From assembly GCA_034620365.1 (NCBI GenBank), contig JAQGEQ010000344.1, forward strand, positions 248,001 to 312,000: a DNA stretch of 64,000 nucleotides. Reading direction: 5' to 3'. The notes under the pieces are model-generated. The model saw nothing but the letters and a program-made list of their open reading frames with translations, made no database searches and was not told where the DNA came from. The translations under genes and the position numbers were made by a program. This document shows, in pieces, positions 1 to 64,000 of this stretch (position 1 is the first letter of the stretch; every line of letters starts with the position of its first letter). The stretch is from Pegea sp. RAD2-039 (Eukaryota > Chordata > Thaliacea > Salpida > Salpidae).

Positions 1-582
1 TAATCTCACAAACAATGCTTTTGAAGAAGTAATTAAATTTGATAAGTTACATGAATTACTGGTTAGAAGTTTGTGTTGGTAATAAACAGTTTCCAGCTTA
101 CATAGAATTGATATTTGAAAAACCTTTTTGAAAGCATTAAATTAAAGATCACTTTTATGAATCAGTTACAAGCTCTTCAAATAACTCACATGTGATTACA
201 TATTAGACAATTCAATCTCTTAATTAAGAATACAAAAAACGTGATATAAATATCATAAATATTTATATAATTATAAAAATTAATAAAATATTTATAAAAT
301 AATTAGCGGCTTTATAAATCAACATCATGAAAATGTTCATGAAATTCTTCAATTTTATCTTTGTTACATGAAATGAGATGAAGTTAACAGATCTTGCAAC
401 GAGATGCACGAGTGACGGAGTCGATTTCCAAGGTAACTACTCGCCAGCCAATTCATCGTCGAAGGCAACTACGCCACCTACTGAGCGCGAAAAATATCCT
501 CTTCAATTTTGTCTCACAAGTTACTTCAGGAGAAAAAAAAGTTGTGGGTCCAGACAGAAAAGCTACAATCCGTTGACCTCCT
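1..582. other. AT-rich sequence, no gene recognised
   Basis: Mostly AT-rich. A GC-richer patch at about 375-560 is open in short frames on both strands, but I see no domain, start context or splice pattern that supports a gene. Confidence 0.5.
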
Positions 583-721
583 TGTCACTGTCCCAGGTCA
601 CTGTCCCAGGTCACTGTCTTAGGTCACTGTCCTAGGTCACTGTCTTAGGTCAGTGTTCAAGGTCACTGTCCCAGGTCACTGTTCCAGGTCACTGTCTCAG
701 GTCACTGTCCTAGGTCACTGG
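583..721 (+). repeat. 13-bp minisatellite carrying AGGTCA half-sites
   Basis: About ten tandem units of 13 bp with the consensus AGGTCACTGTCCC, varying mainly in the last three or four bases. Each unit contains AGGTCA, the nuclear-receptor half-site, giving direct repeats with 7-bp spacing. The array ends at 721, where the sequence becomes unique again. Confidence 0.85.
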
Positions 722-1553
722 ACTGCGTCACCGAACAGCAAATCTAGAAAATGGAGATAGTTTCTTAGTTATTAACAAAACCAAAGATGAGATGGGAAAA
801 GAGGAATCATGAGACATCATCATCTCTATCTACTTTCACCAACCAGCAAGTTGAATGAAACAAAATAAATTCTCACTTTGCTTGCTAAGAAATTCGAAGT
901 TACGTTTCTTAACAATTTAAAAATTTAAAAAGATTTGCTTATTTGTTGAAGATCAAATTGATAAGTTGTTTGTCTGCAAACCTACAAATATCAAGTTCTA
1001 TTTGATTAATCGAAGATTAAGCTCTCTAAAAACTTTCTTTTTATTAAATCTAAAAACATTTTAAAAATTTATGTATTAAATCTAAAAACATTTTTAAAAC
1101 TTCAAATAAGACAAGTAGAAAGGAATTCAAGCTGCTTATTGGTTGTTTAAGTCTTGTAAATGACCTAAAGTAACCTTTCTGGGTTACTAGCCTGTTGATG
1201 ACGTCATCATGACATGCAAGATGTGCCTCGTGATTGAACAAGCTATCAACAATCTTCATCTTTGAATATTAGAGAAGCAATTACAAACTTTTTCTTCAAT
1301 TATTTTCTAATTTCGTTTTTATCTTCTAAACTTGTCGAATTCTCATCAAATTTCCTGAATCTTGAAAAAGAAGAATCAGTTGCTGCAAATTTGCTGCAAG
1401 CTCTGCATTCATCGACATGTTCTGTTTATTTATCTTTTATTTTTTGTTTACTTTCGCATTGTAATTCATCAAAATATCAATAAATAAATTAAGAACAAAA
1501 AAAGCTTCATTAAATCTTCCTCTACGTCGCGCTTCAAGTGTGACGTCATCAAC
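722..1553. other. Intergenic, 3' flank of the astacin gene
   Basis: AT-rich with one TGACGTCA palindrome near 1200. Short open frames exist on both strands (for example minus 1050-1259) but show no recognisable domain. It probably contains the 3' untranslated region of the minus-strand astacin gene that ends at 1554. Confidence 0.5.
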
Positions 1554-3200
1554 TCAACAAAGTCCGCAACTTTTTTGACATTTTATTTTCATAAATTCAG
1601 GATACGATCCATAACAATAACCAGAAGTTGCAAACATCGAACAGCTTGTCACGTGATCGAGACATTCTGCAAACAACTTGATGACGTCATCATCTTTACT
1701 AGCATCATTATACCTTTAGATTGGCAAGTCGAACAACAATTCTTTTTCATCCAAATTGGGGCACTTTCACAGGCCCCAATCCCTTTCCAGTAACTACAAT
1801 CGCTTCTGACGTCATCACATCGCGACTTAGTGACGCGATTCAACCGACAACTAACGCAGCAAAGCGATTGAATCGACTTCGACCAACAGCGTCCATTAAT
1901 CGCGTACATGAAGCAGAAGCTATGACGGTCCAAACAAACAGTTGCCCCTGGCGACCACGGACCAGTCTGGTAACCAGTTGTGACCACTGGGTAAGCAGAA
2001 GTGGTTGCTATGGTGGCTTGTGGACACTTGTACAACAGATTCAATTGCTCAATATCGCGTTTTGACATCTCGCGACGCTATAAATGATGACGTCATCAAT
2101 GGGTTATTTTCGAATGGCAACCAACCTGAGTTTTAAGGACGCGGCCCGACTTCCGGTCTACCATGGTAGGACGTCCATTTCGACTAAACGCGAAACTTCC
2201 ATATTGCATGACGGAGTTGACGTCATACTCAGACCGGAAGCTGTTGATTTCAAATGAATTGAATTTGGCGAAGTTGAATTGAAGCTCTGCACGATTTTGA
2301 TGACGTCATTTCCGATGTTAATTAGTGATGACGTCACTGACCTGGAACCACGTTTTCTGTGACGATCGTGACGTAATTATCGCGATCAGGGCGACTATGT
2401 TCGTGCCAGAAGCCGAGGGCGTGAAGAGTTTCGTGAAGAACGGTGCCCTTGTTCCAACAGGGCGGACTCAGCGAAATTTGATGTATGACGTCAGTAGCTC
2501 CTACTGTTGAGTAGCAACCGTCTCCAGCGTCGAAATAGCGCACGTGACGTAATTGATCACGACGTGGTTCTAACCGAATACAAGTATGACGTCGTAGATC
2601 GCGCGCCGCTTCTTTGATTGCTTTTCGTCCTAGTTGACCTTAAACCAAAGTGATGACGTCACAAACGCCGCGAGCTTTGATAGAAATAGCGTGGCTAGAA
2701 GCAACTAACCAATTTCGTGACTTATCACGTATGGAATGACGTAATTAGACCCGCGTCGATAAAAAGTCCAAATTGGAAGATTTGACGACACCGCGCGTTG
2801 TTGGATACTATTTATGACGTCATTCGTATCACGTGTTTGTGATATCACATGATCGCGAATTTTTGAGTTTGTCATCGCGATGTCTCCTTGTAATAAATCT
2901 GTCTTCCGTAGTTGGTGGATACGCTCTGTAAGATTCTGATATCATAATCGCTCCAAACTGCTTTATGACGTCACCAGCGTAGCACATGTTAATATCGATG
3001 ATAGAGTACATCGCGTCGCCCGAATTTGGTTTTAGGATGACGTCACAATCAAATAAAGGTGCTCCTTTTGTTTGCTGCTTTTTAGAAATAGCGACAACTA
3101 CAAAAATGATGACGTCATCAATCGAAACTTCTACAAATGAAAACTCACCAAAGATTAACTTGAAAATTAAAACGGAATTCATCTTCATCTTCATCTTCAT
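1554..3200 (-). CDS. Astacin-family metalloendopeptidase with three C-terminal ShKT domains
   Basis: Secreted zinc metalloprotease of family M12A. Minus-strand exons read by hand: 3200-3149 (start ATG and hydrophobic signal-like segment), an unresolved propeptide part near 2830-3100, 2807-2710, 2638-2342, 2286-2126, 2077-1714 and 1666-1554 (stop). Exon 2638-2342 carries the zinc site HETLHALGFWHEHSRPDRD, with three His ligands and the catalytic Glu. Exon 2286-2126 carries the Met-turn as SVMQYG, so the usual His is Gln while the following Tyr is kept. After the catalytic domain come three six-cysteine ShKT modules: two in exon 2077-1714 and a third, ECLDHVTSCSMF..., in the last exon, ending CGLC before the stop. 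TGACGTCA lies in several introns. Family assignment is firm; the exact function (hatching, matrix processing or digestion) cannot be told. The exons between signal peptide and catalytic domain are uncertain. Confidence 0.88.
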
Positions 3201-3300
3201 CTACTTCGATTTCTTTGTCGTCTCGCGCTTTTATTGTTCTCGATTTCGCTTCAGGCGTCTTTCACATTTGAGAAAAAATAGCTTTCAGGAAGTTTCAACA

Positions 3301-4121
3301 AAACATTGAAATTGTTTGGCAACCCTTTTTTTCAATCAATTTGTGGTTTTTATTATCAAGTCTTTCAGATGAATATTTTCGTAAATCACAAATTCTATCT
3401 TTTAGTTTAAACTATTTAATGAACTTTAAATATTTAAATATTTTATTAATTTTTAATATTTTAGTAGAAATCTGAATATTAAACTCAAAAAATACAATTT
3501 AATATTTAATTGAAAATTTTCAAATTATTTATTTTTTCAAAAACATTCAAAAAACATTTTTTCAAAAATTCAAAGAAACGAAATTGTAATTTTTTTAATT
3601 TTTTTTGATAATTTATCAATTTTTGTCGAAAATCGAAAAAAGATTTTTGAAGAATTTCATTGAAAAGTTGCAAAATTTGTTAAAAACCAAAAAAATATTT
3701 TCTAAAACTCTTCATTTGTAGAAATAATAATAAGCACGCTATTCGTTGATGACGTCATAGTCTCGAGATGTTTTCGGCTTGTTTTTCATGAATGAATTGC
3801 CCTCAAAATGACGTCATAATCGAATTTCGACCAAATTTGAAGAATTTTGAAGCTTTTGTTGAAATCCGCAAAAAATAATAACAAGTTAACACGAGCGGAT
3901 GTGACGTCACTACAACGACACTCTCTCATAGATTACTGATGACGTCACGATCTCATAAACAATAATGATGTCATAAAACAGATAAATCTTGACATCTATT
4001 TGCAGATTTGCTGAAAATTTTCTTCATCTTTGACCAGCATCTTGTTAATATTCCTCTTTTAGATGACGACGCGCTGTAATGACGTCAGAGTCAACAACAC
4101 ACTGATGACGTCACCGACAAC
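3301..4121. other. Intergenic AT-rich DNA with TGACGTCA palindromes
   Basis: Between the astacin 5' end and the 3' end of the RGK GTPase. Long A/T tracts at 3310-3720, then six TGACGTCA sites between 3745 and 4115. No convincing coding sequence. Confidence 0.55.
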
Positions 4122-4945
4122 TTACACAGTTTTTGATTGATGTAATCGAATTTGTTTTATTGCACCTTCAAAAAGTCGATCGATGTTCAAGTTCAAATTT
4201 ACCGACGTTTCAATGAATTTCAATCCGCGAATTTCGCTCATAGCAATGACGTCATCCGTAGCAACGCGTCGTTTACGAACCAAATCGCATTTGTTGCCAA
4301 CCAACAAGACAGGAACGTCGGGTCGTAACGACGCAATTTTTTCAACGACTTCTTTCGCTGTTTCAAATGTTCCTGCGTCTACAAACGTCGATGACGTCAT
4401 CACTGCTGTATGACGTCATCGGTACTCACCTGTGACAGCGTAAGCGACGATAAAGGCGTCACCGATACTAATGTAACTTTTCAGATTTGCAAATTGGTCG
4501 TCATGGCAACAATCGAGTAAATGACGCTATTAGAAAAACGATTTTGACTTTTGAAATATTACATTGATGACGTCACTAACCTCTGTGTTGATGTCAAGGA
4601 TTCGAAGACGCGATTCGACGCCATCGACTTTTACAGGTCGTTCGTAAATATGATCTGGAAAACAAATTTGTTGATTTTTTACAAAGTGATGACGTCAGCA
4701 AACTCACGATTGGCTGCTTGCTCATCGAGAACTACGTCATCACACAATGACGTCATCTCGTTTCCATTGGCGAAAAATTTGCGACAAAGAGCAGATTTTC
4801 CGACGCTTAACTCGCCAATCATGACAACGCAATTCATTTCTACATCTCTGTCACTAGCTACCAGTGTGACGTCACTTTTATTATATATCTCCATGGCTAC
4901 TTGTTGCTGCTGCTTATCACGTGATTCGGTTGCTATCGTGTTGAG
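4122..4945 (-). CDS. RGK-family (Rad/Gem/Rem-like) small GTPase, 5' end unresolved
   Basis: Ras-superfamily GTPase of the RGK type; in other animals these inhibit voltage-gated calcium channels and reshape the cytoskeleton. Minus-strand exons are 4945-4708, 4654-4581, 4526-4430 and 4378-4122, joined with consistent phases. The G1 loop is GELSVGKS. The switch region reads YERPVKVDGVES, close to the RGK pattern Y-x-R-x-I/V-x-V-D-G-E. G4 is NKCDLV and G5 lies in KFIETSVNL. The end, LFEGAIKQIRLHQSKTV, matches the RGK carboxy end and has no CAAX box. The G3 position reads ILDINTERH and lacks the DxxG glycine; RGK proteins are known for unusual G3 sequences. The first exon listed begins at a splice acceptor, so a further 5' exon must lie upstream of 4945. 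The ATG at 4894 is internal to that exon. Introns contain TGACGTCA. Confidence 0.85.
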
Positions 4946-5689
4946 CTAAAACAAGTTGATGACGTCACTAATTTTCAGCAATACTTAAATTAAAACAAAA
5001 AACTGATCATTATCATCATCATCACAGTCAACATCTAAACGATACAAATGAGACAAGAGTGGAGATTTTGACTTTTATAAACTTTCTAATCTCTTATCTA
5101 CAAGTGCCCAAGGAAGTGGCAGTTGTTGTCATAGCAACATCACGTTATAACGTCACAAACGCCTTTCATCGATGCAACTTGGAATATTGTTGCAGCAAAT
5201 ATTTGAAAGAGGAAGTGACGTCACTAACCTGATCGTTTGATTCGAAGTTAGAATCTTGGCAACAAATGATTTCGCAAGGAAAATGAATAAAAGATTTTTT
5301 GAAATCGATTTGAACCATCTCGAAGCTTTTAGTCGAAAAATAAAAGTTAAAAAAACTGAAAATAAATGAAAAATTGAAAACAAAATAACTAAAAAATTTC
5401 AAATAATTATTTGAGAATAAATATTGAAGTTTAAAGAACAATTTGGTTATATCTAACTTCCAATGACGTCATCATTAGTTTCTCATAGAATACTTTCTAG
5501 CAAACAGACGATGACGTCATCAACTTTTGTCTGATCGTCTCGTCAGAGAGATTAAATTCAAATTCGTCAATAAATTAATGAATAAATTAGATGTCGCGTC
5601 AAATTTTTCAAAAAACTTCAATTAATCAAAAAGGAGAAATTAACTTTTAAAAAGTCGATCAATGCAAACCTAGAAACCAATACCAACAG
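4946..5689. other. Putative 5' region of the RGK gene, AT-rich
   Basis: Contains four TGACGTCA sites (near 4960, 5220, 5463 and 5512). The missing amino-terminal exon of the RGK gene should lie here or beyond, but I cannot identify it. Confidence 0.4.
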
Positions 5690-5815
5690 CATAGCATCAT
5701 AGCAACCAACTAGTACCAACATAGTAACCAACCAGTACGAGCTTAGTAACCAACCAGTATGAGCTTAGTAACCAACTAGAAGCAGCATAGCAACCAACCA
5801 GTACCAGTATAGCAA
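5690..5815 (+). repeat. 22-bp minisatellite
   Basis: Five to six imperfect tandem copies of about 22 bp with the core TAGTAACCAACCAGTACGAG. Unit spacing is regular through the middle four copies and degrades at both ends. Confidence 0.75.
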
Positions 5816-5954
5816 ACACGAAACTTATCTAGCAGAAAAAAAATGACTTTTTTAATTTGAACATTTTTAGACGTTGCTTTAAATTCCACCATATTAGATG
5901 AAATTTTATATTGGATCGATTCAACACTTTAAAATTAAAGTTTCTCAACCAGCG

Positions 5955-6845
5955 AAGACTAACTTGCTTCTAGCACCTTGACTTGTAAAAACTCCTCGAC
6001 CAAAAACATCAAGTCAATAATAACTTGTCTTATAAACAAATCTTATGTTTGGTTGTTGAAGGTGTTGAAGACTCACTTGCTTCTAGCACCTTGAATTGTA
6101 AAAACTCCTCGACCAACAACACCAAGTCAATTATAACTTGTCTTACAAACAAATCTTGTGCTTGGTTGTTGAAGGTGCTGAAGACTCGCTTGCTTCTAGC
6201 ACCTTGACTTGTAAAAACTCCTCGACCAACAACACCAAGTTAATAATAACTTGTCTTACAAACAAATCTTGTGTTTGGTGGTTGAAGGTGCTGAAGACTC
6301 ACTTGCTTCTAGCATCTTGAATTGTAAAAACTCCTCGACCAACAACACCAAGTCAATAATAACTTGTCTTACAAACAAATCTTGTGCGTGGTTGTTGAAG
6401 GTGCTGAAGACTCACTTGCTTCTAGCACCTTGAATTGTAAAAACTCCTCGACCAACAACACCAAGTCAATTATAACTTGTCTTACAAACAAATCTTGTGC
6501 TTGGTTGTTGAAGGTGCTGAAGACTCGCTTGCTTCTAGCACCTTGACTTGTAAAAACTCCTCGACCAACAACACCAAGTTAATAATAACTTGTCTTACAA
6601 ACAAATCTTGTGCTTGGTGGTTGAAGGTGTTGAAGACTCACTTGTTTCTAGCACCTTGACTTGTAAAAACTCCTCGACCAACAACCCCATGTCAATAATA
6701 ACTTGTCTTACAAACAAATCTTGTGTTTGGTGGTTGAAGGTGCTGAAGACTCACTTGCTTCTAACACCTTGACTTGTAAAGACTCCTCGACCAACAACAC
6801 CAAGTCAATAATAACTTGTCTTACAAATAAATCTTGTGCTTGGTG
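5955..6845 (+). repeat. 113-bp satellite array 1 (about 8 units)
   Basis: Tandem units of 113 bp in direct orientation. Each unit runs from TAGCACCTTGACTTG through CTCCTCGACCAAC and TAACTTGTCTTACAAAC to GGTGCTGAAGACTC. Units are highly similar with scattered substitutions. Each contains an inverted pair AAGGTGCT...AGCACCTT separated by 18 bp across the unit boundary. The last unit carries the variant TTACAAATAAATC, which is repeated at the end of array 2, and marks the left edge of the segmental duplication. Confidence 0.97.
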
Positions 6846-7092
6846 ATTTCTTTTATACCTGCTGAACCTATTTTCTTTGAGCAATTATCAATCATTTGTA
6901 AAAACTTCTATCTACGATGCCAATTATACAGGAAGTTTCAGCAATTGACTAATAAATTTCAATAAAAGATTTGTAATTAGCCAGTGTTGGAATTTGAATT
7001 ATTGTAAATAGTTAGAAATTTCAAATGTTCAAAGTTTGGAAGTATTGGAAGTTCTAGTAAATGGTTTTAAAAGTTGAAAAATTCATCGTAAT

Positions 7093-7283
7093 AGATGGTT
7101 TTTACTGGTTTATTAGTTGTAGATGGTTTTTACTGGTTTATTAGTTGTAAATGGCTTTTACTGGTTTATTAGCTGTAGATGGTTTTTACTGGTTTATTAG
7201 TTGTAAATGGTTTTTACTGGTTTATTAGTTGTAAATGGTTTTTACTGGTTTATTAGTTGTAAATGGTTTTTACTGGTTTGTTA
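7093..7283 (+). repeat. 28-bp minisatellite, copy A (about 7 units)
   Basis: Tandem 28-bp units with the core GATGGTTTTTACTGGTTTAT followed by TAGTTGTA. The paralogous array at 17154-17510 has six more units, so the array length changed after the duplication. Confidence 0.92.
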
Positions 7284-7866
7284 ATGGCTTCAAGTGGTTC
7301 GTAGAGCGTTTAGTAGATGGCTATGAAAAGATTAGAAAACCTTTAATACTTGTAAATGATTTAATTTGAAAAATGAATGATTATAAATTAAAGAAAATTA
7401 GATTTTTATATCAGTCTTAATAATTACTTCTTCAAATACATTTTGACAAGTTTTATTTAAAGATGAATTTGTTGATGCTTGTGACGTCAAGAAAACGTCG
7501 AGAACATATTTAGAACGTGATACCGATGCAGATAAGACGCGTATTTCTATTTCCATCTACATTATTTCCTACGTTTCAATTCAAATGTTATTCTTCACTG
7601 ATCACTTGACATCATTAGCTGTTGATGACGTCACCACCGTCTCGTGCAAATGCAGATTAAAAAGTTTCAGAGTGAAAATGTAGAAACAGTTTTCATGAAA
7701 TCTTCAAATTGATTATAATCCTCAAAAAACGACAAAATTTGATTTAAAACAATTTATTCATTTGATTAAAAGTTATATGCAAATTAGTTAATTGTTAAAT
7801 GATGACGTCATCAAGTTAATTAGTATATCATGACTTGATAAAAAGATGAGGATGACGTCATCATTT

Positions 7867-8664
7867 TCAAGGAAGTGTACGCAGAAAATGTTCTTCATAA
7901 GCTTCATCGTCATCAAATGACATAACTAACATATCCACTGGTTTCTCTTTCGGTTTTTCCCCTTCATCGTGCTCCTCAAACAAGTGAAGACGAAGAGCGG
8001 ATTTCGAACTCACGCTGAACTCACAATGAGTACAGAAAAATGATGACGTAGTAGAATGTGACGTCACATGTCGATCGAGCTCCCATTTACGCGTGAATTT
8101 CTTGTTACAGATGACGCAATAAAAAGGTTTGTAGCCGTTGTGACGTCGTATATGGATTGTGAGCGCTGAGTTGCTGGTAAAAGTTGATTTACACTTCGGG
8201 CATTTATAAGGACGTTCGCCGGTATGTGAGCGTTGATGTACCGCCAAATATGAAGATGATCCGAAGGATTTTTTACAAATGGTGCAAGTATAAGGTTTGA
8301 TATTTTCATGTGATCTTAGATGTGTTGCCAATTGAGCTCTTTCACGAAAATCTTTCGAACATTTTTCACATTTAAATAGTTTTTCTTCATCATTATGAAT
8401 CTTCATATGTCGCGTTAAAGAGCATTTTTGATTGAACTTCCGGTTACAAATGGAACAGGAAAAAGCGTTTTCGCCGCTATGGATGACTTCGTGACGCTGT
8501 AACGCAAATTTCTTGTTGAAACTTTTACCACAAATTGCGCATTCGTGCAATCGCGGTTTCGAGTGACAAATCAAGTGACGTTTAAAAGTGATGACGTCAG
8601 TAAAGACTTTTGAACAGGTGACACACTTATGGAAGCGAGTTGATGACGTCATCGTATTTTCCAT
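7867..8664 (-). CDS. C2H2 zinc-finger protein, eight fingers (copy A)
   Basis: Single-exon gene of 265 codons on the minus strand from ATG at 8664. Eight consecutive C2H2 fingers fill residues of about 12-235, beginning HKCVTCSKVFTDVITFKRH and ending FFCTHCEFSVSSKSALRLH. Fingers five and six are joined by a canonical TGERPYKC linker; other linkers are less regular. An acidic tail of about 30 residues follows (DEGEKPKEKP..., FDDDEAYEEHF). There is no KRAB, BTB or other partner domain. It is probably a DNA-binding transcription factor, but the target cannot be predicted here. Two TGACGTCAT palindromes fall inside the coding sequence, one in the first codons (TMTSS) and one in finger 1 (TDVIT). 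The protein is identical to the copy at 18095-18892; I found one synonymous change, in the last codon. Confidence 0.93.
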   Translation of the reverse strand: MENTMTSSTRFHKCVTCSKVFTDVITFKRHLICHSKPRLHECAICGKSFNKKFALQRHEVIHSGENAFSCSICNRKFNQKCSLTRHMKIHNDEEKLFKCEKCSKDFRERAQLATHLRSHENIKPYTCTICKKSFGSSSYLAVHQRSHTGERPYKCPKCKSTFTSNSALTIHIRRHNGYKPFYCVICNKKFTRKWELDRHVTSHSTTSSFFCTHCEFSVSSKSALRLHLFEEHDEGEKPKEKPVDMLVMSFDDDEAYEEHFLRTLP

Positions 8665-8798
8665 CTTGAGAATTTGATTTTATTAAAATTTTGTCTGTGA
8701 AGAAATTACAAAATGATTTTTAGGATTTTTTGAATTAGAATAAAACTTTCTGATTCTCACCAAAAAACTTATCTAAATGATTCTCTTTTAAATAATCC

Positions 8799-8990
8799 TT
8801 ATACTGATCTTCATCTTGATCTGACTGATCCTCATCTTGATCTAACTGATCCTCATCTTCATCTAACTGATCTTCATCTTGATCTGACTGATCCTCATCT
8901 TCATCTAACTGATCTTCATCTTGATCTGACTGATCCTCATCTTGATCTAACTGATCCTCATCTTCATCTAACTGATCCTCGTCATCATCT
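8799..8990. repeat. 21-bp minisatellite (GATCAGGATGAG-type), copy A
   Basis: About nine units of 21 bp, CTGATCCTCATCTTGATCTAA on the plus strand with its last base varying. The minus-strand frame would encode DEDQLDQ heptads, but it has no ATG start and no domain, so I treat it as a repeat. The paralogous copy at 19027-19190 has one unit fewer and a stop in that frame. Confidence 0.85.
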
Positions 8991-8999
8991 TGATATAAT

Positions 9000-9984
9000 T
9001 GAGCTTTGATCTTTATTCTAATCTCTTTTTTAAAATATAAATTTCCATTTAAGTTTTTAAAGAAAAAAATCAAATAGAAATTATTAATTTAGTTCAAATA
9101 AAAAAACTAAATATTTAAAAATTTATAATTTTTTAACTACAATCTTTATAAGACTTTTTAAAGGAAATAGTAAAATAAATTTAATAAACAACAATCTAAT
9201 TATTAATTACAAAACAAAATGCAAATTTATTTAAATCTATTTATTAAAACAAGATAATAAAATTTTCTTTCACAAAATAATCCCAAATACACAGATTTTA
9301 GAACCTTATATTAACCTACAATTATAATTTATCCTTAATCTTAAAATTAATAAAATTCCTCATATTGATTATAATAGTTCGTTTTATCATATTTATACAT
9401 TTTGTTAAAAAATTATAGAAAGTATAAATTAAATATGAATTTAAAATCTTTGAAAAATTCAAAAGTAAAAATACTGTAAAAAAACATAATCTATTTTTAA
9501 TCAGATTAAACATTTGAATGTTTACCAAGAAAACTAAAATTATTAAAATAAATGGAGTTGTCACAATCTATCTAAATGTATAATTAACAAACCAAAAACT
9601 TCTAAAAAACTAAAATTTAAGCGCCAAAAAACTTTTGTGATAAAAAATCCCCTAATAAGTAACTACTAATTTTTTTCTCAAATTTACACTAAGTAGTAGT
9701 TAAGTTAATAATTAATTTATTACAACAAACGCAAAAAGGGTGCCTTAAAGAAGCTCCTCTTACTGACATATATTTTATCAATTATATTATAAATAATATT
9801 TCTTCATATAATCAAGTTGGATTTATAGAAAGAAAAGGTAAATTAAGAGAAGGTAGCTCAGTTGTCCCCACTACAATATAACATTGAATGATTACATAGA
9901 ATGTTGTTAATGTAAAAAGATTCACAGCTTAAAATTGACAATTGTTGTCAATATTAAAAAAACAGTTTAGAAATGACAATATTG
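9000..9984. other. AT-rich spacer, no gene recognised
   Basis: Very AT-rich. A short GGTAGCTCAGTTG motif near 9853 resembles a tRNA A box but has no tRNA around it. An 80-codon frame on the minus strand (9564-9322) is low-complexity and has no known domain. Confidence 0.5.
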
Positions 9985-10515
9985 GCAATATTAAAACGGT
10001 TCAACTTCTGGTTGAACAGCACGAGTGATTCTGACATGACAATGTCTGATGGCAGCTGGTTCCAAGTACTAATTTTGCGAAAAATTAAGAGAACAAATTT
10101 GTTCTAATTAATGTACCAGGTGATATGGGCTTATTAAGATGTAATATGTGTCGTCTGAATTGATTTAACTTGAAGGAAAGACTAATAGAAAAGAAATCAT
10201 CAAACTGAATGTCAATTAAATTGTGTATAATTTTCAAAATAAGAATTAAGTCGTATTTAATCCATCGAATTTCCAAAGTATCTAAATTGAAGAAACTGAG
10301 ACTATGGTATAACTATCTTATTTAATATTAAGTCTCCTGCATACTAATCTCGTGAATGTTGCCTGAACAGATTCGATTTTTTTGATATCACCAACTTGAT
10401 ATGGCATCCATGCACTAACATTGTATTTAAGTATTGAAGGTACGTACAATTTGAAGAAGTCAATAAAGAAGTATGGATTCCTAAAACTAATGATATAATA
10501 AGGATTATGTTTCAA
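9985..10515 (-). mobile_element. LINE reverse-transcriptase 3' fragment (decayed), copy A
   Basis: Two adjacent minus-strand frames, broken by stops between 10318 and 10276, encode the carboxy end of a non-LTR retrotransposon ORF2. The first has LYVPSILKYNVSAWMPYQ then DIKKIESVQATFTRLV, the pattern that follows the reverse-transcriptase thumb in CR1/Jockey-type LINEs. The second continues with IRWIKYDLILILKIIHNLID and further down STWNQLPSDIVMSESLVLF. Stops and loss of the upstream catalytic part show it is dead. The same fragment with the same breaks is at 20192-20722, so it predates the duplication. Confidence 0.8.
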
Positions 10516-11685
10516 ATAATTATTTGAAACATATTATGAAAATCTATTATTTTATTTTCTAAAACTATATTTAACAGCAAAGCATATCTACAATCTAAAT
10601 TGATAACTCTTAAATTAAATCTAGAAAACTAAAGCAAAAATATTTTACAATAATTTCAAAAATACACTTTAATAAAATAAAGTAGCATAGTTTAATTTAT
10701 TAGATCCTCATCACTGCAGTAAATTCTAAGGATAAACATATAAAATTTACGTTAAAGATTAAAATAAAACAAAATAGTGTCTCGTTTGAAATCAAATGAT
10801 CAGATAAATCCAATTATCTTTCAATTATTTTTGGTCAAAACTTTGAAAGTTCGCAAACTGAAAGTGAATCCTTTACAGCTTATTTATTATTTGTTTACAT
10901 TTAATTATAGATAGGAATTTTTAGTACAAGTTTAATCATACTGCAGAGTATTACAATTTATCTTATATATTAGAAGTTGGCCAAGATACTTGATAAACTC
11001 ATCCACTATTGCATTATGAATCATAATGCTTGGTGGTTGAAGGTGCTGGGGACTCGCTTTAAGAGTTTATTCGGCCAAAAATAAGCTTTGAAAGTTTATT
11101 CATTGATATAAATTGTATTGTTCAACAAAATATTTATTAAGTAATTTTATAGAGCTTAATATTACCTAATCAGTTGTTCACGCTATCGTTAAAACTGCAA
11201 TAATTAGTTTGAACCTATATTGCATTTGGTTTAATTATTAAAGTTTAATAAATTTGATGTTTGTAAAACAAAGTCCAAATGTTTGATGTTAACTTGTTCA
11301 ATTGAATGTATTTTATTAGAAGCATTAAAGTTTGTGAAAGTCATAAATTAATAGTTTATAGCAGACAGAGAGTAATGTAACAACCGTACTAAACAGCTGG
11401 AGTTTTTGCAAAATTTATCAGTTAACTTTAAATGAAATTAAAAGAAGATTATATCAAGAGTCAGTCTTAATCGATGCTTTTCAGTGGAACTCTTAAGAAA
11501 AGTTTAAAAAAGTTGTCAAGGAAAAACACCATCTGATAAATCTTATTAATTTCTATTTTTACTTAAACTGTAAATGTTTATTAATCAAATAGCGAATCTA
11601 AAAACATTGTTGTGTTGCTTTCAAACAAGAATAATTTCAACTTTTAGTAATTTATTCTTGATATTTAAACAGCTGATGAAAATTA
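10516..11685. other. Upstream region of SLC43A3-like gene, copy A
   Basis: AT-rich. It contains an isolated 35-bp piece of the 113-bp satellite at about 11028-11062 (TGCTTGGTGGTTGAAGGTGC...). A possible splice acceptor (TTTAAACAG) lies about 14 bp before the start codon, suggesting an untranslated 5' exon or a trans-splice site. Confidence 0.5.
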
Positions 11686-13113
11686 ATGATGAATCTTCAA
11701 GTTTTATCTAGTGTAGTTTTTATTAGTGTTGAAACTTTACTTTATTCTGGATCTTTTTATGGGTGGTCTTCTCTTCAACCAGTACTTGTCAATGAAGGCT
11801 ACTTCTCTGATGGTTGCCATGCCAACAAGACAACTGAAGTCTGTGACTCTCAAATAGAACAATTAAATTTCCTTTTTACAATTATATCTTCTATTGGTCC
11901 AATTTTTTCAATCATTGCTGGGCTAATTTTAGATCGTTTTGGTTGTTGGGTTGCTAGGTCACTAATTATGTTGATATTAGCAACAGGTTCACTTACTACT
12001 GCAAGTTCTACTCCACAAACGTCATGGATTCTTTTCTTGTCATTTGCATTATGTAATGTTGGTGGCCTGAGTTTACTCACTGTTAATTTAAGTATTGGAA
12101 ATTTGTTACCAAGACATCGTTCACTGATTGTGACGTTGGTTAGCGGCGCTTTTGATTCTTCATCACTCATTTACTTGCTTATTAGTGAAATTTATAAGAC
12201 AGGAGTTGATTTCGGTTTAATGATGTACATTTATAGTTCTGGTGTTCTTTTATGTTTTCTACAAACTTTTTTCATAACTCCTAAAAGGACTGCACCTCAT
12301 GTACTGCCTGACAATTATGTATATGGTTACAAGGAGCTTTCTTGCTACAAGAAAACAGATGAAGAAATACAATCAACTTCTTCATTCGATGAGTTTAAAG
12401 ATGAAGATGATGAGAACCCTGATAACAAGCCCTTGCGTTACTACATGTGTCAGTTGTTCACCTACACTGGTATCATTCATTACTGTTTCAGTAATTTCGT
12501 TGTGACGTTTTTTATGGGAACTTTTAACAGCTGGATTATAACTAAAGTAAGTGAAGATAATGTTGAGACATACACAACAGTGTTTGGAGCAACTCAAGGG
12601 CTAGGAATACTCTTTTCACCTTTATGTGGGCTTTTTGTGGACCATTTACGAAAGATTTTTGCTAAAACACTTGGTTCAAACACAGCTGATCTCAAAGCAA
12701 TAACTTATCTTCTTTTCATTCAAGATTTTGTAATTATTATCAAGTTAAGTTTATGTTTAGTTTCAAACTCCCAGCTACAATTTATAACTATGGCATTACA
12801 ATTGATTAATCGAGCATTATGCTACTCATCAGTAAGCGCATTTGCAAATATTGTTTACCCCAGCAAACACTTTGGTTTCATATATGGAATGACTGAGGCT
12901 ATTGGAGGTATAACACTTATCTTGCAGTATCCAGTAGTTTTGTTGGTGTCACGTAGTTTGAATGGCAATTTTGATGCTGTTAATGGAGTGTTATTGGGCT
13001 TGGGCTGTGTTGCTTTAACTCATCCTTGCTACTTGATGTATTTGATTAGAAAGAAAACAAACAAAAGGAACAAAGTTGTCAGTACAATTGTAACAACGAG
13101 CAGTCGTTTGTAA
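11686..13113 (+). CDS. SLC43A3-like major facilitator transporter (copy A)
   Basis: Single-exon, 475-codon membrane transporter of the SLC43 family. Human SLC43A3 moves purine nucleobases and SLC43A1/2 move neutral amino acids; the substrate here is inferred only from the closest match. Recognisable family blocks are FYGWSSLQPVLVNEGYF near the start, a short cysteine-bearing loop, LDRFGCWVAR after TM2, and SIGNLLPRHRSLIVTLVSGA with FDSSS, which closely follow SLC43A3. Hydrophobicity supports about 12 membrane segments with an acidic cytoplasmic loop (FKDEDDENPD) between the halves. The start is ATGATG at 11686. No intron is needed, which is unusual beside the many-intron genes around it. The sequence is AT-rich in codon choice and free of TGACGTCA. 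I found no difference from the copy at 21893-23320. Confidence 0.9.
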   Translation: MMNLQVLSSVVFISVETLLYSGSFYGWSSLQPVLVNEGYFSDGCHANKTTEVCDSQIEQLNFLFTIISSIGPIFSIIAGLILDRFGCWVARSLIMLILATGSLTTASSTPQTSWILFLSFALCNVGGLSLLTVNLSIGNLLPRHRSLIVTLVSGAFDSSSLIYLLISEIYKTGVDFGLMMYIYSSGVLLCFLQTFFITPKRTAPHVLPDNYVYGYKELSCYKKTDEEIQSTSSFDEFKDEDDENPDNKPLRYYMCQLFTYTGIIHYCFSNFVVTFFMGTFNSWIITKVSEDNVETYTTVFGATQGLGILFSPLCGLFVDHLRKIFAKTLGSNTADLKAITYLLFIQDFVIIIKLSLCLVSNSQLQFITMALQLINRALCYSSVSAFANIVYPSKHFGFIYGMTEAIGGITLILQYPVVLLVSRSLNGNFDAVNGVLLGLGCVALTHPCYLMYLIRKKTNKRNKVVSTIVTTSSRL

Positions 13114-15879
13114 AAAAATGTTTTTCAACTTTTTACAGCAACTAAAAATTTTAGTTTTTATGAAGAGCTTTTTACCGATATTGAAATTTTCTATTCTACT
13201 TTTTGACAGAAATCTATTTTGATTTACAACATTGTCAATGACTTTAATTCTTGTTTTTTAATAACTAAGCCTGTTTTAATCCTTTGATTTTTGAAACTTG
13301 AATTTATTACTTCTTGAAATTTAACGAAATTAGAATATCTTTTCATGAAAGTAAACCAGTAATAAGCCACTAGCCAATTTTACTGATTGATTGTAAGCAA
13401 TATATCTGAAATTTATTAAGATTTTCCTTTCTAGTATCAATGTTAATATTTATTAAAATTAAATTCAAACTCTTTGTGTAATAATTATTACTTCACAAGT
13501 TTTAATGAAAAACTATTTGAAGTTAAATTTAGATGAATTTTCATCTGAAACTGATTCAAATCTTCTTTTAATCTTCAAAACATCTTCAATCGAGTCTTAA
13601 AACTTCTTTTAATTTGTAGCCATCATGATTTATGTCTTTCTTTAAGTAGCAAGATGGGAGATGTCTGCTGATTTGCTGGTTGAATCTACATCACAAATAC
13701 TCAAAGACATTAGATTCTAATTGATTCAATTCATCTGCTTAGCTTTAACATCTTCAATTTTTAATGATTCCAGTTTATTAGAGAAGACATTATTGACAAT
13801 TGGATCATTTAGTGAAAATGATCTTACATTTGATGTAATCTTCACACTTGATCTTTTACTATAAAAATATCATTTTCATAAACCTGTCCAAGTTAAATCT
13901 TCTTCTTTCGATGATCAAGTCAGATGTTTCTTTGTAGTTTTGTTAATTACTTTTATTCGTAAACTACTGGCTAAATCGTAATAAGAAGCAAATAAACAGA
14001 TTTGTTTGAAATGTTTTTATTAGTTGAGTAATTTCTACTTGATTGCTTCTCAACGTAACAGTATTCTCCTAGTGTCTAGTTTACAACAAATATTTGTGGC
14101 ACAAAACCAACAATAGACCAATTTAACCCTATCTACTTTCCGCTATTCAATCATTCACCATTTTAAAGCAGTTTCTCTAAAAACTTGACAACAATTTATA
14201 AATTTTCATGAATTTTATGTAAAGTCTTAACACCAAACTAATAATTTTAATCATTCATTATTAATTAGTTGTTCTCATTATCAGGGCTTCAACCTCTATT
14301 TTTTATGAACTTTTCAATTTTAATCTTTGTATTTTGTAACAATAAACGCATGAGAAGAAAAACTATAATCAAATTCTAAAAGCTTAAATATATTTCAATA
14401 AATGCAGTTACCTAGATGTTTTAGATAATAAAAAATTAAAATTTCCCGATTATAGTTATTCTATAGATAAACTTTTGTTGTATACTTCAGATAATCTCCA
14501 AAAATCTATTGATAAGATTGTGAAACATCTTATCAGCTTATAAAGCTAACATCTTATTAAATTTGTTGCTTCTTCTTTAAAGCAATTAAAGGTTAGTTGG
14601 GTCAATTTAGTAGCTTGACATACGAAAACTTGTTGGCACAAAGCATTAAGTCATGAACACCAAATAAAAAAAACTTGACTTTAAAGAAATTTTGGTTATT
14701 ACAAGTCTATTTATATAAAAAATTCTTAATAATCTTTAATTTCTTTTGCTTATTTTTGAAAAATATAGATAGCTTTTGTAAAACTACTTTAAAACTTTTT
14801 ACAAATGAAGTCATACTCATAGAAATTTGATATTATATAATACATTCCTTTTAGAAAGTAAAACTTATCAAAATAAAAGTTTAAAGTTTGATTCAGCTGA
14901 GAGAAAATGTTTTGTACTTTGTTCAGTTTCTAGGAATTGTTTTTAAGTTGAATATTTTATTCTTTCTCTTAGAAATTTATTTACTTTTGAAATTATTTGA
15001 TTTCTGTTTTCATCTAAAATTTTTATTCATTTATTTAAAATCATGTTTTGCTGAATAGAGATTTTAGAGGTCGTTTGAGTGATTTAAATTGCTTAAATAT
15101 TAGTTATGCTTTGACAAATGTTTTTAAATTTTCATCAATTAAAATCTAAAATTTAATAAAGAGACAGGCTTGTAATCAAATGCTAACATGGTATCTTTTC
15201 TTATTAACATACTTAACTTTTAAATCAGAGTTAATATAAACTTCAATTGCAGTAAATTTATTTTCTGTTTTGAAATGTTTTTGAAAAACAAAAAGCCATT
15301 TTAGAACTTGTAACCATTTAAGTGCTTGTTAGAAGTAGATACTAAGTTACGATTAGATAACAAAGTTATAAGCTTGAATTTTTAGGTCATATTTTGTTTA
15401 TTTATATTATTTTATATCAGTTTACACAATTTTTTATTTTTTGTTTAATTTAAAAATATCTCTTTGATTAAATCTTAAATTGAAATAAATAAATTATTTT
15501 TTACAAATATATTTTTTTTTAATTTAGTAACAAATTTATGACTTTTAGTAATTTTGAAAAATTGTTGTAACTAATTTTGTAAATATTTAGTGCAAGTATG
15601 CCAGGTTAACAATTGTTTGTAAACTTTCTGTTTTCAAACTTCGTGGTTGTTTCGAAATATTAATAATTTGAATGTTTAAGAATTTCGAAATACAATTTTT
15701 ACATCATTTTTGAAGATTTTTTTATATATTTTAAGTATCATTTAAGCTACATTAATTTTATGTATTTTGATTAATGTGATCAGAAATTGATCTGATAAAT
15801 AACTTAATTGTCAATCAAATAATAAATCAACTTTCTTCACATTTTTTAGTAACTTTTCAATTTCTGAATCTGCTTTGAA
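13114..15879. other. Spacer between SLC43A3-like gene and NHERF exon 1A
   Basis: AT-rich with no recognisable gene. It differs from the paralogous spacer (23321-26075) at roughly 25-30 bases plus an 11-bp deletion, about 1% by eye. The end probably holds the promoter and 5' untranslated part of NHERF exon 1A; a splice-acceptor-like TTTTTTAG lies at about 15849. Confidence 0.5.
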
Positions 15880-16080
15880 ATGGAGATAAAACCAAGAGTT
15901 TGTCACTTGAAAAGAACAGAGAGTGGTTATGGTTTTCATTTATATGGAGCCAAGCACTCTTCAGGACATATCATCAAGAAAGTAGAAGAATCAGGTGTAG
16001 CAGCACTTGCTGGTATGAAAGCTGGTGATAAAATTATTGCTGTAAATGGTGACAATGTTGAAGAACTAACTCATATGGAT
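15880..16080 (+). CDS. NHERF first coding exon, duplicated copy 1A (PDZ1 start)
   Basis: 67 codons from ATG to the splice donor GAT|GTGAGT at 16081, encoding the first part of an NHERF PDZ1 domain: PRVCHLKR, the carboxylate-binding loop as GYGFHLYG, and DKIIAVNGDNVEELTHMD. It is the duplicate of 26076-26276, with two synonymous differences (GAG/GAA and GGT/GGC) and no amino-acid change. No PDZ1 remainder follows before the second copy. The exon is therefore either an orphan or an alternative first exon splicing over about 11.7 kb to 27751. Intact donor and unchanged protein argue that it may still be used. Confidence 0.85.
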
Positions 16081-16365
16081 GTGAGTCACTAATACTTTGT
16101 TTATTTAACACGAAAGTTTGTTATTTTAATTCTATTCTCATAAACCAGTGACTCTGATTCATTAGAAACTGATTGGTTAGCACCCTGACTTGTAAGAATT
16201 TTCCTACCAACAACATTAAGTCAACAAAATTATTTTACAATCAAGTACTTCTGTTAGATGGTGCTGAGACCCTTCTAGAACAAAACTAAAATTCAAAATC
16301 TCTATTTTTAGTGATATAAGATACTAGCAATAGAAAATATTAAGCAACAATTATATAAATTAGTC

Positions 16366-16905
16366 AATTTAGCTCCTTGACTTGTAAAAGCTCCTCGACC
16401 AACAACCCCATGTCAATAATAACTTGTCTTACAAACAAATCTTATGTTTGGTGATTGAAGTTGCTGAAGACTCACTTGCTTCTAGCACCTTGACTTGTAA
16501 AAACTCCTCGACCAACAACACCAAGTCAATAATAACTTGTCTTACAAACAAATCTTGTGCTTGGTTGTTGAAGGTGCTGAAGACTCACTTGCTTCTAGCA
16601 CCTTGACTTGTAAAAACTCCTCGACCACCAGCACCAAGTCAATAATAACTTTTCTTACAAACAAATCTTGTGTTTGGTGGTTGAAGGTGCTGAAGACTCA
16701 CTTGCTTCTAGCACCTTGACTTGTAAAAACTCCTCGACCAACAACATCAAGTCAATAATAACTTGCCTTGCAAACAAATCTTGTGTTTGGTTGTTGAAGG
16801 TGCTGAAGACTCACTTGCTTCTAGCACCTTGAATTGTAAAAACTCCTCGACCACCAACACCAAGTCAATAATAACTTGTCTTACAAATAAATCTTGTGCT
16901 TGGTG
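16366..16905 (+). repeat. 113-bp satellite array 2 at the duplication junction
   Basis: About 4.8 units of the 113-bp satellite. It starts with sequence matching the left end of array 3 (GTCAATTTAGCTCCTTGACTT) and ends with sequence matching the right end of array 1 (TTACAAATAAATC then TGGTGATTTC). It is therefore the hybrid expected from crossing-over between arrays. A diverged lone unit lies just before it at about 16170-16275. Confidence 0.95.
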
Positions 16906-17153
16906 ATTTCTTTTATACCTGCTGAACCTATTTTCTTTGAGCAATTATCAATCATTTGTAAAAACTTCTATCTACGATGCCAATTATACAGGAAGTTTCA
17001 GCAATTGACTAATAAATTTCAATAAAAGATTTGTAATTAGCCAGTGTTGGAATTTGAATTATTGTAAATAGTTAGAAATTTCAAATGTTCAAAGTTTGGA
17101 AGTATTGGAAGTTCTAGTAAATGGTTTTAAAAGTTGAAAAATTCATCGTAATA

Positions 17154-17510
17154 GATGGTTTTTACTGGTTTATTAGCTGTAGATGGTTTTTACTGGTTTA
17201 TTAGTTGTAAATGGTTTTTACTGGTTTATTAGTTGTAGATGGCTTTTACTGGTTTATTAGCTGTAGATGGTTTTTACTGGTTTATTAGTTGTAAATGGTT
17301 TTTACTGGTTTATTAGTTGTAGATGGTTTTTACTGGTTTATTAGCTGTAGATGGTTTTTACTGGTTTATTAGTTGTAAATGGTTTTTACTGGTTTATTAG
17401 CTGTAGATGGTTTTTACTGGTTTATTAGTTGTAAATGGTTTTTACTGGTTTATTAGTTGTAGATGGTTTTTACTGGTTTATTAGCTGTAGATGGTTTTTA
17501 CTGGTTTGTT
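17154..17510 (+). repeat. 28-bp minisatellite, copy B (about 13 units)
   Basis: Same unit as 7093-7283 with six additional copies (168 bp). Units ending TAGTTGTA and TAGCTGTA are interspersed. Confidence 0.92.
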
Positions 17511-18094
17511 AATGGCTTCAAGTGGTTCGTAGAGCGTTTAGTAGATGGCTATGAAAAGATTAGAAAACCTTTAATACTTGTAAATGATTTAATTTGAAAA
17601 ATGAATGATTATAAATTAAAGAAAATTAGATTTTTATATCAGTCTTAATAATTACTTCTTCAAATACATTTTGACAAGTTTTATTTAAAGATGAATTTGT
17701 TGATGCTTGTGACGTCAAGAAAACGTCGAGAACATATTTAGAACGTGATACCGATGCAGATAAGACGCGTATTTCTATTTCCATCTACATTATTTCCTAC
17801 GTTTCAATTCAAATGTTATTCTTCACTGATCACTTGACATCATTAGCTGTTGATGACGTCACCACCGTCTCGTGCAAATGCAGATTAAAAAGTTTCAGAG
17901 TGAAAATGTAGAAACAGTTTTCATGAAATCTTCAAATTGATTATCAGCCTCAAAAAACGACAAAATTTGATTTAAAACAATTTATTCATTTGATTAAAAG
18001 TTATATGCAAATTAGTTAATTGTTAAATGATGACGTCATCAAGTTAATTAGTATATCATGACTTGATAAAAAGATGAGGATGACGTCATCATTT

Positions 18095-18892
18095 TCATGG
18101 AAGTGTACGCAGAAAATGTTCTTCATAAGCTTCATCGTCATCAAATGACATAACTAACATATCCACTGGTTTCTCTTTCGGTTTTTCCCCTTCATCGTGC
18201 TCCTCAAACAAGTGAAGACGAAGAGCGGATTTCGAACTCACGCTGAACTCACAATGAGTACAGAAAAATGATGACGTAGTAGAATGTGACGTCACATGTC
18301 GATCGAGCTCCCATTTACGCGTGAATTTCTTGTTACAGATGACGCAATAAAAAGGTTTGTAGCCGTTGTGACGTCGTATATGGATTGTGAGCGCTGAGTT
18401 GCTGGTAAAAGTTGATTTACACTTCGGGCATTTATAAGGACGTTCGCCGGTATGTGAGCGTTGATGTACCGCCAAATATGAAGATGATCCGAAGGATTTT
18501 TTACAAATGGTGCAAGTATAAGGTTTGATATTTTCATGTGATCTTAGATGTGTTGCCAATTGAGCTCTTTCACGAAAATCTTTCGAACATTTTTCACATT
18601 TAAATAGTTTTTCTTCATCATTATGAATCTTCATATGTCGCGTTAAAGAGCATTTTTGATTGAACTTCCGGTTACAAATGGAACAGGAAAAAGCGTTTTC
18701 GCCGCTATGGATGACTTCGTGACGCTGTAACGCAAATTTCTTGTTGAAACTTTTACCACAAATTGCGCATTCGTGCAATCGCGGTTTCGAGTGACAAATC
18801 AAGTGACGTTTAAAAGTGATGACGTCAGTAAAGACTTTTGAACAGGTGACACACTTATGGAAGCGAGTTGATGACGTCATCGTATTTTCCAT
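18095..18892 (-). CDS. C2H2 zinc-finger protein, eight fingers (copy B)
   Basis: Duplicate of the gene at 7867-8664, encoding an identical 265-residue protein with eight C2H2 fingers and an acidic carboxy tail. The only coding difference I found is the last sense codon (CCA here, CCT in copy A, both Pro). Upstream sequence is also duplicated, so both copies should share the same promoter. Nothing in the sequence suggests that either is inactive. Redundant dosage or very recent duplication would both explain identity. Confidence 0.93.
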   Translation of the reverse strand: MENTMTSSTRFHKCVTCSKVFTDVITFKRHLICHSKPRLHECAICGKSFNKKFALQRHEVIHSGENAFSCSICNRKFNQKCSLTRHMKIHNDEEKLFKCEKCSKDFRERAQLATHLRSHENIKPYTCTICKKSFGSSSYLAVHQRSHTGERPYKCPKCKSTFTSNSALTIHIRRHNGYKPFYCVICNKKFTRKWELDRHVTSHSTTSSFFCTHCEFSVSSKSALRLHLFEEHDEGEKPKEKPVDMLVMSFDDDEAYEEHFLRTLP

Positions 18893-19026
18893 CTTGAGAA
18901 TTTGATTTTATTAAAATTTTGTCTGTGAAGAAATTACAAAATGATTTTTAGGATTTTTTGAATTAGAATAAAACTTTCTGATTCTCACCAAAAAACTTAT
19001 CTAAATGATTCTCTTTTAAATAATCC

Positions 19027-19190
19027 TTATACTGATCTTCATCTTGATCTAACTGATCCTCATCTTCATCTAACTGATCTTCATCTTAATCTGACTGATC
19101 CTCTTCTTCATCCAACTGATCCTCATCTTCATCTAACTGATCCTCATCTTGATCTAACTGATCCTCATCTTCATCTAACTGATCCTCGTC
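19027..19190. repeat. 21-bp minisatellite (GATCAGGATGAG-type), copy B
   Basis: Paralogous to 8799-8990 with one unit fewer. A G-to-A type change gives CTTAATCTGAC, which places a stop codon in the acidic DEDQ frame, supporting its being non-coding. Confidence 0.82.
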
Positions 19191-19199
19191 ATCATCTTG

Positions 19200-20191
19200 A
19201 TATAATTGAGCTTTGATCTTTATTCTAATCTCTTTTTTAAAATATAAATTTCCATTTAAGTTTTTAAAGAAAAAAATCAAATAGAAATTATTAATTTAGT
19301 TCAAATAAAAAAACTAAATATTTAAAAATTTATAATTTTTTAACTACAATCCTTATAAGACTTTTTAAAGGAAATAGTAAAATAAATTTAATAAACAACA
19401 ATCTAATTATTAATTACAAAACAAAATGCAAATTTATTTAAATCTATTTATTAAAACAAGATAATAAAATTTTCTTTCACAAAATAATCCCAAATACACA
19501 GATTTTAGAACCTTATATTAACCTACAATTATAATTTATCCTTAATCTTAAAATTAATAAAATTCCTCATATTGATTATAATAGTTCGTTTTATCATATT
19601 TATACATTTTGTTAAAAAATTATAGAAAGTATAAATTAAATATGAATTTAAAATCTTTGAAAAATTCAAAAGTAAAAATACTGTAAAAAAACATAATCTA
19701 TTTTTAATCAGATTAAACATTTGAATGTTTACCAAGAAAACTAAAATTATTAAAATAAATGGAGTTGTCACAATCTATCTAAATGTATAATTAACAAACC
19801 AAAAACTTCTAAAAAACTAAAATTTAAGCGCCAAAAAACTTTTGTGATAAAAAATCCCCTAATAAGTAACTACTAATTTTTTTCTCAAATTTACACTAAG
19901 TAGTAGTTAAGTTAATAATTAATTTATTACAACAAACGCAAAAAGGGTGCCTTAAAGAAGCTCCTCTTACTGACATATATTTTATCAATTATATTATAAA
20001 TAATATTTCTTCATATAATCAAGTTGGATTTATAGAAAGAAAAGGTAAATTAAGAGAAGGTAGCTCAGTTGTCCCCACTACAATATAACATTGAATGATT
20101 ACATAGAATGTTGTTAATGTAAAAAGATTCACAGCTTAAAATTGACAATTGTTGTCAATATTAAAAAAACAGTTTAGAAATGACAATATTG
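19200..20191. other. AT-rich spacer, copy B
   Basis: Duplicate of about 9000-9984 with very few substitutions. No gene recognised. Confidence 0.5.
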
Positions 20192-20722
20192 GCAATATTA
20201 AAACGGTTCAACTTCTGGTTGAACAGCACGAGTGATTCTGACATGACAATGTCTGATGGCAGCTGGTTCCAAGTACTAATTGTGCGAAAAATTAAGAGAA
20301 CAAATTTGTTCTAATTAATGTACCAGGTGATATGGGCTTATTAAGATGTAATATGTGTCGTCTGAATTGATTTAACTTGAAGGAAAGACTAATAGAAAAG
20401 AAATCATCAAACTGAATGTCAATTAAATTGTGTATAATTTTCAAAATAAGAATTAAGTCGTATTTAATCCATCGAATTTCCAAAGTATCTAAATTGAAGA
20501 AACTGAGACTATGGTATAACTATCTTATTTAATATTAAGTCTCCTGCATACTAATCTCGTGAATGTTGCCTGAACAGATTCGATTTTTTTGATATCACCA
20601 ACTTGATATGGCATCCATGCACTAACATTGTATTTAAGTATTGAAGGTACGTACAATTTGAAGAAGTCAATAAAGAAGTATGGATTCCTAAAACTAATGA
20701 TATAATAAGGATTATGTTTCAA
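20192..20722 (-). mobile_element. LINE reverse-transcriptase 3' fragment (decayed), copy B
   Basis: Copy of the fragment at 9985-10515 with the same stops: DIKKIESVQATFTRLV in one frame and IRWIKYDLILILKIIHNLID in the next. It was carried by the segmental duplication rather than inserted independently. Confidence 0.8.
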
Positions 20723-21892
20723 ATAATTATTTGAAACATATTATGAAAATCTATTATTTTATTTTCTAAAACTATATTTAACAGCAAAGCATATCTACAA
20801 TCTAAATTGATAACTCTTAAATTAAATCTAGAAAACTAAAGCAAAAATATTTTACAATAATTTCAAAAATACACTTTAATAAAATAAAGTAGCATAGTTT
20901 AATTTATTAGATCCTCATCACTGCAGTAAATTCTAAGGATAAACATATAAAATTTACGTTAAAGATTAAAATAAAACAAAATAGTGTCTCGTTTGAAATC
21001 AAATGATCAGATAAATCCAATTATCTTTCAATTATTTTTTGTCAAAACTTTGAAAGTTCGCAAACTGAAAGTGAATTCTTTACAGCTTATTTATTATTTG
21101 TTTACATTTAATTATAGATAGGAATTTTTAGTACAAGTTTAATCATACTGCAGAGTATTACAATTTATCTTATATATTAGAAGTTGGCCAAGATACTTGA
21201 TAAACTCATCCAGTATTGCATTATGAATCATAATGCTTGGTGGTTGAAGGTGCTGGGGACTCGCTTTAAGAGTTTATTCGGCCAAAAATTAACTTTGAAA
21301 GTTTATTCATTGATATAAATTGTATTGTTCAACAAAATATTTATTAAGTAATTTTATAGAGCTTAATATTACCTAATCAGTTGTTCACGCTATCGTTAAA
21401 ACTGCAATAATTAGTTTGAACCTATATTGCATTTGGTTTAATTATTAAAGTTTAATAAATTTGATGTTTGTAAAACAAAGTCCAAATGTTTGATGTTAAC
21501 TTGTTCAATTGAATGTATTTTATTAGAAGCATTAAAGTTTGTGAAAGTCATAAATTAATAGTTTATAGCAGACAGAGAGTAATGTAACAACCGTACTAAA
21601 CAGCTGGAGTTTTTGCAAAATTTATCAGTTAACTTTAAATGAAATTAAAAGAAGATTATATCAAGAGTCAGTCTTAATCGATGCTTTTCAGTGGAACTCT
21701 TAAGAAAAGTTTAAAAAAGTTGTCAAGGAAAAACACCATCTGATAAATCTTATTAATTTCTATTTTTACTTAAACTGTAAATGTTTATTAATCAAATAGC
21801 GAATCTAAAAACATTGTTGTGTTGCTTTCAAACAAGAATAATTTCAACTTTTAGTAATTTATTTTTGATATTTAAACAGCTGATGAAAATTA
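20723..21892. other. Upstream region of SLC43A3-like gene, copy B
   Basis: Duplicate of 10516-11685, including the isolated satellite piece at about 21235-21269. No gene recognised. Confidence 0.5.
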
Positions 21893-23320
21893 ATGATGAA
21901 TCTTCAAGTTTTATCTAGTGTAGTTTTTATTAGTGTTGAAACTTTACTTTATTCTGGATCTTTTTATGGGTGGTCTTCTCTTCAACCAGTACTTGTCAAT
22001 GAAGGCTACTTCTCTGATGGTTGCCATGCCAACAAGACAACTGAAGTCTGTGACTCTCAAATAGAACAATTAAATTTCCTTTTTACAATTATATCTTCTA
22101 TTGGTCCAATTTTTTCAATCATTGCTGGGCTAATTTTAGATCGTTTTGGTTGTTGGGTTGCTAGGTCACTAATTATGTTGATATTAGCAACAGGTTCACT
22201 TACTACTGCAAGTTCTACTCCACAAACGTCATGGATTCTTTTCTTGTCATTTGCATTATGTAATGTTGGTGGCCTGAGTTTACTCACTGTTAATTTAAGT
22301 ATTGGAAATTTGTTACCAAGACATCGTTCACTGATTGTGACGTTGGTTAGCGGCGCTTTTGATTCTTCATCACTCATTTACTTGCTTATTAGTGAAATTT
22401 ATAAGACAGGAGTTGATTTCGGTTTAATGATGTACATTTATAGTTCTGGTGTTCTTTTATGTTTTCTACAAACTTTTTTCATAACTCCTAAAAGGACTGC
22501 ACCTCATGTACTGCCTGACAATTATGTATATGGTTACAAGGAGCTTTCTTGCTACAAGAAAACAGATGAAGAAATACAATCAACTTCTTCATTCGATGAG
22601 TTTAAAGATGAAGATGATGAGAACCCTGATAACAAGCCCTTGCGTTACTACATGTGTCAGTTGTTCACCTACACTGGTATCATTCATTACTGTTTCAGTA
22701 ATTTCGTTGTGACGTTTTTTATGGGAACTTTTAACAGCTGGATTATAACTAAAGTAAGTGAAGATAATGTTGAGACATACACAACAGTGTTTGGAGCAAC
22801 TCAAGGGCTAGGAATACTCTTTTCACCTTTATGTGGGCTTTTTGTGGACCATTTACGAAAGATTTTTGCTAAAACACTTGGTTCAAACACAGCTGATCTC
22901 AAAGCAATAACTTATCTTCTTTTCATTCAAGATTTTGTAATTATTATCAAGTTAAGTTTATGTTTAGTTTCAAACTCCCAGCTACAATTTATAACTATGG
23001 CATTACAATTGATTAATCGAGCATTATGCTACTCATCAGTAAGCGCATTTGCAAATATTGTTTACCCCAGCAAACACTTTGGTTTCATATATGGAATGAC
23101 TGAGGCTATTGGAGGTATAACACTTATCTTGCAGTATCCAGTAGTTTTGTTGGTGTCACGTAGTTTGAATGGCAATTTTGATGCTGTTAATGGAGTGTTA
23201 TTGGGCTTGGGCTGTGTTGCTTTAACTCATCCTTGCTACTTGATGTATTTGATTAGAAAGAAAACAAACAAAAGGAACAAAGTTGTCAGTACAATTGTAA
23301 CAACGAGCAGTCGTTTGTAA
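21893..23320 (+). CDS. SLC43A3-like major facilitator transporter (copy B)
   Basis: Single-exon 475-codon gene encoding the same protein as 11686-13113. Family hallmarks are FYGWSSLQPVL, LDRFGCWVAR, SIGNLLPRHRS and GAFDSSS, with about 12 membrane segments. I found no nucleotide difference in the coding region, whereas the 3' spacer beyond it differs by about 1%. That contrast suggests gene conversion or strong constraint. The gene lies upstream of NHERF exon 1B on the same strand. NHERF proteins tether membrane transporters elsewhere, but this protein ends in TTSSRL, whose S-S-R-L end is only loosely PDZ-ligand-like, so a link is speculative. Confidence 0.9.
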   Translation: MMNLQVLSSVVFISVETLLYSGSFYGWSSLQPVLVNEGYFSDGCHANKTTEVCDSQIEQLNFLFTIISSIGPIFSIIAGLILDRFGCWVARSLIMLILATGSLTTASSTPQTSWILFLSFALCNVGGLSLLTVNLSIGNLLPRHRSLIVTLVSGAFDSSSLIYLLISEIYKTGVDFGLMMYIYSSGVLLCFLQTFFITPKRTAPHVLPDNYVYGYKELSCYKKTDEEIQSTSSFDEFKDEDDENPDNKPLRYYMCQLFTYTGIIHYCFSNFVVTFFMGTFNSWIITKVSEDNVETYTTVFGATQGLGILFSPLCGLFVDHLRKIFAKTLGSNTADLKAITYLLFIQDFVIIIKLSLCLVSNSQLQFITMALQLINRALCYSSVSAFANIVYPSKHFGFIYGMTEAIGGITLILQYPVVLLVSRSLNGNFDAVNGVLLGLGCVALTHPCYLMYLIRKKTNKRNKVVSTIVTTSSRL

Positions 23321-26075
23321 AAAAATGTTTTTCAACTTTTTACAGCAACTAAAAATTTTAGTTTTTATGAAGAGCTTTTTACCGATATTCAAATTTTCTA
23401 TTCTACTTTTTGACAGAAATCTATTTTGATTTACAACATTGTCAATGACTTTAATTCTTATTTTTTAATAACTAAACCTGTTTTAATCCTTTGATTTTTG
23501 AAACTTGAATTTATTACTTCTTGAAATTTAACGAAATTAGAATATCTTTTCATGAAAGTAAACTAGTAATAAGCCACTAGCCAATTTTACTGATTGATTG
23601 TAAGCAATATATCTGAAATTTATTAAGATTTTCCTTTCTAGTATCAATGTTAATATTTATTAAAATTAAATTCAAACTCTTTGTGTAATAATTATTACTT
23701 CACAAGTTTTAATGAAAAACTATTTGAAGTTAAATTTAGATGAATTTTCATCTGAAACTGATTCAAATCTTCTTTTAATCTTCAATCGAGTCTTAAAACT
23801 TCTTCTAATTTGTAGCCATCATGATTTATGTCTTTCTTTAAGTAGCAAGATGGGAGATGTTCGCTGATTTGCTGGTTGAATCTACATCACAAATACTCAA
23901 AGACATTAGATTCTAATTGATTCAATTCATCTGCTTAGCTTTAAGATCTTCAATTTTTAATGATTCCAGTTTATTAGAGAAGACATCATTGATAATTGGA
24001 TCATTTAGTGAAAATGATCTTACATTTGATGTAATCTTCACACTTGATCTTTTACTATAAAAATATCATTTTCATAAAACTGTCCAAATTAAACCTTCTT
24101 CTTTCGATGATCAAGTCAGATGTTTCTTTGTAGTTTTGTTAATTACTTTTATTCGTAAACTACTGGCTAAGTCGAAATAAGAAGCAAATAAACAGATTTG
24201 TTTGAAATGTTTTTATTAGTTGAGTAATTTCTACTTGATTGCTTCTCAACGTAACAGTATTCTCCTAGTGTCTAGTTTACAACAAATATTTGTGGCACAA
24301 AACCAACAATAGACCAATTTAACCCTATCTACTTTCCGCTATTCAATCATTCACCATTTTAAAGCAGTTTCTCTAAAAACTTGACAACAATTTATAAATT
24401 TTCATGAATTTTATGTAAAGTCTTAACACCAAACTAATAATTTTAATCATTCATTATTAATTAGTTGTTCTCATTATCAGGGCTTCAACCTCTATTTTTT
24501 ATGAACTTTTCAATTTTAATCTTTGTATTTTGTAACAATAAACGCATGAGAAGAAAAACTATAATCAAATTCTAAAAACTTAAATATATTTCAATAAATG
24601 CAGTTACCTAGATGTTTTAGATAATAAAAAATTAAAATTTCACGATTATAGTTATCCTATAGATAAACTTTTGTTGTATACTTCAGATAATCTCCAAAAA
24701 TCTATTGATAAGATTGTGAAACATCTTATCAGCTTATAAAGCTAACATCTTATTAAATTTGTTGCTTCTTCTTTAAAGCAATTAAAGGTTAGTTGGGTCA
24801 ATTTAGTAGCTTGACATACGAAAACTTGTTGGCACAAAGCATTAAGTCATGAACACCAAATAAAAAAAACTTGACTTTAAAGAAATTTTGGTTATTACAA
24901 GTCTATTTATATAAAAAATTCTTAATAATCTTTAATTTCTTTTGCTTATTTTTGAAAAATATAGATAGCTTTTGTAAAACTACTTTAAAACTTTTTACAA
25001 ATGAAGTCATACTCATAGAAATTTGATATTATATAATACATTCCTTTTAGAAAGTAAAACTTATCAAAATAAAAGTTTAAAGTTTGATTCAGCTGAGAGA
25101 AAATGTTTTGTACTTTGTTCAGTTTCTACGAATTGTTTTTAAGTTGAATATTTTATTCTTTCTCTTAGAAATTTATTTACTTTTAAAATTATTTGATTTC
25201 TGTTTTCATCTAAAATTTTTATTCATTTACTTAAAATCATGTTTTGCTGAATAGAGATTTTAGAGGTCGTTTGAGTGATTTAAATTGCTTAAATATTAGT
25301 TATGCTTTGACAAATGTTTTTAAATTTTCATCAATTAAAATCTAGAATTTAATAAAGAGACAGGCTTGTAATCAAATGCTAACATGGTATCTTTTCTTAT
25401 TAACATACTTAACTTTTAAATCAGAGTTAATATAAACTTCAATTGCAGTAAATTTATTTTCTGTTTTGAAATGTTTTTGAAAAACAAAAAGCCATTTTAG
25501 AACTTGTAACCATTTAAGTGCTTGTTAGAAGTAGATACTAAGTTACGATTAGATAACAAAGTTATAAGCTTGAATTTTTAGGTCATATTTTGTTTATTTA
25601 TATTATTTTATATCAGTTTACACAATTTTTTATTTTTTGTTTAATTTAAAAATATCTCTTTGATTAAATCTTAAATTGAAATAAATAAATTATTTTTTAT
25701 AAATATATTTTTTTTTAATTTAGTAACAAATTTATGACTTTTAGTAATTTTGAAAAATTGTTGTAACTAATTTTGTAAATATTTAGTGCAAGTATGCCAG
25801 GTTAACAATTGTTTGTAAACTTTCTGTTTTCAAACTTCGTGGTTGTTTCGAAATATTAATAATTTGAATGTTTAAGAATTTCAAAATACAATTTTTACAT
25901 CATTTTTGAAGATTTTTTTATATATTTTAAGTATCATTTAAGCTACAATAATTTTATGTATTTTGATTAATGTGATCAGAAATTGATCTGATAAATAACT
26001 TAATTGTCAATCAAATAATAAATCAACTTTCTTCACATTTTTTAGTAACTTTTCAATTTCTGAATCTGCTTTGAA
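23321..26075. other. Spacer between SLC43A3-like gene and NHERF exon 1B
   Basis: AT-rich, no gene recognised. Paralogous to 13114-15879. The final part should contain the NHERF promoter; a TTTTTTAG acceptor-like sequence lies about 30 bp before the start codon. Confidence 0.5.
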
Positions 26076-28660
26076 ATGGAGATAAAACCAAGAGTTTGTC
26101 ACTTGAAAAGAACAGAAAGTGGTTATGGCTTTCATTTATATGGAGCCAAGCACTCTTCAGGACATATCATCAAGAAAGTAGAAGAATCAGGTGTAGCAGC
26201 ACTTGCTGGTATGAAAGCTGGTGATAAAATTATTGCTGTAAATGGTGACAATGTTGAAGAACTAACTCATATGGATGTGAGTCACTAATACTTTGTTTAT
26301 TTAACACGAAAGTTTGTTATTTTAATTCTATTCTCATAAACCAGTGACTCTGATTCATTAGAAACTGATTGGTTAGCACCCTGACTTGTAAGAATTTTCC
26401 TACCAACAACATTAAGTCAACAAAATTATTTTACAATCAAGTACTTCTGTTAGATGGTGCTGAGACCCTTCTAAAACAAAACAAAATTTCAAAATCTCTA
26501 TTTTTAGTGATATAAGATACTAGCAATAGAAAATATTAAGCAACAATTATATAAATTAGTCAATTTAGCTCCTTGACTTGTAAAAACTCCTCGACCACCA
26601 ACATCAAGTCAATAATAACTTGTCTTACAAACAAATCTTGTGTTTGGTTGTTGAAGGTGCTGAAGACTCACTTGCTTCTAGCACCTTGACTTGTAAAACC
26701 TCCTAGACCAACAACACCAGGTCAATAATAACTTGTCTTACAAACAAATCTTGTGGTTGGTCGTTGAAGGTGCTGAAGACTCGCTTGCTTCTAGCACCTT
26801 GACTTGTAAAACCTCCTAGACCAACAACACCAGGTCAATAATAACTTGTCTTACAAACAAATCTTGTGCTTGGTGGTTGAAGATGCTGAAGACTCACTTG
26901 CTTCTAGCACCTTGACTTGTAAAAACTCCTCGACTAACAACATCAAGTCAATAATAACTTGTCTTACAAACAAATCTTATGTTTGGTTGTTGAAGGTGCT
27001 GATGACTTACTTGCTTCTAGCACCTTGACTTGTAAAAACTCCTTAACCAACAACATCAAGTCAATAATAACTTGTCTTACAAACAAATCTTGTGCTTGGT
27101 TGTTGAAGGTGCTGAAGACTCACTTGCTTCTAGCACCTTGACTTGTAAAAACTCCTCGACCACCAACACCAAGTCAATAATAACTTGTCTTACAAACAAA
27201 TCTTGTGTTTGGTCGTTGAAGGTGCTGAAGACTCACTTGCTTCTAGCACCTTGACTTGTAAAAACTCCTCGACCAACAACACCAAGTCAATAATAACTTG
27301 TCTTACAAACAAATCTTGTGATTAGTTGTTGAAGGTGCTGAAGACTCGCTTGCTTCTAGCACCTTAACTTGTAAAAACTCCTCGACCACCAACACCAAGT
27401 CAATAATAACTTGTCTTACAAACAAATCTTGTGCTTGGTTGTTGAAGGTGCTGAAGACTCACTTGCTTCTAGCACCTTGACTTGTAAAAACTCCTCGACC
27501 ACCAACACCAAGTCAATAATAACTTGTCTTACAAACAAATCTTGTGTTTGGTCGTTGAAGGTGCTGAAGACTCACTTGCTTCTAGCACCTTGACTTGTAA
27601 AAACTCCTCGACCAACAACTCCAAGTCAATAATAACTTGTCTTACAAACAAATCTTGTGATTAGTTGTTGAAGGTGCTGAAGACTCGCTTGCTTCTAACA
27701 CCTTGACTCGCTCGCTTTTAATAGTTTCTAAATCATTTTTTTAATCTTAGGTTGTCGCAAAGATTAAAGAAAACAAAAATGAAACAAAGTTACTCTTGAT
27801 TGATGAGGACGGCGACAAATATTGTAAAGAGCACAACATCCTCATTACAGAAGATCTACTCAAAGATCACAGCGTTGATGACGTCAGTACTTCTCTCAAC
27901 CTTCATCAGTTCACTCCTATCTCGCAGACATCATCAAAAGTCACTGATGACGTCACAGACAGCGAGAAGCTTCGTCCAAAGTTGTGTAAGTTGGTTAAAG
28001 GCGAAGGAGGATACGGATTTAATTTGCACAGTGAAAAAGGATCTTCATCTAAATCTGTGTCTTTTGTCGAAGCTGGAGGAGTTGCTGATCGTGCTGGGGT
28101 TAAAGTTCACGATCGTCTCATCCAGGCTAGTTGAGTTATTGTGACGTCATCATCAAAGACGTCACGTGGTATTGATGAAGTCACATATGATTGTCATGTT
28201 GTTATAACCACTGATGATGACGTCATTTGTAAATGATGACGTCACGTGTGTTTCAGGTGAACGGGTTGAATGTTGAATCAGAGAATCATAGCCGCGTCGT
28301 TCGAAGAATCGTCGAATCTGGCGATTCAGTTGAATTGTTGTTTGTCGATAAAGAAGCTGACGCGTATTATGCTGCTTGTGACGTCACTCCCACCGTTGAT
28401 CACGTCACTGGTGACGTGCCTGACAAGAAAGGTGATGACGTCATCATCACACTTTCGTCACTGAAACGCGATTGGTTGCAGCTAAAAGCGTTCCACCGCC
28501 ACCACCGGAAGTAGGTGAAAGTAGCGATGTGATGACGCAATTCAGTGAAGAGATGTTCGCGATGAATCTCGACTCTTTAAAGGCGAAAGTTCAAAGTAAA
28601 CGGAAGCAAGCGCCCTCTGCTGGTTGGGGAGATCGAAAAGCAATCTTCAACAACTTCTAA
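26076..28660 (+). CDS. NHERF-type scaffold: two PDZ domains and ERM-binding tail
   Basis: Homologue of the NHERF1/NHERF2 adaptors, which tether membrane transporters and receptors to ezrin/radixin/moesin at the apical cortex. Exons are 26076-26276, 27751-28125, 28257-28431 and 28482-28660, summing to 309 codons plus stop. PDZ1 has the loop GYGFHLYG and spans exons 1-2. PDZ2 in exons 2-3 has GYGFNLHS and DRLIQ joined to VNGLNVESENH. A short linker with PPPPPE follows. The end, MNLDSLKAKVQSK then GWGDRKAIFNNF, matches the ERM-binding helix whose last residues are W-x-x-K/R-x-x-L/I-F. Intron 1 contains 113-bp satellite array 3. Intron 2 uses a GC donor (CAG|GCTAGT) with a normal CAG acceptor; no GT alternative keeps frame. 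Intron 3 is 50 bp and begins GTGATGACGTCAT. A duplicated first exon lies at 15880. Confidence 0.93.
26562..27705 (+). repeat. 113-bp satellite array 3, in NHERF intron 1 (about 10 units)
   Basis: Tandem 113-bp units in the same orientation as the other arrays. Neighbouring pairs are alike (units at 27072 and 27411 are near-identical), hinting at local multi-unit duplication. A diverged lone unit precedes it at about 26366-26470. The array ends within 50 bp of the acceptor of NHERF exon 2. Confidence 0.96.
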
Positions 28661-28900
28661 TCTTCTTCAATTATCTTTTTATGTAAATAGCTTTCGGGAA
28701 ATTCCCCAAACTGTGATTTGATTTGTCGGAATCTGTTTTCTTCATATTAGGTGCTCCCTCTTTTTCGCAACTTGTGATTGGCTATTGAATGCAATCTTAT
28801 TTTCATTTTTTCAATTGTAAGTAAAAAGCTCGTAGAATTGAATTGCTGAATGAATGATGAAAGTTTGATTTGTTGTCACGTGATAAGATCAGGATCATTA

Positions 28901-28906
28901 AATAAA
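28901..28906 (+). terminator. Candidate poly(A) signal of the NHERF gene
   Basis: AATAAA about 240 bp after the NHERF stop codon, immediately before the GATGAG minisatellite. The role is inferred from position only. Confidence 0.5.
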
Positions 28907-28907
28907 G

Positions 28908-29455
28908 ATCAAGATGAGATGAAGATGAGGATGAGATGAATATGAGGATGAGATGAAGATCAGGATGAGATAAGGATCAAGATGAGATGAAGATCAGGAT
29001 GAGATGAGATGAAGATGAGGATGAGATAAAGATCAGGATGAGATGAAGATCAGAATGAGATGAAGATGAGATGAAGATCAGGATGAGATGAAGATCAGGA
29101 TGAGATGAAGATCAGGATGAGATGAAGATCAGGATGAGATGAGATGAATATGAGGATGAGATGAAGATCAGGATGAGATGAAGATCAGAATGAGATGAGA
29201 TGAAGATGAGATGAAGATCAGAATGAGATGAAGATCAGGATGAGATGAAGATGAGATGAAGATCAGGATGAGATAAGGATCAGGATGAGATGAGATGAAT
29301 ATGAGGATGAGATGAAGATCAGGATGAGATGAAGATCAGGATGAGATGAAGATCAGGATGGGATGAAGATCAAGATGAGATGAAGATCAAGATGAGATGA
29401 AGATCAGGATGAGATGAGGATCAGGATGAGATGAGGATCAAGATGAGACGAAGAT
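28908..29455 (+). repeat. 17-bp purine-rich minisatellite
   Basis: About 30 imperfect units based on GATGAGATGAAGATCAG, with shorter units GATGAGATGA interspersed. The plus strand is almost entirely purine plus T in register, with no C except in GATCA. The same GATGAGGATCAG core builds the arrays at 8799, 19027 and 34030. Confidence 0.92.
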
Positions 29456-31365
29456 CACAAGATTGTAAAAGTTTGAAAAAATGACTTGAAATTTTGATTC
29501 ATAGAATTATCTCATATTTTCTTGTAATTGATAATTGCTGACAAAGTAAACAAAGATAAATCATCATTACTTAGTCACGTGACTTCCATCATTTAGATGA
29601 TAATAAAAACGTTTTTTTTTGAAAATTCACTAAAAAGTAAGAAATCGAATTTATTTCAATTTTCACTCAAATTTATGACAAACAAACGCAAAAGTTTACT
29701 GCAAAACAAACACAATTGTCTAGTTGTAGATTGTTTGGATTTATCGTTATTAGATATTTATTAACTTTTCAAAATTTAAACCAAGGAGAAGTTTTTTGAA
29801 GGGAATAGTTTGAGTGATAAAAAATTGACGAGTTACATTGTTTGATCAATTTATAAAACCAATGAAGCGTGCAATTGTGTTGATTTTATGAACAAATAAG
29901 CTTTCAGTAATGTTATTTCTTTTATTAAATCAGTTTATGTAAATAATTTGTCACTAAACTGTCATTTAAGGTTGTTCAAGTGCTTGAAAAGTGAACAAAA
30001 CTCTTGACAAGTTTTAAACTGTTGTTGATAACTATTTGGAAATTTGTGACCAGCTGTTGTTTGCAATTTGAAAATATTGAGACAATTTATTTCGACAGTA
30101 TAAAAAGAAACCGTTACAAACCCATAAACAGTTTAATTGAAAATGATTAATTGATTATTCTAATTATCATCTATTTAAAACTGATGATTCACTTCTTAAA
30201 TTACAAAATCTATTTTTATTTATTAATTAAAATGTTTAAAATTTCCTAACTTAAAATAACTTTGCTTCAAATAAGTTTTTATTTATTAATTACGTTTAAA
30301 TAAACTTTTTAAGTGAAGTTATTGCCTAAACCACTTTAGAGTGAATTGATATTACAGAAGTAAAACTAAATGTTGGTGATTCAGATACAATATCATCACT
30401 ATTATCCTCATCAGTGGAAACTTTTCAGATCTTCTCTTATAAGAAACACAAAATTGCTGAAGTTATTCGGATGGTCAAGTCACGTGATCTTTTCGTTTCA
30501 ATATTAGCTTGAAGAATAATGTTGTTTTATGAAAGAAGTTTTCTAGAGCAGATTTCCCGCTCTTTCATACTAAGAAGATATTTATAAAAAGTTGTTAGAA
30601 GATTATCTTCATTTGAAATTTTAAAGATTAATTTAAGATTCGTTGTATTTAATCTGATTTCAAGATTTTATCTAAATTTACTTCTTTTTGATATTTCGAA
30701 AATTTATGAGAAATTTGATGTTTGTAAAAGTACAGACTGAAGTCAGTTGACAAAAAACTAGTGTTTGTAAGAACTGCTCATTTGAATATAGTAGAATTCA
30801 CAGAAGAAAAAGTCGTCTGAAAATTTGAATTTACAAAATAGGTTCTAATTCAATCAAAAACTTTTAGGTGGAATTTTCATTCTTTATATTTACAAGCTAA
30901 AGAGATATTAGTGAAAATATCCTACAAGTTAATCTCATACAAAAAATTACTTTTCAAAAAGTTTTAACGATTTTTAATTTCATTTCCAACAATTTGATTT
31001 TGTTTGTTCTATTAAAAATAATTTTGATTATATACTGAACTAAATACTATTTTGTAAATATCAAATTATAAACTAGTATCAATTATAAGCAGAGAATTGT
31101 AAATAAATGTTATAAAATTTGTAATAAAAAAACCTAAAATGGTTTTCAATGATTTTTAGCTCTCTAGTGCCGTTTAAAACCAGCTGATAAACATTAAATC
31201 ATTCTAAAGTTTAGAATCTAAACATAAGGGCAGATAAGGATTTCGTAGCAACAGTTTCCAAGAATACTAATTGAAGTGTTTATTAATTCTTCTATTTTAG
31301 AAACGTATTTTTTAATTCTTATTATAAAATTGTATGTTTATGATAGAGGTAGGCATACAATTACT
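29456..31365. other. AT-rich intergenic region before the calpain gene
   Basis: No coding sequence recognised. A TTTCCCGC motif (E2F-like) lies at about 30555. The last 150 bp should include the CAPN15 promoter or 5' untranslated sequence. Confidence 0.5.
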
Positions 31366-34300
31366 ATGTGGAAATGTAAGCATTGCACTTTTGATAATTC
31401 TGATTCTTTTAAAAGTTGTGAAATTTGTTTAAAACCAAAAGTTTTTCAACCACCAAAACTACAAATTGAAGAAAAAACTGAAACAAGTAATTAATAATAT
31501 ACAGAAATTGCAAATTAACCATTGAATTTGGTTTTTAGATGGATTAGTTTTTAATGAAGACCATTTTTCACATGTAGATGTAATTGGTTAGTTGGTTAAT
31601 TGTTTATATAAGTTGGTAATCATTTCATTTTATGTATTCTTAGATTTACCTGAATCTTCTATATTAAAAGAAGATCTGCAAACAAAAAGGTTTTTTTAAA
31701 TGTTATAAGAATTTAATTTTAAGTTAGATTGTGTTTAAGATGCATTTACTTGTTTTATTCAAATAAATTGTTTAAAGTTTATTAATTTTTGATTCTTTTA
31801 TTATTTGAAATTAAGATTAAAATTTAAATAAAAATTTGTTTAAAGCAATGGGGAAAAACTTTTAGAACTTTCAGATACAAAAGGTAAAACGATTTTAAAT
31901 AAATATTTTCACTTTGTTTATACTTTATAACCTACTATAAATATTATAATTTTTATTTATTTATTTATCAATACTGTTTTAAGCATTAAGAAATTACAAA
32001 AATTTATGCAGAAAATTTGTTGATAAGTTTTTAAATGATTTCTTCATCTAACTTTTCAGATTTATCTTTAACACCTGCCGATATTTCTTGCAACAAATCT
32101 AATATAGAGGTTAGAGAAAGTCTTCTTCTTTTATAATCTGATTAATTTATTTATTGCATCAGTTTCAATGTTAATTTCATTATTTTTATACTAATTAAAT
32201 TGTTCTTGTATACTCATTTATTTGTTTGTTTGAAATTATATTTTTTTTTTTTTTTTGTTTATTTATTTTCAGTAATTTGATTTATTGAAAGTTTATTTGA
32301 AACCAATTAGACAAGTTCATTTTGAAACAAATTTTCTATTAATTGTAATTTAACTAAATATTTAATTGGATAATTATTATGCTTTTAATGAAATTAAAAC
32401 TTTGGTTTATTAACCACCAAGTTTGGTTTCTTGAAATTACAACAATCTAAATATCAAAGAAACTGATTTTCAGACAAATATGAATTCTGAAGATTCTTCT
32501 TTCAAACCTTCTCGGAAATCTCTTGGAGATCTTGGTGAAAATCGACTTCAGCAAATAATCTGGCTTCGACCTGATCAAGTTTGTTGCCATCTTATTTGAC
32601 CTCTAGTAACCTTTATGTCATGTGACAGATGAGAGAAGGCAGTGAACCGTGGCAAATGATTCGCGATGATTTTCAACCATCTGACGTCACACAAGGAAAC
32701 CTTGGTACTTGTTGGTGAGTCACTGATATCATCACCATCATACATACGTCACCACAAATGACGTCACAGGCTAGTATCTGTGCTGTCAATCATCTCTCAG
32801 CAGAAGAAGTTGCTTGAAAGAGTAGTTGGGAAGAGTGGAGAGGGGCGGGGTGGTCGGAAGGGTTTTTATCGTCTTCATTTCTTCATCAACGGCAAATGGA
32901 CGATGGTTCATGTTGACCAGTTCTTCCCGTGTCACGTGGACCGACGGCAATTGATGTTTTCGAAAGCGCAGCGTTGTCAACTATTTGTACCCTTGATCGA
33001 AAAGGGACTAGCTAAAATCTTTGGAAGTTACGAAGCGCTCGAAGCCGGTTTCGCGATAGAAGCTCTTTCAATACTCACAGGAATGCCTTGTCAGTCGTTC
33101 AAGTTGTCACCAGGTGAGTGATGACGTCACATGACAACTAGTTGTGAGTGATGACGTCACAGATACTGATGTCGATGGAGTCGCAACGCGTTTAGAAAGC
33201 GCGCATCACGCAGGCTACTTACTAGCGACCTCTTGTGGTGACGGTGAAAGCGTCGGACTTCGACCACGTCACGCGTATAGTGTTCACGATGTACAACTTG
33301 TTACTACTTGTCATGGAAACCGCGAGTGGCTTTTGTTGCTACGAAACCCGTGGGGAGTTTGCAGCTGGTCCGGTGACTGGTCGTCGTGTTCAGTGAAGTG
33401 GAACGATAATCCTGAATTGAAAGAATGTCTCTTGCGCACCATCAAGCGATCAGATCTCTTCTGGATAAACTTTGATGACCTCAAAAAGTTTGTGTTGTCG
33501 AGGTGTTGCCAGGCAACGTGATGACGTCATCATGTTACAGATATTTCAATCGAGTTCATATTTGTAAAGTTGATGATTGGAAGACATCACATATTGATCG
33601 GATGTTTCTGCAAAGCGCGATGAGTAATGACGTCATAGCTCCTGCATCAGCTCTTTTAGTACTCAGTGAAAGTTGTGAGATTGAATTTAGTCTCTTCCAG
33701 AACATTCACCGGTCAGAAGACTCTTTTAATCATCCTGAAAAGAAACTTGAAGAAATTTTGTTGCAGAAAATCCAATGAAATTGGTGATAGTGGTTTAGTG
33801 GTTTTCAAACTTCATAAAATCAACAATTTCTATAAAATTCACAAAACTGTTGCTGCTTCGAAACGTCACGTGAGTTGATGACGTGATTGATGACGTACGA
33901 TGACGTTTGTGATTGACAGGTTTCAAGATATTCCAATTGTAGTTGTGTATTAGATGCAGGATATTATCTTATCATCGGTCTGAGTTTCAATCATTGGTGC
34001 AGAAAAAAATCGAAAGGTAACTTTTCTCACATCTTCCTGATCCTCATCTCTCTGATCCTCATCTCCCTGATCCTCATCTCTCTTATCCTCATCTCTCTGA
34101 TCCTCATCTCCTGATCCTCATCTCTCTGATCCTCATCTCTCTGATCCTCATCTCTCTGATCCTCATCTCTCTGATCCTCATCTCTCTGATCCTCATCTCT
34201 CTGATCCTCATCTCTCTGATCCTCATCTCTCTGATCCTCATCTCCCTGATCCTCATCTCTCTGATCCTCATCTCTCTGATCCTCATCTCCCTGATCCTCA

Positions 34301-34979
34301 TCTCTCTGATCCTCATCTCTCTGATCCTCATCTCTCTGATCCTCATCTCCTGATCCTCATCTCCTGATCCTCATCTCCTGATCCTCATCTCTATCTTCCA
34401 GTATCCTCGAAGCCCTTCACCCTGACTATCCATTCTCGTAAACCTTATGTTCTTCAATCCTACAATTTCACAAACTCCCTCAGTGAAGTTATTTCACGTC
34501 TTGTTCTCGATTACGGATCACTTGTTCTGGTAAGTCACGTTTCTGATGACGTCACAGCCGAGAAACTTTTCGTCCAATCACAGGACAACCACAACAACAT
34601 CGGTTTCTTTATTTATCGATTGAATTTGTTTGGACCTCCAATAGTTGTAGCTGTAAACGAAAACTTTAAAGAAAAGATGAATATTAGAAACAACTTTGTT
34701 ACTACTAGCAACCAGTTGCGTTCAACGCGTAACACCTTTCTTACAGTTGATTGTCTTCCTCCACGTCATTTGTTAGTATGCAAATTAATTGATTATAAAC
34801 ACATGATTATATATTTTATTTATAGGCAGGTAATCGCGGTACTTTCCCGATTGAGTAAGTTTGGCGATGTTAATATGCAAATGAGTACAATCGTGAGACC
34901 AGCTTTTAAACCAGCAAAATGGCCGCGACCCACTAACCTTGATTGTCACCCTCGTCTTTATAAACCGATTCCATTGTGA
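31366..34979 (+). CDS. CAPN15: Calpain-15-like cysteine protease (SOL family)
   Basis: Intracellular cysteine protease of the small-optic-lobes calpain class. Fifteen exons sum to 667 codons plus stop: 31366-31486, 31539-31586, 31644-31689, 31846-31883, 32060-32109, 32474-32578, 32629-32714, 32770-33113, 33163-33487, 33541-33711, 33767-33869, 33920-34016, 34402-34529, 34584-34771 and 34826-34979. It opens with one RanBP2-type zinc finger (MWKCKHCTFDN, CEICLKPK); vertebrate CAPN15 has several, so the protein is shorter. The catalytic triad is visible: Cys in GNLGTCW, His in PRHAYSVHDV and Asn in LLRNPWG. After the protease core comes the SOL-homology region (AGYYLIIGLSFNHW; later LPPRHLQVIAVLS), matching the family's carboxy end. 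The first five exons are AT-rich without palindromes; from 32.6 kb onward exons and introns are GC-richer with TGACGTCA. Intron 12 holds a 15-bp minisatellite. Confidence 0.93.
34030..34395. repeat. 15-bp minisatellite in CAPN15 intron 12
   Basis: About 24 units of CTGATCCTCATCTCT in tandem, with a few 14- or 13-bp units toward the 3' end. It is pyrimidine-rich on the sense strand and ends directly at the CTTCCAG acceptor of exon 13, so it may act as an extended polypyrimidine tract. Confidence 0.95.
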
Positions 34980-36789
34980 AGTCATGCATGACCTTTAAAA
35001 CCTCACAAAATTTCGACGTGAATCATAGTTTTTATAATTTGTAATTTTTTTTTACCTAACAAAGCAATTATCGCTTGGTTTGAACTGAACCAATTTTCTA
35101 TTTCTTTTTTTGATATTTCAATTTTTTTGCTTTATGTCGCAGTAATAAAGTTCTTAATTATTTCTAAAGTATTTTCAAAAAAGTATTTTGGTAGTCATGA
35201 ATAGTAACCTTTTTAAAAAGGAAATTGAAAACTTTAACACATAAATATTTAATAAATGTTTTCAGATTTTTTTACTTGTTCAACGGAAGTAAATCCGTTT
35301 TATAAATTTATTGCTTAATCTTCTATAGAATAAAAATCTAAAATTCAAGATTGCTGTTTGCAGAAAGCAGAACAATAAGTCTATCGCATTTGTATAAAGC
35401 AATACTACAAAGAAAAGATTAGAAATTCCAAATATTAACATTTTCGTATGAGTAGCTAATACCTGAATAGTTCTTTACCCAACGAAATATTCAAAAAGTA
35501 TTACAGATAAATAAATACTTTGATAAAATAAATAAATTTCAAACTTCTGGGAAACATCATTAAGGTAAATGTTAGTGAAGTACTTGTCTGTTCAGATTCA
35601 TTGAAAATAATCTAGGAACTAAAAAGAGTTTAAACTCGTTGTATTCTTCCAACTTAAGTGTTCATCAACAAAAGGAGATTACATAATTTATTTATTATCA
35701 TAAATGCAAAGGAGGGTGTCTAACAGTAATTTAGAAACTGTATATAAGGTTTTAGTTTATTTTCATTGATGGTGATTTTCTTTGAATTTACTTAAACTAA
35801 CTCCTTAAAGATTTCCGTATCTAGTTCACTTTTAGAACTATTTATAATTCTTTGCAATTAGTTTGATTTTTTATCTATGTTTAACATTTATCTCAACCAC
35901 CTTTTAAACAAATTTTACTTTTATTTTTAAATAGGCCAGTTTTTAAATTAACACATTTTTGTTTTTGTTTAAAATATTTCTTTTGGAAATTCATAGGTTT
36001 CGTGATAATGCAAAATTCAGTGCTTCTTTAGTGTTTTTTAAATAACTTTTTTTAAACTTTACACAAAATTTTTACAAAACTTTTCAATAATTAATAACAG
36101 CTTGCTTGATAAAATCATATTTTTTATATTTTTATAAGCTATTTTAGTAAAGGTTTTTTAATTTGATACAAAATCTGATTTTATTTTAAATACTTTATTT
36201 TTGGCTCATTTAAAATTATTATTTATTTGTTGTAAAGTTGCAAAAAATTATTATTTATGATTTTATTTATTTTTGTTTTATATATTTTATATCACATTTG
36301 TTATTGTGATAACTTTTCATTTTTCAATAAAATGCTTTTTAAATGTTGTAAAAACTTATTTTAAAATTTAGTTTAGTTTTGATTTTTTAATTCTAGTTCT
36401 GTTCTAAAATACAATTTTATATGTTTAAAATGTTGTTCTATATAGATAATTTTATGATAATAATATAATAATTTTTTTAATGATACCTTCTTATAATAAT
36501 TTTATTTTAATTCATTAAAAAAATTTCTTTCTAGTAATTAATGTAAACAAGATTTTAAATGAAATTTATTTGTAATAAAATCTTTTCTTTTGTGTTAAGA
36601 CTTCTTGACAAACCTTTAAATATATTGAAAATTGTCTTTTAAAACTTGATATTTATAAAAAAATGTTAAAACCATTCATATTTTTATAAAAATTGTTTGA
36701 TTAAAAAATACTTTTATTAATTAATAATAAACTAATCTTATTTTTGTCAATAGAATGTTTTTTATTCTTTTTGGATTTATTTTTTAGAA
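34980..36789. other. AT-rich region between CAPN15 and ICE2
   Basis: No gene recognised. A candidate CAPN15 poly(A) signal AATAAA is at 35144-35149. The last bases before ICE2 read TTTATTTTTTAG followed by AA and the start codon, a splice-acceptor-like sequence two bases from the ATG. Confidence 0.5.
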
Positions 36790-38802
36790 ATGTCTGCATT
36801 TTGTGGTTCAGACTATTATACATCTCAAGAATTTGAAAGGTCTCAAAGTTCAAATGTTTATGGAAGTAGTATTCTAGAAGATTTAAGATTAGATCTTAGA
36901 TCACAGATTGTTCATGCATTAGATCCAATAGTTTATACTAAAAAAGAAGTTTTTAAGATTAAAGAACCAAAAAAAAGTAGGTTGTCTCAAGCAGAACATA
37001 GCTTATATTTTCAACTAACAAAACAATTTAAAGATAAAAGCATTGATTTGTTACAATTAGACACATTTAATAAAAGACGATTTTTAAGCTACCAAAATAT
37101 GACAAAAGTGTTGTTGGCTGAACAGAGAGAATTTGCAAATTATGCTTATGAGTGTGCGAAGGCAAATATTTGGTTGTATAACTATGTACCTCATTTAATT
37201 AAAAGATATGTCAACAAATGGGTTAGAAAATCCATTCAAAAAGTTTGTGGATTATATCCATTATATAAAAACTATTTTTCATTTAGTCATAATCAAGTTA
37301 CAACAGATGTAAGCTTACAAGATGGAAATAATATTCTATTTATTGGCAAAGCAAGAATTTTAAAAAAGAATTTCAAAGTGATCAACTTTTATGAAAATAG
37401 AGAAGTTCCAGCAAAAGAAGATAGTTTACCTATAACTGAAGATTCAAATATTCGAATACTTGCTTCTGATTGGTCTTGTGATGTTGCTATTACCATGTCA
37501 ACACTAATTGTGTTACTAGGATGTTCTTCTCTACATCCTGAAGATTGGCAAATTCCTTTCAAGGTGGAAACATTACAAGAAGGGGTGTCAGCTGGCAAAA
37601 AACTTTTGTTGTTTGATAAAGCTTTGCCTCCTAAAAAGCTAAATAGTCGTCAACATTTACAGATGTTTTTTCAAACTGTGTTAAAACAGAAGGCTTGTAT
37701 TGATAAGCAAGAAGTTCTCGACAATCAGATGCATCTAAAACAGATCACTCTACCTCAACTTGATGGACTTTATGATAATTTCGGAGAAAAAGTTTACCCT
37801 AAAGAAAATGTTCAGGCTGAAAGTGAATCTGACTCTGATAATCTTGTTATTGATCTTGGTGTTGATGATGAAGTAACAAAAAAACAGCCGGAAGTCGTGA
37901 AAGATCAAGAAGAGGAACTTGAAGATATGATGACGTCATCATGTGATGTTGATAAGAGCTCGAATCAGTCTCAAATTACTTCGAATAATTTAGCAACAAT
38001 GTCAAGAAACTTTCAATCAGGCACAGCTGATGTTTTAGGTCAAATTTTTGAAAATTCAGTATATAAGCAACCACCAAGCAACCAGTTGCCATACCAACCG
38101 AAGCTACAAACGCGAACTTTAGTGAACCCTGAAAATGGTAGGATGTATTTCTATCGTTTGTGGGTTCTTGGGGAGTTTCGGATCTTAATTAGAGGAGCTA
38201 TTCATGGTCAAAAAAACGAAAAAAATATTCTGAATGGTGAAGCGAAAAATTTGGTTTTTAAAGCTAAGGTGGATTATCAAAGTAATCTTGGATATGAGCA
38301 ATTAACATTTCAAGAACGACTTTGTGATTGGTTGATATTAAAACTTTATCCTCAACCAATAACAGTTCTTCGATATCGAATAAATCCAATCTTACAAAAA
38401 GTTCTTGAAGTTTCTAGCACTTCAGTTATTGATGTTGTTCATTCACAAATAGAAAAAGAGGTTTGTAAAATGGCAATTCGATTGTTTTATACGATCTGTA
38501 AGATGATATCATATAAGTGTTCAACTCCTTCAGATTATTTAATCTTTAAATGTAAACAAACCAATCAGATAGCAGTACGTCATCCACATGTAGCAACTGA
38601 TGACGATTTAGGTTTGTATTCGATTCACAAGGATTATAGTGGCGCTGGAGGTTTTCTTGAATCAACTATTGACAATTTTGATTATATTCCACTTGGTTTT
38701 GAGAAGTCTATGAAAATGAATCATCTGCCGTTGACATTTGACTTTGAGAATAAAGTTAAAAAAAAGAATCATAAAAAGAAGAAATTTCGTAAACAGAAAT
38801 AA
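36790..38802 (+). CDS. ICE2: ICE2/NARG2-like little elongation complex subunit
   Basis: Single-exon gene of 670 codons. In other animals ICE2 joins ELL and ICE1 in the little elongation complex, which promotes small nuclear RNA transcription by RNA polymerase II. The carboxy half carries the conserved NARG2_C-type block, recognised from MYFYRLWVLGEFRILIRGAI through TVLRYRINPILQKVLEVSS to LESTIDNFDYIPLGFEKSM, and ends in a lysine-rich tail. The amino part is charged and helix-prone (QAEHSLYFQLTKQF). An acidic middle (SESDSDNLVIDLGVDDE) contains the only TGACGTCA of the gene, encoding MMTSS. It is intronless although the vertebrate gene has many introns. A splice-acceptor-like TTTTTTAG lies two bases before the ATG, and PSMC3 follows after 68 bp, suggesting co-transcription. 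The family call rests on remembered motifs and has moderate to good certainty. Confidence 0.78.
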   Translation: MSAFCGSDYYTSQEFERSQSSNVYGSSILEDLRLDLRSQIVHALDPIVYTKKEVFKIKEPKKSRLSQAEHSLYFQLTKQFKDKSIDLLQLDTFNKRRFLSYQNMTKVLLAEQREFANYAYECAKANIWLYNYVPHLIKRYVNKWVRKSIQKVCGLYPLYKNYFSFSHNQVTTDVSLQDGNNILFIGKARILKKNFKVINFYENREVPAKEDSLPITEDSNIRILASDWSCDVAITMSTLIVLLGCSSLHPEDWQIPFKVETLQEGVSAGKKLLLFDKALPPKKLNSRQHLQMFFQTVLKQKACIDKQEVLDNQMHLKQITLPQLDGLYDNFGEKVYPKENVQAESESDSDNLVIDLGVDDEVTKKQPEVVKDQEEELEDMMTSSCDVDKSSNQSQITSNNLATMSRNFQSGTADVLGQIFENSVYKQPPSNQLPYQPKLQTRTLVNPENGRMYFYRLWVLGEFRILIRGAIHGQKNEKNILNGEAKNLVFKAKVDYQSNLGYEQLTFQERLCDWLILKLYPQPITVLRYRINPILQKVLEVSSTSVIDVVHSQIEKEVCKMAIRLFYTICKMISYKCSTPSDYLIFKCKQTNQIAVRHPHVATDDDLGLYSIHKDYSGAGGFLESTIDNFDYIPLGFEKSMKMNHLPLTFDFENKVKKKNHKKKKFRKQK

Positions 38803-38870
38803 ACTTTTTCTAAATATTTTCTAATATCATGTTTTTGATTTGTAGCTACTAGTTGTTAATATATAAATAT
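38803..38870 (+). promoter_or_regulatory. Very short ICE2-PSMC3 spacer with acceptor-like site
   Basis: Only 68 bp separate the ICE2 stop from the PSMC3 start. An AATAAA overlaps the ICE2 stop (38799-38804), and TTTTTGATTTGTAG resembles a splice acceptor about 26 bp before the PSMC3 ATG. This is the arrangement expected of an operon resolved by spliced-leader trans-splicing. That interpretation is inference. Confidence 0.5.
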
Positions 38871-41202
<2,332 letters not shown>

Positions 41203-41253
41203 TATGACGTCATTAACGATGACGTCACTGTTTATTGTTTGTTGTGTTTGTTG

Positions 41254-41259
41254 AATAAA
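41254..41259 (+). terminator. Candidate PSMC3 poly(A) signal
   Basis: AATAAA 52 bp after the PSMC3 stop, between two convergent genes whose stop codons are about 265 bp apart. Confidence 0.55.
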
Positions 41260-41466
41260 ATCTTTCATTGTTTATTGATGATGTCACAAGTATGCAAATT
41301 AGTCATAAAAATCGGTTTATTACAAGTGCTGGTTGCTAGGCAACAAACGATGTCGACGATGACGTCGATTGAGTTTTAAAAAAGAAATTAAACAAATTTC
41401 CGCAAACTTTCGTCCAATCAAATCGAGATCTGTAAAAAATGATTAATTTAGATAAATTGAGGAAGA

Positions 41467-43818
41467 TTAAGTGAGGGGCATGTACTTGTTGGGATAGTAA
41501 GAGGTTTGTTTGAGGGCAATATTCTTCAGTTGAAGCGCTACAAGTGACGATTCAGCGAGAAACGCCACGATACATATGCAAATGAGTCCTGATAACCAGG
41601 GTTCTTTGTAGATTAGTAATTGACTAATTGCTGATAAATACAAAAGAGTTGATGGGTAAGTAGCAAGTAGATAGAGGTAGCTAGTTGTCAAGAAGATGAT
41701 CTGTTGAAGAAATTAGATGATCTGATGATGAAGATGATCTGATTAACTAACCTGCATCATCATGATCAACAGAAGAGCTAACACGAAAGAGCGATGGTTG
41801 TTAACAGCAACGCAATTGTTGATGTATAAGCAATGGTGGTCGATGTTGATGACCACAACCTCACAAATACGACAATATTTCGCATTTGATGGTTTGATGA
41901 CCTACAATTACAACCAATAGTTGTGGCCCTGTCACTAGTTGGTGACCAGTAACCTCAGTAAAAGGGCAGAAGTCATTTTCTGAACAAATTCCTTTACTGA
42001 TGTCTAACACGCTCAGATTCCTCTTCTGGTCTTTGTAGGTTCCTGGATCACCGAAGATCAGAAATTGGAAATGATACAAGAAGCAAGAAGAGGTTATCAT
42101 CATCGATGTGAAGAGAAAAGGAGATGGCCAAACACGTGATCGGTAGTCAAAGAAAAATCACAGATGATAAAGTAAATGTCTCAAAGGATATCTGGTAACA
42201 ACTTGATGAAGAAAATGAAGATGCAGTGAACAATTGCTGAAATGAAAAGACCGAGATAGATTGGATTGGGCCAACCACATACGTGGTCGATGCGGTGTTT
42301 CTGTCTGCAAATAATATTTGTAAGATTAGAGAAGTTGTCATCAAGGTGGCTGTGTTTGAAGAAGAGAGCTTTTAACAATCATTGAAGTTAATCCCTTGCA
42401 AGAGTTGATGCAGCTGATTTCCTAAAGAAACCATCAATCACTTCGTCTTGAGTACATGGAAGTACTCTCATGATTTTAGTTGAATTTTGTTAGACGAAGA
42501 GTTCATTAAGGTGGTTTGTATTTAGTGGGATTTGAACGAGGGTACATCAAATCACTAACAGCTTTTAATTTACAAGATGGTACCTGGTAATTACCAGATG
42601 CATACACAGCAAGGAAACCATAGTGAAAATTCCTGAGTGACTGTTTAGGAAGTTACAGAGGAAAAACACAAGAGACATCCAGAGAAAGGGAGCACAAAAT
42701 ATCGCTGTCCAAAGCACTGAAAGAAGAGAGGTAGAAGACGGAAGAATGGTTGTAGTGGTTACTTGTAGGTCCTTTAGGAGGTTGTAGGGTTGGTTGCTTC
42801 ATATAACTTTGTAATTCTTTTACTAATTGTTGATGTCTAAAGAAGTTGTGTTAAAATCATGAAAATATCAAATTAGTTTCTACTTGATCGTATTTTCTTT
42901 CATGGCTAATTTCAGAGGTGTGTATCCATCATTATTTTCAATATGAGTCAAACCACAATTACTATATGATAGAAGTTGCCATGTCATCGAACTATCACCA
43001 TTTTTAGCAGCAATATGAAGCAGTGTGTTGCCCTGATGATCTTGATAATCAATTGGACATCTCTAAAAATGATAATATCAACAAGAAGTCATCAAAAGAT
43101 GTAAACAAACGTTTTTGTTGAGCAAATACTGAATGAGAATCTGGTTACGTTGCATATAAGCAACATATAATGAAGATTCACCTCTGACGTTTACAGAATG
43201 AGCTGTCAATGGTGTTGTCTTCTCCAAATAATTGATCATTGCTCTATAGAAAAGATCTTTAAAACATCATAACCTCATCATAACATCAACTTACATACTA
43301 TTACCCATCATAGCAAACATAATACAACCTCTGCCCATCTTATCAACTAGTTCAACATCTGCTCCAGCTTCTATAAGAATTTGAACTGATTTAATAAAAC
43401 CACTTCTACAAGCGTAATGCAAAGGAGTTTCATCTAAAAAAGAAGTTGATGACGTCATACGGCAAGTTGATGACGTCAACCGAAAGATCATACCAAAAGA
43501 TGATTTAGCATTTGGGTCTGCTTCATGTTCCAACAAAATTTGAATAATAGTCACGTGATTCCTGATACAAGCAGAATGTAGAGGTGAAATCTCATTCCAA
43601 CCCTTGAAATAAATCATTGAAATATTTCTCAATTCTCAAATATCTTCACAAACTTTCGCTTTCACCAATTCTTTGTTTTCTTTCAACATTTCTTCACATT
43701 TTTGCCAATTATTCATTTCAACAATTTTATGAATTGAAGATTGAGATAAAGATGGCGGAGGAGGAGGAACAGATGTAAAGACAAACCCCTCAGGCATGAC
43801 TTGCTTCGGATATGACAT
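41467..43818 (-). CDS. Ankyrin-repeat DHHC palmitoyltransferase (ZDHHC13/17-like)
   Basis: Membrane S-acyltransferase of the HIP14 class. Resolved minus-strand exons are 43818-43654, 43602-43494, 43433-43295, 43243-43111, 43062-42884, 42836-42763, 42716-42595, then two middle exons not fully resolved (starting near 42405 and 42304, and one ending at 41954), 41901-41752 and 41700-41467 (stop). Ankyrin repeats fill the first five exons, for example SPLHSACIRNHVTIIQILLEH and TPLHYACRSG. Membrane segments follow in exon 42716-42595 and in NPIYLGLFISAIVHCIF. The catalytic exon reads YCRICEVVVINIDHHCLYINNC, so the Asp-His-His-Cys is intact, but several structural cysteines of the usual cysteine-rich domain are replaced. 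The first zinc-site segment reads DFCPFTE where CxxC is expected. Zinc binding may thus be weakened. The gene ends convergently with PSMC3. Confidence 0.85.
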
Positions 43819-46002
43819 CACTTCAATTACTTCATTTCTTCAAAAATATTTTTTAAGAAATCTGTAAATTACAAACAAAATATAATTTTCTGATTAAAAC
43901 AAAAGAATTCTTTGAAAAAGATGATACATCAAAAATATAAAACTTTTTCAAATTGAAAATAAAAATTCAGAAGAAATTGAAATATTTATATACTTTAAGA
44001 ATAATTATCATTTATAAAAATGTAATCTTCAATTTTTAACATTTCAATTTCTTTAATTTAATTAATCAAAATTCTAATGTAATAGAAAAAGTTTAATTTA
44101 TTTAATAACTTAATTGATATAAAAAAAGCTTAATATAAATAAATAATTTACAAAAATCTAAACAAAAAACTGAGATATTTTGAAACTGTAGGAAATTTAA
44201 AATCGCTAATTTGATTTCCGATTTTATTGCTAATTACTGACTAAAATGGCTTTTAGCACTTTAAAATCGTAAATCAAAACAAACCAAAAAACTGTCATTA
44301 CACATTTTTGTTCAAAAAAACGTTTTTTGCAAAACACTTTAATATTTCTAATTGAATTAACTTTTTATTTTCAAATCTAAATTATTTAATCAACTTAAAG
44401 AAACTTTTAACAAGTTTTATAAATTTTAAAGTTAGTTACACGCTTAATTATATTTATACCTTATACTGTTAAAGTAGTCGTTTTAATAAAAAACAGTTTA
44501 GATGACTAGTTTGACTAAAAAACGCTTTCGGTAAAATCGATTTTCAGATAATTAATCTGATTCCCATCAATTAAATAAAAGTTATATCGTTCAAAAGCAG
44601 AATAAGTAGTTTTACGATTTACTACAAGTAAAAGTTGCCAACAAAAAGGCGTAATAGACTACCTGCTGCAATTGATGAAAAAGCCAGATGATGAATAAAA
44701 ACATTTTATAAAATGCATATGTCTTTCGTAAAAGATAATTTGTTTGATCAAAAAGATCTATGAGACTAAAAGAACTTTATACAGAGAAAAAAGATACAAT
44801 TAATAGTTAAAGCCAAAACTTAGCAGCTAAACTATAGATTATCTACTCAGCACAAAACCAACAAACCCAAAAAGTAAAAGAACAAATTAGAAAGCAACAA
44901 TTTCTTAACTTTTTTTAAAAGGCCATAATTATAAAATTATAATTGGAACAAAAAACTGATGGTTAAATTCTTGAAGACTTTTAAGGATATTTACAACTAT
45001 TATTGTGTGTGCAACTATTCAGAGTTTGCTGAAAGCCTTATCACAGAAAACTTAAATTTGTTTTATTTCTATTACAAAATGGATTCAAACAATATCGTTT
45101 TTAGTCGAACAAGTCGCCCATAAAACTGAAGAATTATTAGAAATTAATTAATTGTTAAACCAAGTTTAATGAATTAAATTCACTAAATTTTGCATGAATC
45201 AAAAAACCAATTTTTATTTCTTATTTTTTAAAATAATCAGTTTTCAAAATCTTTTTAGATTATACGAAAGTAAAATTAAGATTTAAAGTTTAATTTAATC
45301 CAAGTTTTAAATCCTTTTCAAACTAAGGTTTTACAAAAAATGTAATTCTTACTTTAATGTGTTACCAGTTTAAATGGAAAATTTAACTATTCAATGTGTC
45401 ATTTCCGGGAAAATTTAAAAACAAACCTTCATATTAATCTAGGTGATATTTGTGGCACAATACGCAGAACTCTTTAAAATTATTTCTGCTTCAAGATAAT
45501 AAATAGATCTTATTGAGTTTGAAAATTATTATTTCAAAATTAAACTGAATCAATTCATTATGATTGTGAAAATAAAATCAATTTAAAAATAAGGATCTAA
45601 ATTTAAGAAAATAAAGATAAAAAATATAAAAAAGTGTTATTTCATTTTTAAATTATCTGTCAGTTGATGATTGAGAAGTTAAATAAGTTCTTTAAATTGA
45701 CTTTGCTTCTTATTACTTCACTTGATAGTTCAATCTAAAGTTTTTTAATTATTATAAATAATCAAATATTTTTCAAATATTTTAAACTTAAAAACAAATT
45801 TGAATATTATTTTATAGAAAACGATAATTCTTATAATAAATTGGAATTTAATTTTTTTAATTTTTTTGAATTTAAATTCTTTGAACATCAAATTAGATCT
45901 TATTCTTTTTCTAAAAAGTTTTTATTTGAAAAAGTAGAAAATCTAAAAAGAAAATTTCCTAAAATCAAAAAAAGTTGAAAGAAATGAGTGAAGATGAAGA
46001 TG
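43819..46002. other. AT-rich intergenic region
   Basis: About 2.2 kb with no gene recognised. It holds the promoter side of the DHHC gene and, from 45917, the outer end of the inverted glycosyltransferase repeat. No TGACGTCA occurs in it. Confidence 0.55.
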
Positions 46003-47535
46003 CTAGTAACATCCTTGAGACTTCCAAATCTCTCCGTTACTGATCAGTTCCCATCCTTTCATCATTTCTTGCTCAATATCAACTTTCCGGTTTTTGATAT
46101 TTCCCCACAGATGACGAATAAAGACTTTTTCGAGATCATCTCCTCCGAAGAGTCGTGTGTAAAGTTGGAAATCAGATCGCTGAGAATAAGGAGCAGGCTG
46201 CAAAATAAAGATCTTCGTCAGGAAGACTTTCAACAGATCATCAAAGATACATACAAAGATCTTTGTTGCTCCATCTTCCAACTTTTTTCTCATCAATCCA
46301 GTTATAAGGACATCATCGAGATGAATCAAAGATACTTGTGAAGAGACTTGATATAAACGAGCAGCCAATGAAGTGGGCATCAAATAAAGACCACCTCGAC
46401 AGTAAGCTGGCCAGTATTTACCCGAATAAGATTGATTTGAAATAAACCATTTACTGGTCGGATCACGAACAGGTTTATCTAGCTCCTTGTAACTATAGAA
46501 ACAGACGATTGGCAATTGTTCGTAACATGGTCGTGCCCTAGATTCTTCAACTGATGACGTCACACTCATAAAATGCACGTAAGTGGCCAGGTTGAATGGA
46601 TTGATGATGACGTCATCGTCGCACGATGTAAACAGCCAATGAGGATGCAGAAAGTTAGAAGCCCACTGCAAACTTGCAGTTACTTTTATTCCGAGGTTTC
46701 TGCAATCACAAGTGATGATGTCATCGACACTTTCATTACGTCACAACTCACTTAGAAGAGTCTTCTTCACTTATTTGCAACAAATCACCATAGTGACGAG
46801 CTTCTTCTTCGATTTGAATCGCGCGTAACAAACGCTCTTTCTCTTTACCACCGGTCCCCATCACAAACACTACTTCATGTCGACACGCGCCCCCAATACC
46901 CTTCACGCCGCCCCAAGTCTTTCGAATCACTTCTCGTCGTTCTTTGTTGTCAATCGCGCTTTTGATGAAGTGTACAATTGTCAGCACCGGACTTTCCGCT
47001 ATCAACAAACACAGCGTTGTCATGACAACACGACGAAAACGCTTCGTCAATAGCAAGCAATTGGTTTGTTGGCTGATCACCCTGAATGGGTTTTTTAATT
47101 GAAATAGATTTTAGTAAACATTTCTATTTATTCTTTTATATTCTGAGTTTTAATTTTTAATCAAATCTGATTCAACATTTTTGTGAAATGATTTTTAGTG
47201 TATCAACACAAAACCTTTCTCTACTCAACTTTTAAAAATCTAATTTATTTTCCCCTCAAAATCCTGGAATTTGAAGATAAGGTCACTGAAAAAGCTGATA
47301 AATATCAGACTAGTTGCTGCTTATAAATTTACTGTTAATCATTTCTTACAAATAATTAAACTTAAATAACTGGAATAAAAATGGAATTAAGAAATTATAA
47401 ATTGAAAGAAAACTTACCAGCATTGATGCCACAAGTTAAACTTTCTAATCTTCGCATTACGTTTACTGGTTGATGAATGAAAGAGATTATGGGGTTTTTC
47501 GAAGCTGGCTTCGACGTGAATTTTAATTTTTTTTC
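45917..47535 (-). repeat. Inverted repeat, left arm
   Basis: About 1.6 kb that is the near-perfect reverse complement of 61920-63553. Positions mirror as x' = 109454 - x through the whole gene part. The only coding-region difference I found is one base inside a 57-bp intron. A short indel lies just beyond the stop codons. Identity decays at 47535, within exon 2 of the glycosyltransferase. Confidence 0.95.
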
Positions 47536-47891
47536 ATTTTTTGGTTGAAACGTGATATCTATGTCTCTGCATTTTAAAGCTGAAAGACAATTTATTTTAG
47601 AATTAATAAATTTATAATTTATTCTGTTAATTTATTCCAAATTTTTAGTATCTATAAAATACTAGGATAAATTTGATTTCTAAAACATCTTTTTATTTTT
47701 AAAAAATCGACATAAATTTTCAACAAACTTTTATTGAAGTTAATTTCATTTCTAAATTTGATTTTATTTTCTTCGAAACTGTCTTCCCAATCTCTTTCTT
47801 TTGAAGGAAACTTTGTTTTTGTCAACGTCAAGAAGACAAAAAAAATAAAAAAAAACGAAAAGATTAAAATTCGTCGAAAATGGGAACTCAT
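46003..47891 (-). CDS. GT31 beta-1,3-glycosyltransferase, copy 1
   Basis: Golgi type II glycosyltransferase of the B3GALT/B3GNT family. Minus-strand exons 47891-47663, 47579-47418, 46998-46752, 46699-46255 and 46197-46003 sum to 425 codons plus stop. Exon 1 encodes a short cytoplasmic end and one strongly hydrophobic anchor (ILIFSFFFIFFVFLTL). The catalytic part shows KERREVIRKTWGG, the metal-binding triple Asp in CDDDVIINPF, and YCRGGLYLMPTSLAARLY followed by LDDVLITG, equivalent to the family's GGG...EDV block. The 57-bp last intron (46254-46198) is a multiple of three without stops, so it could be retained in frame. Exon 1 and the start of exon 2 differ clearly from the inverted copy at 61619-63451, while the remainder is nearly identical. 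Which sugar is transferred cannot be told. Confidence 0.88.
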
Positions 47892-49459
47892 CAAATTTGA
47901 CAATATTTTGAAATTTATTTACTTTTAGATTATCTGAAAATAAAATCTTGTATGAGATCGTTTCAATAATTTTAAAATTTGATTTTTTGAACTCTTTTAG
48001 GAGTAGGTTCTCATAAATATTTATAAATAAATAAGATCTTTAAAAAAAATCATAAAAAATTGCCTCACTTCAAAAATATCACTTTTGGTGGCTTATTTTT
48101 AAAGGTTTTTAAACAAACTTAATTTTCTTTTTTTTACTTAAAAGAAATCTTCAAAAATCAATAAATTTTTGAGTTTTCAATATTTTTATGCTACAAATAT
48201 CTTTACAAATACTGTTTTCTACACCCTCCTTCAACTCTACTGAGTTTCTTTATTTTTCTGCGACCGCAGCGTGATGACGTCATGACTTATCCAGCAGTAC
48301 CACTTCAAATTCAATTGATATAAAAATTACTTCTACATTTAGGAAATTTATTCACTATAAGCAAGAACATAATTTTTATACACAAAAGTAATAATAATAT
48401 TATATAAAATATATTTATCATAAATTTTATTCACAAAGAAATTGAGTTGATTATATTTCTTAAATTTATTTTGTTTAAAAAGAAAAATTGATGTTTTTCA
48501 TTTTTATAAGATATTCAATAACAACTTTTGTTCAAATCATATCAATTTTTTTGATAAAATAATAATTACATCAAAAAACCAACTAATATTTGAATCTCAG
48601 AAATTTTTATGAGAAAACAAAGAAATTGTTTTGAGATTTCAGAAAATTACAAAATTTCTTCCAGTGTTCTCTTTTTGAAAAAAAAAAAGTTTAAATTTAA
48701 ATTACCTTCTTGATTATTCTAGCAGTCGTTTAAAATCAACTTTAATTAAGTCATCAACATTATTTGAAAAGTCAGAAACTAACAGCTGTTGTTGATTCTA
48801 GCATATAAGATAGACTTTAACATTCTAGTTTCGATCAGTAAACAGCTAGTACAAAGAAGAGAGGAAAAGGAGAGAAGAAAGGAAAAAGTTTTGCTTCTGA
48901 ATTTATAGATATTCAAATATTCATAAAAACTTCAATTGTGTATAACTCACTCTAAAATGTAACTTCCAGCTTGATGTTATTCATGATTAAATCTTTTATT
49001 TAAATTACTCAGTGAAATTACTACATATGTCACCAAATAAAAATGATGAAAAGATGTTGAATAAAACACAACATGTTTAGTCTACACAACAGATGCACTG
49101 TTCAAACAAACTAGACAAATTCTGATTTGCTTAACAAAATAAACTGACAATCAGAAAAAAATCTTTTTTACATTTATTGAAACTAATTAAATTATTAATT
49201 ACCTAATTTATGTTGAATAAATATCATTCATCAAATGACTTATTCTTATCTAATATAATTATTACAAATAAAGTTAGTTTTCAAGTTCTTAAGTCATATA
49301 AATACTTTGAAAAGAAATATCCATTCATAATTACAATAAGTTTATTAAATAAACTTGAAATGATTAAACTGATAAAAATAATTTTGAAAGCATCAAGGTA
49401 AGTTAGGGTCAATAAAATTTCTTGAATAAAATTACTAAAGCAAAAAAAGTAGTCAATGG
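47892..49459. other. AT-rich region upstream of GT31 copy 1
   Basis: No gene recognised. A small GC-rich island at about 48258-48300 (TGCGACCGCAGCG followed by TGATGACGTCATG) lies some 370 bp upstream of the GT31 start and is a candidate promoter element. Confidence 0.45.
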
Positions 49460-52400
49460 ATCAATAATAACTTTTCTTACAAACAAATCTTGTGTTTGGT
49501 GGTTGAAGGTGCTGAAGACTCACTTGCTTCTAACACCTTGACTTGTAAAAACTCCTCGACCACCAACACCAAGTTAATAATAACTTGTCTTACAAACAAA
49601 ACTTGTGCTTGGTGGTTGAAGGTGCTGAAGACTCGCTTGCTTCTAGCAGCTTGACTTGTAAAAACTCCTCGACCAACAACACCAAGTCAATAATAACTTG
49701 TCTTACAAACAAATCTTGTGCTTGGTGGTTGAAGGTGCTGAAGACTCACTTACTTCTAGCAGCTTGAATTGTAAAAACTCCTCGACCACCAACATCAAGT
49801 CAATAATAACTTGTCTTACAAACAAATCTTGTATTGGGTGGTCGAAAGTGCTGAAGACTCACTTGCTTCTAGCACCTTGACTTGTAAAAACTCCTCGACC
49901 AACAACACCAAGTTAATAATAACTTGCCTTACAAACAAATCTTGTGTTTGGTTGTTGAAGGTGCCGAAGACTCACTTGCTTCTAGCACCTTGACTTGTAA
50001 AAACTCCTCGACCAACAACACCAAGTTAATAATAACTTGTCTTACAAACAAATCTTGTGATTGGTTGTTGAAAGTGCTGAAGACTCACTTGCTTCTAGCA
50101 CCTTGACTTGTAAAAACTCCTCGACCAACAACACCAAGTCAATAATAACTTGTCTTACAAACAAATCTTGTGCTTGGTGGTTGAAGGTGCTGAAGACTCA
50201 CTTACTTCTAGCAGCTTGAATTGTAAAAACTCCTCGACCACCAACATCAAGTCAATAATAACTTGCCTTACAAACAAATCTTGTGTTTGGTTGTTGAAGG
50301 TGCCGAAGACTCACTTGCTTCTAGCACCTTGACTTGTAAAAACTCCTCGACCAACAACACCAAGTTAATAATAACTTGTCTTACAAACAAATCTTGTGAT
50401 TGGTTGTTGAAATTGTTGAAGACTCGCTTGCTTCTAGCACCTTGACTTGTAAAAACTCCTCGACCACCAACACCAAGTCAATAATAACTTGTCTTACAAA
50501 CAAATCTTGTGCTTGGTGGTTGAAGGTGTTGAAGACTCACTTGCTTCTAGCACCTTGACTTGTAAAAACTCCTCGACCAACAACCCCAAGTCAATAATAA
50601 CTTGTCTTACAAACAAATCTTGTGTTTGGTTGTTGAAGGTGCTGAAGACTCACTTGCTTCTAGCACCTTGACTTGTAAAAACTCCTCGACCAACAACACC
50701 AAGTCAATAATAACTTGTCTTACAAACAAATCTTGTGTTTGGTGGTTGAAGGTGCTGAAGACTCACCTGCTTCTAGCACCTTGACTTGTAAAAACTCCTC
50801 GACCAACAACACCAAGTTAATAATAACTTGTCTTACAAACAAATCTTGTGATTGGTTGTTGAAATTGTTGAAGACTCGCTTGCTTCTAGCACCTTGACTT
50901 GTAAAAACTCCTCGACCACCAACACCAAGTCAATAATAACTTGTCTTACAAACAAATCTTGTGCTTGGTGGTTGAAGGTGTTGAAGACTCAATTGCTTCT
51001 AACACCTTGACTTGCAAAAACTCCTCGACCACCAACACCAAGTCAATAATAACTTGTCTTACAAACAAATCTTGTGCTTGGTGGTTGAAGGTGCTGAAGA
51101 CTCACTTACTTCTAGCAGCTTGAATTGTAAAAACTCCTCGACCACCAACATCAAGTCAATAATAACTTGCCTTACAAACAAATCTTGTGTTTGGTTGTTG
51201 AAGGTGCCGAAGACTCACTTGCTTCTAGCACCTTGACTTGTAAAAACTCCTCGACCAACAACACCAAGTTAATAATAACTTGTCTTACAAACAAATCTTG
51301 TGATTGGTTGTTGAAATTGTTGAAGACTCGCTTGCTTCTAGCACCTTGACTTGTAAAAACTCCTCGACCACCAACACCAAGTCAATAATAACTTGTCTTA
51401 CAAACAAATCTTGTGCTTGGTGGTTGAAGGTGTTGAAGACTCAATTGCTTCTAGCACCTTGACTTGTAAAAATTCCTCGACCAACAACACCAAGTCAATA
51501 ATAACTTGTCTTACAAACAAATCTTGTGTTTGGAGGTTGAAGGTGCTGAAGACTCACTTGCTTCTAGCACCTTGACTTGTATAAACTCCTCGACCAACAA
51601 CACCAAGTCAATAATAACTTGTCTTACAAACAAATCTTGTGTTTGGTGGTTGAAGGTGCTGAAGACTCACTTGTTTCTAGCACCTTGACTTGTAAAAACT
51701 CCTCGACCAACAACACCAAGTTAATAATAACTTGTCTTACAAACAAATCTTGTGATTGGTTGTTGAAATTGTTGAAGACTCGCTTGCTTCTAGCACCTTG
51801 ACTTGTAAAAACTCCTCGACCACCAACACCAAGTCAATAATAACTTGTCTTACAAACAAATCTTGTGCTTGGTGGTTGAAGGTGTTGAAGACTCAATTGC
51901 TTCTAGCACCTTGACTTGTAAAAATTCCTCGACCAACAACACCAAGTCAATAATAACTTGTCTTACAAACAAATCTTGTGTTTGGAGGTTGAAGGTGCTG
52001 AAGACTCACTTGCTTCTAGCACGTTGACTTGTAAAAACTCCTCGACCAACAACACCAAGTCAATAATAACTTGTCTTACAAACAAATCTTGTGTTTGGAG
52101 GTTGAAGGTGCTGAAGACTCACTTGTTTCTAGCACCTTGACTTGTAAAAACTCCTCGACCAACAACACCAAGTCAATAATAACTTGTCTTACAAACAAAT
52201 CTTGTGTTTGGAGGTTGAAGGTGCTGAAGACTCGCTTGCTTCTAGCACCTTGACTTGTATAAACTCCTCGACCAACAACACCAAGTCAATAATAACTTGT
52301 CTTACAAACAAATCTTGTGTTTGGAGGTTGAAGGTGCTGAAGACTCACTTGTTTCTAGCACCTTGACTTGTAAAAACTCCTCGACCAACAACACCAAGTC

Positions 52401-52570
52401 AATAATAACTTGTCTTACAAACAAATCTTGTGTTTGGAGGTTGAAGGTGCTGAAGACTCACTTGTTTCTAGCACCTTGACTTGTAAAAACTCCTCGACCA
52501 ACAACACCAAGTCAATAATAACTTGTCTTACAAACAAATCTTGTGTTTGAAGACTCGCTTGCTTCTATCA
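49460..52570 (+). repeat. 113-bp satellite array 4 (about 27 units) with 452-bp higher-order repeat
   Basis: Largest array of the same satellite, in the same orientation as arrays 1-3. Diagnostic variants recur every four units: units with the distinctive TGTGATTGGTTGTTGAAATTG end at 50445, 50897, 51349 and 51801, spacing 452 bp. In the 3' third, units with TTTGGAGGTTGAAGG alternate in a different, shorter period. The array stops inside a unit at about 52565. Confidence 0.97.
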
Positions 52571-52902
52571 TGAGGATGGTCTCACTTAATCTTCATGAAT
52601 TTAAGTGATTCCAACCAACTAATTGATGTTTTATAGATATTTTTAGTGTTTCAAACTAACAATTTGTAATTTTGTAACATCATTCAATTCAATAAATCGA
52701 AAAATATTTTTTAGTTCATCAACATCTTATCTCAGAAATTCTTGCTCCGAAGTGATGACGTCACAAAGTTTGAAGAAAATATTTTATTACGATGATGAGC
52801 GGTGATGACGTCATATACACGTGGATATCACCCTAACCAATAACGACCCAACAAAAACGCGACGATGACGTCATAAAGGCGGACAGAAAGAGGGTGAAAA
52901 AA
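52571..52902. other. Short region between satellite array and SUZ12 3' end
   Basis: Three TGACGTCA palindromes (near 52755, 52803 and 52865). It presumably holds the SUZ12 3' untranslated region on the minus strand. Nothing else recognised. Confidence 0.5.
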
Positions 52903-56097
<3,195 letters not shown>

Positions 56098-57814
56098 TTT
56101 GAAATCCTAAAATTAAATGATAAGAATACTATGAAGAAGTTCAAGAAGAATCCTAAAAATAAATCTTTGTTTGTTTACTCTAAAATAATACTTTAATTTA
56201 AATATAAATTAATGTAAATACTTTATTTTGCTTTTTTTATAGAAATTCAAACAAGTTACTTAAAATAAAAAGAAATTTTGAAGTGGTAAATGGGAACTAA
56301 TAAAATTATAAATTATTAAAAATGATTTTAAAAATTAGTTTTTAAAAATAGATAATTAACTAAATGGTGAAATTACAGGTTTAGAAACTTATAAAAAGAA
56401 AAAGAAAGTTTTTTTATTGAAATTAATAGTTTTTGAGAAAATGTTTCAAATTAAAAATATTTATAGAAGTTAAAATAGTCTAATATTTAGTAGATTTATA
56501 AATATAAGCTAATAATTTATAAAATTTATCATATACAGAAAATATACTTTATATGATTACAATTATTTGAAAATTCAAAATTTATAAATTACTGAAAATA
56601 AATAAAATAACAAAATAAAAAGACAATATATAAGAATGATACAAAATTATATAAACTTACTAAATGTGTAACTAATTAAATTTATAAAAAGTTTAAGATT
56701 AAACTATAAAATGTTAGATACAAAAAAACGACTCAATTAATAAATTTTATAAGACTTTTACCCCAAACATAAAAGTTTTATAAAAGGTAAAAACATTTTA
56801 ACTTTCATAATGAAAATAATATCAATATATATTTTCAAGTTCAATAAATTAAAAAAAAATTACTAAATTAAAGAACAAAGAGAAATTATTATCAATTTTT
56901 TAATTTTAAAGAAGTGATATCTCAGCAATAAAAGCGATATAAATTACTTATATATTGAGCAGTTATTTAATATCATAAGTAGAAATATGTTCTAATATAT
57001 TCTCATTATTAAATTTTATATAAACTAAAGCAAAGGATAATATAAAAATGTAGTACTACACCGTATAAAAAGTGTATTTATTATAAAATAAAACAAAATT
57101 GAAAAAGAATTTGAACGAAATGAGCGAAAACTTATGTACCATCACAACCAAGCAAAATACAAACAAAAAACATTTAAAAATAACTTGACTAGAGATAAAC
57201 AAAGTCAAAGCAAATAAGAGATTTCAAGCGACCAGTAATAGCAGAATATTAATCAACTAGATTAGAAATTACGATCTTACAACAAAATTCTTAGTCAAGC
57301 CCTATAGACGATGTAGGAAAAATTTCCGCCATTTTTATCACTGTGTGGTGCAAAAGAGATAAGTAATTAGATGGCGGGAAAATATTTCAACTAAAATGGA
57401 AATTCAAATGGTTCAGTGAAGAAAGGCGAATAGAAAAAGGAAATAAAAAATGTGTTCGACCACTTTAAAAATAATAATGCTATGATTATTGTCTTTCTTT
57501 AACTTTAACAAGTTTATAGAATACAATATAAATCTTATCATGAAAAAAACTTTAAGTCTATTTCTTGCCGTAGAACTAAACAAACTAACACTTTACCATC
57601 AACTTTTATCCAACTTTTATAAAAAAAAACAAACACTTTAAACTACAAAACTGCTTATACTGTTTCTAAAGTAATAAGAACTTTTTTTAAGTACTTTTTA
57701 AGTACATTTGTATTAGAATCCATCAAAAGTTTTTTACAGACAGTGTATTTACAAATTCAAATACTTAGTTTATTTCTATTTTTAACTTATAAGATAAATA
57801 ACTAAATTAATTAA
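56098..57814. other. AT-rich SUZ12 upstream region
   Basis: No gene recognised. Contains an inverted pair CCGCCAT (57327) and ATGGCGG (57371), the latter within ATGGCGGGAAAA. This has the look of paired E2F/YY1-type sites, in an otherwise extremely AT-rich stretch. Confidence 0.45.
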
Positions 57815-58200
57815 AGGCGTACTTTGGCCGAGAACGACTATGCTGAAAACTAGAACAGAAAGTATGGATATCCGGTTGTAGCCCATACAGTAGGATACCA
57901 CGTCAACAAGGAACAGACAGCCTGATGTAGCGGAACAGACAGACTGGTGCTAATATCTCAGGAGCTGGCAGAACGACACTAAGTACAGTGACAACTGCCT
58001 ACGAGGCCCCAATTCTGGCTTTAAATTTGGAGTTTTGCGTCTCCTAGAAGTGTTGTCATTAAACAGACTCACAAGACCCTTCTACCCGGGTTTTTATGGA
58101 CTTTTTCTTGTCACAAATATGGTTCTATCCAAGCTCAAACTTGAGAACTTTCGCATATCAAGCGGGCGTGATAACCGCTACCCTACGTAGACAGACTAAT
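57815..58200 (-). mobile_element. tRNA-derived SINE-like element
   Basis: A GC-richer block of about 385 bp inside very AT-rich DNA. Its minus-strand 5' end (58196-58124) resembles a tRNA, closest to tRNA-Val: GTAGCGGTTATCACG for the D arm/A box, then a weak anticodon stem and a degenerate B box AGTTTGAGCTT, ending AGAACC. The acceptor stem no longer pairs, so it is not a functional tRNA. A tRNA-unrelated body follows toward 57815, including GGAGACGCAAAACTCCAAAT and GGGGCCTCGTAGGCAG, which could be a conserved SINE core domain. No obvious target-site duplication or tail repeat was found. Confidence 0.6.
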
Positions 58201-61200
58201 CAGCTCAATACTAGTATGATTATTTAAGAAATATATGAGATTTCTTATTCTATTTTTATAGTAGACAAATTTTTACTAAGTTAAATGGACCAACTTAATT
58301 TTGATTGTAACTTTAGTTTCTTGACAAAACTTAAACAATTTAAAATACTCATAGAATCTCATAAGTTTCCGAATATTGATTCATATTAGTTCAGCCGCAA
58401 TTATAATTCTCGGACCTTTTTAAGTTATTCTAAAAATTTATTATTAATAGTAATTAGCTTAATAATAGTTTCTATCAACTGGTTCTTTTTATAACCTCTC
58501 TCTTTCTCTTAACTTGTTTAAAGTGCAATCTTCTATATTGAAAGGATTACTTTAACCATCAACTTTTATTTTGAGAATATCAAATAACTTTATATTATTA
58601 TTATATTAAGAATATTTTTATATATCTTAAGCACAGTTTTTATAGGAATTTTTTATCTAATTACATCAAATATTTAAGGTACTTGGGCATTTTCCTATTA
58701 TATTATACAGAATTTAAACATTGAAACATTGAAACATAATTTGTAATATAAACAATATAACTTTGTATAAACAAATATAAATTTGTAATTTCTGTTAAAT
58801 TTATTATGTCTTTTTGTTTAACGTTTTAAATATATTTTAATTCTTAGAATTTATCTGGAATTAAACCTAGACACTGTCCACGTCCAGTGTCCAACGTCAT
58901 TCAGCAAGGGGATATGAGTAGTTTCAGAAAAGCAAAAACACTTTTTTATCAACTTTCTATGTTGGTTTTATGTTGGTTTTCTATATTTTGTAAATAAAAT
59001 GATGACGACAGATAATGATGAAATATTTATGCTTTTCACTTCTGAACTGTGAAGTAAATTTGTTTTTTGAAGAAAATAGTTTATTAAAATTATGTAAATG
59101 ATAGAAAACATAGAAAGCTCTATTTTTTCAAACTTTGGTTAATATAAAGAACTTTGTTGAAGTAAAACTTCTTTACAGTTTTTTAGCAGATATTTTTACA
59201 ATCAGCTTATTTTTCAATTTATTTATTTAATTTGTTTATAAGCAGAAGGTTACCAAATTAAAAAAGAATGAAAATTTATATTATTTCTTCTGATTTTGAA
59301 AGTTCTGGTTGAAATATAATGAGATAAGAAAAATATTTAACTAACTTGGTATTCTGTAAAAATATTTCCTTAACAAAGAGATTATAAACTGTTGGTACTG
59401 TGAGTGGAAAAATCATTTGTTTGCATCTTTTAAAGGTGAGTATTGATTTTAAACCAAAACTTAAATATAAACATTAAGAAGGAAACAGTTACTTCCTTAT
59501 GAAACAAATTACATGAATAATTAATATTGCCAGGACATATAGTTAGTCTCACAGCATGAAAAGTTTTCTGTTAAGGTGAACTTGTTTTAAAATTTATTTT
59601 AAAAGTCACTATACTTGTATGTCATTTCTTGTATAATTTTTCATTTGTGATTTTTAAGTTATGATAATTGTTTTGAAAGTTAAATGTTGAAAATTTGTTT
59701 TTTTTTAAAATAAAAATTAGAAAAGTTTTACATTTTGATAATCTTGTTTAACATTCTGTTTGTTATGTTATTTAAAAACATAAATTGTTTTACTAAATAA
59801 ATATTTCAAGAAGTAGCTTTTATTAAATATTTATTTGTATACTCGAACGATAAAAAATTGTTTCAAAACTTTGTTTAGTCGAGGAAATTAATTAGAAACT
59901 TCTATCTTAGTTTTTTTGTATTTTTTTCTTTGTTTATATTGACAGAAGATTATCAATTAAAAATAAATGCAAAGAACCCAGCTTTTTCCTTATAATTTCA
60001 ACAATTTTAGTTAAAAGACAACTTTCTTCAACAACTTTATAGGGAATAAACTCTTTGTAACTTCCTTTTTGACTATTTTCCTTAATATACTTTTATCATA
60101 TAAATTTTATTATATCGAATATAATAATATAGTGAATATTGTGTTGCAGGGTATAATTCCTTTCAAACGTTTCTTTTACCTTTTTATTGAGATAACTTTT
60201 CTATTAACCTTTATCTTGTAATTGAGAGAATAGCTAGAAACAACATTGAGAACTTCAGTTGTATGAAAAAGAGATTTTAGAAACAAATCAATTTATGCTG
60301 CTGGAAGCGGTAAAGAATGAAAAGAAATTGATTTGTTAAGAAAGAGACTAGAACAGAGCTAGCAATTTCATAAAATATTTACTCAGTATTTAGTATACTA
60401 ACAAATCAATTTTTTTCTGCTATTAGAAAGTTTCGTTTTTATCAAAGTTATTTTATAATTTTATGTTATCAAATACAAAACTTGAAAACTTTATTAAACT
60501 TGTTTTAAAACCAATTTTCAGTTGCTGTTACCTCTTTAGCATTTTTATTTGTCTTGTTTATGTAATTTTTCAATGTATTATTTAATGTTAAAAGGTTTAA
60601 ACAAATAAACAACTTTTGCTTCGTGTCTCATAAAGCTTATGATATTTAAATAGATTTTGAAAAAAACTTCTTTACAAGGACTTTTACATTTTTTAATAAT
60701 TATGACTTGCAACTGAATTGATTTTTCTTACCAAACGGTTTGATAGTAAAAATTTATCGAGAAAATATCAGCTAGAAATATGGCTCTGAACTAGCTTTCA
60801 TTAATAATTAATCCAACTAAATGCTGTTTCGATCAATTTTTTTGTATTAAGGTTTGTTTGTTTGGTGAATATTTTTGCTTAAACTATCAGCTGCGTCGAC
60901 AACAAAAAATTAATAAAATATTAGTTGATTCTATCAAGCATTTTGAAAAATAAAACTTCCAAGTTATCCAGACTAATTTTAGTTTCATGAAAAACTAATT
61001 TTTGTCGCTATTTATAACAGATTTTGATGTTAAAAATTCTGAACTCCTGCTAGCAGCTTACAGATAAGCATTTTTATTAAAAATCCTTTTTTTTTATTTA
61101 AAATATTAGTTTAAAAACTTATCTAAAAAGTTTCTGTAGATTTCAAAACAATTTGATGAAATAGTAAAATCATTATCAGATAAATTGTCTCAATCGTTCT

Positions 61201-61618
61201 TATATTTTGTATTAATATTGGAGCTAAAAATTGTAATTTATTAAACAAAATATTAATAATTTTTTTAATAAATAATCTATTCTTGACCAACTTAAATTAA
61301 AATGGATTTTATCAAGTTTTAGCGTAAAATTTTTCTAATAACTATTTTATTTATTTCTAGCTTTTTTATGAGGACAATAGCAACACTTTGTTTATTTAAA
61401 AAAAACGGGAGAAATAAGAACAATAAATGAAAAAAAACCGTTATCTTTATTCTACTATATAAAAAGTATTGTGTTCAATTTTATTTAATCAAAAAACAAT
61501 TTATTTATTTTCAAATCTGTATTTTGTAAACTATTTTTTCAATTTTTACAATTTATTTTATGAACTAGTTTCGGAATTACAGATATTTTGAATAAATAAA
61601 AAAAAAAATAAATAAGAA
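58201..61618. other. Long AT-rich intergenic region
   Basis: About 3.4 kb without any gene I can recognise and without TGACGTCA. A small GC-richer patch near 58868-58910 contains a 7-bp inverted repeat GACACTG/CAGTGTC. The end must hold the promoter of GT31 copy 2. Confidence 0.55.
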
Positions 61619-63451
61619 ATGAAATTAATTAGAGGTAAAAGAGGTTTTTGTAAAATAAAGTCTGTATTAAAATACTTGCGAAAATTTTCTGTACTATTTA
61701 TTCTACTCGCCTCAATATTTTGGTTTTTATCAACTTACTGGACAGAAAATGAAGAAGAAAAAAAATGGGAAAAGCTCATAGAAAACAATAACAAAAGTTG
61801 GAGAGAACAAATTTGTAGGTAGATTTTGTCAATTCTTACCACAAAAGTTGTTCTACGAAATTGTGTAGGGAATAAGGAACAATGTAGAGATTTAAAAGTG
61901 ATGCTTCAACCAAAAAATGAAAAAAAATTAAAATTCACGTCGAAGCCAGCTTCGAAAAACCCCATAATCTCTTTCATTCATCAACCAGTAAACGTAATGC
62001 GAAGATTAGAAAGTTTAACTTGTGGCATCAATGCTGGTAAGTTTTCTTTCAATTTATAATTTCTTAATTCCATTTTTATTCCAGTTATTTAAGTTTAATT
62101 ATTTGTAAGAAATGATTAACAGTAAATTTATAAGTAGCAACTAGTCTGATAGTTATCAGCTTTTTCAGTGACCTTATCTTCAAATTCCAGGATTTTGAGG
62201 GGAAAATAAATTAGATTTTTAAAAGTTGAGTAGAGAAAGGTTTTGTGTTGATACACTAAAAATCATTTCACAAAAATGTTGAATCAGATTTGATTAAAAA
62301 TTAAAACTCAGAATATAAAAGAATAAATAGAAATGTTTACTAAAATCTATTTCAATTAAAAAACCCATTCAGGGTGATCAGCCAACAAACCAATTGCTTG
62401 TTATTGACGAAGCGTTTTCGTCGTGTTGTCATGACAACGCTGTGTTTGTTGATAGCGGAAAGTCCGGTGCTGACAATTGTACACTTCATCAAAAGCGCGA
62501 TTGACAACAAAGAACGACGAGAAGTGATTCGAAAGACTTGGGGCGGCGTGAAGGGTATTGGGGGCGCGTGTCGACATGAAGTAGTGTTTGTAATGGGGAC
62601 CGGTGGTAAAGAGAAAGAGCGTTTGTTACGCGCGATTCAAATCGAAGAAGAAGCTCGTCACTATGGTGATTTGTTGCAAATAAGTGAAGAAGACTCTTCT
62701 AAGTGAGTTGTGACGTAATGAAAGTGTCGATGACGTCATCACTTGTGATTGCAGAAACCTCGGAATAAAAGTAACTGCAAGTTTGCAGTGGGCTTCTAAC
62801 TTTCTGCATCCTCATTGGCTGTTTACATCGTGCGACGATGACGTCATCATCAATCCATTCAACCTGGCCACTTACGTGCATTTTATGAGTGTGACGTCAT
62901 CAGTTGAAGAATCTAGGGCACGACCATGTTACGAACAATTGCCAATCGTCTGTTTCTATAGTTACAAGGAGCTAGATAAACCTGTTCGTGATCCGACCAG
63001 TAAATGGTTTATTTCAAATCAATCTTATTCGGGTAAATACTGGCCAGCTTACTGTCGAGGTGGTCTTTATTTGATGCCCACTTCATTGGCTGCTCGTTTA
63101 TATCAAGTCTCTTCACAAGTATCTTTGATTCATCTCGATGATGTCCTTATAACTGGATTGATGAGAAAAAAGTTGGAAGATGGAGCAACAAAGATCTTTG
63201 TATGTATCTTTGATGATCTGTTGAAAGTCTTCCTGATGAAGATCTTTATTTTGCAGCCTGCTCCTTATTCTCAGCGATCTGATTTCCAACTTTACACACG
63301 ACTCTTCGGAGGAGATGATCTCGAAAAAGTCTTTATTCGTCATCTGTGGGGAAATATCAAAAACCGGAAAGTTGATATTGAGCAAGAAATGATGAAAGGA
63401 TGGGAACTGATCAGTAACGGAGAGATTTGGAAGTCTCAAGGATGTTACTAG
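61619..63451 (+). CDS. GT31 beta-1,3-glycosyltransferase, copy 2 (inverted paralog)
   Basis: Golgi type II glycosyltransferase. Exons 61619-61814, 61869-62036, 62456-62702, 62755-63199 and 63257-63451 sum to 416 codons plus stop. Exon 1 encodes a basic cytoplasmic end (KLIRGKRGFCKIK) and a hydrophobic anchor (FSVLFILLASIFWFLS), unlike copy 1. Exon 2 aligns with copy 1 through the stem (EQCRDLKVMLQPKNEKK here, KCRDIDITFQPKNEKK there), after which the two copies are practically the same. Catalytic features are KERREVIRKTWGG, CDDDVIINPF and LDDVLITG. The third exon uses the acceptor TTGTTGATAG at 62455; the reading frame upstream of it is open by chance. The 57-bp last intron is in frame and stop-free. 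Both copies look intact. Confidence 0.88.
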
Positions 63452-63553
63452 CATCTTCATCTTCACTCATTTCTTTCAACTTTTATTTCAATTTTTTTTG
63501 ATTTTAGGAAATTTTCTTTTTAGATTTTCTACTTTTTCAAATAAAAACTTTTT
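61920..63553 (+). repeat. Inverted repeat, right arm
   Basis: Reverse complement of 45917-47535, separated from it by about 14.4 kb that holds SUZ12 and satellite array 4. Identity begins near CAACCAAAAAATGAAAAAAA within GT31 exon 2 and ends about 100 bp after the stop codon, with a 10-12 bp indel near 63481. Confidence 0.95.
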
Positions 63554-64000
63554 ACTTTTTGTTGTTTCGTTTTATTAGTTTTTTTTGTTCTTTTTTTTTT
63601 TTTGGATTAAATTTGCATTTTAACAACTTTACTTTCAAACAATTCAAATGATTCTGAAACGTTAATTGAAATGAGAGATTTATAATATTGTTTTTGCTTT
63701 AATTCATCTGATATTTTTTCACTTTGAAATTATTTATTCATTTTTATCAAATTTATTTCTTTACTTGATATTTAAATTCGGCTAAAATTAAAATGAAAAA
63801 TTTTTAAGGTTAATTTTTTTTGATCAAATAATTGAAATATTTTTGAATTTTTTTGATCTTCTTCTTTTATCATTCTTGAATTTTATATTTATGGGTTAGT
63901 CGATCATATTCTCGTTGAAGAATAATCGAAAGTTGAAAAAACAAAAAGATTTTCACAAAATTTCTAATAAATTGAAAAACTTAGATATTTTATTTACAAG
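63554..64000. other. AT-rich sequence at the window end
   Basis: Low-complexity A/T tracts. No gene recognised. Confidence 0.5.

Follow-up and report, generated by a model that had tools for sequence, protein, structure and literature searches.

Gene-body clusters of RTGACGTCAY in a salp genome: putative bZIP dimer sites that may keep gene DNA CpG-unmethylated

Why should a single stretch of 64,000 nucleotides of Pegea DNA (the window) hold the palindrome TGACGTCA 96 times, from a first copy at 1199 to a last at 62892-62899, when dinucleotide shuffles of the window yield a mean of 0.80 and a maximum of 3 copies (100 shuffles) and a first-order Markov model expects 0.75? The original prediction, made by eye, had put the sites at roughly 95 and the random expectation below one, and both estimates were sound. 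The over-representation is also real and genome-wide: the 105.7-Mb genome has 27,792 copies against 969 of the reversed word (about 29-fold), and neither a count near expectation nor an equal enrichment of other GC palindromes was found. The window is rich at 1,500 copies per Mb against a genome average of 263. The runners-up among its over-represented 8-bp palindromes are AAATATTT (40 against 11.6) and TCACGTGA (9 against 0.75), and five other CG-centred palindromes of the same letters occur 0-2 times apiece in 194 kb, a sample made up of the window and thirteen 10-kb stretches chosen by position. Among the matches listed in a literature search, which left most subscription papers and all preprints outside, there was no description of this motif excess.

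The unit that is maintained is a 10-bp dyad, RTGACGTCAY, with 23,214 genomic copies (control 228) as against 453 for YTGACGTCAR (control 242), and base counts around the sites are flat past about 3 bp on either side. The 24 words at one mismatch from TGACGTCA have 0-6 copies apiece in the window, and in the 194 kb they total 94 against 157 exact copies. Sites in short introns (n = 37), when read in the sense of the transcript, have mirror-symmetric flanks, and because of this symmetry the TGACGTCA sites are probably targeted as DNA, not as RNA. An enrichment of GTRAGT is seen to either side of the sites, which alone does not place them in introns.

The sites are clumped in certain genes, and there introns, exons and 3' flanks are all occupied. 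Thirty-one lie in and around an astacin and an RGK GTPase gene (1199..5519; models 1649-3200 and 4059-5318, both minus strand), where all four short astacin introns and three of the four short RGK introns carry sites. A single-exon C2H2 zinc-finger gene (sites 7482..8651; model 7867-8664, minus strand) has three within it and four just 3', and the block recurs at 17710..18879 with seven sites at identical spacing, those at 17710-18872 being the second copy, by tandem duplication, of the seven at 7482-8644. Seven sites are found in a PDZ (NHERF-like) gene (27879..28443, plus strand) and seven in a CAPN15-like calpain gene (sites 32682..34554; model 32480-34979, plus strand), whose introns 33114-33162 and 33488-33540 are occupied. 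ICE2/NARG2 has one coding site (37931..37938), PSMC3 (sites 39457..41227; model 38871-41202, plus strand) has four in the gene and two just 3', and a gene named by eye as ankyrin-repeat-like has two (43450..43478; model 42653-43818, minus strand). There are two GT31 glycosyltransferase copies, A (46555..46615, minus strand) with sites at 46555 and 46608 and B (62731..62899, plus strand) with sites at 62731, 62839 and 62892; the counterpart in copy A of the third site of copy B codes DDII, not DDVI, and holds no site. One site is isolated (48275..48282). SUZ12 (model 52791-56097, minus strand) has three sites at or beyond its 3' end (52756..52873) and 19 in its 5' part (54162..56017), with one or two in each of the introns 54623-54668, 54807-54854, 54957-55007, 55096-55148, 55228-55278, 55588-55635, 55786-55834 and 55982-56031; its 3' part, unlike the 5' part, is site-free.

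Most of the gene names in the original prediction stood, with Pfam hits above the curated cut-offs for astacin, Ras-family GTPase (RGK), C2H2 zinc finger, calpain, Galactosyl_T, AAA and PDZ, while SUZ12 stayed below its cut-off at 19.4 against 28 bits. The gene models themselves are home-made with fixed splice signals and are partly wrong, although the gene finder reproduces PSMC3 as judged against the human protein. The SUZ12 model had been fused to a repeat array and was trimmed by hand, and its exon 54089-54416 probably hides an intron with two sites that are tallied as exonic. The PDZ model is misplaced on the opposite strand, and the compartment, splice-end, codon-shuffle and halo counts omit it, but it was retained in the per-gene densities and Spearman correlations; models scoring below 45 were excluded from all of these, and second gene copies from every gene-model count except the per-gene densities.

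In genes with more than 2 sites per kb the densest compartment is introns of up to 60 bp, with 27 sites in 1,919 bp (14.1 per kb), as against 40 in 10,377 bp of exon and 10 in 2,542 bp of longer introns (3.9 per kb each), 18 in 4,500 bp of 500-bp 3' flanks (about 4 per kb) and only 6 in 4,433 bp of 500-bp 5' flanks (1.35 per kb), which take in 5' UTRs since starts are predicted coding starts; these counts, and those at splice ends, include loci L001-L030, fetched for holding a site, and so are valid only for comparisons between compartments. Sites are spread along the coding span, its successive fifths holding 17, 20, 16, 6 and 18, with no 5' bias. The poverty of 5' flanks around site-rich genes, together with the occupied introns, exons and 3' flanks, bears out the view that these are not ordinary promoters, and an excess of CREs need not imply promoters. 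Exon ends are not enriched, with 9 sites in 3,627 bp lying at most 40 bp from a splice site against 31 in 6,750 bp further away. Short introns are 3.6-fold richer than long introns and flanks, an excess which a purely chromatin role leaves unexplained and which counts against it.

Coding sequence carries its own excess. In the window and the 13 stretches 40 sites lie in coding sequence against 3.0 in synonymous-codon shuffles (maximum 7 in 300), a 13-fold excess, and the 13 stretches alone give 11 against 1.0 (maximum 4); these figures, like the one-mismatch counts and the CpG halo on the same samples, are free of L001-L030, which inflate the 58 against 4.1 obtained over 28 genes. The restriction of coding sites to the two stop-free frames is a necessary consequence of how the gene models are built. 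Two gene models on C1, probably paralogues, have an identical coding-site peptide.

Around the sites the DNA is CpG-rich without being GC-rich, CpG o/e being near or above 1 at a GC of 0.36-0.43, with about 0.6 elsewhere in the genome. In exons the effect is CpG-specific, CpG o/e falling with distance from 1.32 (within 100 bp) through 0.98 and 0.84 to 0.42 (beyond 1 kb) at a GC of 0.39-0.43 throughout. The halo is graded over a few hundred bp around the sites and is not gene-wide: within SUZ12 the site-rich part has a CpG o/e of 1.46 and the site-free part 0.95. Between genes, site density correlates with the CpG o/e of exons from which the motif itself has been taken out (Spearman 0.81 over 20 genes, 0.76 over 29). 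The per-gene densities are inflated by the inclusion of L001-L030. Intronic GC drops with distance, from 0.356 to 0.267, which makes the halo CpG-specific only in part; the correlation of site density with intron GC is weak (rho 0.49). Among the guesses offered at the outset, a genome-wide chromatin signal fits best, the sites being at the centre of CpG-rich halos.

A CREB-type bZIP exon and a pKID exon lie about 3.8 kb apart on C14 (named by eye), Jun, Fos-like, CREB3-like and ATF6-like bZIP hits are present too, and DNMT1-type domains occur at seven loci and a TET-type domain on C52. From these hits and the site distribution it may be proposed, at what we would call even confidence, that the gene-body clusters of RTGACGTCAY are putative CREB/ATF-type bZIP dimer sites which keep gene DNA CpG-unmethylated and open for transcription. 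A dimer such as CREB would bind unmethylated sites at any gene-body position and keep the adjoining few hundred bp unmethylated, and that state would preserve nearby CpGs including the site's own central one, so that the halo would reflect low germ-line methylation brought about by binding, which would also raise or regulate expression. Point mutations that create sites would be retained by selection where sequence permits, and short introns would be the foremost place for this. That CREB binding can be inhibited when the central CpG is methylated is reported in PMC1796609. More tentatively, and rather doubtfully, the one dyad with its some 23,000 copies in introns and synonymous codons may act as a dispersed code for the making of CpG islands inside genes. 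Each bound site would clear a few hundred bp of methylation, and the count of sites in a gene's body, not its promoter, would put that gene into a regulated and unmethylated state. A transcription-factor-type site that stands about 29-fold above its control across an entire animal genome, and is over-represented even where codons are synonymous, would be direct evidence that coding sequence is shaped by binding within exons and tiny introns. With its thousands of sites, and with site-rich and site-poor genes lying adjacent, the genome is a natural setting in which to ask whether the binding of factors determines how gene bodies are methylated in invertebrates.

Several observations count against an exclusion of methylation as the explanation. 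Of the CpG-rich 500-bp tiles 13 of 36 have no site, some being tandem repeats; PSMC3, a housekeeping gene, carries 1.7 sites per kb; and the deamination product TGATGTCA/TGACATCA is the commonest one-mismatch pair by a slight lead only (22 against 20 for TGAAGTCA/TGACTTCA in 194 kb). Site-rich exons moreover exceed a CpG o/e of 1, beyond what mere protection from methylation explains.

Known systems offer partial likenesses. With the vertebrate promoter CRE the sites share the TGACGTCA core, a CREB-type gene in the same genome and CpG-rich DNA, 62% of human canonical CREs being in CpG islands (PMC1796609); that account places vertebrate CREs just upstream of transcription starts and states the human genome to have 25% of the expected number, whereas here there is the 29-fold excess, inside genes and poorest in 5' flanks. 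Like CpG islands the halos have a CpG o/e well above that of the genome (in exons 1.32 against 0.42), but they are low in GC, intragenic, lacking in 5' bias and centred on one transcription-factor dyad. The CpG-island criterion is a GC above about 50% together with a 5' location. The intron-mediated enhancement motif TTNGATYTG of Arabidopsis, which is dispersed and, according to PMC6760150, active within introns or, in a gene that lacks them, within exons, but not upstream, resembles the present sites in intragenic dispersal and over-representation in introns with occurrence in exons too, which here is a likeness of occurrence only; unlike them it is no dyad and acts only near the 5' end.

An intragenic bZIP array accounts for the data better than promoters, splicing or mobile elements do, and of the rivals the nearest keeps the array while denying it a causal part in the halo: the sites would be intragenic CREB/ATF enhancers that do not cause the methylation state, surviving in a gene class unmethylated for other reasons. 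It shares the dyad, codon and intron evidence, and the site-rich genes lean towards regulated ones (RGK, astacin, zinc finger); among the site-poor are what we take, by eye, to be CTP synthase, SEC24, Arp3 and epsin. We consider it unlikely though worth keeping in view, for the halo is graded within genes as in SUZ12, and as many as 9 identical copies per kb run over exons and introns, a number that enhancers seldom require. Improbable, to a clearly greater degree, is that the sites are hotspots of meiotic recombination, with chromatin opened for breaks by an ATF-type dimer and the surroundings enriched through GC-biased conversion. The ade6-M26 hotspot of fission yeast has, according to PMC9775316, its ATGACGT core inside coding sequence and works there through an ATF-type bZIP, and most sites here contain this heptamer. 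GC and CpG are indeed higher near sites, with intron GC declining away from them, but exonic GC shifts by at most 4 points as CpG o/e shifts threefold, unlike GC-biased conversion, of which the exons bear no sign. Conversion is expected to eliminate the motifs of hotspots, not to let them accumulate.

The remaining rivals fare worse still. Marks for nucleosome positioning or replication origins could account for CpG-rich clusters of kilobase size, yet in six clusters examined the spacing was no more regular than random, and such marks need not prefer introns and coding frames; the idea is very improbable. Equally so is an RNA element aiding the splicing of tiny introns, which the short-intron peak and the 20 of 38 short introns occupied in site-rich genes would favour: the other 18 are empty, the intronless zinc-finger gene has its three sites and four downstream, and strand-specific flanks and an enrichment towards splice sites in exons are both absent, so that the splicing-related element first suggested fits badly. 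A self-spreading sequence, whether micro-MITE, transposon footprint or conversion-driven repeat, was suggested too and would suit the very high copy number and the clumping; it is the most improbable of all, as nothing is shared more than about 3 bp past the motif on each side, unlike a repeat family, one-mismatch copies are few, the GT31 DDDVI site aligns with relatives free of gaps, and the coding excess over synonymous shuffles stands.

The ICE2/NARG2 site codes EDMMTSS, and a metagenome relative, 75% identical, retains this peptide within a poorly conserved, gap-ridden linker. In GT31 the close homologue P0002 retains SVTSS in a stretch that is conserved anyway (7 of 9 hits aligned), and distant homologues have ITSS (P0006 and P0008) or, in four others, MTSR, MTSR, MTSY and ITEY, so that this comparison would seem weak evidence either way. 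For the zinc finger no homologue exceeded 44% identity among the best 120 of 276. Viral contigs scanned for the motif as possible pieces of relatives gave at least 145 loci, the 30 site-richest among the matches listed having a GC of 0.42-0.75; the densest locus among those matches, L168, is a tandem coding repeat.

The excess of the CRE-type palindrome TGACGTCA in this genome is real, genome-wide, unusual and maintained at the level of DNA. In the window 96 copies are found with an expectation of 0.75-0.80, so that the count of about 95 sites against fewer than one in the original prediction is borne out; words that differ from it by a single base, 24 in all, are present there 0-6 times each. 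The genome from which these 64 kb come measures 105.7 Mb in 387 contigs, and across it the count likewise lies far above expectation, at 27,792 sites against 969 for the word read backwards; of the 14-mer TGATGACGTCATCA alone there are 1,972 copies, and of the reversed control none. Twenty further 10-kb stretches were picked by position, of which seven fell past the ends of short contigs, and the 13 used hold 61 sites (0.89 expected) distributed as 0, 1, 1, 1, 1, 3, 2, 1, 12, 32, 4, 2 and 1, a strong clumping with mean 4.7 and variance 77.

What is maintained is somewhat longer than the 8-mer. Genome-wide a purine precedes and a pyrimidine follows in 23,214 of the 27,792 sites (reversed control 228), and the opposite flanks, pyrimidine before and purine after, are seen at only 453 (control 242). 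With the wrong base on both sides the 8-mer is thus close to background, so that the dyad RTGACGTCAY is the unit being maintained; past about three bases either side of the motif the sites have no sequence in common. An equal enrichment of other palindromes, raised along with the original prediction as a possible outcome, is not seen: each of the five remaining CG-centred palindromes that these letters can form has 0-2 copies, against 157 sites, in the 194 kb of window plus stretches. The runner-up is the E-box palindrome TCACGTGA (9 in the window, 8 in the 13 stretches), and CACGTG and CGCGAT are likewise enriched in site-rich tiles.

Within coding sequence 58 sites fall in 28 gene models and are read as xDVx (35) or xTSx (23). 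When the protein is held fixed and codons are swapped among synonymous positions within each gene, the 19 genes of the window and stretches are expected to have 3.0 sites, with no more than 7 in any of 300 shuffles, against 40 observed, and the 10 genes of the stretches alone 1.0 (maximum 4) against 11. Among 256 palindromes no other has a comparable ratio, the next being TCACGTGA with 5 versus 0.6. In counts that take in stretches fetched for holding a site, DV is encoded as GACGTC in 38 of 89 cases (5.8 expected) and TS as ACGTCA in 25 of 112 (2.9 expected); of five control pairs counted in the same way, TP gives 1 versus 1.5, AS 3 versus 2.3, EV 2 versus 4.7 and DA 2 versus 1.4, but DI as GACATC exceeds expectation (13 versus 5.0).

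Placement was judged on models from a small home-made gene finder, in which introns have a mode near 50 bp and the PSMC3 model appears complete when set against the human protein. In genes above 2 sites/kb, introns of up to 60 bp are the richest compartment (27 sites in 1,919 bp, 14.1/kb), with exons (40 in 10,377 bp, 3.9/kb; p = 1e-6 for the difference), longer introns (10 in 2,542 bp, 3.9/kb) and 500-bp 3' flanks (18 in 4,500 bp, 4.0/kb) below them, and 500-bp 5' flanks lower than 3' flanks (6 in 4,433 bp, 1.35/kb; p = 0.02). A site is held by 20 of the 38 short introns of site-rich genes, and two sites by 7 of those 20. When 37 short-intron sites are lined up in the sense of the transcript, their flanks are mirror-symmetric (−1 A25/G10 and +8 T29/C7; −2 G20 and +9 C21; −3 T23 and +10 A22), which is not expected of an RNA-binding protein and argues for a dimer on DNA.

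Around the sites lies a CpG halo. With motifs masked, the window and stretches have a CpG observed/expected ratio of 1.25 near sites and of about 0.6 at more than 1.6 kb from them, and over the same distances GC drops from 0.41 to 0.26. In exons the CpG ratio is 1.32 within 100 bp of a site, then 0.98, 0.84 and, beyond 1 kb, 0.42, with GC at 0.39-0.43 at every distance and the GpC control going from 0.94 to 0.80; in introns the CpG ratio falls with distance from 1.07 to 0.50 and GC drops too, from 0.356 to 0.267. Exonic CpG ratio follows site density closely (rho 0.81 for the 20 genes in the window and the stretches, and 0.76 for 29 genes), and exonic GC (0.36, p = 0.05), intronic GC (0.49, p = 0.02) and the intronic CpG ratio (0.35, p = 0.10, 23 genes) do so more weakly. 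Within SUZ12 alone the ratio is 1.46 in the site-rich 5' part and 0.95 in the site-free 3' part. By 1-kb tiles, sites/kb rise from 0.13-0.14 at ratios below 0.6 to 4.9 above 1.3. CpG richness itself is not the source of the excess, since 36 tiles of 500 bp with GC of at least 0.32 and a ratio of at least 1 hold 84 sites where their own composition predicts 0.6-0.8; 13 of the 36 hold none. A 113-bp tandem repeat (94% alike) forms four window arrays (5954-6844, 16370-16905, 26566-27708 and 49461-52549), which are CpG-poor and have no copy of TGACGTCA.

The site itself is of a known kind, and its scale and placement are without description in the papers searched for genome-wide, intronic or CpG-island occurrence of the motif. 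According to PMC1796609, vertebrate CREs lie in CpG islands and just upstream of starts, a positional bias not found for fly, worm or sea squirt; the paper also states, with data not shown, that the human genome has 25% of the expected CREs. The closest functional parallel is the plant element TTNGATYTG, dispersed within genes and active from introns or exons and not from upstream (PMC6760150); that element acts near gene starts, whereas our gene models give no bias of sites toward starts. The fission-yeast M26 hotspot has the ATGACGT core in common with the Pegea sites (PMC9775316), which might then be M26-like hotspots themselves; the intronic fall in GC does not speak against such a reading, but the flat exonic GC does.

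The most economical account, to which we give roughly an even chance, is a methylation-sensitive dimer of CREB/ATF type; the sites, their dyad, the codon excess and the halo are observed directly, and binding, methylation and expression are inferences. The dimer would bind dyads all along gene bodies and keep a few hundred bp per dyad unmethylated in the germ line, and the gene would thereby stay open; new sites would arise by point mutation and be retained, most easily in short introns. Left unexplained by the dimer account are CpG ratios above 1 near sites and the 3.6-fold greater richness of short over longer introns. Site-poor genes (0-1 sites/kb) presumably include CTP synthase, SEC24, Arp3 and epsin, named by eye; RGK, astacin, SUZ12 and a zinc finger are among the site-rich ones (3.8-8.7 sites/kb). 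These lists fit the lower methylation that dynamically regulated invertebrate genes appear to have relative to housekeeping genes (PMC4378018); PSMC3, at 1.7 sites/kb, is an exception to the split.

Matches to DNMT1-type domains (RFD and methylase) are found at seven loci, on contigs C57 (two), C249 (one), C32 (three) and C52 (one), and TET-type matches on C52, two of the three above cut-off, which together make methylation-driven CpG depletion a fair supposition. The DNMT1-like loci, whose methylase matches lie in open frames 832-873 aa long and several of which are near contig ends, represent an unusual multiplication. A bZIP_1 search, which scores best candidates only, gave 12 matches, all inspected, which by eye we take to be CREB, Jun, Fos-like, CREB3-like, two ATF6-like, XBP1-like, C/EBP-like, two PAR/NFIL3- or C/EBP-like and CNC/BACH-like, with one left unassigned; ATF2/7 was not recognised among these best candidates. 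A pKID exon lies about 3.8 kb upstream of the CREB-type bZIP, and CREB is the first candidate binder, a pairing with Jun or Fos being possible.

The single coding site of ICE2/NARG2, at 37931, encodes EDMMTSS, and at the protein level all seven residues are kept in a metagenome protein with 75% identity, where the 60 alignment columns preceding have 25 identical and 21 with a gap; for the zinc-finger protein no likely orthologue was among the matches listed. The zinc-finger gene and an MFS transporter share a block of about 10.2 kb that is duplicated in tandem (window 7482-13113 and 17710-23320), and both copies keep all seven sites. The GT31 gene is duplicated in inverted orientation (46003-47110, minus strand; 62344-63451, plus strand), and the one difference in sites between the two is a loss in copy A, with DDII in place of DDVI in the protein. 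At locus L044 (G000:C1, about 6.13 Mb) lies an rDNA unit that adjoins a minisatellite of ATTATCATCAAATCATCAACAAA-like units and becomes AT-rich in the 3' portion of this stretch, inside the LSU match.
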